Source: Conoideocrella luteorostrata
Lineage: Eukaryota; Ascomycota; Sordariomycetes; Hypocreales; Clavicipitaceae
Assembly: GCA_032433595.1 (NCBI GenBank)
Contig: JASWJB010000004.1
Location: forward strand, 1 to 64,000
Length of the DNA: 64,000 nt
Direction of reading: 5' to 3'
This document shows, piece by piece, positions 1 to 64,000 of this stretch. The notes below the pieces were generated by a model. The model was not told the origin of the DNA, made no database searches, and worked only from the letters and a program-made list of their open reading frames with translations. Numbering within the stretch: the first letter of the stretch is position 1; each line of letters opens with the position of its first letter. The position numbers and the translations under genes were made by a program.

Positions 1-1570
1 TCAGATTATAGGGGTATTTATAGGGGGATTTGGACGAGGCCGTCAGACGGGGGATTCGGCATCCATCATCTAAGTAACACAGCTGGTCCCAACAATGCAA
101 ACAAATTTGAACCTCTCCTATCAATTCCAACAGATCTAGGCACCTTTGTATATGTCGACGATATCTAGTCGATACCATTTCCAGCTGCGGACGCCTCGGT
201 AGGGCCAGCCCAAGAGGTATTGCCACAGGCTAAATAAGATGTATTATTCACATTATTATTGTGGAACTCGACCTTGTGCTTAATATTGTGGCGGGTATAG
301 TAGCCCGGTTCAACCGCACTTCAGCACGTCGGCTGATTATGTGGCACCACGTGGTGCTATTAATAGTGTCGCCTTGTGATGATGCCGAACATGGGAGGAT
401 CTTATATATTGGATACAGCTACGAACCTCGAACTTACTGTCGGGTGGCACATCTTATTCTTACTCGCTAGTGGGCCTCCTCTAGCCATAATGGGACAATG
501 ATTAAGGCCCCAGATGAAACGAATCGTCACAGGCTGAGAGCTTGACTCTAGCGAACCAGATGACTTAGGAAGGGGAAATCGCATTTTGTCCTAGCAAGCC
601 TCGAGGCAGTTGGCATGTCAGCAGCTATCCGAGGTGCTCAAGTGGCATCGGCGGAGATTAATTCGGAGACCCCCATCACCAAAAGGAGAAGGTCGTACGG
701 AATGCTCGGTTGCCATAAGCAATCGTACGACTTTGGTGCACCAAGAAATTATTTAGCTTCGAGAGACTCTTGCTACTACGATTTTCTGGGCGGGTTAAGG
801 ATGATTGGTTCGCTTTTAATACCTTTTCCACCTTTACGCGTTACCATGTAGACGAGTTGTTGGAAGAGACTGGAGCCTTGAATGGCTAGGTCTATGCTCT
901 TGCTATGGATATTCTGCCATCGTGACGAACTCGCTTGTTTTCCGAAATGTAGTGACCAACAACAACTGCGAAGTATTCAATGACAAACTACTCAACTTAA
1001 TATACAATGAGATGAGGCACTTGCCATTTGAGCAAAATTAGGACAGTTCACTCGATGCTCACCCTTTGGCAGTCTAATAATCTGCTCAATCCAGATTTCA
1101 AATGACTACAGGCAGAACCTACCCGTTCGCGCTGCGTTCGAGCTACCAATGACATTCTGATAGGTATAATATAAGGTCAACTAAGACAAGCATGTGGAAG
1201 TTAATGCGGTTAGTACCGTAGGCCGGGGCAGTAAGCTGTCACCAATCAATATCCTGGACGCACAATGCGTGGTACCGAAATTCATCAAATGTCCCCGCCA
1301 GGAACCCCGTTCTTAATGTAACTGCAGACGTCTCGGACTTGAAGTTTGCTCGGACTATGAGTTATTCTGACTCAACGCATGTCGCATCGGCTGATCGGAA
1401 GGTATATGTTCATTTCTTAGCATCATGTAGGACTTTGGTTAGCTATACTTTGCATTGTATAGCCTCATTCCTAATCCCAACCTTATTTCGATCTCTATAT
1501 TTGACTACCACCATTGAAATAAATTAATAAATGTGTTATGTGCTCAAGTGCCCCATCCCGTGAGGTTCTA
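1..1570. other. Gene-free stretch at left window edge
   Basis: I see no supportable gene here. Open frames are all under about 80 codons, have no recognisable domain and are not joined by plausible introns. Stops are frequent in all frames and the base composition is AT-rich. The only functional signal is the TATA box and pyrimidine-rich leader of the next gene at the right end. Confidence 0.5.
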
Positions 1571-1575
1571 GGTAG

Positions 1576-1583
1576 TATAAATA
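1576..1583 (+). promoter_or_regulatory. TATA box of the small secreted protein gene
   Basis: A TATAAATA sequence lies 128 bp upstream of the ATG at 1711. It is followed by a strongly pyrimidine-rich leader (about 1600-1700, many CT runs), as is common before the start codon of highly expressed filamentous fungal genes. Confidence 0.5.
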
Positions 1584-1710
1584 GGCATACATCTCCAACC
1601 TTCAAGCTCCCTTTCTTCCTAGCATCACTACCATCTCCAGCCACTCAGTTTATCTTCTATCCCTCAATCTCCATTTCTCTCTATTCCCTGCAGCAACTCC
1701 TCTGCCCAAT

Positions 1711-2144
1711 ATGCAGCTCACCACCATCTTTGTCGGCACGCTGCTTGCATCATTGGCCACAGCCAGATCCTTCACTTTGTTTGATGATGTCAACTTCGGT
1801 GGAAAGGCCCACGACGAGAACCGAAACAACGATGCCGCCTGCTGTATGTACATCACATCCCTCCAAAAACAGAGAGCCAATTACTCACAAAATCTAGGGA
1901 ATCTGAACGGCGCAGGCGATCAAGCAAGCTCCGTACGAGGAGGGCCAGGATGCACCACTTTTTTCCAGTAAGTTCACCCACTCCTGTTTTGTACTCCTGT
2001 TTTGCATTAGGGGTAAAGAAACTTGCTTACGCCGAAACTAGACAGCGAGACTGCCAAGGAAGTAACTGGCAGCAGCGTGGCAACGCCTTCACGGTTCCAG
2101 CCCACTTGGATAACCACATTTGGTCGTACCGCAACCAGTGCTAA
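1711..2144 (+). CDS. Small secreted beta/gamma-crystallin-like protein
   Basis: Three exons: 1711-1843, 1898-1967 and 2042-2144. The introns are 1844-1897 (GTATGT...CTAG) and 1968-2041 (GTAAGT...CTAG). The product is about 101 residues. It starts with a clear signal peptide (MQLTTIFVGTLLASLATARS), and the mature part is about 80 residues with four cysteines. Seen directly: a first FTLFDDVNFGG segment, then a DQASSVR segment, then a second CTTFFQQRDCQG segment. This is the spacing of a two-motif beta/gamma-crystallin Greek-key domain, including a partial Ca-binding D-x-x-S-S site. Such small secreted crystallin-fold proteins include microbial antifungal and killer-type proteins as well as structural ones, so the role is not assigned. 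The gene has its own TATA box and stands alone. The splice model is supported because both junctions restore the frame and keep the motif spacing. A different small-protein fold remains possible. Confidence 0.7.
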
Positions 2145-2690
2145 ATTGGTTGTTCTTTGACGCGCAGATGTTGCTTTCGGCAGGCAGTTGCTTGGTAGGC
2201 TGGGCCAACGAAGCAAGGACAACAGTCGAATTGTAACTAGTCGCTCTATAACGCACCAACACTTTGCTTCTAGAGTTCACCTTTCAACAAGGCACTCTAC
2301 TATATATTGTTATGACGCTCCTTTGATTTACGGCAGTCTTGTTTTAACATAGTGACTGCTTCATATGTTGGTGCTCATGTTGTGCGACTAATATCGAAAT
2401 ACAGCCGGCCATAACAGATGCCCGGTGCTTGATTTCGTGGAGGCAAGCCCCATACAAAGTTCAAGTCTCATTTGATCGTTCTAGGCACTCTACTCTTTGG
2501 TAGTATTACTTAAGGGGCCTACTTAATGCCAGGAAGGATCAGCCTGATCGAAGATGGACGAAACACTAACACATTCACTGATGTAATTTTATAATGAAGG
2601 AGCTGCAAAAGATTTGTCTTGTCTCGACGTCCGGCCTGAATATCCTTGAACAAAGACACTGCAGATAGCCCCTTGTTGCTTACAATGGCA
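2145..2690. other. Intergenic DNA 3' of the small secreted protein gene
   Basis: No gene is visible. This should contain the 3' untranslated region of the preceding gene. It ends at the left edge of the dispersed repeat. Confidence 0.4.
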
Positions 2691-3190
2691 ACTGGGATAC
2701 TAGTGTGTGGGTGGAAAGGAGTCTCTAGGGTGACCCGAATTAGTTCACGTGAGGTTTTGAACTTGACCGGATTAGTCAGATCAGATGAGATCGCTATAAT
2801 TAGGAGACCTTCTCTCTTGATGGCAGATCATCATGTAATTCAATTGCTTTTTTCCCCGAGTTCAAGAAGCGTGTCATTGTCAGGAGCTTTGCTCCGCTAC
2901 CTATTATGATTGAATTGCTCCATTGAAGTGCGAAAAGTGGCTCAATAATCGCTGAGCAACCTGCTAGACCATTTGATCTTGCTACAAGTAAGATTCCTAC
3001 GAATTATGGAAGGTCTCTGCAAGAACCTTTCACAGAGTTTACGGAGTGTTGCTGGTTGTGTATTAGACCCCGGTACACGTAAGTGGTGGGTGTGTGCCTT
3101 GGGTCGACAAACTAGATACGTAGAGATGCCGTAGCAACTCACATATACCCAGAACAGTCGGCTGAAGATTGACCGTGCTCGGCATAGAGC
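2690..3190 (+). repeat. Diverged dispersed repeat, copy 1 (probable LTR-type remnant)
   Basis: Read by eye, this stretch aligns along most of its length, in the same orientation, with 52050-52525. Shared blocks include TCTAGGGTGAC followed by TTCACGTG, then ACTTGACC, a TATAGCTATAA-like segment, GCAACCTGC...GACCATTTGATCT, TACGAATTA..GG and a GTGTGT...GACC segment, all in the same order. Identity looks roughly 60-65%, so the copies are old or heavily mutated. The internal TATA-like and CACGTG elements suggest the long terminal repeat of a retroelement. No coding sequence is recognisable inside it. Confidence 0.55.
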
Positions 3191-6100
3191 TCACGATATT
3201 TAGCTATCTAGCGCGTCTCGGTCGCTGCGTCCCAGTTGCTCGTTGCTAATGAATGAAGGGATCGAAAGGTGTCTGACAGCCCGGCGCCGGAAGGGATATG
3301 CCGCTGTATCTCAGTGCCTGTCGGCGCATCAAGCCGGAGAAGAGCTTCCATGGTCAGCTTACGTATTGCGAGATGGACGCATGCGTATCGAAAAGGGTGC
3401 CATCAAAATCCAGTGTCACGAGAGAAGTGAGAAGTCATGATTCCGGGGAAGTGTATTATCAACAAGCGAGATGAAGAAAGAGGGCGAAAGTGACATAAAA
3501 AAACGGCTGTCCTTGTCCTGCCGCCAATACTATATCACCAGATGACCCGCTTTCTGCATTTCAGGGTTTGAGAATAACTACTCTGCAGTATCTTAATGGA
3601 CTCGAGCGTCTTTTTTCTATTGCTAGTAGAACGCAGGTAATGATCTACACTACAGGATAATCCTGACGAAGAGTCCCTGGAATGAAACTATCATTTTGTT
3701 GGAATCGTCTGAGGGAGAGGTCTAGTTCCTCGAGAATTAGATAGAAACTAAGCACTGAACTCCCGCTCAAATGACAATAGCAACTCGGTGATATCTTGGA
3801 GAGACGCGCAATAATACGCACATGGACAGTTGAACAACCTGTGCATGCTTGCCGACAGTAAATAGAGACGTCCAAGATAAAGAGAGGAAGCACAATTGCG
3901 CTATCGAGAAATGTTTGACTCTTTATTGTGACGTGGCAAATTGTCGTGGGTTGCAATTCACAAAATCGAAAAACGAGGACGTAAGGAAAGTGTCGCACTA
4001 TTTAGTAACAGACGAAGACCTCAAGTTGCAAGATTAATTGGCTTTAATACCATCGAGATTTCCAGCGCCCTAGGGCTACAATTCGAGTCCTGCATCCCTT
4101 ATATCTAACTAAAGGGAGATGCTTTAGACGCACCTGATACACGCCTCATTTCAAACCAGCTCTATACAGCAGGCCAGCAGGCAATGTAGTCGTTGAGATG
4201 CTTACTTTGTGCCAATGCGAAGTGACGACGAACTGGGCTATATGTACCATGCTAATCCGAATACGCCGATAGCCTCAACTGAGTAACCGCTTCACATGAT
4301 ATATATATCTAGGTATAAGTTTTTCTTATAGGTACCCTAATCTTAATGACAATTAAAAGAGAAAAAAATCGTCACTTGTGAACTCGTCTCAATACGTGAC
4401 ATAACATTATTCGGAAGCCGGCCGTACCCTGTCTTAGAACATTTGATCGACCATTCGATCTTCACAGTAATGCGCTTGCGGGTTTGCGGCGTATGGCGGC
4501 GTTTAAACCAGGCCGTGTCGCCAACAGAGTTCATTTCAGGGCAGCAGAACGAACGGTGCGGCCGCTCATGGCAATTAATGATAGTTGAACGGAAAATGAA
4601 GAGCCAAACTAAGACAAAGGTGTCAAATGGTACGAACAGCCAGGTGGGGGATTGTGCAGTACTTTAGAACTATACAGTACTCCGTACAGTGCTCTATCTC
4701 GTAGTTGCCGCATGTGGGAAATTACACTTGAACTAACATGCGAGCATGCATATTTGCGCCAAAGAGAGGCCGCTGATATGCATTCCCTTGTCTCATAAGA
4801 ATCCCAGGGCATGGGGAAACGGACAAGATTCCAGTTGCCGACAACGCCATGAATCAGCCAACAGGGCCTTGAGCGGGCCTATAGTGCCCTATTGCATATA
4901 GTGCAAGGACCTGCTGCCGGGCGCCGGAACGAATACTCACTGGTCGCGCTGCCGCCGGGCTTAACTTAACTCAACTATATTAAAAAAGGGCGGGACTGTC
5001 TATTCGCGTCAGTTTCTCGAAGTCTAGGCCTTTCATACCATTTAATCCCTCTCATTTCTATATGCCATTGCTCCGTACTCCGTACTAGTACTCGCTGGCC
5101 TGTCCTTCACAATGCACTGCACCCCACCACCTGCATCTAGAATTTTCGAAAATCTTCGCCCCACCATTACGCAGAATCGCCAGCCCACAGTTCAAGCTTT
5201 CGGGGAAGGAAGCAGCGAGGTTTCGCGCAATCTACCCTCTGCTACTGAGTGTAGAGTATACCTTGGCATCACAAACGGCCTCTTCCATTCGGTCCTGCAA
5301 AATGGGGTTTGTACCTGTCTCGGGGTGTCGGACCCAGACGCCGCTGGATGTCAATTGAGTCGCTGCGATGGCGTTCCAGACCGCTGACTCTTGTTGACTA
5401 GTGCGCAAAAGCACCAACTTACAGGGGACATAACGTAGCGGCATGCATATGGGTACTCCGTACTGCTGCTGAGATAAGTACCCGCCTTTTCCAAAGCCAC
5501 AACGGGCCAACGTTTACTAGACAATTATTAGTCGGCAACTGAGCTGATTGCGGTCCATATGGCAGGCCCTCTAACAACATTGCATCGTGTCGGCACGCAA
5601 CGAGATCGTTGACAGTTAGAATGCGTTGAAAAACGGGGGCGGCTGGGAAAGACCCGCTCGAGCACTGCGAGGCACGACAGTTGCATGAAACAATTAATTT
5701 AGCAGTGCAGGTTTTGTTTGCCGACGCCAGCTACATTCACGATCCGTCCGTCCGTAACCGATTTCATTACCCGAAGCAGAGCTTGCATCGTGTGTTGTTG
5801 TCGGCTACACGCTGTTAATCCCTCCCAGCCTTCTGCTCGCCCCCACCATTAATTATCCCTCCGCGCAGCACGACTTCACCCTACCCAACAGCGCTTGATT
5901 ATTTCCGCGCGGCGGCCTTCCCTGTTAATAATGATGGACAAAGACGGCCAATCCGAGTGCGCAATTCGCTGCTTGACAAAGACCACCGCGTCTCTCCAGC
6001 CTTTTCGAACAAGCGGATCCAAAGCCCAGGTTCCATGGTTTCTTCCAGGCTTGCTCCAATATGGCGGTACGGAGTAGTAGCACCACCACCAGGGTGTCTT

Positions 6101-6480
6101 GGCGACTTCGTGCGTTGTCTGTGCAGCCAAGGTAACCCCAGTTGTACACAAGATCGTTGCGAGGATCGTCTGCCAATCTGCGCCACTTTGTCAGCCAACT
6201 AAGATTTTAGTAGACGGCTGGGCGACGCAAACAGCCCTAAACGAGTAATCGCGGTCGCGTACGGACGGCGCGGCACGACCATCGACTCTCCCCTCGCTTT
6301 CCACTGGGCAAATTTAACGAGGGCTCTAGCTAGGTCCTCCGTGCAGCCGGTAACCATGCCGTCACTGGTAAGCGTTAGCAAGGATTAGACGATAGTTCAA
6401 CGTGCGGGCGCGGCGTGCTCACCCCCCCCCCCCCCCGAAGAGCTTCTAAATGGATGATTTCGTCATGATAAATCGCTCCC
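3191..6480. other. Long gene-free stretch with TACTCCGTAC motifs and a poly-C run
   Basis: No recognisable gene. Several short open frames occur (for example 5112-5387, 91 codons), but they have no known domain or splice continuity. TACTCCGTAC-type half-palindromes occur near 4677, 5071, 5452 and 6066. A run of about 15 C lies at 6422-6436. Confidence 0.45.
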
Positions 6481-6483
6481 ATG

Positions 6484-6493
6484 TATATTTATA
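6484..6493 (+). promoter_or_regulatory. TATA-like element of the multicopper oxidase gene
   Basis: TATATTTATA lies about 80 bp upstream of the chosen ATG at 6572. It fits initiation at the internal methionine that begins the signal peptide rather than at the upstream in-frame ATG at 6494. Confidence 0.4.
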
Positions 6494-6571
6494 TTGTGCG
6501 TGTTCTCTCCCTGCTCCTCACATTGGTGCTTCCATCATCAGGACTGGTTTTGCGCGAGAGTGCCGATCGGG

Positions 6572-8556
6572 ATGTTCTTAGCTTCGATGCTTTCGGCCGC
6601 CGTGCTTGCCGGCACGGCGCTGGCCGAATTCCAAGTCCACAATGCCACCTTTAAGCCGGAATATGTCTTGGAGGCGACGCTCAGTGACATCAAGATCAAC
6701 TGCAACACCAGGCGCTCAGTTGTTCTGAATGGAACCTCCCCAGGGCCGACCCTGCATCTTCGCGAGGGTCATACAACCTGGGTTCGCGTGTACAACCGCA
6801 TGTCGGATCAGAATATCACCATTGTCCGTGGCTACACAATATCGTTCATCTCCAAAAGACGCGACTGGCGAGCGCTAACAATTTCATCTATCATCTAGCA
6901 TTGGCATGGGTTGAGTCAACGCACCGCGCCCTTCTCCGATGGCACGCCTCTCGTCAGCCAATGGCCAATTGCCCCCCGACAGTTCTTCGACTACCAGATA
7001 CGGCCCGAACATGGCGATGCAGGCACTTACTTCTACCACTCTCACGTCGGATTCCAGCAGTCCACTGCCCACGGCGCACTCATCGTGCTGGATGCAAAAG
7101 CGCCGGCGCACCACTACGAGAAAGACCTAACACTAGTCCTGGGAGACTTCTATCAGCAGGATGACCGCGGCATTGAGTCCGGTTTGCAGGCCGACCCTTT
7201 CAAGTGGTCCGGAGAGCCGCAGGCCATCACGGTTCAGGGGTCAAGTGGTCGGTCTGGGTTCGCGAAGAACGCCTCGACCAAGTCATGTGCGCCGCATATC
7301 GTGGACGTCGAACCCGGCAAAACGTATCGGCTTCGCGTGATCGGCGCCACTGTTCTCTCCCTCGTCAAGGTCGGCATTGAGGATCACAGCCAGTCGTTGC
7401 GGGTCATTGAGGCCGACGGCGCCGATACGGAGCCCGTGCGAATCGACCACATCCAAGTCGCTTCGGGCCAGCGGTTCAGCTTCCTCCTCGAAACAAAGTC
7501 CCAGGATGAGATCGAGGCAGCCAACAGAACGCATTATTGGATTCGATATGAGAGTCGCGATCGTCCACAGAGCATCACGGGCTACGCGCTCTTGCGGTAC
7601 CGAGTACGCGGTTCCAAGAAATGCCGAAAACTGCCGGCTGTGCTGCCGGACGACTCGCCCGTCACGCTTCCCGAAAGCACGACAGATTATCTCGAATATG
7701 CGCTGCACCCGCATTTGGACGCAGTAAAGAAGGAGTTTCCTCGGCTTTCCGAGGTGACACGCACGGTTGTCATCCAGGTCAACCAAAACCTTGCCACGGG
7801 AAACTACGTCGACGGCAAGCTGAACGGCACTGTAGTTTGGGAGTAAGTCTTTATCATGCCTGGCAGTGCCTGACTCGTGCCCCTCCCGGAGCTAATCATT
7901 CATCCTGCAGACAGAACAACTATGCCTGGCGCGAGGGCGTTCAAGCCATGTCGAACCGCGTGCCATATCTTGTGCAAGTGTACCTGACGGGCGAGAGTCC
8001 AAACTACGAGCTCGCTATGAAGAATGGCGGGTTCGACACAGACAGCAAGACTTTCCCCGCCCAAGTAGGGGAGGTGTTGGACATTGTTTGGGCCAGTAAC
8101 AGCGGTCCGACGGGTGGGTTTGACTTTCATCCCATGCATATCCACGGTGACCACGCGTGGGATCTTGGGTCCGGGGACGGAACCTACAATGCGGAAGAGA
8201 ACGAGAAACGCTTCGAGAAGGCCACCCCGCTGCGAAGGGATACCACCATTCTCTACCGATATCGTAAGAGTGGTGCTCCGCACCAGACAGCCGGGTGGAG
8301 GGCGTGGCGCATCCGAGTGACGGAAGACAATGTCGGCGCCTGGATGATGCACTGCCACATTGCCCAGCATGCTGTCATGGGCATGAATACCATCTGGATG
8401 TTTGGCGATGCCGCCGCGCTCAGGAAGAAATTCCCCGCCGCGCCGTATCTGGAGGGCTACCTCAATTTTGGCGGGAGTGCATATGGCGGTCACGACAGAA
8501 ACCCTCAAGTCTACCACTTCCTGCCGGAGGATGATGAGTTGGACAAGCAAAGCTAG
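6572..8556 (+). CDS. Secreted multicopper oxidase (ascorbate-oxidase/laccase type)
   Basis: Three exons, 6572-6823, 6899-7842 and 7911-8556, encode 613 residues. The first donor is the less common GTCCGT. Start 6572 was chosen over the in-frame ATG at 6494 because it opens a good signal peptide (MFLASMLSAAVLAGTALA). All four copper motifs are present: HWHG (residue 85), HSH (131), HPMHIHG (472) and HCHIAQH (546-552), with a Met ten residues after the type 1 Cys as axial ligand. The family has three cupredoxin domains and oxidises phenols, ascorbate or related reductants with reduction of O2 to water, outside the cell. Length and motif order fit the fungal ascorbate-oxidase-like group rather than classical laccases. 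It stands alone between gene-poor regions, and there is no sign that it belongs to the cluster at 32-64 kb. Substrate is unknown. Confidence 0.9.
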
Positions 8557-8705
8557 TACGTGTATGATGAATGACGCGAGGCGTTTTGGAGTTGTCATGT
8601 TTGGCAAATTTAGAGGAGATCCAATGTTGTATGAGTTCAGTGTCAGATAGATGAAGGTCCCGGTGTAGGAAGGAAAAGCGCTATCGAGTGTCTGCCCGGT
8701 TCGAT

Positions 8706-8750
8706 GGAATATCGTACGGAATATCGTACGGAATATCGCACGGAATTTCG
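8706..8750. repeat. 12-bp tandem repeat, about 3.5 copies
   Basis: The unit GGAATATCGTAC repeats at 8706, 8718 and 8730 (the last with one change) and then decays into a partial copy. It lies about 150 bp downstream of the oxidase stop codon. It includes the GTACGGA string that recurs across the window. Confidence 0.7.
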
Positions 8751-10172
8751 CGACATGTCACGCTTATAGTGCAACAATAGCGCTGGAAGCTCTCCAAATA
8801 GAAAGAAAAATAACCCTCTGAGCTACAAACCCATACCAGATATCCTGAACCGATACGCGGTCCCACAGGATAGTAGTTTGGCCGCTTTACGTGCTCGTTA
8901 AGTCCTAAAGTGTGAAATGACGGCTTGCGGTGATACTAGTACATTTTAGGTCATGCTGAAATGCCTAATTTGAAACAGCAGCAAGGATACTGTGAGACAC
9001 TGCGTGTATTACGGCACGACAATCACTGCTTCACAAATCAACTTTGAAGCTGTGGAGGCGGGCTGCTTTTCTTAACAATAGTGTACAAGCGGTATTTCCG
9101 AGCATTTAAAGAAAGTTGCTAGTACTTAATGATTTACATCTCGAAGACAATTTGTATGCCATTCTATTATTGCGTAGCATTTTGGCTGTTCAATAAAGGC
9201 TTCTTATGATCCAGTCGTTTCGTTCGCCAGCAGTTCCACATGTCACATTTTTTTAATAACACTGATACTGCTGGTCGGGACACTCATATGGATTGTAGAA
9301 TTTCGACCAGTGGGCATTAATTCTGAACCGTAGCAAGCCGCATAAGCTGGTGACGACAGGGATTACATCTGGCACTAAATCAGCTGTGTACCAAAGTCAT
9401 CGCAACATGACTTATATATATGGACCGTACTGTCTCCATGTCCCTAAATTTAAGGAGTATCTGCAATTTGGTATACCTTAAGATCACTCTAAGATGAGAT
9501 AAAGCGATGTAAAGCTCAGCTGGACACTTCAGTCGCAATATTCCGGTGATAGATTCGGATCCTACGCTAGAGAAGGACACCCAACGGCAACCAGAAGCAC
9601 TGATCATCAATATAGAAGGTTCTCGGGACCGCCACTTGCATGTTCTGTCCCCTACTGATCGCAGGTGCAAGGTGGTGCTCCGGTTAAAACATCAGCAACG
9701 ATGTTGGAAGTCTTGGTAGGACAAGTCTGGGGATTTGACGAGGCAGGGCTACATCCAAGGTACGTATGCTATGAACTGGGATAGAAGTGCTCTAATTACA
9801 TCAATGTCTTGAATACATGTAATATGAAGGTAGTCTCAGCATTTAACAGTAACAAAGAATACGTGGCAGAGATTTAAACAGATATATAGATAAAGAATAT
9901 GGAAATCTAAAGTATAATAGCTATTTATTCCGTCTTTAATCAAATAGCAAACAGGATAATTTTCACTACGAATAGACAGTCTGCAGCTGCTACTAATTTT
10001 ATGTTCAAGTAAAAGAAAAAGGTATCTAAAAATCCCTAACAAGAGAAGGAGATAGAGAGTAATGCCGCAACTGGAGCCAGTCTGCCGTCATAAAATGAAT
10101 AAAGGGTCTCCGTTATGAATTGCTGAACTCTCCGTTGCGCCGGTCCTGAAAGTCCAACCGTGGCTCCTAATA
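8751..10172. other. Intergenic region, convergent gene ends
   Basis: About 1.4 kb between the ends of the oxidase gene (plus strand) and the next gene (minus strand). It is AT-rich with only short unsupported open frames. Terminators of both genes should lie here, but no specific signal stands out. Confidence 0.4.
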
Positions 10173-12789
10173 TCAATACTTCGAGAACCCAGACGGTGGA
10201 TAAGTGTCCACCTCTTTCTGTTTGTGTCTCTGCTCCTGCCACATTATCATTTGTCTCCTGTACAGAACCCGTACTATACCCAAAAGCCCCTGATGTAATT
10301 TGGAGAGACATGTATCAATGTCACTCTCAGTCGCCATCTTGCACTCGCAATGGCTACCACTAAATCTTTCTCGTGCCTCCACTGTCGGAAATAGAATGCT
10401 GACACGTAAAAGTCCGCCCCAGTCAGGCGCCGTTACAAGCGGTAGTAGGTTCCATTTCGCGCTATGCTCGAGCTTCTGAGCGTGAAAACGTCCATGTCTT
10501 TGCTCAAGTGCTGCAATGCGGCAGGTCCTGGTCTTTTGGCAATTGCAACGTTCCGGGTTGGTTCTTGTCTCGTCATCGATCTTTATAGCCATAATAGAGC
10601 GCTTGGGCTTTGACGAATCCGGGCTTCTAGTAAACAAGACTAGTAGCGGATTGCGAGGGCACGGCCGGATCACACCATAGCCCGCAGTGGCAGCCACTCC
10701 ATCCACCTTGAGAGAGATGGTGTCATCAGAGCCCGAGCTGCTCCAGCTCTTGAAAGACACAGCTGCAGTTGACAGAGACGACGCGATGCTGTTAGCCCTA
10801 CTTTGATAGTAAGGGGTTGGTGGCGCAGAAGACTGTGACCCTGAGCTCGGTCTTCTATGATTGGTGTCCCCGTTATCAGGGTACCCCTTGACGGACGAAG
10901 GTATCCACAGCTGAACCGTTACATTCTCTAGAAAAGATTCTTCTTGCCCCGGTCTGACGAAAAATGCTGCAGTATGAGGTCTGGACAAGTTAGACACGGC
11001 AACGGTTATTGACATACTAAGGAGACTGACTGGGTATAGCCCGCCACGACCTTGAAACCTGTTATCGCTTCTTGGAACAAAAGAATGTCTTTTAAGTCTC
11101 GAAAACAATACTTATAGTTCTTATCGTTGTCCTCAAGGATAATCTCAAGCGGGACAAGCGTACCTTCCTCCCTAGTTACCGGATCAGCATAGATGGGAAC
11201 CAGAGTGGCAGTGTGAATGTTGAAGTCGACTACTGTAGGCTCTTCAGTTGACGGTTGGTCAATATTACCCCAAGAGTCACGAATCCGAAAGTGGTGGTCT
11301 GAGCCGGTTTTTCTCGATAGTCGCATCATCCTCCAAGTTGTTGTGGCGTCTATTTCAGGTACTAGTGGTCTGTTCCGGCAATGTCAGCACTTCTGCGGAG
11401 GTGTGTCAAACAGAGCACTTACACTTCCAGTAGGAAGTCATACGGTGGTCCAATGGTTTGTCGAGGTTTCTTCACGTTTCGTTCGTCTTCGTCCCAAAAT
11501 ATGAGCATTTCATCTTCACAATGTGAGGCGTTGGGTGCTTTCAGCTCGGTGCGAAATCGGGAGCACTGATGCGACAATTCCTATACGAACAATTAGCAAC
11601 GGGACGGCAAAACGAAACTGAAAAACAGGAGAAGAAACTTGCCTCTTCTAGAAAGTCAATGTACCCAGGCCAATGTGAAATCCTCGGTGGGTTTTGCAAC
11701 TCGTTCGAGCCCTTTATTCTGCGCATGATGACCTGACATTTTAGGAGCGCCACGTAACAGGCAACGGACGGGTACTGTCCAGCGTTTTCTGGTCCGAGTG
11801 GCAATTGTACAGTGCTTCTTTTCATGTGGATCAGGAAGCAGTCTGTCAGCTCTTGGAGGGTTCGAGGTTGATCTAACCTGCGGCGGCCAAACATCTCTTC
11901 CAGCCTGCCAACTAACGAGCCAGGGATATCCAGAGAGCAGAGCTCTTGCTTAGACTGTTGCTCGATTTCTTTGGCAACTTCGGGGTAGTACTTATCAAGT
12001 AGCGTTTTGAAGTCCCTCTTGATACCCAAGACATCCTTGTGCATGCTAGTTAGTCTCCGAACCAAATCCTCATGAATCTTCCTGATTAGATCGCTGGGGT
12101 ATGTTGTTAGCTACAATACGCGCGAATACAACGGCGCTGGAGATATCTCACATCTGAAAGGGCCTCAAAACGTGCTGGATACGAGTATTATGCATTTGGA
12201 TCCGCCGTTGCAGATGCTCGACCTGAGGCATGATATTGATGTTCCAGTCGATATTCCTCATGGGGCCCGTTGTCTGATCATATCGATGATTTTTCTCAAG
12301 AAGCTTACGGCATTCCTTCAAAGTCTCTTCGTAATCGCCAATGATTTCCCCTAGAGACGTCTTGTCACCTCCTAGGATGTCGTTGCGCCGAGCTCCGTGA
12401 TCGTGCAGCGATGTCTGTGCCTCAGCGACGGCATTCTCGAGCTTCTTCAGGCCAGCGAGCAGGGTACGTACGTCAGTGCCAAATGCGCGGTAGTTATCAC
12501 CTGGTAAACATTATCAGATTGGTATGGTCAGAAGTGCGGGCAGTATTGGTTATTCTTGATATGCAAGGCTCGGCAGGGAGAATGCCATCACTGCCACTTT
12601 GTCCGGGGCCAGAAAGTGGCCATGCCGCAAAGCCGACGTCACCATATTATACTCGGAAAGAACGAACTGTCTCATTCAAAGAGATATTAACTGACCTGCA
12701 TTTCTCTCAGATGCCCAGCCATAGTTCCACACGGTCCAGGCAATCTCAGAAAATTTGATAACATCGCCCACTTGAATGACTCCAGCCAT
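10173..12789 (-). CDS. Conserved fungal protein of unknown function (one apparent frameshift)
   Basis: Five exons on the minus strand: 12789-12696, 12500-12152, 12093-11643, 11580-11423 and 11369-10173. The N-terminus (MAGVIQVGDVIKFSEIAW...) and the later DSWGNIDQP and NVTVQLW segments match a widespread family of uncharacterised filamentous-fungal proteins that I recognise only as hypothetical. The total is about 748 residues. The middle is helical and charged. The C-terminal third contains a Ser/Pro-rich linker and ends in a basic, Gln-rich tail. The third intron uses a GC donor (GCAAGT), a known minor donor class. Frame and phase agree at every junction, but within exon 5, near 11020-11035, the conserved sequence moves by one base (from ...GYTQSVSL to ...SMSITVAVSN) with no usable intron between. 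The copy may therefore be a recent pseudogene, or there is a one-base sequence error. Confidence 0.6.
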
Positions 12790-13404
12790 GATTGAACAAT
12801 TGATGAAGCTAACTGCTCCGCATTCGAAAAAGTAGCAAAAGTGGTCGATCGGGTGGGCCGCAGGCACAATGCAAACCTCTTATGTACCAGGGGAATGCCT
12901 GCCTGCCTGGCCTGTGCCGGGGAGGAATGGGCGGCTTTGCAGGGAGTACGGAGTACAAGTTCTCATCTACTAATCCAGGAGCGTCGGTGCCCGCAATCAC
13001 CTGCACGGCGTACCAGCATACGCATCTTCGCCACCTCTTGGGGGGGCAAAAGAGCCAATCCGCCTGCGACTACTCCGTACTCTCAAGTACCCAATACTCA
13101 CAAACTCTACACACTTTGGTGGCAGTGCCTGGGCTTGGGTACCTAGGCCCGAAGTAGTCCCTCGTCCGGCTGGCTAAGGACAGAGCGCAGGTGGCAACAC
13201 TTGCAAGGAAGGCTGCGAGGCTGCCTGCATATTCATGGACCAAGTAATCGGTACGGCGTAGTGTGACCTCGTAGCAGGCAGAAACGCTACGGACGGCCGG
13301 CAAATGAGCTGGCGCGGCTCAAAGCCAACGCATCAACGGGGAGCCGATAGTGAGGCGGGACGACTTCCGCTTGGCGCCACCACTTCTCATGTGTCACTTT
13401 GTCT
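12790..13404. other. Upstream region of the conserved minus-strand gene
   Basis: No gene supported. Two TACTCCGTAC-type motifs occur near 12948 and 13073. The region presumably contains the promoter of the minus-strand gene that starts at 12789. Confidence 0.35.
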
Positions 13405-13855
13405 TATCTTTGAGAGTCCAAGGTGTGGACAAATTAATCGAGACATCCAGGACAGAGGCAGAGTGCGTGGGGTAGGCCCAGACGTCTCGATTAATCCGTC
13501 AGGCGTGTGGAGTCCTCTCCTTTGTGAGTGCGGGTTGTAACTAAGCCTTGTTCCATATGTGGACGGATAGTCCCGCCATGTACTCCGTACGGAGTAGTTA
13601 CCCCGTTCTCCATACGGTTTAAAATGTGGTCTCTGAGGTCCAGCTTTTTATGGCAGCAGCAGGACACGCTTAGGGTCAGGTAGGTACTCTGTGCTTATCG
13701 TCGTCGTGTTTTGCCGTGAGACATGAAGAGCAAGGCCGTACCGACAATACCATGCGCCGGACAGATTAATCGAGACATCCCCGCCAACGGACTCTGCCTC
13801 TGCCCTGGATGTCTTGAAGAAAATGTCGACACCTTGACTACTTGGATACACACTG
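13405..13855. repeat. Inverted-repeat element (MITE-like, arms about 90-100 bp)
   Basis: The segment around 13405-13510 reappears in reverse complement at about 13745-13855. Shared blocks are ATTAATCGAGACATCC, a CTCTGCCTCTG/CAGAGGCAGAG block and a CACACCTTG-type outer part, in mirrored order with few mismatches. The left arm itself carries a second inner inverted ATTAATCGAGAC (13481-13499 region), so the element could fold into a branched hairpin. Between the arms lies a perfect TACTCCGTACGGAGTA palindrome near 13578. No transposase reading frame is present, which fits a non-autonomous fold-back or MITE-type element. Target-site duplications were not identified. Confidence 0.6.
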
Positions 13856-14398
13856 ATCTCGGTTTCGTAACCCCGATCCTGCATACTTACAGTGGGCCTC
13901 CAGTAATTCCGAGCCAAAAACAACCAAATCGCGTAGAGTGGTGGCTCAGAACTACTGCTGGGGTCCTGGAAGTCCTGACTCCATCCACGTTTGGTACTGT
14001 GTATCCTGTGTTAGCAGAAGACGCTTTCAGTCCTACCTGCAGGCGCCACGCAGCAGGACGGCAGCTTCACTGACACCAAAGATGACGGCCTAAGGGCGGC
14101 TGAGCTTTATTCTCTATACATTTGCGCAATGGTGCTCTCGACAGCCTCGTTTTTGTTTTGGGTGGCGTCTGTCGCCTCACGAGGCAGATTAAAGCCCGAC
14201 CAAAGAGGAGACTGAACATGGCAGTGCCACTCGCATCGCCTGACGCACATCGTATATATGTTCAATTGTATCTTCGCTCTCTCCGGAAATGTTTGTTGAG
14301 CGCTTCTTAACTTTGACAGCTCAAGACGCGCGTCGCTTCATTTGTCCAGGTTGTGAAGACTGTACTGTCCATGTGGCTGTCCACCCAACAGCCTCATC

Positions 14399-16744
14399 AT
14401 GGACCCCCCATCCTCCGCCCGTGCTGGCCACGCTCAACGGCAACCGCCGGAGCAGCCAAACCAAGGCGATCATGAGATGCAACAAATATTAGATACTGTG
14501 ATTGCCATGCCGGTCAGCAAAAATCGGTTCGTCACTCGAGCTCCAGAAGAGCCATTTCGTCTGACCTTCGTCGATGTCACGTGCCTCTTGATAAACAGAA
14601 CGATAGGTGCGTCCCTCATCCGGTATGAACGCGAAGCAGCTAAGGTCTGACGCTGATAGGAAAGGGACGGGAATATTTAATGGTCCTCAGGACGTAATGA
14701 AGGGTGTCGGTAGCCCCGGAATTGCGATCCTCATCTGGTTCTGCGGCTGCATCTACGGCCTTTCTGGAGCACATGTGTTTCTGGAGTATGGACTGAATGT
14801 GCCACGCTACGTAATTGACGGCGTGGAGCAGTCAGTTCCACGATCCGGAGGGGAGCTCCATTATCTTCAATACGTCTTTCCACGGCCCAGATACAGGAAG
14901 CACACGGTCATGCTGAGCGGCGTTCTCTTTGGCATCAGTTTCATTTTTGTTGGAAACATGGCCAGTAACTGTATCGACTGCGCGGCGCGCCTCATGCAGA
15001 TAGCATATCCAGACACGAACGAAAACGACTTCAGTCAGGGAGCCATCCGCGGAATTGCAATCCTAATCGCGACAGTTACCTGCTTCATCCACGCCTTCTC
15101 CCGACGTGGCGGCATTCTCCTTAACAACGCCTTTGCCGTCATTAAAGTGTTGATCCTGGTTTCTATCATCGTTGCTACTTGGGTAGTGGCCGGCGGGCCG
15201 TCTGGTGTAGGCGGCCTCCAGAAGGGCTTTAGTGGCAACTCCGTGGGAACTCCAACTGGCAATGGCGAACCGGTCGGACATGCGCAAGCATTCCTCTCTG
15301 TTAGTGAGTAACTACATCTAGATCTTCGAGAAGGATTCAGGGCTGACAATGCGTAGTCTTTGCGTTTTTTGGCTTTGATCAGCCCAGCTATGTGAGTCAA
15401 GCTGCGTACCTCCTATGATCGACACCGGATAAAACTGACTGTGGCCTAAAGGTATTGGGGGAAATAAAGCACCCGCGTAAGAACCTGGCAAGATCGATGT
15501 GGTGGGGCATGGGCATCGTGTCTGTGCTCTACCTAGCCGTCAATATTTGTTATGTATGGTGCCCAGCCCAGCCTGGTTAATTTCTTTTGTCTGCGACTAA
15601 CCCGCTGGCGCTTTAGATGATCATCGTCCCGGTCGATGCACAGTTGAACAATAACGTGGCCAAAGAATTCTTTAACACCATCTTCAAGTCCGACATTCAA
15701 GGCAAGCAAACGGTCAACGCATTTCTAGCCATCTCATCGTTCGGCAACGTTGTGGTTTGGACATATACGGCGGCTCGAATGAAGCAAGAAATTGCTAAGC
15801 AGGGGTTTATTCCCTTTGCCAAGTTTTTTGCAAAGAACAAAGATTTCAGTCTTGGTAGGCTTCTGACCTGGCTTGAGGGTCGCAGCTGGAACTTTCTTGG
15901 TCGCGGGATTAGGCTTCTCAACCCTGCCAACCATCGGGAGAAGACACCAGTTGGAGCTCTTCTCCTCCACTTGATAAGCAGCGTTGTCCTTATCCTCGCC
16001 ACGTATAATGTTCCGATCAGCGACGCTTACGGCATACTCTTTAGAGTCTTCACCTACGTTATAGCAGCCTGGTTCGGATTGTTCCTTGCACTCGGTATCT
16101 TGATTTTGCATTTCTGGGGCCCGCCACCAACGGAACCAGTCCAGACGCCAACCCACAATGACGTCCCCGACCAGCCGATCGTGCAAAGAAGCTGGAACCA
16201 AATGATCAAGGGAACAGTCAATTCAAAAGTGGCTGTCGTCTGTGCGGCTCTGTATCTCTGCGGGAGCATCTACCCGATAGTCTTGAACTGGGTGCCACCG
16301 GCGCCGTCTCCCAAGCACCTGTCAGTCGCCTGGTACGTCGTACCGCTGATTTCGTGGTGCGTGCTGGCCGTTTCGGCCATCTGGTTTCTCGGATTCGTAG
16401 CTATTGCCGCGTACAGGAGTTATATGGGCCGCAAAGAGTTTGTGTACGTGTGTGAACTTGAGTTCGACCAGGCCGAGAAAACTCAGCAGGGTATGGCTGG
16501 AGACGAAGGCTTGCCTGCTGGGGAGGCTGCTTCCGGAACAAACCGTGGCGGACTTATTCTCCTTCACGAGACAATTTACATGGTCTGGCAAGCAATGGAA
16601 ACGAATACTCTATACGGTCGCGGTGCCGGTAATGGGGATGGCTCTACCGCTACCCGCCAGCACGGTTTAAGCCATGAGCGTCGACAGGAAGCACAGGAAG
16701 TGCCAACTTCCGAGTTCGACAACACAGATTTTGCTCGATTTTAG
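14399..16744 (+). CDS. Methionine/amino-acid permease-like transporter (Mup1/LAT type)
   Basis: Five exons, 14399-14606, 14665-15303, 15357-15391, 15452-15553 and 15617-16744, give 703 residues with consistent phase at each junction. The first intron must end at AAAG (14664), because this restores the conserved INRTIG-TGIFN transmembrane-1 motif of the LAT/Mup1 branch of the amino acid-polyamine-organocation family. Other recognisable parts are the GFDQPSYVLGEIKHPRKNLARS loop (split over two exons) and about 12 hydrophobic segments. The hydrophilic tail after the last membrane segment (about residue 590 to the end) is long for the family. The expected role is proton-driven uptake of methionine, cysteine or another neutral amino acid at the plasma membrane. 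Substrate cannot be fixed from sequence. It lies well away from the dense cluster, so a link to it is speculative. Confidence 0.85.
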
Positions 16745-18602
16745 CGCAGCGGAGCTCCACTTGAGGACCTATAGCTAATTATTTCATTTTTTTTTCTAGC
16801 GCATTGAGATTAGCACCAATTCCATTGGCTTGGCGGTCAAGGGAGACCGCTGCGATGGCCACACACCCCCAATTTACACATCACTCCGACAGTACTACGG
16901 TAGAAATGATAAGTAAAAGCAAAAAATGTGATTAGGCTACGCAAATAAGGAAGTGGAACCTTCGCGATTTCGATAGTTTTGCTCACAGGGACAAGATGCT
17001 GGACGCATAGTTCCCACATTCCGCAGACCGATCAGAATTGGACCTTAGGTCGTCTTATGTAAAACGTTCTTATGTAAATCGTAATAAATCCAGTAGCTAA
17101 ACTTAAAATATTGGGTTCCACAAATAAAACCTCTTATATAAATGTACTGGATGAGGAACAGTCTATGAAGACTTCCTGCTATGGCGGTTTACGTATGGCC
17201 TCGTACGGAAAAGCAGCAAATGCTTGCGACGTGTAGAATCCTGCGCCAAGATCTGTAACAGCAGGTACGCAGGTATCAAATGCACATCTCACTACAAATG
17301 CGATATGTACTACGTAAGAGTTCAATGTTTTTTTGGCATTTAGCTCTTCTAAATAACTAAACATCTTTTTCATAACGACTTCATCTTCCTATGCCGTCCG
17401 GGTCGAGTCTTCGTCCAACCAGCCTTCTGTCCAACCAGCGCCAAAGTCAACCATCCGTGCATCGTCCGTTTGCTCCGTATGGCCCTGATTCGCTGCAGTG
17501 GCTGAATGGCCTCATGCACCTGCAGCGCCCATTTCTTCCAACTCCCGTCATGAACATCATCGAGAAGGTCTCTATGTATCCAAGCATTGATACTTCCTAG
17601 TTTCCGAGACTGCGATATATTCATCTAGAAACGAAACGGCCCACAGTTAGCAGGCGTCTATAACGGAAATAGGAACTAGTGAGGCGAAGAATGCTTGTGT
17701 AAAGGGACGTCGTACCCGTCTAGGCAACCAAAGCTCTCTCTATGCAGTATCCCCCCCCTTCAGCATCCACGGTCCCTAATCGCACCTCTTTATTGACTGT
17801 AAAAATTGTATTGTAGCCTTCATGGAGGGGGTCTTCGAGGACGCGCATGTTCTAAGTGGAGAATGTTGACAGGCTAGAGTTCTTGGCGTTGTTGAGATGG
17901 AATAGCTGGGCGGTTCGGCCAAGAAGGCCATATCATCCGTCGCATTATCGTTATTGCGAGCTATTTCGAACATATGGTTTATGGTTCGGAAGGAAAAGGC
18001 GTATTTATTTGGCGAGAGGAGAGAGTGGAGGTCATGAGAATGCTCGATGCCAGGGTTTGACTAGTGAAACGCGGTCATCAAGTGTGGGCCGCCCAATCTA
18101 CACATCAGTATCTAAAATCTCATCAGGAGTGTTTCTGCCTCATCTATATCATACATCTCACAAGATGAATAATATTTCTTGAAAAAAGACTTCTCTATCG
18201 TGCACAGAGAAGAGGAAATTTCACTGAGGTGAGCAGCAAGGCGCATCGTTCAGCGGGATGTTCAGGCAGATTTGATCACCTTGTCCGCTTGGTATCTCCT
18301 CGAGATGATCTAGATTCATGATTTCAGGACAGGTTAGAAGCTACTTGCTGAACGATGGTGCAAATTTGAAGCCGATAAAGCACAGCAACAAATTGTTAGG
18401 TTGCTTTAGAGGTGCTCGGAAGAGAGATATGTATGACGTGGAGTGTATGAAAGCTAGGTCTATTATCTATGTATGTCTCGAATTTCTTTTTTTAGAAATA
18501 ACAATCTTGCCAGGCAATAGTAAGCCAAACTACTCGATGACAGAGTTAACAATAAAGCATAATCTTGGGCTCCCAAAGTTACGAGTTTTCGAGCATATGC
18601 CG
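16745..18602. other. Intergenic region without recognisable genes
   Basis: About 1.9 kb. Short open frames on the minus strand (17370-17624, 17776-17973) begin with ATG but match nothing I recognise and have no convincing splice partners. The 3' ends of the two flanking genes converge here. Confidence 0.4.
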
Positions 18603-20313
18603 TCAAACAAGTTCGCTACCATCTTGACACAGGAGACTCTTTAGCCCTTCAACTTCCCTGGGTCGAAAGTAGATCCCCGAGTTCTTTGGAGCCATGGCCT
18701 GATGAGCAGGATCAGCACAACCTGTTATGTGATCAGCGTCCACCTCTGGACTTGCGCCAATCTCGAAAGAGGCGATAATTCGTGTCAACAGGATATAAAT
18801 CTCCCGATTAGCAAGTGTATAGCCTGCGCACATGCGGTAACCCAAGCCATAGCTGAAGATCGGGAGATCAGGGTTGTTAAACCACCTTTCGGGGCGGAAC
18901 ACGGTCGGATCTCCGTACAAAGTAGGGTCTTTAAAAGACAGAATTGTCAGTTTATTTCCGCCAACGACGAGACTTGCAAATACTTACCCATATTACAAGC
19001 AAATGTGTTTAAAATTACTGTGGTTCCCTCAGGAATAATTTTTCCTTCATACTCGAAGGATTGCACAGCCAATCGCGGAAGAGCAAGTCTTGATGGAGTA
19101 TAAAATCTGTGACTGATTAGCTGTGATATAAACAACAATGCGAAACGTTCAAAGGAGGAAATCCAAACCTTAACGACTCTCGGACCAAGGCAGATATGTA
19201 AGGAACTTCCTCCACGTCTTGGAGTCCGGCTTCAAACACCTGTTTATTATTCGGGTATACCTCCCGTATAGCCTTATAGGCAGTTTCCTGGATATCTGGC
19301 CGAGTAGCGAGAAGAGTCAAACTCCAGTGTATTGTGCTACTCGCCGTTGCCAATCCTCCAGAAAGAAATGTAAGCAGAACCGTTGACAGCTCTTTCTGGG
19401 GAAGTGGATGCGAACACTCCGTGTTTTTTGAATAGAGGCAGTCATTGTGGGTGTTGCTTCTCATTTTCTCTTCAATCTCATGGTTTAGCCTAGCGACGTA
19501 CGCATCTCGGCGCTCACGCAGCTCAACGGCCTTCCCATAATACTTGTTGAAAGGCCAGAGACGAAACAGCGAAATATAGTCCTGGAGATTATCCGTCATG
19601 CTTCGAAGTCTAAGAATCTGATCCTCCACATAAATGATTTCCTGTGTGAAAGGATCACCGAGATGCATTCTTCGGCCATAGCAGATGGAAAGTGACAAGC
19701 TTAGGGTGAGCCTCTTAATAAGCTTAGACACCTCCAGTGCGCTCTGACCTTCGCTGCCGTAGACCATCAACTCTTGAAGGAAGTGCCGAGTCTCCAGATC
19801 GATCTTGCCAAGGTTTGCTTTCACAGCCGGCCGACTTAGTTCCGATGCTGTGGCTTTGCGGCCCTTCTTCAGAGACTCCCCATACCCTGCAGTGCCAATA
19901 GTCGGCCCCAATGTACCAGCGATAAGCTAATAGCCTGTTGTTAAATTTTGCAGCGGTCTTGGTTAGATCGATCAGTATCTTACCTCATGGAATGTATGAA
20001 ACACAGGTCTTGATGATAAAGCCGCTGCACTACCTGTGAAAATATGCTTTGCTGCTGTCGCCGAGTTGACGACAAGAATTGTCATAGACCCTAGTTGTAC
20101 GCGAATGACTTCGCCATATATGGTTGCCCACTTGAAAAACTGCCTCTCGGCATGTTTATGGTAGACTGAAGATAGATTACCGATAATTGGCCATGCAGGA
20201 GGTCCTGGAAACTGACGGAGCGCCGGCTTTCTCAGAAAAATGGCGCAAAATATGGCCAGACATGCCAGCAGTCGCCAAGCAAGACGAAAGTTTATGAGTT
20301 CCAGCCAGCTCAT
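18603..20313 (-). CDS. Cytochrome P450 monooxygenase
   Basis: Four exons on the minus strand: 20313-19984, 19926-19169, 19106-18988 and 18928-18603. They give 510 residues with phase correct throughout. The start at 20313 was chosen because it opens a hydrophobic membrane anchor followed by the proline hinge FPGPPAWPIIGN. Diagnostic P450 parts are visible: an I-helix (GGLATASSTIHW, with an atypical ATASS in place of the usual A-G-x-D/E-T), the K-helix ESLR with FYTPSRLALPR, the PERW segment, and the haem loop FSYGLGYRMCAG carrying the cysteine ligand. It belongs among microsomal fungal P450s resembling CYP64-type (O-methylsterigmatocystin oxidoreductase-like) sequences. It is an ER-bound oxidase that needs NADPH-P450 reductase. 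Its nearest neighbours are 4.5 kb or more away, so membership in the main cluster is uncertain. Confidence 0.9.
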
Positions 20314-23300
20314 CTCGCAAGCTTGCTTGAAAACGACACAAGTTTTAAGGGCCACTCTGAATATATTAAAACACCCGTTGTCGGAGTGGATCGAGATCAA
20401 AATCGATTGGCAGGGGTGTTGGCTGTGTTGGCTATGGGGCTAGACATCATGACGACCAAAGAAACTGGGCTCAGAAGCACTACTTTATAGCCATTCAAAT
20501 CATATTCCCCAGACTGTAAGCATTACTATTGTCAGCCTCCAGATAGGCTGACTATATGATGTCGCTAAATGACTCGGTGGCTACGGAGTGCGGTGGCCTA
20601 ACCGGTCTGTGTACGGCTCTTGGTAACGTCGATGGGAATTAAGAGGGAAATGAGACAACTTCGCCGCATGGATTTGACCGAGCCGGACGATGTCGATTTC
20701 TCCGCTTTAGAGGAGCCGGTCGGTAGATCTATTTGACTCCAAGTTTCTTCTCTTGTTTCAATGACACTATGCAACTAGCCCAAAGCTAATTCTCCACCAT
20801 GGAACCCTACCACGTCGTATTGTACTTCAGTTGCATGAAGAGCTCAGTCACGTATCCACCAAGGAAGTCGATGATAAGAACATGTTTATCAGGCACTGAG
20901 ACGCCAAGCCGATGATCTTCCAACACCATCCCAACATTTAGCCGAATGTTATGCAGACGGGTCAATTGCCGCCGACAGGGCGAGCGATTTACTTTCTACT
21001 TTTATGCTCCGCCTAGGCCGTATTAGTTCTTGATCCAATAACATGCCAGTCCGGCCAAAACCCCGCAAGCTCACGTCCCTCCCTTCCCATAATACATCCT
21101 TGCAAAAAGATTGTGTAAGCGTGTAGATTTGTTTTCAACCGGCAATTTTCGCGGAGTAACCCACGGAACACGGAAGCCTTATTCCGCTCCCAGTATACTA
21201 TTACGCCGCCGATAAATCATCAACATACCTTGGCATTACGTTTGTTTGGTGCATTTAGAAAGTAATTACTTTATAAATGAGAAGTATTAGAAGTATCATG
21301 CCTAACAATGCATGAAACCAGCCCTAAGTTTGTTCTGGAAGAACTTTAGCCTATCGCGAATGTTCATGACTATAAGCTGTCGAGGAGCGGTCAGAGATAT
21401 TTGACCGCGTACAGTAGAGCATTTTCTTTAAATTCTGCTGAATTAACATGGACCTGAAAATCTTTATGCAGATAACGCCGAACATAGAAACATAGTCCGG
21501 TTTCGGGGTGGGCTTCAAATTAGGTTATTCTGTAACATCGTTCCATTTTATCTGCGACACCCTGGAAAATGTGTTAAAACTGCGACATAAGCGAGAACCG
21601 GATGCAGTGCTGCGAAGATATGACGCTAGGTTTTGACATTATTTGACAAACTCTTGCGAAATACGTCGAGCCGCATCCCGATTCAAAGGGAATTATATCA
21701 GTCCTCATAGCGAAGATTCGGCGAAGTAATGAGCGTAGCAAAACTTAGCTTGACAAAGTCGTTTTCCATGGCGTTATTTCATATATTACCATAGAGTGGG
21801 GGGGGTAACCGTGCGTGGTCTAGCTGCTGCTAGTTCGCGCTAATTCCCACATTGGCGGAAGTCAAGGTTTCATTTCCGAACTAACATCTGTCGTCCGTCC
21901 CAGAATATATAGTGAGACAGGGTTCTGTGGCATTAATTGTGGTCAATAGCCGTTGTTGAGGAAGAAAAGTTTTATTTCCGAGTAGGAGTGACGTATTGCA
22001 CCCTGAAGAACTTGCCCCGCTCATCATCAACATAAGAAGAACACGCTCTAATTGCGTAGCAATTATTGTACATTATAGCCTTTGGCACTCATCAAAAGCT
22101 CTGTTTAAAATCTTGTTAACGTCTGGCCCAAAAAAAGCAGTATGACTGCTACTGCTTATACTAGTCTATAGTCAGTCTACAGTCTAGTGGACGTAACATG
22201 AGATGCCACACATTCCCACGTCGCCATGATAGCGCACACGCTACGTGGCATAGCACTCGGATTACTATTTACACTATTGTCGCAAGGCATGGAAACTCAC
22301 CAATAGCGGCAAAAACCAAGCCATTTAGCTCCCCAGAGTCTGCTGTGCGAGTCACGTCTGCGATAATTGTGTCCCTACATGGCACAAGAATTAGGGATGT
22401 CGTGAGACAACATCTTTGACCGTCGCGAAACAGCACCTCTGACGATGACGAATTTGATGATTAATTCATAACTAGAATTATCTATAAGAGGAATTCTAAT
22501 TTCTCGTCAATTAGCTAGGACACAAGGACAATTTCACTGAACCAGACGACCATAGCTGCTCACTTGTGACACTACACTACGAAGGCCGAGCTCCCAATGC
22601 TCCGTTGATAATTCAAGCATAACGACCTTAAATTCGGCTCACATATTGTGCTATAGTATGGTCTAATAATCTGATCGCCAGTGGAGTTCTCTCGGATGCT
22701 TGCGCGGACCTTGTAGTAGATGCTCCTTTGGCAGATGATCCACATGATAAATTCTTTTCACCAGAACGTCTTTTCATTTGTTTCGAGTCAGCAGAGTCAC
22801 TCGGTGGATAATTAAAAGTGAGAGTTTTCTTAATTTGCGTTCTCTCACACTCTCCGTTCTCTAGGCTTTTTCTTAGCACTAGCATAAGCCGGCGCCTCAT
22901 TATGCCAAGCAGATGGGTAGAACATGGCATAAGGTCAGTCAGCCTAGCTTCAGTGCCAGATCTATAAACGAACTTACGTTCAGACGAAATGCAGATCTTT
23001 TTTGCACCACAATTCAATTTGTATTCTGATAAGATTCTTCACCAGGCCATTCGAGGTGCTTTGAGTGAATCAGCATTGCAATAAAAGCGCGTTGCTGCCT
23101 GGATGGTCGCACGGATCGGATGAGTCGTCAACGTGAGATCAGCCTTTGAAGAACATTAATAAATACCGCCACAAGTCTCATCCATACATGTCTACAATGC
23201 CGGCGCGTAGTCTGTTACCCTCATATCTAGCACAGCTGTCTTTAGGAAATGTGCCGCCATAACCTGCCATCTTTTCGCACTAGTATTACGGTATTTCCGC

Positions 23301-24832
23301 GCCAGGGCTCCATTTCATCTATCCTTTCTAAATGATCAATCTCAGGGTAATGAGAGAAATGGTGCCTCCTAAGTCCGGGGAGAACACAAAATCAGCCGTG
23401 GATGTGCACGGGAGGCCCTGAAAACGAATGGCATCTCTGTCACGCGCAGTACAACTGGCACCTACCCAGACGTCTCGCACCGACTGACCCGCCGTAGCTT
23501 AATTCCGCAACTCTACATGATGGATTGCTGTAAGAACTGCTTGATACAAAAACGAACTGGCTTTGGCATGGAAATTCGGCCCCAATGCTACAAAAATGAC
23601 GTCTAAAGTAAGCAACAAAGACATCTAGGTAAGCCACGACGACGTCTAAGTAGCAACAACGATATAAAAGTAAGCAGCGACGATGTCTAAGTAAGCAACA
23701 ATCACATCGAAGTAAGCAACAACAACGGACGCATTCAGCCACTTTGGGTGACCGGTGATCTAAAGTAGAGGGCCTATCTGATCAAACTCCTCGCTTTCAA
23801 AACTTGCAAAAACAATACTACGATGTCGTCACCAGCCACGTGAATAGCTACAGAAAGCTGCGCACAGCTTCATTTACGGCTGAGGAACCACTACCTGGAT
23901 CTCCTGCGCCGGGATCTCGGGCGTCACGATGATTGCCAACAATGACAATCCCATCAGCAAGTACGACAGGGATCGCATCAAATACGTGATGAATCCAAGT
24001 ATCAATAACATCCGCATCGATGATAAGATCGAGCAGCATGCCAGCAAGCAAGGGTCCGACGCTGTAATATACGCCGTAGAAACCGAGTCCGCCGCTTCCG
24101 AAGCCTGTGTATATATGGTCACAATGTGGATAGTACAATGACAACAACACTCTCCGAGCCATAGACAAACTCACGTAAGACTACTCCGCAATAGCACACA
24201 AGTTGGCAGTGTGTCCAGCGGCGACCGTAAAAACCCACCTGTCGCTACGTGACCCGCTCCTTGTAAGGCAGCTGCCCGAAAAGACCTCACGCGCTGCGCT
24301 AGCAGGAGTTCAATCTTGATGTGAGCGGGATGGGGAAATTCTGTTCAGCTGGAACGTACCGCCTATTGTAAGGTTAATCGTGAGAAAACGCAGCCCGTTG
24401 TTGCGGCCGATGTCAATTGAGCTACCCAATTGTGCAGTTTTTACTCTGACTGCTACTAATACAGTGCGGGACGGAGCAGCGAATACGCTGATTCGAATTA
24501 ATGTACAGAGCAGTGCCTCCATAAATCCCCCAAGTCTCCCTCGCGCGTCCCCTGTGTATCCCCTATGAGACCCCACTGTTCCCCAAATCACCCTAACTAA
24601 GTGTCGTCCGGCCATCCACGTGAGATCTCACGGCAGAGCAGTCGCGTGTATAAGCCAAACCTGCGTCTTCATTCCTCTCTCCGGCGCTGCCCCAATCGGC
24701 TTCCGATGTTGTACTCATATTCTTGCGCAACTTTTCAGTTCACCGTGCGTCAGCATAGTGGCTAACTTTGTACATCACTGCCTCAACAAAGATATTCTCT
24801 CCTGCTTAAAAAGTCCTCATGAACGAGTCGCC
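20314..24832. other. 4.5-kb gene-free region
   Basis: I find no supportable coding sequence in this long stretch. Open frames are short, lack domains, and many carry AT-rich codons unlike the flanking genes. Frames at 22628-23017 and 23848-24174 on the minus strand are the longest but match nothing I know. A 21-bp tandem repeat lies at about 23598-23725. Confidence 0.45.
23598..23725. repeat. Imperfect 21-bp tandem repeat, about six units
   Basis: Units near GACGTCTAAGTAAGCAACAAC follow each other with small changes from 23598 to about 23725. Because the unit is 7 codons long, the minus-strand frame stays open across it and shows a periodic Cys/Leu/Val-rich peptide. That looks like a by-product of the repeat rather than a protein gene. 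Confidence 0.65.
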
Positions 24833-25824
24833 ATGGCCCCCAAAGGCCGATTCGCTTCCATCTTTGGACCATTCCGGCTAATCTGGCTATCCATCGAGAG
24901 TAAATCAGCTTCCTCGTATTGACTCATACCATTTGACTGATTCCACAATATAGTCTTCTACGACACTGCCAAGGAAGCCATTCGCAGAGATGGTCTCGCC
25001 GCACTGGGACATCCCAGACGGATTCAAGACGTCGCCGTAGCAAAACTACTCAGCAAAACATGTAAGGTTTCTTCCTTTCTATTTATCCGCACGCGATCCT
25101 TTCCTTCATGCTGAATCCGTCCCTAGCCGATGGTTTCATTGCCTATGAGGACACCACCACAGTCCCGTCTCTCGTCAAAACCGCGGAAGGCAAAATCCTC
25201 GAACTCGGCCCTGGACCAGGCAATCAAATTCATCGCTATGATCAGTCTCTTGTAGAATTCATATACGCCATTGAACCTAACCCTAACTTCAAAGACGACA
25301 TTGCCGCGAAAGTCAAGAACCATGATCTGCAGGATAGATACAAGCTTATCTCGTGCGGGGTTGAAGGCAGCGACATTCTCAGAAGGGAGGGAATAACGGA
25401 GGGCAGTGTGGATACTGTGCTGAGCATCCAGGTTTTGTGTGCGGTAGAGGATGTAAGAATGGTAATGAGGGAGGTGTGGAAGTTGTTGAGGCCCGGTGGC
25501 AAGTTTGTGTTCTGGGAACACGGACGAAGTAAAGATGCTGTCACAGCTGTGACGCAAGGTACGCCGTATTTGTTCCAGTCGGGAATTGCTGCGTTCGGCA
25601 TGTTGTCGTGCATCGCATCTTAAAATCTGAGAGGAGAGACTAATGTGATGATAGCTTGTTGGAATCCTGCTTGGAGCACACTTGTCGGGTGTCATATGAA
25701 CCGGGATATCTTGACAGATATTCTTGCTGCAGGGGAGTGGGAGAACCCTGGTGACGTTGAGCGGCCTGATGACCCGCACAGTTGCTTGCCCAGGACTTGG
25801 GGCGTGCTCATCAAGAAGGCTTGA
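24833..25824 (+). CDS. SAM-dependent methyltransferase (class I)
   Basis: Four exons, 24833-24899, 24954-25061, 25127-25558 and 25655-25824, give 258 residues with matching phases. The Rossmann motif I (ILELGPGPGN, residues 82-91) and the later acidic residue (AIEPNP) bind S-adenosylmethionine. VDTVLSIQVLCAVED and LLRPGGKFVFWEH are the expected motifs IV-VI of the Methyltransf_11 group. The C-terminus (SCLPRTWGVLIKKA) matches the usual end of a fungal family that resembles METTL7-type methyltransferases, some of which act on thiols. The real acceptor (O, N or S) cannot be read from sequence. It is the nearest gene to the nitroreductase-family enzyme (end to end), and the two could act in one pathway. 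It may be a tailoring enzyme of the cluster to the right, but 7 kb separate them. Confidence 0.85.
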
Positions 25825-26916
25825 TTGAACAGGCGCCTATTGAGGTGCAGGTCTGTCGTATGTATAAATACGGGGGTCTTTATGAACCGCGGAGACAGGA
25901 TGAAATGTTTCGCTTCATGAAGGATCAGTGCACTAAGCAGTGTAAATATGTCACAGCGAAGCGACAATTTAAATGCTGCTCTCTACATATGCACAACAAC
26001 ACTGCGCATATGGTAATATATATGTTCATATCCATTGCCACAAGATGCATATAGATCTATTCTCTTGGTAAAACAAATCCGGTTGCAGCGCGCTGGTCCC
26101 TTTATGCGGCTTTTTTTGTCTTTCGCTCTGGGCTGATCTGTATGTCAGATGTGTCACGCACCATGCACTCCGACTTCTAAAAGCAACTAAATCGCAAGCA
26201 GAAATAGTACAATCTTGGCGCACAATAGCGCCGGATTTAGAATTTACTCCAAAGTCACCCGGTGGAAAGGAGGTGGCATATATGACTATGTTCTCATGGG
26301 GGACCCTGCCGAAACGTTTTGGGATCAGTTTGGCTGGTTCGGTGTTCAATTTGGATGAGAGTGATGGTTTTTGAAGACTCAAAGGAATGAATTGGCAATG
26401 ATTAGAATCAATGAATACTGAAAATACTATTATACTTTGGCATGGCCGTTCCGACTGTGTCATTCACGACTCTCTCCATACACAAACTGACACTTGAGCG
26501 TCCTACCACTTGTTCAATCGCCTCGTAACACCCCCCCGAACCTTACACACACCGCAATAAATTTTGCAACAGCACTCGTTCCAGTCTTGCCATACAGTCG
26601 CCGATAATTTGAAGAAGCCCGAGCTGTAGGCGCGAGATGTAGGCGCTCTGGATTGGTCGACCATGTACCGCCAAACGAAGATGTCAAGTAGGTCTATTGT
26701 GCGTCGCTCAATTACTTGTCTATAAGAGTGAAGAAGCGAGCAGATCTGCCGCGAAAAAATTCTTGCTCTCTCAGAATGTAGTAGCTTAATATTTGAAAAC
26801 TTTGCCCGATGATGCATTGTGTTGTATGAGTCCCGTATGTGTGCACAACATTGGTGTATAATTGCCACGATTTGTCAAGCGCATAGCAGCATGAGCCAAA
26901 TAGAAGATTAAAATAC
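25825..26916. other. Intergenic region between convergent genes
   Basis: About 1.1 kb between the ends of the methyltransferase and the nitroreductase-family gene. Minus-strand open frames at 26026-26463 and 26503-26868 have no recognisable domains. Confidence 0.4.
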
Positions 26917-27633
26917 TCAACTTCTCACAAACACGGTCGTCTCTTCAACCTTCATTCTGCCAATACGAATCTTGTTTACGCTAGCTTCCACATCTTCATA
27001 TCCAACCGACACTCCACATAATATATCCAAATCGTCCCTGACCCCAACTTCCGCCCGAACAATGTCCCCATACCCAGCAATGCTCACCTGAGCACAGGTT
27101 GCAACGCCTTGTTCCGTCAAAGCCAGCAGCAACGTCTGTAAATGCATGCCAACACTCATGGCGGCAGAGCCCGGAAGCTTTTTGCTCATGCATACAATGA
27201 TGCCTACCGGCGCACCAAAGAACTCGAAGTTTTTCATCACTGCCTGTCGTCTCGCCACGGTGTCTTCGCGGGGGATCCCTAATCCAATACCGTATACGGC
27301 ATTTCCTACCTCTGAGCGCCACTGCTGGAATTCGTTCGGCAGAGGTGGGATTTTTGGAACTGCGTCGGAGGATGCTGCGGCAACCAAAGCGTTTTTGAGC
27401 CTGTGCAATGCCGGCCCGGTGACAACGTAAAGGCGCCAAGCTTGAGTATTCGAGTTGGAGGGGGCTTGGGCAGCTAGCTTAAGCGCAGTATTGAGTACTT
27501 CATCGGGGACGGATTTTGGTAGGAACTGGCGCGTGGAATGTCGACATAGAATTGCCTCTTCAAGGAGCATGCGCCGGCCATTCAGCCCACCTTGCCCACT
27601 TTCGTTTGTCTGCGATACATTCCCGGAAGGCAT
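26917..27633 (-). CDS. Nitroreductase-family FMN oxidoreductase
   Basis: Single exon, 238 residues, starting at the ATG at 27633. The upstream frame lacks another ATG. The N-terminal part shows the FMN phosphate-binding signature RHSTRQF, followed by APSNSNTQAWRLYVVTG, the two best-conserved family motifs. Further on are GIGLGIPRED and the helix SAAMSVGMHLQTLLLALTEQGVATCAQ, which forms part of the dimer and flavin site. The family uses FMN and NAD(P)H to reduce nitro groups, quinones, enones or dehydro bonds, and some members desaturate peptide or heterocycle intermediates. The protein is cytosolic by appearance, with no signal or membrane segment. In this setting it might reduce or aromatise a nitrogen ring intermediate, but that is inference. 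Confidence 0.85.
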   Translation of the reverse strand: MPSGNVSQTNESGQGGLNGRRMLLEEAILCRHSTRQFLPKSVPDEVLNTALKLAAQAPSNSNTQAWRLYVVTGPALHRLKNALVAAASSDAVPKIPPLPNEFQQWRSEVGNAVYGIGLGIPREDTVARRQAVMKNFEFFGAPVGIIVCMSKKLPGSAAMSVGMHLQTLLLALTEQGVATCAQVSIAGYGDIVRAEVGVRDDLDILCGVSVGYEDVEASVNKIRIGRMKVEETTVFVRS

Positions 27634-28438
27634 TGTGGGATCATAAAGAGTGGGCCAAATGACTGTATTACAAGAATTCAAACGTTCAATACATGGAGTT
27701 TCAAACGGCCTTTATACCTGAGAGAGCCTGCACTTTTACAAAGACATCTGACGGCAGGTTCGGCCATCATTGGTAGCCGCCCCATCAACAATGCTACGTG
27801 AGGCCATGCCGGCAGCGGCTGTGACTATTCCCGCCAATCCGAGACTTCTTTTCCAACCCGAAGCTGTTTAATCTAGTGCTCAGGGAGTAGATAGCAGCAA
27901 TCTCAACTCGAAGCGCAATTGTTACGGGTGCGAAGGAGCCCCACGCGCAGCCATATTCACCCGCCCGACGGGAAGTTTAATAGCGCAAAAGCCGAGCTGC
28001 ATCTCGAGGCACCTGCGTAGCATTATTCAGCTTATCAAGAATGACGACACAAAGCGCCAAATTTTCCTGTCTGTGGACCCAAAGGGATCTATAAGCACCT
28101 CATGTTTATCAGCGCGGTCCGAGTTGCCAGTGACCGTAGGTTGGCCAGAGGTCAAAACTCCAATCACGAACGCACGATCGCACGAATTCCATGGCCGGAA
28201 GCAAGATATATTCCTCGCCTGCCGAAATGGACTTGTGGATTTAATAGCGAGGCAAATCCTATCCTACAGTACTTGACCCGTCATCAACATAAGGTACAAA
28301 ATTCTTCCGCTCGTGACAATGAACTTCTCCACTAACTCATCAATTCGATACCATGATCGAATGCCCCTGCATCTCCGACGTAATAAAGCAGATTCGCGTA
28401 TGCTGTCGCCAACAAACACTCTGGCTAATCAATCAGAC
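27634..28438. other. Intergenic, promoter side of the nitroreductase gene
   Basis: About 0.8 kb with no gene that I can support. It should contain the promoter of the nitroreductase-family gene and the 3' end of the ricin-B-type gene. Confidence 0.4.
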
Positions 28439-29176
28439 TCATTTCTTCCTGTTGCATCCATCGCCGTTGTTTGGGCCTCCATTTCCATTGTTGCCACTTC
28501 CGTTGTTGCCATTCCCGCCGTTACCGTTACCGTTGCCGTTGCCATTGCCATTACCATTGCCACCGCCATTCTGCGTCCCATTGCGTCCATTAGCAGCACC
28601 TCCAAATGTAAAACTCTGGTCCCCTGACCCATTCACACATTGCGCCGCATCCAGCCTCTGCCCTTTACTAGACAAGCACTCTCCCTCCGCATTCCCGGGC
28701 ACTAGACTCAGCGGCCCAGCAGCAGCTCCATCAAACTGAAAGAGCTGCGAGTTCGTCACCTCACCGCCGCCATCTGCCCTCCCACCGCAAGAAAACAGGT
28801 TCACCTGGTCGCCTGCCTTGCGCCTCGGGTCAAAGTTCAAGCACGCCTGCGTGAGTGTGCTCACGATGAGAGCCTTCCCTTTCTGGTCATTGTGTTTCCC
28901 AGAGGTGATGATGTCCCAGCCTTGGCCGTCGGTACTGCCGCAAGTGGCGATCTGCACGGGAGTGAGATTGGCCCTGAAATCGCCAGAGAGCTTATCGACG
29001 AACAGGCACTGTCCGTCAGAGGTTTGAATCTGCACGTTGGAAAAGGCGCGAGTGGCAGAGCCGTCGCGCTGCTGAGCCTCATTGGTGGCCTCTTGGTTGA
29101 GTTCCTTGACCGCACGGCGGGCTGGCTGGGCGGCGACCAGGCCGACAGACAAAGCAATGAGAAGTAGGGAGTGCAT
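28439..29176 (-). CDS. Secreted ricin-B-type (beta-trefoil) protein with Gly/Asn tail
   Basis: Single exon, 245 residues. A signal peptide (MHSLLLIALSVGLVAAQ) is followed by a short propeptide-like stretch with dibasic ARRAVKEL, then a beta-trefoil-like region from about residue 45 to 190. That region has repeated Q/C-L..D..(W/F) features (DGQCLFVD, GQGWDI, QACLNFD, NSQLFQFDG, EGECLSS) like ricin-B lectin repeats. The final 45 residues are an almost pure Gly-Asn repeat ending NNGDGCNRKK. The family is common and secreted in plant- and insect-associated ascomycetes. Carbohydrate binding is plausible but unproved. The GN tail may vary in length between strains. It is unlikely to belong to the biosynthetic cluster. 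Confidence 0.8.
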   Translation of the reverse strand: MHSLLLIALSVGLVAAQPARRAVKELNQEATNEAQQRDGSATRAFSNVQIQTSDGQCLFVDKLSGDFRANLTPVQIATCGSTDGQGWDIITSGKHNDQKGKALIVSTLTQACLNFDPRRKAGDQVNLFSCGGRADGGGEVTNSQLFQFDGAAAGPLSLVPGNAEGECLSSKGQRLDAAQCVNGSGDQSFTFGGAANGRNGTQNGGGNGNGNGNGNGNGNGGNGNNGSGNNGNGGPNNGDGCNRKK

Positions 29177-29351
29177 GATGGGAAAGGAAAAAGTAAGTTA
29201 ATGGGCGAAGTGGAAAACGTTTGTTGAAAGGAGTGTTTGGCAAACTTGCACAGCAAGGTTTGTTGAAAAGCTAATTGACAAGGAGTGTACGAAGCAGAGA
29301 GCGATGGATGAATGAAATCAGGACGTGGGATGAGCTCTTGATGTTGCGCAT

Positions 29352-29359
29352 CTATATAT
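29352..29359 (-). promoter_or_regulatory. TATA-like element of the ricin-B-type gene
   Basis: A TATATA element on the minus strand lies about 175 bp upstream of the start codon at 29176. The interval between is pyrimidine-rich on the coding strand. Confidence 0.3.
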
Positions 29360-32300
29360 GTAGTCTCCAGAACATAAGCGGGCAATGCATGTTGTTGCAC
29401 TTCAGGAGCAGGAGCTTTCTCATGAGGGTATCACCGTTCCCAGTCGGCGCTACGCCAAACAATTCAGGGCAGGGGCGCCATTCTCGCGGCCCGTTTCGTG
29501 TGCCTGACAATGAACCAAGTCCAACGTCCGTTCGTCTGATGACACATGCAGGGGCTGAGGCTCGGGCAGCCACTTGTGTTGGCCCCCTTGTGGTTTCAAG
29601 TTGGTGTTTACTGGCGCGGGGCTGACGATTGACTGGCTGCATCTAAGGTTATGTCACGCGCAGGCTGGCCCGTAGCGCAAAGACATCCTATCATTATCCC
29701 ATCGCACGATTGCAATTTTTTTTTCGAGTGAATTGGACTCTACGCAAGCTGCTAGAATCTTTGCTCGGGCGCAAGTTGTCATTTCTAGCGGCGCAGCGCA
29801 TCACGCGACGTTTACCATATGTTCCCCAAAGTATGACTATATAGTATGCGTTGGCTGCTACTGTTTAAAAATTCTGGAAAGTCATATATGACATCGCGTC
29901 CGGATCATCAAATGCAACCGGCCCTGGTGTCTTGTGAAACTTCACATATGGTGCCTCTGAGAAATGACACGTCAGCGAGGCTATTGATGTGGTGATTAAA
30001 CCACCAGTAGACTCTGCGCTACGAAACGCGCAGCAGATTTTGCGGTAAGAGTTTTTCTTGGAATAGATGACCCTCTTCATTAGATGAGGCCGTGTCGGAA
30101 TTGTTGAAAAAGTTGCTGTTGGGCTTGTTGGTGAATGTTACACCGGCGTCTTGTCAAACAGTCATGGTGGGGAACACGACGTGTATCTTGACTCTAAACC
30201 TGGAAAACAAGAATTAGCTATCTCCATGCCGATGGATGTCGCTGCCATGTTGGTCACTGCGCGGTCTTTCTATGTCCCTCGTTTGATGCTTCCCGCCCAG
30301 CGACCATCTTGCCGGGAATCTTGCCCGACGCACGGCTTCAAGCGGCGACAGTTAGCAAGCTGCCCCGTAGAACAACGGCGCCTCGTCCAAAAGAGCACGT
30401 ACCAGCACGTAATTATATGTTACCTACGGCAAGCCTGCCCCGAGATTAGCTTCAATATAAAATAGATCGCACGTGCATCTCAGTCTCTCCAGCACCAGTT
30501 CAAAGTAGACTAAACCCACAGTGAGATTCTGTACTTAGCCTTATCTTGGTGTATGTCTTGGTGTATGTCTTGGTATATGTCTTTGCAGTAGAAGTGTTAT
30601 CAAGGGGGGTAGCAAGGATGAGGTCATGTCGAGGGTGATGTTGTCATATTGTCAACCTTGACTAAGTTAACGCCAATTTACGAAAGTCCGATCACTTCAG
30701 CACCCAGTCATACGTGCATGGACAGGCACGATCCGAAGCTAGGATGTACCAGAAAAATGACCCATCAGGCGCATTTCCTACGAGTAAACAAGAATATTGA
30801 AGCGGGGAATTATTGGCGCCGGCACATTGTTTTGCGTAACAAACAAAATTACCAACGCTTATGCAACAGCATGGCAGAACAAGGTGCGCAGATGATGAGA
30901 CGAATTCGGAACGCGACAAAGCGTTCTTGGCGTTCCTCAAACACGATCGCTTCACGGAGGCTGGCGCGGATCACAAAATTGATAAAACGCTAATTTCGTC
31001 CGACAAAACGCTGTTTGAAACAGCTGTGCATTCACCCTATAGTTAAGCAGCGGACCCTAATCATGGACTACTCCGTAGTTATCTCTAACTGATCAGCAGG
31101 GAACCTCATCTGGTACGGCAACCCAGCTCTGTTGTGCGACCCGCCACAGCACCGGCTTTAGCACTTAAAGCACTACGGAGACATCAAGTCAGTCCAAATT
31201 ATCGGGCAGAGAGAGAGTGCCATGCCAATCGACAGCGGTCAACAACGTACACGAATGCAACGAGGTGGGCAGTTTCCGGGGCTTCCACAACAACCCCTCT
31301 GGTCAAGCTCGGTAGGCGATGCAGCAACTCCCACAGCCATCATGCTGACAATGGCGGCGACGACGATCTGGCGAATGCTGAGCATAGTGACGGCTGAAGG
31401 TTCAGGAATAAAATCGGTGGAGTAACTTATAATTTATTCTGCGGGTGCCGAGCATTGCGCCAAGCCGGCGGCTGATCCGATTATATAGTTCGCCGCCTGT
31501 CCTCGTTTAAACTACTACTCCCAGCCCAGGCGCAATCTTCACCTGCAGAACGTTTCGCTGTCTACAAAATGTACCTGTCAATCGCCCGTTTCACCAGGCG
31601 ACCTGCCTATTTCTGTATAAATCATTCACAGCATTCTCACATAAGCATGCAAATAGGTGAGGGGAACCCAGTCAATCTCGGTGATGCTTACATCGTTCTG
31701 CCGTAGAGCGAATCAGAACTTGTGATTTTTTTGTAGGAGCGATCGACTTGGAAGGTCGCTCAGGCAGTTGCATCGATAGGTCAGCATGACTTTACCGATA
31801 TTCTGTTCATCCCGGTAGGCGAGTCTTAATTCTGTCGCTGTCGGGATTTTGTCGCCGAACAAGAAGAGGAGGTGCATGAGCCCGCGGCGTTTCAATAGGT
31901 TCATCGGGCAAAACGAGTTGGTCGTTCTAAACGCAGCAGCTAACCTGGAGGTTGGAAAGTTTTTGCTTTCATTCTCGAATTCAGGTTCCAAGGAATCCAT
32001 ACATTTGGTATCGTCATGGTTTTTAATTTGCACGATGTCTTATTTTCCCAATTCCGCCACCTAATTCAATTACCTACAGTCAACACACCCAACTCCATCA
32101 GTGGTTCTGCTCGTTAATACTCTCTGCTTCGTTCACTGCATCAAAAATGCATCCTCTTCCTACAACTCTATAGGCTTTTTGGGATGTTTTGCTTCCGATG
32201 CTGGCGGAAAATAAAAAACAAGTATCAGTTAGAAGCACAGTGACGTGAAAAGCAACTCCGACTACGCCTCCATCTACTCCGCGCGCAATTAATGACGTCT

Positions 32301-32710
32301 GTGAGACCCGTGATATTTCTTCTTGGTTCGGGCGATCTTCTCCTCATAAATTCAGTGTTATCGCTACTGGGAACTGAAACAAAGTAAAACAAGTCCCTGA
32401 GAACTGGATCTGCTGATTTCTTCTTGACGTCGTAGGTCCCAGTGCAGCATAACCATACCCTTCATTAACCATTGGGAATAACAGCACATAGAACTGTTAA
32501 TAAAGCAATACAAAAGAATTAAACACTCAAAAAAGGAAAAAAGACTTCTATCTACGTTAGTTTATATCAGAATAGGCTCATCCATGACAATTTTCCGGAA
32601 ACTAGGAACTTGCCTGACCAAGTCCACTCTCACAAGATTGCCTCATTCCTATGTCCTTTGCCAACACAGCGTAAAATATTAAGCAAAATAAATAAACCAC
32701 TTCTAAGGGA
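29360..32710. other. 3.3-kb gene-free region left of the cluster
   Basis: No supportable gene. Short open frames (30151-30465, 30649-30993, 31134-31397, 31713-32033) lack domains and splice continuity. A 12-bp tandem repeat lies at 30545-30580. The stretch marks the probable left border of the dense biosynthetic cluster. Confidence 0.4.
30545..30580. repeat. 12-bp tandem repeat, three copies
   Basis: CTTGGTGTATGT is present at 30545 and 30557, and as CTTGGTATATGT at 30569. The sequence around it is non-coding. Confidence 0.7.
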
Positions 32711-34100
32711 TTAAGATGGCTTTAAATAGACTTTTTCCTTGAGCCCCTTCACAATGCCCTCGATTGTGTCCGCCGCGTAGTCGTAGTCTTCTAATCCAAG
32801 ATACACCTGAGCGCTTATCCTCACAAAAAATCTGTTTCCAATCAGGAACAACGGCATTGATGTCTTATAATGATAAAGAACTGTGCCAAGCATCCACTCC
32901 ATCGCACTGTTGATCTCCTCCGGTGGTAACACAGTATCCGTCTCTTTGGCTCCGTCGCCTTTCATGCCAAGCCACACCGGCAACGCGATGTTAGACAGCG
33001 CACAATTAGTCAGAGTACCTTTTGCGTTCTCCAAGACGCAAGTGCCAAGACGCTCGGCAATTCTTTTACTTCCATCCTTGTTCAAAGTGGTCAAATACTG
33101 CATAATATTTTCCTCGCCCCCGAGAACATCGCGGCGATACGCAATGGCGTCTTTGACAGTAAGCCACGCTGACACGTCCTTTGTGCCTACAAACTCAAAG
33201 TTCTTCACAAAGTATTTGGACAGATCCGATGTCGGCGCAGATGCTCGTTGGTCTATCGATAGATATCCACGACTGGTTGCCAGGGTGGAAGTCAACAGAT
33301 GCTGGTTCCGCCGCGGTACATAGAATATGGAACAAGAGTGCGGAACAAACAGCCACTTATGGCAGCTCGATACCAAAAAGTCTGGGTCGACCTCGGCGAG
33401 ATTGAGCTTCACCATTCCAACGCCTTGTGCGGCATCGACCATGCTCAGAATACCCAGCTCTTTGCAAGCCTTGACCATGGCCTGCCAAGGGAATAGACCT
33501 GCTGGCTGAGAGGAGACCAAGTCGAATACGCATATGCGTGGGGTCTTGCTCGCGGCGTTGACCGTCTCCACCGCTTCTTTGAAGCGACTCAGAATATCTT
33601 CATCCTCAATTGGATATTCAATGTGAATTTGCTGGGTCGATACTTTGCCGGCGTGGTGGTCAATGGTAAACTCAATCGCCTTTTTAGTGATGTCGTAGAT
33701 CGTCGAAAAGTGTAAGATTACGTCGTCACTCTCCCAATGGAGGCTTCTAAACACTGTGCTAAGGCCTTCAGTAGCATTTCCAAGAAGAACAAGATTCTCA
33801 AGCGGCGCTTGTACAAGTTCTGCTACGGCAGCTCTTGACTCCTCAACAAGCCTCGGATACTCAAACCACATGAATTGATCTGGACATGACAACGCCTTAT
33901 CTTGGTACTCTCTTTGCTTTAACAAGATGGTCTTCGGAACAGTTCCAAATGAGCCTAAGACATGACAGAATTAGTGTTTAACAGCCCAAAGTAAAGAGGC
34001 GACATAAGTACCATGTTTGAGAATTCCTCTTACCGTGATTCAAGTTCGTCCATGACGAGTCTAAAGGGAACTCTTTTTTAAGATTGGCTCCAAACTCCAT
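32711..34100 (-). CDS. Class V PLP-dependent enzyme (isopenicillin-epimerase/Egt2/LolT-like)
   Basis: Two exons, 34100-34034 and 33954-32711, encode 436 residues. The intron was placed so that the conserved NHGSFGTVP N-terminal motif (residues 21-29) is rebuilt across the junction. The PLP-binding aspartate lies in DAAQGVGM (D196) and the Schiff-base lysine in SSCHKWLF (K222). The group includes bacterial isopenicillin-N epimerase-like proteins, the ergothioneine C-S lyase Egt2 and the loline enzyme LolT, a PLP Mannich-type cyclase. Sequence alone does not choose between C-S lysis and ring-forming chemistry. The gene is head to head with the MFS gene (715 bp apart) and shares a promoter element with the terpene cyclase locus, which favours a biosynthetic role over housekeeping. 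A second PLP enzyme of the LolC/Fub7 type at 57-59 kb makes a loline-like pairing attractive. Confidence 0.85.
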
Positions 34101-34447
34101 TTTGACAGTGCCTTTGATGAAGCGAAGCCTGATTTATTCCTTTGTGTACCGCGCAGGTTAGTCCTGCCGAGGTAGATTGTGTCTCTTTTTATCCAGTCTG
34201 TCGTCTGCTGTGTTATCTACTTGTCATTTCTTCTTCTCGTAGCACACACAAGTGGTTTTCCCATGACACAGCCGCCGCAATGTAACTATAGATATGGAAT
34301 ACGTTGCTCCGTACTTTTCGGACTCTTTCCTTTCAGTACAATTTTCCGTTTCGGACAATAATCGTGCCACGCCCCCACCACATTTGGAGCGGTAGCGCTT
34401 CGTGTGCCCGAACCTGAAATCAACACCACTTTTGGCCCAAGTCTTTG

Positions 34448-34471
34448 TCGGATACTTCCACATTTGGGCAA
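34448..34471 (+). promoter_or_regulatory. 24-bp element shared with the cyclase/SDR promoter
   Basis: TCGGAT, one variable base, CTTCCACATTTGG, one variable base, CAA. The same 24-bp element, with only these two differences, occurs at 50513-50536 between the terpene cyclase and SDR genes. It lies in the 715-bp divergent promoter between the class V PLP gene and the MFS gene. The CGG-containing start fits a Zn2Cys6 regulator half-site. Confidence 0.55.
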
Positions 34472-34814
34472 TGCGACGAGGAACGGCGCACGACGTCGCG
34501 AAAGCCAGCGAGTCGGCACGCATGTCCAATACTTGTGTTCGTTGCAAAGCTCTCAGCAGCACGTGGATTTATTTTCGACACTAGTATGCGTTCTGGAATC
34601 GTTCGGACAAGGGGCGTCGTTGCGTGGAGACGGCGTGCTGTATGTGCTTGCTTGCTCCTGTAAGCAGCCACTGGGAACTACGCTGTGACTGATAGAATCG
34701 ACAAAAAGCGTAAACATGTACTACTTCGTATGTGCCAGCATGAAATGTGTCACGCACAATTTATTTCAAAATTTCCCGTCAATCATTATTTGAAGTGATT
34801 AGCCGACATTTGCA

Positions 34815-36663
34815 ATGTTGCCCGCGACAGTGGGGAAGTTGTACACTGCAGACTTGGGGATAGCAAAGTTTGAACTAAGTGATTCGACGATCCCAGAGCC
34901 ACGCCTCTCCAAAGATGCCTCAGACTTGCCCCCGTCCTCAGCCGATTCCCTTGAAGAAAAGAAACGATGCTTTTCATCGGTTAACTATGTCGGATCCCTT
35001 GCAGCTATTGGTCTCGCTGGTGTGGCCTGTATTGGTGGCTTCTCCTTGATAGCTCCGGTTCTCTCTTACATCAACCAAGATATTGGACCCGATCCCAATT
35101 CTGTTTTGGTGTCTTTATCCAAAAATTTAACCCAGGCGGTTATGCTGACCATCGTGGGCCGTCTTTCAGACCTTTTTGGGCGTCGCTACTGCCAGATTGG
35201 CGGCACGGCACTGGCTCTGATAGGCTGCATAGTCGGCGCGCCGCAACAAACATCAACACGCTTATAGGTGCCAACGTGCTCATCGGACTTGGCTCCCCGA
35301 CACAGGTTTCTTTCCCGTATCTCATCGCAAAGATAGTTCCCATGAAACGGGGCTACCTGGCGTCCATCTACATCTACACGCTGCTGATTCCGGTATCTGG
35401 CGTCTCTTCTATCGTTGCGACTGCCTTGGTAAATAACACCTCGACCACGTGGAGGTCAAGCTATTTCCTCATTATAGCCATTAATGTCGCCGCCTTGACC
35501 CGCTGGGTGTTGTTTTATCACCCTCCGACCTGGGACGACTTGGCCGAGATTACTATGGGTTCGGCAGAGAACAAGACCACCATGCTGAAGCAAATCGATT
35601 ACGTTGGACTCTTCTTGCTCTCTTCGGGGCTCTTGTTGTTCTTGATGGGCCTGTCTTGGGGAGGGAGCGTGTATCCATGGCAATCTGCAGGTGTGATTTC
35701 GACGATGGCTATCGGTGGACTCCTCTTGGCGGTTTTGTCCTCTTTGAACTCCGGCTGGATAGGACCCGATCCTTGGTACCGATGGAACTGTTCAAAAACC
35801 TTCCAATGGGTTGCGGCTGTTGGCACGCTATCCATGGCGGCTAGCATGTACTACGCATTCAACATTGTATTCCCTCAGCAAGTAGACGTTCTGTACTCCA
35901 ACGTCAGCCCAAGTAGACAAGGCTGGCTTAAAATGCGTGATATGTGGCCCTCCTTTACTCGGTCAGATCGTTACGTGTCTGTTCGCTAACAAGATTGGGA
36001 AAATTAAGTACCAGTTAGTGGTTGCCGCCGCCGTTGGCGCCTCGTTCTATGGCGGTAAGTTTTTTTTTTTTTTTTGTTGTTGTTTTTGGAAAACAAAAAA
36101 ACAGCCCTATGCATAGAATTGCCTGCTAATGACAGAAAACCACACAGCAAATGCTTGCGTTACCATAACAAATATGAACACAATCATCGTTCTGCTCTGC
36201 GTTGGTGGATTTGCTCTGGGCTGCCCTCGCGCTCGTGTCGCTGTCAGTAACGCTGAAGGACCAGCGCATAATTGGCACCGGCCTTGGCGTCGCTAGTTCT
36301 TTGAGGATGGTCATTTCGACAAGCTCAGCTACCATATATACCGCTATTCTGATTAACAGGCCATCGACAATTCCCGCGACAGTGTCGGGGGCATTGATTC
36401 AGGCTGGGCTTCCCAGCGCTTCGGTTGCGAGCTTCATCGCCACTGTCAAGTCAAATCCAGACCAGTTTGCTACCATCCCGGGAGTGTCTGATAGGATCAT
36501 TAATATTGGCGTAGAGGCATTCAAGTTTGCAAATGCAAAGGCGCAATCTACCGTCTATCTCTCGACCATTGCTTTTAGTGATTTGGGCGTCATCTTCAGC
36601 TTGCTCACTCCCGATATGGAGTCGAAGCTGACCGACAGTGTGATGACGAGACTTAAAGTATAG
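34815..36663 (+). pseudogene. Disrupted TRI12-like MFS efflux pump
   Basis: The protein is recognisable from end to end as a DHA-type major facilitator of the TRI12 family: a hydrophilic N-terminus, then membrane segments, the GRLSDLFGRRYCQIGG loop, NINTLIGANVLIGL, PMKRGYLA, CVICGPPLLGQIV and the LKDQRIIGTG motif near the end. However, the frame changes three times with no usable splice sites: near 35241-35250 (in a GGCGCGCC stretch), near 35929-35936 (in an AAAA run) and near 36200. One real intron, 36055-36147, with a long poly-T, lies between the second and third breaks. The last frame ends normally at 36663. Intact long neighbours such as the ABC exporter argue against general sequence error. 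The gene is therefore probably dead, and I would treat it as a broken product-export or self-protection pump. Confidence 0.75.
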
Positions 36664-36952
36664 CCCTACTGCCAGACTTTTATTGTACTATGAGGAGCTA
36701 CGCAGAGGCTACATTCTTGTGAAATGGTCTAAGGAGTGCGTCAAATCGGCCGCCGGCGTGCTCGTACCAGATGTAATTGTAGATTCAGATAGATTGCCAT
36801 TGGCACGCGTGTAAACAATACAAGTAAAAACCTTCAATAAGGTTTCTGATCTCATTTTCTGATCTTCTAACGGCTATGTTAAAGAAAAAATTCTCTAAAA
36901 TCTATAGATCAAAGCTACAAGCATTGAGCTGCATCTATGTACTGTGGTCCGG

Positions 36953-38673
36953 CTAGCTCTTCGCTCCTTCGACGCGCTTTCTGAACCGCAACTCGTATGT
37001 GTGATCTTGGGCTGCCATAATCTCTACATGAAAGTTGAGCGGACGATCTCGACTATAGTCTTTGCAGAGGTCGACATCATAGTTCTGCAAAATCTGCACC
37101 AACAGCACTTTCAGTTCGGCAGAGGCAAAGAAGCGACCGGGGCACGCATGCCGACCATGTCCTGCGACCGTGTCAGTTTTCGTTTTGTCGCAAAAACATC
37201 TTGAGAACTCTTAGTGCCACATACCAAAGCTTAACGCATCTTTATTCGCGCTTGCAAATTGGTACTTTTCGTCCCCGTGCTCTTTTCGCAACTCGTAAAA
37301 TCGCAGTCCATCGAATTTCTCGGGCTCATGCCAGAGCTCGGGATCCTTGCTCACGCATCCCGCCGATGCCGCCAACGAGGTGCCAACGGGGAGCTCAGTC
37401 CCATCAGATAACTTCATCGGCTTCAGAACCTTGCGATTGGTCGAGACCATCGATGGAGGGCTCACTCGCTGCACCTCTCTAAGGAAGCTGTCCATTTTCT
37501 TCAGCTTGAAAAGGGTCTGCTTCGTAAGAACTCCTGTGCCACCCTCCTCTGCTAGCACCTGCTCCATCTCCTCCCTGAGCATGGGTATGTATTGCGGAAA
37601 CCGAGCCAGGTCGTAAAGGGTGTGTGCTAGTTGGCCGCCTGTTGTGTGTATTGCTGCGACATTGACGACAATGTGCTCGTTCGCCTGGAAAGCCATGTCA
37701 TGGGACTTGCCATTTGAGTTGTCGATGAACCATTGGATCATATCCTCAGGCTTTTTTAAGTCTGGGTCGTCTTGCATTGCTTGCAGCCGTGCATCAATCA
37801 GTGGCTTGAGTATTTGTGCCACCCGCGTTCGATAGTACTGGACGCGCTTTGTCTGTGGCACAATGTACTGCATGATGGGCCATGACCAGGACGGATACTT
37901 CCACATCATTGCCGCACCAACAAACGAATCTATCGTGGCATTAATGGAGATGTCGATCCTAGCAAAACAAGTATTGTTAGCTTCCTACTCACTCAAAGGC
38001 CCGTCATGAAGTCCGGGCCGACCTTGAAACATACCATTCCTTGTTTCTGGACAATGGCAGGCCAACAAAGACTCTTCCCGATATTAGGGCGATCATTTGA
38101 GTGCATGCACCGTAAACTGTCGTCCTAAACCAGCCGTCGCCATCGAGTTCTGCGCCTTCCAGACACTGCTCCGTTGCAAACCGGGCTTCTTCCTGCATGA
38201 CGGGCAAAATGTGAGGCAGCCCGCGAGTCAGGTCTACTTTGACCGAGTGTATCATGGTTGAGCTGTTTGACGCAACGGCGGTATATTTGCCCAGGTATCG
38301 GTCGTACATCTCGCGCCGAAAACTAATAGTTGATTCTGGCTGCGCTTTGAGGTCGTCCAGCATGTCTGCGGGCACAATGACCATGGGCTTATTAGAAGTC
38401 GGGATCTTGTATAAGCGTTTTTTGTGCTAAGATGTCCTTTGCTGTTAGCTTTGGCATGGTCAGTAAACTGTACAAATTCTCGCATCGAACCTCATTGTAG
38501 CCCCTCTTCATAATTTTATGAAAATCACCGCCTTCTTCTGTCAAGGTGGGAACCGCAAGCTCGTCCGGCCTTTGTGCCAATCCCCGGACATACGACACGA
38601 GCAGGACCAACAACGCCGCCAGACCTATGGCGGGCGTCCAGCCCGGGCTTATGATATCGGAAAGACTAATCAT
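36953..38673 (-). CDS. Cytochrome P450, CYP68-like (copy A)
   Basis: Four exons: 38673-38491, 38426-38035, 37958-37225 and 37161-36953. They give 505 residues, all phases consistent. The start ATG (38673) opens a membrane anchor ([16 protein letters not shown]). The segment [19 protein letters not shown] after the first junction, the [15 protein letters not shown]-helix, the REVQR ExxR motif and the haem loop [14 protein letters not shown] are all visible. The haem cysteine codon lies in the last exon. The pattern is that of the CYP68 group (gibberellin GA14-synthase/ent-kaurene-oxidase-like in old annotations), commonly terpene oxidases in fungal clusters. The I-helix has TTGGQ where many P450s have A-G-x-D/E-T, a known variation in this group. 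It shares its haem region closely with the P450 at 59593-61523, so the two are likely paralogues. Confidence 0.9.
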
Positions 38674-39267
38674 TTTTGCCGCGTAACCGAGAAATTCTGT
38701 CAAAATCGATACATCTAACGATGATAGGAGTTCCAAACTCGGTGGCTACAAATGTTTTGCTTTCCGACGAGGCAGGCTCTCTCAGAGTTCAAGTGCTTCA
38801 ATCGTTGCTGATGCACCCACGGCCTTGCAACCAATGACGCCTGGTCTACGGCATGCGCTGTTTCCAAATGTAGTAATCCCTGGTCGTAGTCCGGTGTGGC
38901 AATTGGGTTCAAGGCTGGAACTGGTAGGATTGTGGGGTGCCTTCGCGTAAAGCTTCTTTGCGCAAAGTGAGTCTTAGCAGATGGTTCAAAGGTGGCTTCG
39001 AGCGCCGTAATTATGCGGACGATGTCATGTTAATTACATCACCTCACAGCAGGGTATCAGTGTTTTAAGATGCCTTATCACAATTGACAACACTGGTTCA
39101 TGATTTTTATTTGAGCCGGCAGATTTACACATCTTGTAAGCCTACGTATTTCCGCACTGACCAGCCTCATGAACTTGTTGTTATATCTATCTCTATCACG
39201 GAAGACCCCAGCCGCGGTTAAGGGAGAAATTGGCTATAGTCGACCCAAGACATTACCATTGTAGAAA

Positions 39268-40936
39268 CTATTCATGTATCAATACTCTTATACCTTTGGT
39301 ACCTTCTTTCGGCGTCGGCACAAATCGATCGTAGTAAATCTCCACATCGTCAATTGACGTCTCAAACAATGACATCTTGGTTCCGAGCCGACGGAGAAGT
39401 AATCCCAGACAGAGATACACTTCCGCATATGCTAGACTATGCCACAATTAGCAATTAACCTCTGGTTAGTAGCAGCGATACAGAGCGTTTTTATATATCG
39501 TCATGCACTCACTTGATACCTATGCACTGCCTACTTCCGCGAGAAAAGGAGAGCAAGTACTTGTCGAGATGGTGATGTCGCTCGCCGTTCTCGCTCAACC
39601 AGCGCTCCGGTCGGAACACGTACGGCTCTGGGAATAAGTCTGGATCTATGTGGACCAAGGTTGCGGTCATGCCAACTGGCGTCCCCTGAGGAATAGTATA
39701 TTCCGTCCGTTTTGTAACGCCTCGGCTTTCAACCTGTGATACAAATCGGAAGGGAGCATCAGGGTTTATCCTCTGCAGGCGGGTGCTCACGCCGTAGGAC
39801 AAGCGCAGCCCTTCACAAATGACCGCGCTGAGATACGGCAGTTGCTCCAGTTCGCTCCAGCGACAGCGCTTTTCAACATCGGCAATGTTTCCCACCAATT
39901 CCTTCTGCAGGTTTGCAAAGACGCGAGCATTGTTGAGCACGTAAAAGAGCGCGACGGAGAGAGTCCACGCTGTGGTCTCAGTACCCGCGCCAACGACAAT
40001 CTGACCCTCCTGCCACAGCCGCTCCAGCTTCTTCTCCTGATCCGGGAGGCTTCCTGTCAATAGTTCCTGAAATATGGTTTTGTTCTGGCCCTTTTGCTCC
40101 TCGCCTCGCTCAATCTTCCGCTGTGCCTCTCGGATCTGCCTGCGAATGTCTTCCTGGAACTTGACATAGACAGCAGCCTCCGGGTTGAGCCGCATGACCA
40201 CTGACTCCGGGAGACTATTCATGAGCGTGATGAGAAACGGGAACTGCTTGATCCAGGGGCCCATGTCGCTGCCGGCAACAATCGCTCTGTGGAAGTTGGG
40301 CTCAAACGTGGGCGAATCAAGAAAATTGTAGCTCTTTGAAAATGCATACTCGGTCACAATATCGGTCGTCATGCAGCTGAAGGCCATGTTCATGCTGACT
40401 GGCTCGCCGGTGCCGGCATGCAGCCGAAGCTGCGAAATGAGTTTCTCAATAGCGGTATGAATGATGGGCTCCAGCTTTGTAACCGATGCCTTTGAGAAGA
40501 ACTGGTTGAGAGCTCCCCTTCGCAAGCGGTGCAGATCATGTCCTGGCGTCCCGAAAACGCTGTCTGGGATGCCGAACTGAGAGCAGAAATAGCCGTATTT
40601 GTCTCGCTTCTTCCCGCCCCCAGCATAGAGGTCGTCTATGAAGCTTGGGCTATTGACGTGTAGCTCATTTGGGCTGATGCGCACAATCGGTCCGTACTGT
40701 TCATGCATGCGCTTGATCTCGAAGGTGTATCGGCCACGCTGGATGGCATCATAGTAGAATTCGTACCATACTGTCAGTGCTGCGATTCGTGGACCAGGAT
40801 ATCTTACTAGCGGATGGAAGAAGAGACGGAATATGCCCAAGGCAAAAAAATATAAGAAAAGAGAGAATGCTGAGACTGCAAACGGGTGCTCCATGATTGA
40901 GCCTGCAAGGGCTTTTAGCAGTGATGTTCTTCCCAT
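39268..40936 (-). CDS. Cytochrome P450, TRI4/CYP58-like
   Basis: Two exons, 40936-39513 and 39436-39268, encode 530 residues. The junction restores the CIGINLAYAEVYL helix after the haem loop SFSRGSRQCIG. The N-terminal membrane anchor (FAVSAFSLFLYFFALGIF), FHPLVRYPGPR hinge, AGTETTAWT I-helix, CEGLRLS ExxR motif and FRPERWL are standard. The C-terminal LFETSIDDVEIYYDRFVP segment is typical of the fungal trichodiene-oxygenase-like family, whose members often oxidise sesquiterpenes several times. The gene sits between the other CYP68-like P450 and the ABC exporter on the same strand. A role in oxidising the cyclase product is a reasonable inference. Confidence 0.9.
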
Positions 40937-41438
40937 TTTTGGGTGTTTTTCACAGGGTCAGCTGTTTCAACAACAAAAACTATGGCTTGATTACGCCATC
41001 AAAATTAGGCATCGTGAATAGTTTCTGCCTAAGCCCCCAGCTGACCAATTGTCTAGCGGTTTCGCGCACCAAGTACGGAGTATCTGGCTATCAAATTACA
41101 GTGGCCCTTGCGGCTGATTGACGCACAACCCTGTTGAAGGTGAGGACGGACTAGTCCGAGACATCAACCCGTATTAGGCAAACCCCGGCACGGCAGGGAA
41201 CGGAGACGTCGAGGACAGGACAACACAGGCGGGCCACAGGGAAGAAACATTCACATCAGGTGGCTGAGGTCCCTCTGGCTTAGCAGTAGTGACCATGCTG
41301 CAGGGCCCCTGGCGCTGCGAACTGCAGTAGCAAATTAGCACTTTTAAGAGTGATACAGGTTGCAGCTCGAGCTTAGGTCATAGAGCATACTACTATTATT
41401 ATTCAAGCTATTGTGTACCAATTTCTTCAGCTAATATA
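40937..41438. promoter_or_regulatory. Promoter region of the TRI4-like P450 and 3' region of the ABC gene
   Basis: About 500 bp with no gene. A GTACGGAGTA motif lies near 41072. No element identical to the 24-bp shared motif is visible here. Confidence 0.3.
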
Positions 41439-44400
41439 TTATTTGCTCGCTTCTTCAATGCTTTGTAGTTGTACCAGTTCGTAGTATCTGCCTCCTAATG
41501 ACATCAACTGTCGATGTGTTCCGCTCTCCACAATCCGGCCGCCATCAAGGACTGCACTCACGATCAGCTTGTTGCCTAAGAAGGGAAGGGAAAGGTCTAC
41601 CAGAACGGAACATAATATCTTACCATGTATGCAGTCTGCCCTTTGCACAGTACTAATGCGATGCGCGACGGCAAGCGTAGTTCTGCCCTGGACGGCCTCG
41701 TCCAAAGCCGCTTGCACAACGCGTTCGGACTCCGAGTCGAGGGCAGACGTGGCCTCGTCTAGCAGTAGAATTTTGGGGTCCCGTAACAGAGCCCTTGCAA
41801 TGGCAATTCGTTGTTTCTGGCCCCCCGACAGTAACGTTCCTCTCGCTCCCACTTGCGTCTCGAACCCGTCACTGTAAGCAGAATAAAAGTCAGAAAAGCA
41901 GACAGAACAAAGCCAGAGACTTTCAACTCACGGAAGCGAAACAATATAATCCAAGATATTGGCGTCTTTGCAAGCCTGCTGTAGTTTCTGCTCTGAGATG
42001 TTGGTGTTGACGTCCAAAGCAATGTTTTCCCTAATCGTGCCCTCGTACAATGTGGGCATCTGGCCAACTAGCGCCAATTGGCTGCGATACTCGTTCAGAT
42101 TCCAATCCTTGATATTCTTTCCCCCTACAGCTACAGAACCTGTCTCCGGATCGAAAAACCTCTCGAGGAGAGACACAACAGTGCTCTTGCCACTACCACT
42201 CGCGCCGACCAGAGCGGCAAAATGCCCCGGCTGGACGGTCAAGCTAATGTCATTCAACACCAGATGATCCTCCCTGTTCGGATAGCGAAAAGTGACATTC
42301 CTCAGCTGAATTGATGAGTCCATCTTGCCAGCGCCGTCACCACCTTCGCTTCTTGGGTCGATGAGGATTTTGCGGTCGTGCAAGTCTTTGATGGCACGAG
42401 CAGCGGCGCCAGCTTTGCCCATATCCGGGATAAATGTGAAAATGGCCCCTGCTGAATACGATCCGGCGACAAGGGCAGTGTAGCAAAGGTAAAATTGGAA
42501 CATGGTGTAATGTTCCTGCGCCACCAAGCGGCTGCCATACCAGAATGCTAGCGCAGACGACAAGAAGACGGCAGACTGCGATAAAGCAAACAGGAAAGAG
42601 GACTGAGCAATCAATTTAAGCGATTGCCACCTGTTGGCGATCAGTATTTCGCGGTAGTCGTTTCGCACTTTCTCTTCCAGCGTCAGGGCGGCTACCGTCC
42701 GTATATTGGTGCTGTACTCGCAGGCGAAATGGGCAGACGCCTCGTGAACTTTCCTGGCTTGAGCTTCCAGGAGTCCCTGGGATTTCAGCTGCATTATGCC
42801 AGCTCCGAAAAGAACGGGAATGGTGCTCATACACACCAGTCCGAGCTTCCAGCCTACAGACACTGACAGAATGATGCCAGCGACGATTATTGTCAGGATG
42901 ATCAATATGGTGCCCAGGGTGACGCCTCCCATGCCTTGCAGCTGCGTGGCGCTGTGAGACAGCACAGTCGATAATTTGGCAGTCGAGTAGGCCGGAAGGT
43001 AAAATGAACCCATATCTTGGTGCAGAATAGTGTCAAATGTCTGACGGCGAGCTTCATATGTCAGGTGTTCCGAGTAGAAGACGAAGCAAATGCATTGACC
43101 TAGCAGCCCGATGACGGTCGTGCATCCGATTACGACGTACATCAAGCTCCAGAAATTGACTTCGCTGCGAAGATAGCCATACTCGGACGGCTTTGATGAC
43201 ATGGCCTCCATGATTTTGGCTAAAAATACCGATTGTCTGTAGCGGTGGTCAGTTGTGCACATAGACAATAAATAATGTGGAGTTGGAACTGGCTCAGGTA
43301 CTTACGTGGGATGACTTCCGCCGGCAACGATAGAGAATATCAGTCCGCCACAGATGGGCAGTACCATGCGCTTGTTGAGATTAAAACAAAACCTAGCTAG
43401 CTGCCACGCCGAACTTGATGGCCGTGATGGTTTCTTACTCTCGGTCCAACCTACGCCTTCTGTCTTGATAGACGTGTTAAAACGTTCACCCAAAGCCAAC
43501 TTATCTGAAGATATGTGTTCAGTCATAGACTCGTCATCCTCATCCAGGTGGTCGCACCCATTGCTTCGTCCAGTCAAGAACCCTTGCTGCCTGGTTAGAT
43601 CGTAGTACAGCGATTGTCGCTCCAGCAGCTCTTGATGGGTGCCCTGCTCAACCACACGACCAGCCGACATGACAATGATGTTATCCGCATGTGCGATTGT
43701 AGAAAGACTAGTCCATGACATCAATACCACAAATCTTTGTTTAATTTTGCTTCATGTTTGGCGACGTACCGGTGTGCAATCACAATTGTTGTGCGACCTA
43801 GTGCCGCATTATTTAAGGCTGTTTGAACCTCTCGTTCGGCTTTCGAATCGAGAGCCGAGGTGGCTTCGTCAAGTAAAAGAATCTTGGGGTCTCCTATGAT
43901 AGCTCTGGCAATGGTAATGCGCTGCTTCTGTCCACCAGAGAGCAGAGATCCTCCATTGCCAACATGGGATTGGAACCCATCTGGCATCGCCATGATGAAA
44001 TCATAAGCGTTGGCCGTTTTCGCCGCTGATTCGACCAGACGCTCGACCTCTTCCAGTGGCTTATTCTCTTGTCTGGTCCCCACGAGGCCATAACGAATGT
44101 TTTCAAACACGGTTGTCGAGAAAAGTGTTGGCTCTTGGCTAACGAGACCGATTTGCTGTCTTAGCCACGTAAGATTTAGGCCGGTAAGGTCGTGGCCATC
44201 GATGGCTGGACACCAGTCAGTTATATCAGTGGTTTACACTCTTTGGTGTCATACATACATATGTTTCCTTTTACTGGTTCGAAATATCGCTCCAGAAGGG
44301 AAATGACGGTACTTTTGCCGCTGCCCGATGGTCCGACAATAGCCGTGGTCTTTCCAGCGGGGAAATGCATGCTAACCCCGTCCATGACGACGACTCCCGG

Positions 44401-45683
44401 CCTGGAAGGATATACATGCCGTATATCTGTCAGTGAAACATCTCCCCGAAGGCTGTCGATCTTGTGTCCCGTCTCCAAGCCCGGATCCGTAGGTGACTGG
44501 CGACAAATAGCCTCGGACAGTTTCCTCGTGGAGGTAAGACCTTTTACTATCGCCTGCACATGGGGCGCAACGTTGCCCAGCGCAAAAGCCCCCGTGATTG
44601 TGGCAAACATGATTGTCAAAATGGCAGAGATGTCAATCTGGCCGTGAACAAGGTATCGTGAGCCCTGCCAAAAGGCAAGCCCATACGTCCACCAAATCGT
44701 CGCGTTCATAATAGCCATCATTACACCGAGAGCAACACCACTGCGGAATTGGTACACCCGTGCCACCGCGACATGTTTGTCGAACTTGCGCAGCAGAGAC
44801 GACTGCATGCCGAAAGCGCTGACCGTCGCGATCGAGCTGATAGCCTCTTCTGCAATGTTAGCTCCATGGCCGTACGAGTCCTGAGCTTTCTGCGCGTAGT
44901 TGACCATAAAAACCGCACCGATTCCCATGGCGAGCATGATGAGCACTACGGACGGCAAGAGCACCAGGGCCAGCCGCCAGCTCTTGATGAAGCTAATGAC
45001 AATGGCGCCACAAAAGTTGGAAACCGCCGCCACAGTAAAAGAGGCCTTGGCTGTGATGGCATCTTGAATCATGTTGGTATCCGTTGTGATGCAGTGATTG
45101 ACTTCACCCACGCCGAGGGTGTCAAAGAAGGCAATGTTCTGCCGGAGGATCGCGTCAAGGTAGCGCTGTCGAAGCCTTTGGACTATGCGTTCGCCAGCAT
45201 AAGTGAAGCCTACAATCGCAATGAAGCTCGCTACAAGATTTGCCGCCGCCAGGTACACGAACAGCAGACTGAATTTGGTGACGTTTGAGTTGAACGAGTC
45301 CAGAGTGGTTTCGCCGACGAAGAAGCCTCGGAATGACTGACCCATGTTACCTAGAAGCAGCTGCCATTCGACCACCACTAACATTAGCCTAGTCGAAATG
45401 CCATCCTCATTCTCACCATTCAGGGCTCGCTTACATCGGATATCGGGAAAACCAGGCCGCTTCCAATGGACGCAATGAGGCTGACGAGAAGAATGGCCAG
45501 ATCTGACTCGGTAGCGCAGCTGAGCAGGAACTTGAAAGGCGTTGGAAACTCCTCTGCTCTTGCCAGCTGCCGGTCCAGAATAGCCAGTTCATTCTCTTCC
45601 AAGACGATCGCAGCATCATTAGTTCCTTTACTGGCCTGAGCAGGATGCAAAGCCTGCAACTCAGTCTCGTCTGTGTAGCTCAT
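41439..45683 (-). CDS. Full-length ABC exporter (ABCB/MDR type)
   Basis: Seven exons: 45683-45435, 45360-44259, 44205-43770, 43707-43306, 43236-41932, 41871-41624 and 41551-41439. They encode 1284 residues, with reading-frame phase agreeing at all six junctions. The order is TMD1, NBD1, TMD2, NBD2. Walker A is GPSGSGKST in NBD1 and GASGSGKST in NBD2. Both NBDs have LSGGQKQR signatures, [12 protein letters not shown]alker B and a switch His. The start at 45683 is the first ATG; an upstream in-frame TTG is not used. Proteins of this type pump hydrophobic compounds out across the plasma membrane with ATP. Located among the cluster P450s and intact while the MFS pump is broken, it is probably the only working exporter of the product or the self-protection pump. 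Confidence 0.93.
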
Positions 45684-46167
45684 CTTCAACGACGGTACAA
45701 GTCGGCAAATGCCGAAATGTGTCTCGCAAAGCTCGTCTATCGGCAGGTAAACGAATTTGCATGTAAGTCACGTTGTTTTGTTTATCCTGTTTCTGGCATG
45801 CGACTGTGGTTTATTTACTTGCAAGGTAAGAAAGGTGTAGACGTTCGCCAGTAGAGAATAGATTGCATAGTACTTCGTCACAAATACTTCATGAAGACTA
45901 CCAAAGAAAGCCAAAACTATGGCTGGCCTCGGAGTGTACCTGTTTTAGGAAAGCTTGCACCTCTAAGACCGCCCGATAGGTTCAGCAGCCCATCCCACCC
46001 AGATCTGATCTCCACACACACTAACATCCCCTTTCCGCCATGCTGTCATTAGCCAATCACTCAACCAATACTTTTTACATACGCGAAACTACAAGGGGAG
46101 GGGTCTCCTCAATTAAGATAGTAACTAATTCCTGGTCAATCAACTCTTGGGCTCTTAATTTTTTCCC
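45684..46167. other. ABC promoter region
   Basis: About 480 bp between the ABC start and the end of the next minus-strand P450. No gene is visible. The sequence is AT-rich and should hold the ABC promoter and the P450 terminator. Confidence 0.3.
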
Positions 46168-48097
46168 TCAGCGTCCTCTTGCATGCCGTGGCCAGAAGCG
46201 GACCATTAAATCTGGCTTCCACCACATGACATGTAATTGACTTTGTTGCTCCCACTCGAATGTTCGGTCAAGCAGCTCCAAGTCGTAGGTCCAAAGCAAC
46301 TTGGCCAGAATTAGATTGACTTCCATATACGCAAAACTTGACACCAAACTTGGTCAGCGTCGTGCGTTCATTGAGAAGTCTTGGGTAGCACATGGCCACC
46401 AAAAAGAAGAGCTTTCTAATTTTGACTTACTTCTGTCCCAGGCATCCACGCGGCCCCATTGAGAATGGCTGACTAGCCTCTTTCACATCCTTAGACCTGG
46501 GGTCTAGCCAGCGCTCAGGTTTAAAAGCATATGGCTCGGAAAAATACTCTTCGCTGTGCGTGAGCGTCCAGGCATGTGTGATCATTTCGGCCTGGCATGC
46601 AGATATTAGTTTTTCGTAGCGCATGTATTCGCAGCACTCTCGGGGCGCAATCTTACCCCTGCAGGCACATAAATATCTCCAACGTACATGCCGGGTGAAA
46701 GCCTGGGAAAGCCGCCAGATCCAGGAGCGTAGATCCGGAGTCCCTCGTTGATGATGGCCTGCAGATACGGCAATTGGCGGGCGTCTGTCGCGTTTACTTG
46801 TTCGTATGAGGCAAATCTTCCGGATATTTCTGCCTGTAATTTCTGGTAGCAATCGGGATTCTTGAGCAAATAATATGTCACAGCCGCGAGGAAAGTAGCT
46901 GTGGTTTCCGCGCCGGCAATTCTGCGATTTGCTTTTCGTCAGACTCTAGTATTGGTAGTGGAATTGTTGTTCGGGATCCAACACAAGCAATCATGTACGT
47001 ACGTCAATGTTGATACATGTGCTGTCATCTCTTCTCGGTCTATCGATCCCTGCTCGTAGTTCTGAACAACGACGGACAGAAAGTCTTTTCTCGTTGACTT
47101 CTTTGCTAACCGCCTGCACTGGGAAGTCAGTTCATACGCATCCACGTTTTTGCACGAGCACAGACTTACTCTGAGACTTTCTGTCGGGCATATCGAGAGT
47201 TTTTGTTCTGCACAGCCAGCGTGGACGGGAACAACAACTTGGCGAGGCTGGCCACAAACGGTAGACGTCGGAGATTATCGATCAAAGTGATGAAATAAAG
47301 ATGGCTGACAATAATTTCCGACCAGAAATGAGGTTTGCCTATTCCAGTCAATACGTGCGGCCACATCAAGACATCAGCAGAATAAGAGGCTGCCACTCAC
47401 CGGTCTTTACGCTCTGAAAAGATTGTCCAAATGCCATCTCACCCAGCATGTCGAACGTCGCCATCTCGTACCATTTAGTCATGTTGATGCCCCGTTCGGA
47501 AACCCCCTCTTCGCCAACGCGATGAACAAATTCGTCAACGGCCGTGGCGATGATGCCTTCCTGCTCCACCAACGACTTGGTGGCGAAGGCCGCAGACAGC
47601 ATCTTTCGCATCTTGCCGTGCTTGTGCGGGTCTCTTTCGCTGCCAATGCATAATGACTTGAAACCAGCACCGTAGATGTCGTAAAACTCGCTCTTGATTG
47701 GGGTCGGGTTTCCGCCCGTGCGATGCCCGTAGATTGCCTTCCAAGACTCTACAGTCGCAAAGGACAGCTCATTTGGCGAGAATCGGACAACTGGTCCTAC
47801 TCGAACAGTTAGATCTCTTGGCTCGATTGTGCGCATGTCTACGAGCGAGCCCGTACCATATCTACGGTGCGCATCCTGGATCGCACGATGAAGTCGGCCT
47901 CTCTGTGAATGGCATATTCGCCACGTCTGATCTGTGCTCAGTAACTTTTCCGCTGGAAGTGGTATCTCAGCGCCCAAACTCACTAAACCCGACCGAGCCA
48001 GGATTGGCCCGGGGAAGCTTGACAGCTTGTGAAAACAGATATTGTAAATGGCAGACAGAATGGTGTACAGAAGGGCCTGTTTCATTCCCGTCAGCAT
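46168..48097 (-). CDS. Cytochrome P450, TRI11/CYP65-like
   Basis: Eight exons: 48097-47984, 47926-47857, 47799-47401, 47338-47170, 47113-47003, 46921-46657, 46591-46431 and 46336-46168. They give 485 residues, phases all consistent. The second and third introns are each 57 bp and keep the frame open, so they look like coding sequence unless checked. Removing them restores SGL-TWRICHSQRGRLHRA and RRY-VGPVVRFSPNELSF. The I-helix AGAETT, NEGLR ExxR motif, FKPERW and haem loop FSMGPRGCLGQNFAYME are present. Family members include isotrichodermin-hydroxylase-like terpene oxidases. The real N-terminus may be longer: an upstream ATG at 48191 begins a hydrophobic segment in another frame, but I found no junction that joins it. 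As given, the protein still has an anchor (ALLYTILSAIYNICF) and FPGP hinge. Confidence 0.87.
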
Positions 48098-49114
48098 GCG
48101 TAAGCTGGCCAGAACGTGTGCACAAGTGGCCGGAGAGCGTGGGACTGACTGCGGATGTTACAGCGGCCACGAGCAGGGCGAATGGACTCATGTCGAGAGG
48201 TAAGCCCTGTCTAAACTGTGATATGCTTGTGCCTGAAACATAGATTTGGCCCAAAACTTTGAGCTAAGAGATGTTTTGAAGAAAAAAATGCAAATTAAGC
48301 TAATTCCACAAATTATCCACTGAATTACATTCAAGACACAGCCTTTAAGTCCTGCAGTTTGTGATGAACCAACTATTATCCCGCCAGTCAGCGACTCCGG
48401 CCGTAAAAGCTGGCTGCGGCGCCACGGCACCACACAGAACCCCCGTCCGATTCGAAATTGCCTAAAATGGACATTGTCCAGCTGTAGACCCACTGCAATC
48501 CAGCGCAAAAATTAGCGTAGCCAGGCGCTAGCCAGAGGCCGTTTTCTGTGGACAGTTAACCTCCCTCATGTAACACATACGTCCTGCAACAAATGTGCAA
48601 TCACTCAACCTGGCGACAATACTCTGGCAGACACCAGGGATGCTGATAAAGCTCACAACACTTCTCATCGTACAGAAGCAAGCGCATTCTAGCAAAGAGA
48701 AATTTACTTGGTCGCATAGATGTTGCTCGCGTTGCTCGCGCGTGGCATAGTTGGTGCGCGTTAGATCAGACACGCCGCAGCGTAGACTACCTACAAAATA
48801 TGTCAAACATCGCGCTGTTCTTGAATAAACAGCTATTAATTTATCTTTTTCTTCGCTCTATGGATGTTAAGCGCCAAAGATAATTTATTTCCTGGGCTGA
48901 AAGATCGAGCTGCGTGTTTGAAGGGCATGGCATATCCACTTGATACTGAAATACGCTGTAGGAAAACATTGTCTGTATTGCGTGTTTAAACAAAAATCAT
49001 CCGAGCTAATAAGAATTCCAAAAATGACAACGTGGCTTATAAACGAAATCCTTGTAACAAATACGTAAATATCAGTCTTCCGAATTGGAAAACAAACAAA
49101 GACTCGTAGTCAAT
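48098..49114. other. P450 promoter and cyclase 3' region
   Basis: About 1 kb. It holds the promoter of the minus-strand P450 and the 3' end of the terpene cyclase gene. No independent gene is supported. Confidence 0.35.
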
Positions 49115-50283
49115 CTAGTTTGGCGAGTTGTAACGCAGGGTAGTCAAACTCCAATATTCGTTCCCGCTCATTTGGTACTCCAATCCTTTTATGTACGTGC
49201 GCAGACTCTCACTCGCCGGACTCGTCGCGTCACCAAGCCGTTGAGCAACCAGTTTTTCATGCTGCTTCTCCCACTCGCGGCATAAAACCCACAGCACACG
49301 TTTGCATGCAGAATATGGCAAACAAGTCTCAGTCGCGAGGACTTGGATGGCCGAGCAGATGGCAGACCCTTCGGGATGTCCCGTGTGGAACTGTATGTAC
49401 TCTTTGTCCCAGCTAAGAATATCATTGACAACAGAAAGGTGCTTTGCACAGTTTTGCTCAATGGGAACAGCGGAGGCGATTTCCTCAGCATTAAGGTGTA
49501 GCTCCATTGCAAATCTCATCAGGGCACACAGAAGGCTGCAATCCAGGGTTAGCTTTCTCTGTGCTTATTACAGATTTGTGAACGGTTTCAACTCACGCTT
49601 TTCCGACGTCTTTTTCGCGGTAGGTCAAGTAATGGCCTAGTTCACTGATGGTGAGGCGAGACTTGTCTGTTTGTGCCCTCATGAAGGTGAACGTTGGCTC
49701 TAGAATTTGGTCCGCGAGTATTTTATCTTTGGCTCGCATTTCTTCCCACAAGTCGTACATCATCCATTCAACTGGGACGGTACGGTCCGGTAAGACGTCT
49801 CCCCGGGCAATCGGCATAAGCTTGTTGTTGTACGCGGAACCATCTTCGAATGACATGTCCTCGAGAAGATCTGAAGATGGCATAAGCATTATGAATATAT
49901 AAGCCGGGACATGATCTGAAGCCTTCAACGAATGTACACGTACCGTCAATCAGAAACAGAATAGTCAGCAACTTGGATGCAAAGGCGATACGGTCATCCT
50001 TTGCGGCCGGGAAGTATAGACAAGTGACGCGCGAGAAGCCAGCGGCCACAAATTTCTTTCGGTCCTTATCAGTCTTAAACGGCCAATGTTGAAGAAAGTA
50101 TTCGTCAACCTCGCGAGTGACTTCAGGCTCTAGAGGGTGAATCTTGCTAGACCATCGTGATGGAGGAAGGTCGTCCCACCCGTTGGCTACAAAGCGCGCA
50201 ACAGCTGGTTTTGACATGTTATGGATTGACCTCTCGTGGAAGCCATTGTGCAGTTGTGGCTGCTCAATCAGTGACGGTGCCAT
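49115..50283 (-). CDS. ari1: Sesquiterpene cyclase, aristolochene-synthase-like
   Basis: Three exons, 50283-49944, 49870-49597 and 49535-49115, encode 344 residues, the usual length for this enzyme. The first intron splits the Asp-rich metal motif; joining gives DDLLE at residues 113-117. The second metal motif NDILSWDKE (N242, S246, E250) matches the NSE triad exactly. Other well-conserved stretches are LMPIARGDVLPDR, TFMRAQTDKSR, YREKDVGKA and the C-terminal GLEYQMSGNEYWS...TLRY. Together they place it very close to aristolochene synthases, which cyclise farnesyl diphosphate to the eremophilane hydrocarbon aristolochene. The enzyme is soluble. It is head to head with the SDR (448 bp between start codons). 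It is presumably the core enzyme of the cluster. A closely related eremophilane or germacrane product remains possible; the exact product is not readable. Confidence 0.9.
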
Positions 50284-50731
50284 TATGGAAGGTTGTGTAT
50301 ATGTGTTGTTATGTGTTGTTATGTATATGCGAGACTTCCAAGTAAAAGAAACAGTTTCAAGATGTACTTAAACAATAAGCTAACATGCTCATGTACTTGA
50401 ATAGTCTTATGGCAACTTCTTTGCCCTTACACACGCTTCTTCCACTACTTATGACGAAACGCACGTCCTTGCTGTGGCGGATCGTGGATTTCTACGGATC
50501 TTGCGGCTGGCATCGGATTCTTCCACATTTGGCCAACTCCGAACACCCTAATCGTTCAAGACTAGGCAAGCAAAACATTATGTCATGGGCGGCGGCCACG
50601 TGTAGAAGAAGTAGAAAATCGATCCGAGACCGCACTTTACGTCGGCCAATTGTTTGGCTGCCCATGTTCTCGATCCCCTGCACTAATCTATTTTTTTTAT
50701 TTGCGTAAGCCCACTTACACTCCGCGGCACA
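50284..50731. promoter_or_regulatory. Divergent promoter of the cyclase and SDR genes
   Basis: 448 bp between the two start codons. It contains the 24-bp shared element (50513-50536), a CACGTG E-box-like sequence near 50599 and a poly-T tract just before the SDR start. Co-expression of both genes from this region is likely. Confidence 0.5.
50513..50536 (+). promoter_or_regulatory. 24-bp element shared with the PLP/MFS promoter
   Basis: Differs from 34448-34471 at two positions only: TCGGAT, T for A, CTTCCACATTTGG, C for G, CAA. Both copies read in the same direction and lie between divergently transcribed cluster genes. Confidence 0.55.
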
Positions 50732-51720
50732 ATGACAGCGCTGCAAATCAACGTAGACGATATCCCTGACTTGTCCAACAAAAATGTCATCATCACTGGC
50801 GCCTCTTCTGGTATCGGTCTAGCAGCGGCAACAATATTTGCACAAAAGGGGGCTTCTGTCTTGAATCTTGACATCAATCCGCCTCCGGCGGGCGGGCACA
50901 AGAGCATAGAATACTTCAAGTGCGATACCTCCAGGTGGGATCACCTCATCGCAGCTTTTAGGCACGCGGGAGATGTGGATATTGCAGTTGCAAACGCCGG
51001 CGTATCAGAAGAGACCGACTACTTTGCCGATACCTTTGACGAGTCGACCGGAGAGCTTATCGAGCCAACGTACGGAGTGCTTGATGTTAACGTTCGCGGC
51101 GTTCTCAACTTCACAAAACTCGCCCTGAGTAACTATCGCAGACGAAAGCATCCGGGAAGCATAGTGATTACATCAAGTGCAACAGCTTACTCACCGGAGC
51201 AGTCGCTTCCCGTGTATAGCGCATCTAAACTCGCAGTGAGAGGGCTCCCAACATCAATTTTAGACCCGACGGACCTATAGACAAGCAGAGCTAACCGTTT
51301 ATTTCACGAATCCAGCTGATAGGTCTCGTGCGGGCTTTGAGGTCATCCGTTCGTCATGAGGGCATCACCATCAACGCCGTAGCTCCCGCGGCAACCATCA
51401 CCGCCCTCTTGCCTGGCCACCTCGCCACACCGATCATGGCGGCTGGGCTGCCAGTGAGCTCTGCCGAGTTTGTCGGACTCGCTCTCGTATACTCATCCGT
51501 GGCGAAGCAGAATGGGTTAGTGGAGCTGTATGGCAAAGATAGTGAAGATCTGCCTTCGCAGCCATCTCGGTGGAACGGAAGAACAATACTTACTCTCGGA
51601 GACAAATACACAGAATTGGAAGGCCCTTTGTCAGCTCTACGGTCACAATGGTTCGGAAAGAGTAACATGGACCTGACAAGGCGACAACAAACAGCTACTG
51701 ATTTTCGAGACATTGCCTGA
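50732..51720 (+). CDS. Short-chain dehydrogenase/reductase
   Basis: Two exons, 50732-51235 and 51316-51720, encode 302 residues. The donor GTGAGA lies right after the active-site helix (YSASKLA) and the acceptor CCAG restores [11 protein letters not shown]. Cofactor binding is shown by TGASSGIG (residues 22-29) and the D in LNLDINPP, which suggests NAD(H). NAG is VANAGVS. The catalytic Ser is in ITSSATAY, and Tyr162 and Lys166 form the YSASK motif. [15 protein letters not shown] follows, as in 15-hydroxyprostaglandin-dehydrogenase-like fungal SDRs. It probably oxidises a hydroxyl made by one of the P450s to a ketone. It shares a divergent promoter with the cyclase. Confidence 0.9.
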
Positions 51721-52049
51721 AAGGCGCACTTGGACCCCGTTGGAAATAGATATCCTAATGCATTCCCATTACACGGCCAATCCAATTCTTTTGGCAGCCA
51801 AATCACCTCTCAATAGTCCGTGACCGAAATACATCTTTAGACCGCGGAAACTCGCGGTTTTGTTTCGGCGTGTTTAAACGCTAGGAGACTTGTAGTTGTA
51901 CTTGACTCCGCTTCCAGGAAGTCTGTTACTATCATGAGTGGCCGCTACGGTGACCACAACCTCACGACGCCAAGTAAGTCGAATAATCTTGATGGCCGCC
52001 AAGCGTTCGGACTACGTGCTATATATAAAGCAGCACATGGCTACAAGGT
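51721..52049. other. SDR 3' region
   Basis: About 330 bp without a gene. It runs directly into the repeat at 52050. Confidence 0.35.
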
Positions 52050-52525
52050 TGGACAATTGTAGTATGTGGGCGGAAATGATCCTCTAGGGTGACAAGGTTG
52101 AATTCACGTGCGTTGTGGACTTGACCAATTTGGTTAAGTCAAACAGTATAGCTATAAGTAGTGCGATTGTGCTCTTCAAGAGAGAAGAATCAATCAAGAA
52201 TTGACAGAAGTTTTCCCCCGAAGTTTACTTAGGCATTGTGCCTCACACGTTCATTCATTAATTTGTTCAATTGAAGTGTGCAGTTGCTCCACAAGAGGCA
52301 AGCAACCTGCACGACCATTTGATCTCGGCGAGAGAAAGGTCACTACGAATTACGGGAGGCCTTTGCGAGAAGCCTCTCACGAATTGTACGGAGCATTGCT
52401 GGGTGTGTGTCAGACCTCAGTATACGCGAGTGTTGGGTGTGCTTTTTGGGCCGACAAAGTAGCAATTTGATTTGCCATGTGTGCAGATAATGTTGATCGG
52501 GACACGAAGCATGGCAGCGTAGCAT
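52050..52525 (+). repeat. Diverged dispersed repeat, copy 2 (probable LTR-type remnant)
   Basis: Aligns in the same orientation with 2690-3190 over about 480 bp (see that entry for shared blocks). It contains TCTAGGGTGAC, TTCACGTG, a TATAGCTATAA element and an AATCAATCAAGAA run, a combination typical of a retroelement LTR (promoter plus polyadenylation region). It marks the left edge of a retroelement-rich block that separates the SDR from the regulator gene. Confidence 0.55.
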
Positions 52526-53639
52526 AGCGAGCGGGCACCATCAGGCTGCCGACAATTTGCTATACGAGCCCACGCGTTTGCTTGTCTCTCTCACCTTTAG
52601 TCTACGCTAGTCTTGGAAGGCAGTGAAAGGGGGGCCGTGGGATACACGATACAAATTGAGACCATTTTGGAACTAGCTGGCCCCGAATTTGTGGTCCCAG
52701 CTCCGGATAGGCAATGGATTTACGGAACACTCCGCAGCCCACAAGAGAGCCTTAACGGGAAGGATGAACTGCCGGCCGAGCCTCGGCGCCCAGCGGATTT
52801 GCCTACCCCTACGGGCCACCTGGTTGAGATGAGACATAAGACGGCATGGATCAAATTAGACTACGTCGGAATCTGTCGGCCTCGATTCGCACCAATGAGC
52901 TGAGCAGGATTTGCAGCCTAGTGACGTGCGATCGAAGTAACTGCCGTTGGGGGGGGGCCAATCTGATGGCACTAGTATCGCCTTACGAATTGCTTAGTTG
53001 GACTAGGTCCCTCTCACGAGCCGAATGAGAGTTGGCAACGCATCAAAAAGACATCTTAGGTATCCTTGCCAGTACAGTTATTTCTCAATTTGAAGCATAT
53101 CGCGCAGAGCAAGTATTGCACTAACTGCGCAGAGCCCATACAGTCTGTCCGGTAGCGACAGGCCCTCAAAAGCGCGCCATATGCAGCTCCCTCAAGAGAA
53201 TGAATTGATACTACGGATTGTAATTGTCCCGCTGACTAGGACTGACGCTTGTAGATGATAGCCTGCAAACTGTGTCGCGACGAGCTTACCGCATCGTAAG
53301 ACATTTCAAGTTGTGCACTAGCCGGCGTTGGAATGAGCTGTCGCGGGCGAATAATCCAGACGCGCATTTCATGGTGTGAAACGTGGTCTTGCTTTGAAAT
53401 CACCATGACCCATGGGAAGCTCCGGGGTCAACTGCCAACTCGCATGGGGAAAATTACTGCCCACAATTTAATGCAGCGTTGCATCAAGAGTGCGAACAAA
53501 GCGCAAGCTTCCATGGCGCAGTTCGTCTATATCACCGGTCGTTAAGTAAGTGGAGATCAACGTTGTCCGAAGCGACAGTATGAAAACTATGCTCTAGGAT
53601 CCGGACTTGTGAGTCACCTGCCACAAGGTAATCTTGTGA
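52526..53639. other. Non-coding or degenerate region between retroelement remnants
   Basis: No supportable gene. A 96-codon frame at 52613-52903 is open but has no domain I recognise. It might be decayed retroelement coding sequence. Confidence 0.35.
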
Positions 53640-54720
53640 GTTAGGTTTCCGGGATTAACCAGAACCTAGGTAGGTTGTTGAAGATATGTATCGTAGCCCC
53701 TAAATCTAGGATTATTAATCAATGCAGTGGATATTTGCTAACTTCCGTATTCTCTAGGGTGCTAGAAAATCCGGCTGCTAGGTTAATCACACCCATAGTC
53801 CTACGATTTCGCGGACCTTTGTACCGTCATAATTCCTTTTCAGCAGCTTTTCTAGCTGCAGTAACCTTGTCAGCTAGGTCTGTATTAGCCCGAAATTGCT
53901 TGAGTGACCATCTTTTCGTGTGCCCGGTTAACCTAATAATTTTCTGGCCTAAGTTCCGGAACGGCAAGCCAGGAACCGTTAATATCAAGGCTTTCAGAGG
54001 CACATGCCTCACATTCCTTGGAAGGTTCTAACGGTTTAATAGTTCTCTTCTTGCTGCAACCAAGAATTCTCTCAAAAGACGATATTTTACTTGTTCATCT
54101 TCTCTGTGATATTATATAACTAGCGGCCGCTAATAACCTCTAGCAGCTAAAGACGGGCACCTTGCAATAGGAAGGTTTCCAATCGAGAAATCCAAGTTAG
54201 GAATTCTGACCGCCTTGAAAAGCCACAACCCAATAGAATCTGTTGATATTCTCTAGCAAGCTCCACTACTTGCATGGGCTCCTTAACCCCGTACGGAGTT
54301 TGCTAGGGAATCTGTCTATTCTAGGATCGTGCGCTTTTAGCCTAGATGCTGAGCAAATCGTTTCTCAACGCTACCGAAAATCACCTCTCGTGCCCTTACA
54401 AGGTGCTCTTGTTGCTTACTGAAGGACTTAAGGTCTTCCTTGTAATTTAATCTTGCAATATGATCGATGTTCTGATTGCCATTCTAATTCCTGTCCAAAT
54501 GCTTCCTTTTATGCCTGCTTTCCTTCCTGCCTCTGATATCTCGTATTCCTCGTATTCTTGACCTTTCTAAGGTCTTGACCAAATTCCTCCGGTTTCCAGT
54601 TAACTTTAAATGACCTCTCGTATCCGACGAACATACGATTGAAGGACTACGCGGAGTAAGTGGAGAGATCATTCGGAATTGACACAGGATTTTCCGCAAC
54701 GCCTGCGGAGAAACTAGAAT
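53640..54720 (-). mobile_element. Decayed Ty1/copia-type retrotransposon fragment (gag-protease)
   Basis: Read on the minus strand, broken frames with several stops still show a gag-like basic stretch, then a degenerate zinc-knuckle segment (KECEACASES...), then a protease-like active site, LIILDLGATIHIFNNL, near 53730-53675. In intact copia elements this site reads D-S-G-A/S; here the Ser is changed to Leu and a stop lies just upstream. Order (gag, knuckle, protease) and orientation fit a copia element. No reverse transcriptase, integrase or full LTR pair is visible. The element is dead. Confidence 0.6.
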
Positions 54721-55341
54721 GGATCCATTTCAGGTTCTTGCTTACGTGCGCCCACGTATCAAATGGACCCTGTAATTGTGACCCACGAATCGGAGAGTAG
54801 AGAACAGAGGGCTAGGGCCGGGAGTCTATCATGATACCATCATGAGAACCCCACCAATGTAAGCAGTACGAGACAAATTCACCCACAGTTGACCAGATAT
54901 CGTCTTCGCTCACCGGTACCATGGAGCGACAAGAAGTACGCAAGCACGACAACATACGGCACCATACGGCATGTGGGTGGCCGGCTTCCAAGCCAAGCTT
55001 TAAATTGGGTCTCGAAACGTATGTCTCCTTGGTCAACCGCCGCCCACATGAAGACCCCCAAACGTATCCGCATCCAGTTGCTTTCTACGACGTATCACGT
55101 AGGGCGATTTGGAATAGAGAACCGCAAATCAGGGCAACGACATCCATGGCTCTGGATAAGGGTTTCCGCGGGATAAAATTAGATCGCGGTCGGAACTCCG
55201 TGACGATTTGGGCTGTTGGTGATGGTGACGTTACATTCGTTTGTAAAGAGCGGTGTCCCCATGCCCTTATACCTTCACTTCACCTCTTGGATGCTTGCTC
55301 GCATCTGTAAAGTGTTTGCAGCCCGGTTAAACATCATGTTT
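54721..55341. other. Region upstream of the regulator gene
   Basis: An ATG-started 129-codon frame (54921-55310, plus) has no recognised domain and overlaps the presumed promoter of the regulator. I do not call it a gene. The promoter of the Zn2Cys6 gene should lie here. Confidence 0.35.
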
Positions 55342-56848
55342 ATGACATTGAAGTACGGCCGTGGAGAGGAAGGTGGCATTAAGCACGTCGACACAAGTAG
55401 CACCTTTATCCGGTCGCGCGAACATTACTCGGGGATCGCTTGCACAGCTTGTCGCAGTAAAAAGGTAGGATGGAATGTAACCCATCCATGCGGTTCAGTT
55501 TGGGTAACAGTGCCTTTTAGCTGGGATGCAGTCGAGAAAAGGCGGGTTGTCGACGATGTCAAAGTCGCGGCGACCGATGTACTTACGAGCCGCAAAAGCT
55601 GCGAGCCAGGAGGTCGCAGAAGCACTCTACACCACCGGCCGACAAGAGCAGTGGCGATAGTCCCAGCGATACATCCATCAAGGCAAGTAGCTTGCAGAAG
55701 CCTATCATGTCGTCGGGGGATCAAAGCCCACTGGTCATGCCCGAAGTATGCGACCAGGGAATATCAACAAATATTGCGCCTCCAGACTTGAGCGAAGCGA
55801 CAGCTGGCCCAGTGAACATAATGCCAGACAATTACTCCCCAGGGTCACACCCTAGCCTCCTGAATGACGAGTGTATGCCCGAATTCATGGACTTCCATGA
55901 TGATCTTTTCATATCCGGATTCTCTAGTACGTAATCCTCCCTTAGTAGGATCAATGTGCCGCCAATGGATAATCGCAAGCTAATCATTTGCTGGTATCAT
56001 TAGGCTCAGAAACAAGCTCGTCTGGTAATCCGGATGCAAATGAATCCGACTTCAACCCTTCATACGAACCAGACGCCAGATTTCTTGTGAATTCATCCAT
56101 CTTTGAATCGGATGGCCATGGCTGCGACGTCCTGGGTAGTCCGATGGATCTCGTGTCGCCCGTCCCAGCACCACCAGGTACCTCACATTCAAGCATCTCC
56201 CCAGAACTTGTGCCAGTCAATGAAGAAGAAAACTGTGACTGTACCGGCACAGCGTTGCGCATGTTGGAATTAATTGCCACTCCACCTACAAGAGACGATT
56301 GGCAGGCGACCGAGAAGAAGCTATATTTTCTGAAAAAGGTCATCTCGCAATGCGTTGTTTTGTCTCAGTGCAGCAGCTGCCCGGAAGACTCGGGACTTTC
56401 AATGCTTCTCATTGTCATGTTTGAAAAGCTTCAAACATTGTTTGAAGAAGTCGCAGACTGGAGGAGACGGAATGTAGACCACCACGGTGTTCTGGACTCT
56501 CGACAGTCCCCTCCCAGTCGCGAGGCGAGGTCATACTCAAGTCAAGACAGAGGCAGTCCGTACCAAAAGCCCGCTGCCAAGCCCAGATCAAATCTTTCCA
56601 TGGGGTGCTACCAGATCGACACGCCAGAGGAGCACCTAAATATTATATCAACTCTCGTTTTGCTTCAGTTGCGTCGACTCGCTGCTCTGGTTTCGAAAAT
56701 GAGGCGCAACGCAACCAAGTGTAGATGGGATGCTCATCTAAATGTACTAAAGAGCCTCACTCAACGGATGAAGCGTCTTTCTGCGACATTGCAGATATGC
56801 CATAATTTGCGCGGGAGTGACGGCAGGGCGAAGTTTATGTTTTGTTAA
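55342..56848 (+). CDS. Zn2Cys6 transcription factor with AflR-like C-terminal region
   Basis: Three exons, 55342-55464, 55521-55926 and 56004-56848, give 457 residues if the ATG at 55342 is used; another ATG at 55336 adds two residues. The first intron interrupts the zinc cluster; joining gives a perfect C-x2-C-x6-C-x6-C-x2-C-x6-C (ACTACRSKK-LGCSREKAGCRRC...). A basic region follows (QKLRARRSQKH). The middle is acidic and Ser/Pro-rich. The C-terminal part has CDCTGTALRMLELI and several Cys/Leu-rich helices like the aflatoxin-regulator family domain. Such proteins bind CGG-containing sites and activate the cluster that encodes them. The 24-bp shared element with TCGGA is a candidate target (inference). 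No other regulator gene is visible in the window. Confidence 0.85.
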
Positions 56849-57186
56849 CCGCATTCTTGAGGGCTCTACTAGATCCGACTTGGGGACTTGGAAGCAACTG
56901 AATTTTTTGCATATATTTGTTCCGATTTGTAATAAAGACAACTATAGAAAAATATCATGCAAATAAACTGCTGATGCACCGGTTCAAAGAATCGAAGTAA
57001 AATAAATAAGTGAAAAATACATACGCCTGTTTGTCCTTGCTGTGGCGATATCCGCAGACTAAAATTAGTCATTCCAGCCTGATCCCTTTACTACTCGAAC
57101 CATACCAAACGAAAGTCCTATTATGTTATTATAGAAACCTATATGTCCTGTGATATCTGCAACGTTGGCTACTCTCAACAGAATTT
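56849..57186. other. 3' region between convergent genes
   Basis: About 340 bp, AT-rich, with no gene. The regulator (plus) and the PLP enzyme (minus) converge here. Confidence 0.4.
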
Positions 57187-59037
57187 TCAGGCTTCAAGAG
57201 TGACAGCCTCTGCGTGAAGCTCCTCAGATACTTCCTGAATTGTCTCTCCTGTGGCCCTCTCTTGTATACCAAAGTAGAGCACTTTATTCAAAGAGCCTCC
57301 ACTCAGAACACCTTCCGGGATGGTAGCAAATGCCTGATCTAGATCTTGAATTATATCCGCAACATCCTCGGTACCAATAGACAAACGAATCAGCTCCTAT
57401 AAGAGAACGTTAGTTGCAATACCCAACAGTTTCTAACATATCCACACTTACCTCTGTGATTCCAGCATTTATACGGTCCTTCTCTGACATGATGGCATGT
57501 GTGGAACTCCAAGGGTGGGTTGCCATGGTCTTACAGTCCCCAACGCTAGAGCCAAAGTCTGTCAGAGGGGAGAATTCTGGAATATTTGAATGATCAGTCT
57601 ACTCACTTTGTCATGTTGGAAACCAACCGAAGTGCATCCACAAAGTACTTGCTGCCTGCTGTGCCACCCTTGACACCAAATGACAAAACACCACCAAACC
57701 CTCTGCGCAGGTACTTCTTTGCTATTTGGTGATATTTGTCGGTGACGAGACCTAACGGTTTTGCATATTAGCTTTCCAGCCTATTCTTCAAGCAAGGTTG
57801 TCTACTTCAGAGGCAATGTAAAGACTCACCGGGATAGTTGATCCAGTCAATTCGCGGATGCTGGGCCAGAAACTCGGCCACCCGTAAGGCGTTGAAAGCT
57901 ATCCGGTCGCATCTCAAGCTCAGCGTCTCTATGCCAAGGAGAATCTGCTGCGCAGCAAACGGATTCATAACAGATCCCACCTCCATGACGACTTCGATGC
58001 GGAGTGCAATCGCGAACGCAATATTTCCAAATGCGCTCGCATAAGAAAACTCGAGAGGGCCGTCACTCTTAGCCGTGAGGTGCGGAAATTTTGCCGCCGC
58101 CTTCATCCAGTCGAATCTGCCAGCGTCGACAATGACTCCTCCTACTGTCGTGCCATGTCCACCCAGCCACTTTGTAGCAGAGTGCACAGCAATATCTGCT
58201 CCATGTTCAATGACAGGGCACCAATAACCGCCAGCCCCAAAGGTGTTATCGACCTGAAAAATACGTTTCTCTGTTAGTTACATTCGTAACAATAGCGAGT
58301 TTGGCATGTGAGGTAGACTTACAACAAGCGGAACAAGATTCTCGTGACCAATATCAGCAATGGCGCGGAGATCAGGAATGCTGATTCGCGGATTGCCAAC
58401 AGTCTCGACCAAGATCATCTTCGTCCGCTCGTCAATTAGAGCTCTGTAGGACTCAGGGTCGTCGTCCGAGACCCATCGCACGGAAATGCCCATCCGCGGT
58501 AGTAGCGTCTTGAACATGCTGTAGGTGCCTCCATAAAGATTTGTCGAGGAAATAATATTGTCGCCCGAGTGTGTTAAGCATAATACCGTCTGGAATATGG
58601 CAGACTGTCCAGATGCGGTCGCGACGGCTGCTGTGCCCCCTTCCAGTGCCGCTACTCTCTTCTCCAAGACTTCTACTGTGGGCTATGCACCGCAAAATGG
58701 GTGGTCAGTTTGAGACATAGACTCGTGTTGACAGTCGAGGCCGCACTTACATTAGCAATGCGCGAGTAGACGTAACCGGCTTCCTCATTGCTACAGACCT
58801 TCCGCGCATGCTCGCTATCCGTAAAGACATATGACTACATTAAAATAAAAAGTCAACATGTTTCTTAGACCTATTTCCTGAATGGGATCAATTACTTACA
58901 GCAGTTGCATAGATTGGCACGGCCCTCGCTTTCGTTGTTGGGTCGGGCTTGGTGCCAGAGTGAATCTGCCGTGTGTTGAACTCTCGAGCCGACTCGGTCT
59001 TGACATCGACCTTGAACGGCACAAATGCATCACTCAT
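57187..59037 (-). CDS. Cys/Met-metabolism PLP enzyme (O-acetylhomoserine gamma-replacement type)
   Basis: Exons: 59037-58900, 58834-58751, 58682-58323, 58253-57830, 57751-57607, about 57558-57452 and 57396-57187, giving about 488 residues. The family is clear: RQIHSG at the start, SRIANPTVEVLEKRVAALEGG, ATASGQSAIF, TNLYGGTYSMFK, ETVGNPRISIPD, VDNTFGAGGY and the PLP lysine in HSATKWLGGHG (K222). Family members replace the acetoxy group of O-acetylhomoserine with a sulfur, nitrogen or carbon nucleophile. LolC (loline), Fub7 (fusaric acid) and FlvA (flavunoidine) are specialised fungal examples. The protein is about 50 residues longer than ordinary sulfhydrylases, with an acidic tail. One problem: the junction near 57607/57558 leaves the frame one base out (donor phase 2, but FGSSVGDCKT needs phase 1), so a frameshift or an unusual splice must be present. 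The gene is divergent from the P450 at 59593. Confidence 0.8.
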
Positions 59038-59592
59038 GATGAAAACTTCCAGATTCGGACTAACTAATCAATAGATAAGTGCTATAACAAATTACAAGTT
59101 AAATTGATGGGTTTCTCAAGTTACTGTAGAGAAGGATGCTTGCATAGAGGCTCATTCAGTGAACCCACAAGGGCGGCCCAGGGGAATAATGCCTGACGTC
59201 GTTTTATTGCGCTTTAAGGTAACTAACTAGGTAACGCTATAACTTACCAACTAAAGATCACATCTGCTAATGCCAGTCCGCACTGATCTGGAGAGCTGAG
59301 TCGCACCGTCCGGGTGGCGTGGGGTCGGACATTGACGAATTCGGTTGGAGTCCGGTCAGCGTGGAGGGAGATGCAGGACTTTGGGAACTACGCCGAAATC
59401 ACATCGGATCCTAGTCTCCATGTTTTGTAAGTCGTCTTGATCTGATTGGCTTGAGCCTGGCTTCAATTTCTTAGGTTCATTCACACTCTTTGTTGCCCTC
59501 TGTCACTGAACTTTTCGAGACCAAAGAGTTTGTGTATTCGATGTGCTGGAATTTAGTGAGACAAAGACGACCTCACTTCCCTTCCAACAGAC
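59038..59592. promoter_or_regulatory. Divergent promoter of the gamma-type PLP gene and a P450
   Basis: 555 bp between start codons. It contains TCGGAC (59325), TTCGGTTGG (59340) and TCGGAT (59404-59409) but not the full 24-bp element. These CGG sites could be targets of the cluster regulator. Confidence 0.35.
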
Positions 59593-61523
59593 ATGTCAAC
59601 ATCCGCAGTGCTGGAGCAATGGCTTCACCATGTCACCCAAGCCCGACTAAATAATAGCGTAAACACGGCCTATATTCTGCCAACTGCAGCATTAGGCATT
59701 GTTGCCATTTTTATCATAACAAACTTGCTGACTCCGAAGCAACGATACGTTCCCGGGGTGCCCATCATAGGCGGCAGCGACAAAGCTTCCATCAAAAAGA
59801 ACCGCATCCGATTTATACATGATGGCATGAATATGCTGAAGGAGGGCTATGAAAAGGTAGCGCAAAATGTTTTTCTCTTCTTCCCGTCTACATTCTGTGC
59901 TATCTACTCGACTGCTGACATATCAACAAGACGAAGGGCGGTAAATTTTACGTCCCCAGCAAACTTGGGGAGCGCTTAATGCTTCCAGTCAGGTACCTGG
60001 ATGAGTTGAAGTCGGCACCAATCCACGAGGTAGACTTCGTGGCTACGTTCATTGAGGTAAGGCACTAGCTGTGTACTCTATCGCCGATGTGCTAATGACG
60101 GTGCAAGATGTTTGAAGGCAAATACACGACAATGGGAAGTCGATCAACTCTTCATCCCCGCGTCGTTCGCGGCCAGCTCAATCGCAATTTATGTACGTCT
60201 CATAAACCACCTTATCGTGTTTCCTTCCCGTTCTCTGATCATTCCACGCAGGGAAAGTAATGGACGAAATTCAGGAGGAAATCCGCGACGCGTTTGATGA
60301 CGCATTCCCAGCCTGCGAGGGTAAGTGTACATCCACAGCCCCATGGGGCGGTAACCCATCACTATATATCCAGTAACAAGAAATGCTGACTTTCAATTTC
60401 CAGACTGGACTGAGGTAGACGTAGTCGATCGCATCACCCAGATTGTAGCCCGGGTGTCCAGCCGCATGTTTGGCGGTAAAGAGTTAAGCAGGAATAAGGA
60501 ATGGGTCCAATCGTCTATCGCCTTTGCGATTGATGGTTTCATCGGCGCCCAGGCCATAAAGAAGTTTCCTGAGTTCCTCAAGCCTGTGGCAGCGCGATAC
60601 ATCCCCGCCATTCAGAACATCAAAAACCATTACGCCGCGGCGGAAAAAGCTGCCATTCCGCTTATTGAGCGGCGACGGGCTACTGGCGAAGACGCTCCAG
60701 ATTTGCTGTATTGGATGGATGAAGATGCGCAGGGAAGCGAAAAGGACCCAGCGTTTCTCGCGAGTATTCTGCTCAAGGTCAGCTTTGCTGCTATCCATAC
60801 AAGCGCCGCCGCTCCCAGTCAACTTCTTTATGACCTTTGTGCAATGCCCGAGTACATCGATCCTTTGCGGGAAGAAATCAGCACAAACTTGAACGATTGT
60901 GGGACTTTATCCCGCCAGGGATTCCAGGGCTTAACAAAGCTCGATAGCATAATGAAAGAGAGTCAAAGATTTAATCCACTTCTTCTCAGTAAGCCCGTCT
61001 CAACTGAGCCTTGTCTTTTTTAACAAAAAAAAAATACCAAGTACACTAACGTCTCGACGCAGTAACCTTTGAGAGAGTCGTGACGAAAAACTACCGCCTG
61101 TCAGACGGGCTAGTCATTCCCGCCAATACAACGATCGGCATTCCAACACATGCTATCTCGATGGATGCAGACTTGTATCCTGAACCAGAAAAGTTCAAAG
61201 GTTTTCGCTTTCATGACTTGCACGAAGTGTCTAGACAGCAGCAGCAAGACGATGTGAAAGGCGCAACTGACAAGCAACGTTCTGCTCCCTCTGTAGCCTA
61301 TGCTGCGTCCCATCCGGCCAGCATGGCTTTTGGATACGGTCGACATGCATGCCCAGGTCGATTCTTTGCTTCTGCCGAGATCAAGGCCATCATGGTGTAC
61401 TTGTTGATGAACTACGAGTTCAAGTTTCCAGAAAATAAGCCAGTGAGGCCACCAAGTTTGCAAGTTGAGACGCAAAATCTACCAAATCACGAAGCAAAGA
61501 TTATGTTCAGGCGACGAAGATAA
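59593..61523 (+). CDS. Cytochrome P450, CYP68-like (copy B)
   Basis: Six exons: 59593-59856, 59931-60056, 60108-60192, 60252-60320, 60404-60988 and 61063-61523. They give 529 residues with consistent phases. The N-terminal anchor (AALGIVAIFIITNLL) is followed by VPGVPIIGG, GGKFYVPSKLGERLMLPVRYLDEL, MFEGKYTTMG, the FAAIHTSAAAPSQLLYDL I-helix, KESQR and the haem loop [18 protein letters not shown]. The pattern matches the CYP68 P450 at 36953-38673, and the two differ by only two residues over [14 protein letters not shown] and its flanks, so they are likely ancient duplicates with different sites of oxidation. It is head to head with the gamma-type PLP gene. Confidence 0.9.
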
Positions 61524-61944
61524 TTTGGATTTATTTGTACTTTCAGAAATATGTTCAATTCTTAGATTCTATATCAACCATTTATAGTTAAATCTAATTA
61601 CAGAACACAAGTCCTCTACATCGAAAAGCCTGGTTCCACAGTATACTTGCTCAATCACTCTCGTATCTGCCGTTCATGTAAGTAATTCATCCTCGATGAG
61701 CGAGAGCACTTGGAGGAGCCTCATAAACAACAATGACTCTGTGCTAGTCTTTCCTAGCCAAGTGAGAACCCTTCAAGAACTATTTCATCACGGTCTTCGC
61801 CTCGATATAGGTTGAACAATTACATCACAAGCTACCCAGAGGAGCCACTTTAAACAAAGAATAGTATAAATATTTGTTAAGTTACAAACATAGTATGTAA
61901 AGAAGTCCAATTAATTCGGTTCTGGTCGTACAGTGGCCCCTATC
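61524..61944. other. 3' region between convergent genes
   Basis: About 420 bp with no gene. The P450 (plus) and the acyltransferase (minus) converge here. Confidence 0.4.
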
Positions 61945-63603
61945 CTAAAGTTTAGAAGAGATCGCCTTTGTAGAGAGTGCGGAGCGGGATTTACCAGATG
62001 GCAACAGCCGCGGATCCTTAATCAGACGTTCCATGTCCTCGGTACAGATTCGAACCGAGATATCTACTCCATTGTCCGTCCAGTAAGACGAAGATGACTG
62101 GCCCGGCTTCTTGCCGAGAGCTGGCGCCTCCTTGATCAGTACATTGCCATCCATGTCGGGGACTACACCCTCAGCAAATACACAACTCGAGCCTAGTCCA
62201 AAGTCAATGTCGTAGATGCCGGTACGTCCCCAGGTTGTAACTAAAATGTGTCGTTTGCCTAGAAAAGCTTGCCATATGCGTTGGGGCGACTTCTCGTAGG
62301 CCACACTGTGAACATGTGCGGCCATGTTGGAGGGGTCAACGACTTTGCGAAGCGTCTCACGAACCTGGGTCGCAACAGTGTTGAGTCCTAAAGGTGCTGC
62401 GACATCAGATCCCGGCAGTTCAATATTCATCATAACGATGGGAGAGCCCAAGAACTTCTCACTAAGCTGGAAAGACGGGCGGACTCCGTACACCAAGTCA
62501 CAGTGTACAGGACCAGCATCGCCACCGAGGTTGCGAGCTCGTGTGATGCAAGACCAGATATGAGCTAGGACGGCATCATGCCTACTCAGCTTTTGCGAAA
62601 CACCTTCATTCGCTCGTTCCCAAAGAATGTCGACTTGTTCACAAGTTAGGTGAATAATATAGTTAGACACAGGAGTCGCGAGATTCCATTCCGACCATGG
62701 CATCACTTTACCAACGGGCTCGATTTCTTGGGTCGCAAAAGGAGCGGGGATCTGGAATGGCCAAGGACAAGTAGGTGCAGATGCCCACCAGTCGTATCGG
62801 TGCATAGGGAGGCTCTTTGCTTTCTCAATCAATGCCTGGTCCGGCTGGCTAGCGTTTATGTCGCCGGCCGCTTGGTTATCCAACAGCGACGGCTCGAAAA
62901 GAGGGGATAATGAAGGTACCGCTTCACCTGCCAGGAATGAAGTGCTAACCTTTGCCCAGTCGCGAAGCAAATACATGAAGCCAGCCGCATCAGCCATCGG
63001 ATGTGTGCTCTTGAGCGCGAGAACAAAAGCTCCACAGCCCAATTGAGTGACTTGAATCGCCAACAAGGGCCTTAACTCGCCAACATCGTCCTTCACATTG
63101 GGCTGGAGCGGATTTGCAAGTGCCACAGCAGGCATGAACTTCTGAAGGGGAACCGAGTGACAGTTCCATAGAGGATGCTCCGTTGTACGATTCTCGGGAT
63201 AGATTGATTGGAGTGTCGTCGAGCTCCTAGCCCATACAAACTCGACACCAGGATCCTTGGGGGTTCCATAGTGTGCGTAAATACGCCCAAACCGTCGGGC
63301 ATGCGCCGGAAAATCTTTTCCTTCTAGCGGTATGCTTCCGTCAGTGCTATTGACAATCTTCAACTGTCCACACCATTGGGGGTATGCTTCGAGGGTTGCT
63401 GCCAGGGAGTTACGCATGTGATAGCCTAATAAGCTACATTTGTCGGCTCCTGCAACCTGAGGTCGCTTATACAGCCATATGGCACTTCCAGCAGCGAAAT
63501 CGGCCGTCGTACAATCCAGAAGAGAAAGAGGAACGGCCTTTTCTCCATTGGCCTTGGGCCCGAGCCGCGTCGCTTCAACGACGGAGACCTCGATATCCGA
63601 CAT
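61945..63603 (-). CDS. BAHD/trichothecene-type O-acyltransferase
   Basis: Single exon, 552 residues. The catalytic HXXXD motif is HPMAD (H201 and D205), and the structural DFGxG motif is DFGLG (residue 467 on). Both are intact, so the enzyme should be active. The fold belongs to the acyl-CoA-dependent transferase family that includes trichothecene 3-O-acetyltransferase and plant BAHD enzymes. It transfers an acyl group from CoA to a hydroxyl or amine of a small molecule in the cytosol. In this cluster it probably esterifies a hydroxyl introduced by a P450. Its length is somewhat above the family norm (about 450-500 residues). Confidence 0.88.
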   Translation of the reverse strand: MSDIEVSVVEATRLGPKANGEKAVPLSLLDCTTADFAAGSAIWLYKRPQVAGADKCSLLGYHMRNSLAATLEAYPQWCGQLKIVNSTDGSIPLEGKDFPAHARRFGRIYAHYGTPKDPGVEFVWARSSTTLQSIYPENRTTEHPLWNCHSVPLQKFMPAVALANPLQPNVKDDVGELRPLLAIQVTQLGCGAFVLALKSTHPMADAAGFMYLLRDWAKVSTSFLAGEAVPSLSPLFEPSLLDNQAAGDINASQPDQALIEKAKSLPMHRYDWWASAPTCPWPFQIPAPFATQEIEPVGKVMPWSEWNLATPVSNYIIHLTCEQVDILWERANEGVSQKLSRHDAVLAHIWSCITRARNLGGDAGPVHCDLVYGVRPSFQLSEKFLGSPIVMMNIELPGSDVAAPLGLNTVATQVRETLRKVVDPSNMAAHVHSVAYEKSPQRIWQAFLGKRHILVTTWGRTGIYDIDFGLGSSCVFAEGVVPDMDGNVLIKEAPALGKKPGQSSSSYWTDNGVDISVRICTEDMERLIKDPRLLPSGKSRSALSTKAISSKL

Positions 63604-64000
63604 TACAAGTTTAGTAAATCAGTCGAGAAATCCAAAGCAAAAGGATAAAGAGTAAGGTAATTGAGTGTTATGAGACGCAGCAAGCAACGAAGATCAGGTC
63701 TTCTATTGCTCGTAGGCGGGTGGAATGCTAAATCAAGCTGGCAAAGACAGTGCGCCAAAAACTATTAAAGCAAATTTTGCTATAGTTTTTTAAAAGAAAC
63801 ATGAAGAAAAAAATAAATGGAAACAAACAGTAGACTATTTCGCTCTAGCACCTCAATGGAATGAATATAATCAGGATATCGGGGATCGCAGCTTGATTCC
63901 GTGTCTGGCAGGGGCTTTCGGGGACTCAAGTCGATCGGATCCTTCCGCATCGGGTAATGTCCACTGGGAGAACTCAATTCGGCAACATTTTGCGAGGAAT
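63604..64000. other. Acyltransferase promoter region to window end
   Basis: About 400 bp, AT-rich, no gene. The cluster's right border cannot be fixed because the window ends here. Confidence 0.35.

What the first reader, a model, noticed from the sequence alone, without database searches (positions are those of the whole stretch)
32711..63603. Eremophilane-type sesquiterpene cluster carrying a loline-like pair of PLP enzymes
One block holds an aristolochene-synthase-like cyclase, three to four P450s, an SDR, an acyltransferase, an ABC pump and a Zn2Cys6 regulator. It also holds two PLP enzymes of the kinds used together in loline biosynthesis: a gamma-type enzyme (LolC/Fub7/FlvA-like, O-acetylhomoserine coupling) and a class V enzyme (LolT/Egt2-like). 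Known eremophilane clusters that I can name do not carry this pair. The combination predicts a terpene-alkaloid hybrid in which an amino-acid-derived ring is made by the PLP enzymes and joined to an oxidised eremophilane, or alternatively a sulfur-containing terpene made by a sulfhydrylase plus C-S lyase.
Basis: partly seen in the sequence, partly recalled or inferred. Interest (0 to 1): 0.88.

Follow-up and report, generated by a model that had tools for sequence, protein, structure and literature searches.

The report
Fungal terpene cluster with amino-acid enzymes
A scale-insect-killing fungus carries a gene cluster that looks built to make a bicyclic terpene and to modify it with an amino-acid-handling enzyme, and since that enzyme sits near the same kind of terpene cyclase in several other fungi, the pairing may mark an uncharacterised family of nitrogen- or sulphur-bearing terpenes.

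Summary
The window is contig C4 of Conoideocrella luteorostrata. One block (32.7 kb to about 66.1 kb, 2 kb past the window end) holds an aristolochene-synthase-type cyclase, five P450s, a head-to-head SDR, an acyltransferase, ABC and MFS pumps, a Zn2Cys6 regulator and two PLP enzymes with intact PLP lysines. Neither PLP enzyme looks like the housekeeping copy. The gamma-type enzyme belongs to a 39-row clade (SH-aLRT 100, stem 1.4) apart from homocysteine synthases and FUB7. Cyclase and gamma divergences match (r = 0.84, 9 pairs). The class V enzyme is a diverged Egt2-family paralogue, grouped only with three nameless sequences among 120 listed of 1308 hits; nothing shows it travels with the cyclase. 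So 'loline-like pair' is too strong; 'eremophilane synthase plus dedicated gamma-PLP enzyme' looks conserved. Best reading: an eremophilane carrying a C4 amino-acid unit from O-acetylhomoserine; main rival: a sulphur-bearing eremophilane. Product unknown.

The parts
32711..34100 (-). Class V PLP enzyme, Egt2 family, diverged paralogue (exons 34034-34100, 32711-33954; 436 aa)
   Evidence: deposited as QQS21_000397
34716..36663 (+). MFS transporter, TRI12-like (approximate six-exon model, 526 aa)
   Evidence: Pfam TRI12 9e-11 on the first exon ORF; model
36953..38673 (-). P450 A (505 aa model, [10 protein letters not shown] haem motif)
39362..40936 (-). P450 B (FSRGSRQCIG haem motif; ends of the model uncertain)
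41408..45683 (-). ABC transporter with two ABC halves (model 1249 aa, some exons uncertain)
   Evidence: Pfam ABC_membrane and ABC_tran in the ORF at 41928-43301; model
46168..48097 (-). P450 C (496 aa model)
49115..50283 (-). Aristolochene-synthase-type sesquiterpene cyclase, 344 aa
50732..51720 (+). Short-chain dehydrogenase, head to head with the cyclase (302 aa model)
   Evidence: Pfam adh_short 8e-33; 57% identical to the SDR part of Colletotrichum SDR-cyclase models P0257/P0279
55400..56848 (+). Zn2Cys6 regulator (approximate extent; intron 55465-55520 inside the zinc cluster, read by eye)
   Evidence: Sub-threshold Zn_clus match E 0.016 to the second half of the motif; cysteine pattern across the intron; the gene predictor gave no usable model
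57187..59037 (-). Gamma-type (Cys/Met metabolism) PLP enzyme, seven exons, 484 aa; member of the cyclase-linked clade
   Evidence: deposited as QQS21_000406
59591..61591 (+). P450 D (FGYGRHACPG haem motif; 5' and 3' ends of the model uncertain)
61945..63603 (-). BAHD-type acyltransferase, 552 aa, HPMAD at 201 and DFGLG at 467
   Evidence: Pfam Transferase 9e-28. The fifth P450 (P450 E) follows at C4:64188-66085, outside the window

Best explanation
A biosynthetic cluster for an eremophilane sesquiterpene that carries an amino-acid-derived unit. Farnesyl diphosphate is cyclised to aristolochene or a close eremophilene (shown by family only). P450s and the SDR oxidise the decalin (inferred). The dedicated gamma-type PLP enzyme takes O-acetyl-L-homoserine, forms the vinylglycine ketimine and lets a nucleophile other than sulphide add at the gamma carbon, giving a C4 amino-acid unit (inferred from family chemistry and a changed set of conserved residues). 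In this fungus a second, lineage-specific class V PLP enzyme may then act on the alpha carbon (decarboxylation or ring closure, as recalled for LolT and UstD). The acyltransferase decorates a hydroxyl and the ABC and MFS pumps export (inferred). The gamma-PLP plus cyclase core looks ancestral to a family of clusters in several ascomycete genera; the class V gene looks like a local addition.
For: Gamma clade of 39 rows split from homocysteine synthases and FUB7, SH-aLRT 100, stem 1.4. Pairwise identities of cyclase and gamma correlate, r = 0.835, 0 of 10000 permutations as high, n = 9 pairs with the window. The window enzyme keeps the PLP lysine, YSR, LYGG, DNTF and C-terminal Arg motifs, yet 21 residue positions are fixed differently from homocysteine synthases, FUB7 siding with the synthases at 19 of 21. 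The genome has its own Met17-type exon, 82.5% identical to an A. flavus CysD-like protein and 56% to the window enzyme. Gamma-substitution with other nucleophiles is precedented: CndF, Fub7, AnkD, proposed LolC (PMC10367076, passages); FlvA in a sesquiterpene alkaloid (PMC8902786, passages).
Against: No product is known and no expression data were available. No NRPS-like esterifying gene as in flavunoidine or aculene was recognised among the block's ORFs. 24 of the 38 clade rows have no same-species cyclase among the 120 listed of 316 hits, 3 have one only on another contig and 2 are not comparable, so linkage is not shown everywhere; the Cordyceps, Beauveria, Microsporum and P. chrysogenum members may do something else. 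The linked cyclases are not one clade (at least three places; fewest changes 7, with every row not shown linked counted as unlinked). The window enzyme still scores over the cut-off of the sulphhydrylase model TIGR01326. No convincing shared promoter motif was found.
Confidence: 0.5

Rival explanations
1. Sulphur-bearing eremophilane: the gamma enzyme stays a sulphhydrylase (or uses methanethiol) and supplies homocysteine/methionine-derived sulphur, and the Egt2-like enzyme cleaves a C-S bond, giving a thiol or methylthio eremophilane or a methylthio-acyl ester.
For: Both PLP families are C-S enzymes by ancestry: gamma scores 550 bits, over the cut-off of 495, on the OAH/OAS sulphhydrylase subfamily model TIGR01326 and class V is closest to the C-S lyase Egt2. 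A methylthio eremophilane, phomenone A, is reported from Penicillium sp. HDN13-494 as the first eremophilane with sulphur (PMC8878823, abstract and passages).
Against: 21 positions fixed in the homocysteine synthases are changed in the clade, and the scores on the narrower homocysteine synthase models fall below their cut-offs (those models are bacterial/archaeal). Phomenone A could arise by simple thiol addition (own judgement). Class V is not seen to travel with the cyclase elsewhere among the listed hits.
Confidence: 0.22
2. Self-resistance or supply copy: the gamma gene is a duplicated methionine-pathway enzyme kept in the cluster because the terpene hits homocysteine synthase, or to boost methionine supply.
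For: It is a homologue of a primary enzyme (56% to the genome's own copy) with catalytic motifs kept. Sesquiterpene clusters with a resistance copy of their target are known (aspterric acid and its dihydroxyacid dehydratase copy; recalled, not looked up).
Against: The clade is one long-stem lineage shared across fungi, not repeated recent copies, with many fixed changes.
Confidence: 0.08
3. The class V gene is a bystander at the cluster edge (a duplicated Egt2-like gene sharing an upstream region with the MFS pump) and takes no part in the pathway; only the gamma enzyme does. (Compatible with the best explanation's core and with the sulphhydrylase part of the first rival.)
For: It is the outermost gene on the left, next to about 3.4 kb in which only short, low-scoring models were predicted; no cyclase-linked relative was found among the listed hits; no shared promoter motif.
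Against: It is not the housekeeping Egt2: it changes 25 of 139 conserved family columns, while the genome's other copy keeps 129 of 132, and it lies next to cluster-type transporter and P450 genes.
Confidence: 0.35

Closest known systems
PR-toxin cluster (prx/ari1), Penicillium roqueforti and P. chrysogenum
   Same: Aristolochene synthase, SDR, several P450s, acetyltransferase, transcriptional regulator (PMC10144355, passages and its Table 3)
   Different: No PLP enzyme among the 11 tabled ORFs; a quinone oxidase (prx3) was not recognised here, but was not searched for
[quoted passage not shown]
   Same: Eremophilane cyclase and three P450s; horizontal transfer from Aspergillus inferred by its authors (PMC11980549, passages)
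   Different: The terms PLP, pyridoxal and aminotransferase have no hit in the main text
Flavunoidine cluster, Aspergillus flavus
   Same: Sesquiterpene joined to an amino acid made from O-acetylhomoserine by a gamma-type PLP enzyme (FlvA) with an SDR (FlvB) (PMC8902786, passages)
   Different: Acoradiene as the terpene, FlvA fused to a dioxygenase, single-module NRPS FlvI for esterification; none recognised here
Loline (LOL) cluster, Epichloe
   Same: A gamma-class PLP enzyme (lolC) and further PLP enzymes (lolD, lolT) in one cluster (PMC3585121, passages)
   Different: No lolD-, lolO/lolE- or lolF-type domain found near this cluster; no terpene cyclase is listed among the lol genes shown
FUB7 (fusaric acid) and fungal homocysteine synthases
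   Same: Sequence family and PLP site; O-acetylhomoserine as donor is inferred
   Different: Separate clade; 21 fixed residue differences from the synthases, FUB7 siding with the synthases at 19
Egt2 and 8dl5 (UstD; name recalled)
   Same: Class V family with conserved Lys and Tyr
   Different: SNCHKW to SSCHKW, PRG to PHS, ACGK to ITKK and other changes

Membership tests
Aristolochene/eremophilene synthases | DDxxE and NSE metal motifs, close sequence relation to characterised enzymes | tested here: met
   DDLLE 113, NDILSWDKE 242; 408 bits to 2e4o
Aristolochene/eremophilene synthases | Product is aristolochene or eremophilene | not testable with these tools
   Needs an enzyme assay
Gamma-family PLP enzymes (OAH sulphhydrylase type) | PLP lysine in SATKW, DNTF, YSR, LYGG, C-terminal Arg; family profile | tested here: met
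   motifs in the window enzyme; TIGR01326 over cut-off; Y124, D196, K222 and R419 invariant in 24 aligned clade members
Primary homocysteine synthase (Met17/CysD) | Groups with the primary enzymes and keeps their fixed residues | tested here: not met
   Separate clade; 21 residue positions differ; a separate Met17-type gene exists on C152
FUB7 | Groups with FUB7 | tested here: not met
   FUB7 branches outside the 39-row clade (FUB7 is flagged there as a long branch, and no AU test was run)
LolC / LolT | Phylogenetic grouping with LolC and LolT | not testable with these tools
   No verified LolC or LolT sequence was returned; the '(LolT)' labels are source names
Loline cluster | LolD, LolO/LolE and LolF type genes present with LolC and LolT | tested here: not met
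   No PF02784, PF03171 or PF00743 match at E <= 0.001 in C4:1-94000; which Pfam domains stand for these genes is recalled
Egt2 orthologue (ergothioneine) | Groups with the lineage's housekeeping Egt2 | tested here: not met
   P0096 takes that place with Metarhizium, Epichloe and Ustilaginoidea; the window enzyme is in a 4-row side clade
Flavunoidine-type cluster | Single-module NRPS for the ester bond | tested here: inconclusive
   No NRPS-like ORF recognised in the block; the AMP-binding search scored only 14 of 155 candidates
PR-toxin-type cluster | SDR, aristolochene synthase, quinone oxidase, P450s, acetyltransferase, regulator | tested here: inconclusive
   All but the quinone oxidase seen; the quinone oxidase was not searched for

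The most novel reading that the evidence does not exclude
These clusters make an undescribed class of aza-annulated eremophilanes: the gamma-type PLP enzyme alkylates a terpenoid carbonyl compound (carbon nucleophile) with the C4 unit of O-acetylhomoserine, the new amine closes on the carbonyl to fuse a piperidine or pyridine ring, and in Conoideocrella an Egt2-derived class V enzyme has been recruited to work on the alpha carbon. The gamma enzyme would then act directly on a C15 terpene.
Probability: 0.2. Interest if true: 0.86.

Novelty: new variant of a known kind. Interest (0 to 1): 0.66.

Why it matters
Eremophilanes are common fungal metabolites, some of them toxic or antifungal. Nitrogen or sulphur in them is known but looks rare in the passages seen: PR-imine and PR-amide, one aldoxime, dendryphiellin J, as the only eremophilane hit from a fungus in a review of 391 nitrogenous sesquiterpenes, lactam dipeniroqueforins and methylthio phomenone A. 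A PLP enzyme clade tied to aristolochene synthases in Torrubiella, Aspergillus, Colletotrichum, Fusarium, Poronia and Tricladium as well as here gives a sequence tag for what may be a whole set of such compounds, and names the enzyme and co-substrate to assay. It would also show two recruitments of sulphur-metabolism PLP enzymes into one terpene cluster, if the class V gene belongs.

Tried and rejected
Housekeeping explanation for the gamma gene: rejected on the tree and on the separate Met17-type gene. Plain Egt2 orthologue for class V: rejected. Loline-type cluster: rejected. Shared regulator motif: a k-mer and dyad scan of nine upstream regions against 86 control pieces gave nothing convincing. 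No 4+4 dyad stood in 7 or more regions; the best word, ATGTTTTG, stood in 4 of 9 regions and 1 of 86 controls (p 1e-5, not corrected for the words tried). CGGN6CCG stands in three of nine (P450B, ABC, AT/P450E) and not upstream of class V or gamma; not tested against controls. My first exon predictor (dicodon) over-fitted and was dropped for a codon-usage one; that one put a false intron in the class V gene and failed on the regulator, so the hand model, equal to the deposited protein, is used for class V. Polyketide partner: the only ketosynthase match on C4 is at 226960, 160 kb away. The adenylation-domain search was not exhaustive.

Papers: 0 papers hold eremophilane + alkaloid + sulphhydrylase or aristolochene synthase + homocysteine synthase. 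One search listed 8 papers with 3 or more of its 4 terms; I looked at passages of two. One search listed 2 with eremophilane + PLP-dependent; passages seen, neither about such a cluster. Searches (4 listed; 10 listed) on gamma-type PLP enzymes: passages of four papers seen. led to passages of four papers. One search listed 15 of 25; one was looked into. None that I looked into reports an aristolochene synthase cluster with a gamma-type PLP enzyme. The library is open-access only, so absence from print is not established. No structure prediction or fold search was run. Fungal genome neighbourhoods could not be fetched; linkage rests on contig lengths, locus tags and accessions. LolC, LolT, CndF, FlvA and AnkD were not in the trees.
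Full report
Where it is. The three key proteins equal deposited Conoideocrella luteorostrata proteins (class V QQS21_000397; gamma QQS21_000406; cyclase 'Aristolochene synthase prx2'), on a contig of 375,044 bases, the length of C4 in the held assembly. The fungus is a scale-insect pathogen with a published draft genome; that paper reports 48 predicted clusters and names cephalosporin C and cyclopiazonic acid; this cluster is not described in part 1 of 2 of the text, which is what I read (PMC12352038).

What is there. By ORF listing, Pfam and gene models the block runs from the class V gene at 32.7 kb to a fifth P450 ending at C4:66085. It holds: class V PLP, MFS pump, P450 A, P450 B, ABC pump, P450 C, cyclase, SDR, Zn2Cys6 regulator, gamma PLP, P450 D, acyltransferase, P450 E. 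Four gene pairs are divergent and share an upstream region: class V/MFS, cyclase/SDR, gamma/P450 D, acyltransferase/P450 E. To the right follow genes that look unrelated to such a pathway (L009, L010; judged by eye). To the left is about 3.4 kb with only short, low-scoring models and then a ricin-B-lectin protein. The models for MFS, P450 B, P450 D and ABC are approximate, and the regulator has no full model.

The cyclase. It is closest among solved structures to aristolochene synthase 2e4o (408 bits) and carries both metal motifs. In a 121-row tree of its relatives it lies in a 12-row group (SH-aLRT 98) with sequences of Torrubiella hemipterigena, Aspergillus, Colletotrichum and others, away from 2e4o. 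Eremophilane chemistry is thus a family inference, not a measured product.

The gamma enzyme does not look like housekeeping. Its best solved relative is FUB7 (496 bits), then a homocysteine/cysteine synthase (470 bits). In a 61-row tree (window, 57 of the 119 other listed hits, three PDB sequences) it falls in a 39-row clade with SH-aLRT 100 and a stem of 1.4 changes per column; FUB7 and the 19 homocysteine-synthase-type hits used lie outside (quick search, no bootstrap, long branches flagged for FUB7, 8ovh, 7kb0 and Macrophomina). The genome's own Met17-type exon on C152 is 82.5% identical to an A. flavus CysD-like protein but 56% to the window enzyme. Comparing 32 clade members (window included; six short or near-duplicate rows and P0179 left out) with 80 other hits taken as homocysteine synthases (P0200 left out as a probable clade member), 21 residue positions are fixed differently, each at 85% or more within its group, and FUB7 has the synthase residue at 19 of them. 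The PLP lysine, YSR, LYGG, DNTF and C-terminal Arg motifs are kept in the window enzyme; Y124, D196, K222 and R419 are invariant in 24 aligned clade members. Several changes fall in the stretch TNVGDCKTMATHPWSSTHAIM, which in this family borders the substrate site (recalled). So the enzyme looks active but may have a changed acceptor pocket. It still passes the broad OAH/OAS sulphhydrylase model TIGR01326.

The gamma gene travels with the cyclase. Neighbourhoods of other fungi could not be fetched, but the protein tables give contig lengths, locus tags and accessions. In three species the two genes have consecutive numbers. Of the remaining 29, three have a listed cyclase only on another contig (A. 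pseudotamarii, Diplogelasinospora grovesii, Hypoxylon NC1633), two are not comparable (listed representatives from different strains: A. parasiticus SU-1, Neoarthrinium) and 24 have no same-species cyclase among the 120 listed of 316 hits. As a control, 0 of the other 81 gamma hits share a contig of 10 kb or more with a listed cyclase (only contig length was compared for these, some have shorter contigs, and 62 of the 81 were not placed in the tree). Linked members come from all three main subclades of the gamma clade, so the link is probably old. Over nine linked pairs, window included and the near-duplicate A. arachidicola dropped (for A. parasiticus the SU-1 gamma sequence was used), the identity matrices of gamma and cyclase correlate at r = 0.835, with 0 of 10,000 permutations as high; shared ancestry of the hosts could contribute. 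The linked cyclases are not one clade. The window gamma gene is 79% identical to A. parasiticus but 68% to Torrubiella and about 60% to Fusarium, closer relatives of its host (recalled), which suits horizontal transfer or old cluster paralogues. Two Colletotrichum gene models fuse an SDR to the cyclase; that SDR is 57% identical to the window SDR over 214-216 residues, so SDR next to cyclase is also found there.

The class V enzyme. It is an Egt2-family protein (409 bits to Egt2 5uts; 251 to 8dl5). The window protein departs from 25 of 139 strongly conserved family columns, including the residue three before the PLP lysine (N to S) and an RG to HS change; P0096 keeps 129 of 132. It is therefore probably a specialised paralogue. 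Its link to the pathway rests only on position: apart from this genome, the only shared contig with a listed cyclase is a 14.5 Mb Hirsutella sequence, which says nothing, and one gamma/class V match (95,337 bases) joins a Peltula protein and a nameless one and looks like chance.

How it probably works. Gamma-family enzymes turn a gamma-activated amino acid into a vinylglycine ketimine and add a nucleophile at the gamma carbon; fungal examples with unusual nucleophiles are CndF, Fub7, AnkD and, proposed, LolC (PMC10367076, passages), and FlvA makes 5,5-dimethylpipecolate from O-acetylhomoserine, with the SDR FlvB, for the sesquiterpene alkaloid flavunoidine (PMC8902786, passages). I infer the same here: a C4 amino-acid unit placed either on a small carbonyl compound and then joined to the eremophilane, or on the eremophilane itself. 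The class V enzyme could then act at the alpha carbon. The BAHD-type acyltransferase could acetylate a hydroxyl, as prx11 is thought to do in the PR-toxin pathway (PMC10144355, passages). Without an NRPS-like gene recognised in the block (the search was not exhaustive), an ester bond as in flavunoidine or aculene (PMC10720950, passages) would have to be made otherwise.

Rivals. A sulphur route is real competition: both PLP families come from sulphur metabolism, and a methylthio eremophilane has been reported (PMC8878823). A self-resistance copy is unlikely given the long-stem clade. Class V as bystander is quite possible.

Compared with what is known. The PR-toxin cluster shares the terpene side and has no PLP enzyme among its 11 tabled ORFs; the deoxyphomenone paper has no hit for PLP terms. 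Flavunoidine shares the idea but not the cyclase type, the fused dioxygenase or the NRPS. Lolines share gamma and further PLP enzymes but none of the other loline gene types tested is near. Nitrogen-bearing eremophilanes as such are not new. I found no paper describing an aristolochene synthase cluster with a gamma-type PLP enzyme, in an open-access library only and looking into only some of the listed papers. I therefore call it a new variant of a known kind: a terpene plus amino-acid hybrid cluster with a widely distributed pairing that I did not find described.

Noticed in passing
C4:64188-66085 (L009 188-2085): A fifth P450 (487 aa model) continues the cluster just past the window end.
   Followed up: yes
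   Followed up: partly
G000 C271:13223-14483: The genome's second Egt2-type gene (taken to be P0096, QQS21_009937), likely the housekeeping copy.
   Followed up: yes
P0138, Akanthomyces muscarius LMH87_003798: The closest gamma relative (89% over 316 aa) is a shorter 324 aa protein; no cyclase of that species was among the 120 listed, so its cluster may be reduced, misannotated or simply not listed.
   Followed up: no
P0257 and P0279 (Colletotrichum): SDR and aristolochene synthase annotated as one protein, probably two adjacent genes merged in annotation.
   Followed up: partly
window 28439-29176: Small protein with a ricin-B-lectin domain and a glycine/asparagine-rich tail, left of the cluster.
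   Followed up: no
window 6458-8556, 14607-16744, 19117-20439, 26917-27711: By eye only: multicopper-oxidase-like, amino-acid-permease-like, P450-like and nitroreductase-like ORFs in the left half; no search was made.
   Followed up: no
P0003, P0006, P0023: Three nameless class V proteins group with the window enzyme (P0003 and P0006 were read and share its SSCHKW/PHSC signature); the contigs (2.2, 191 and 81 kb) could show whether the gene sits in a terpene cluster elsewhere.
   Followed up: no
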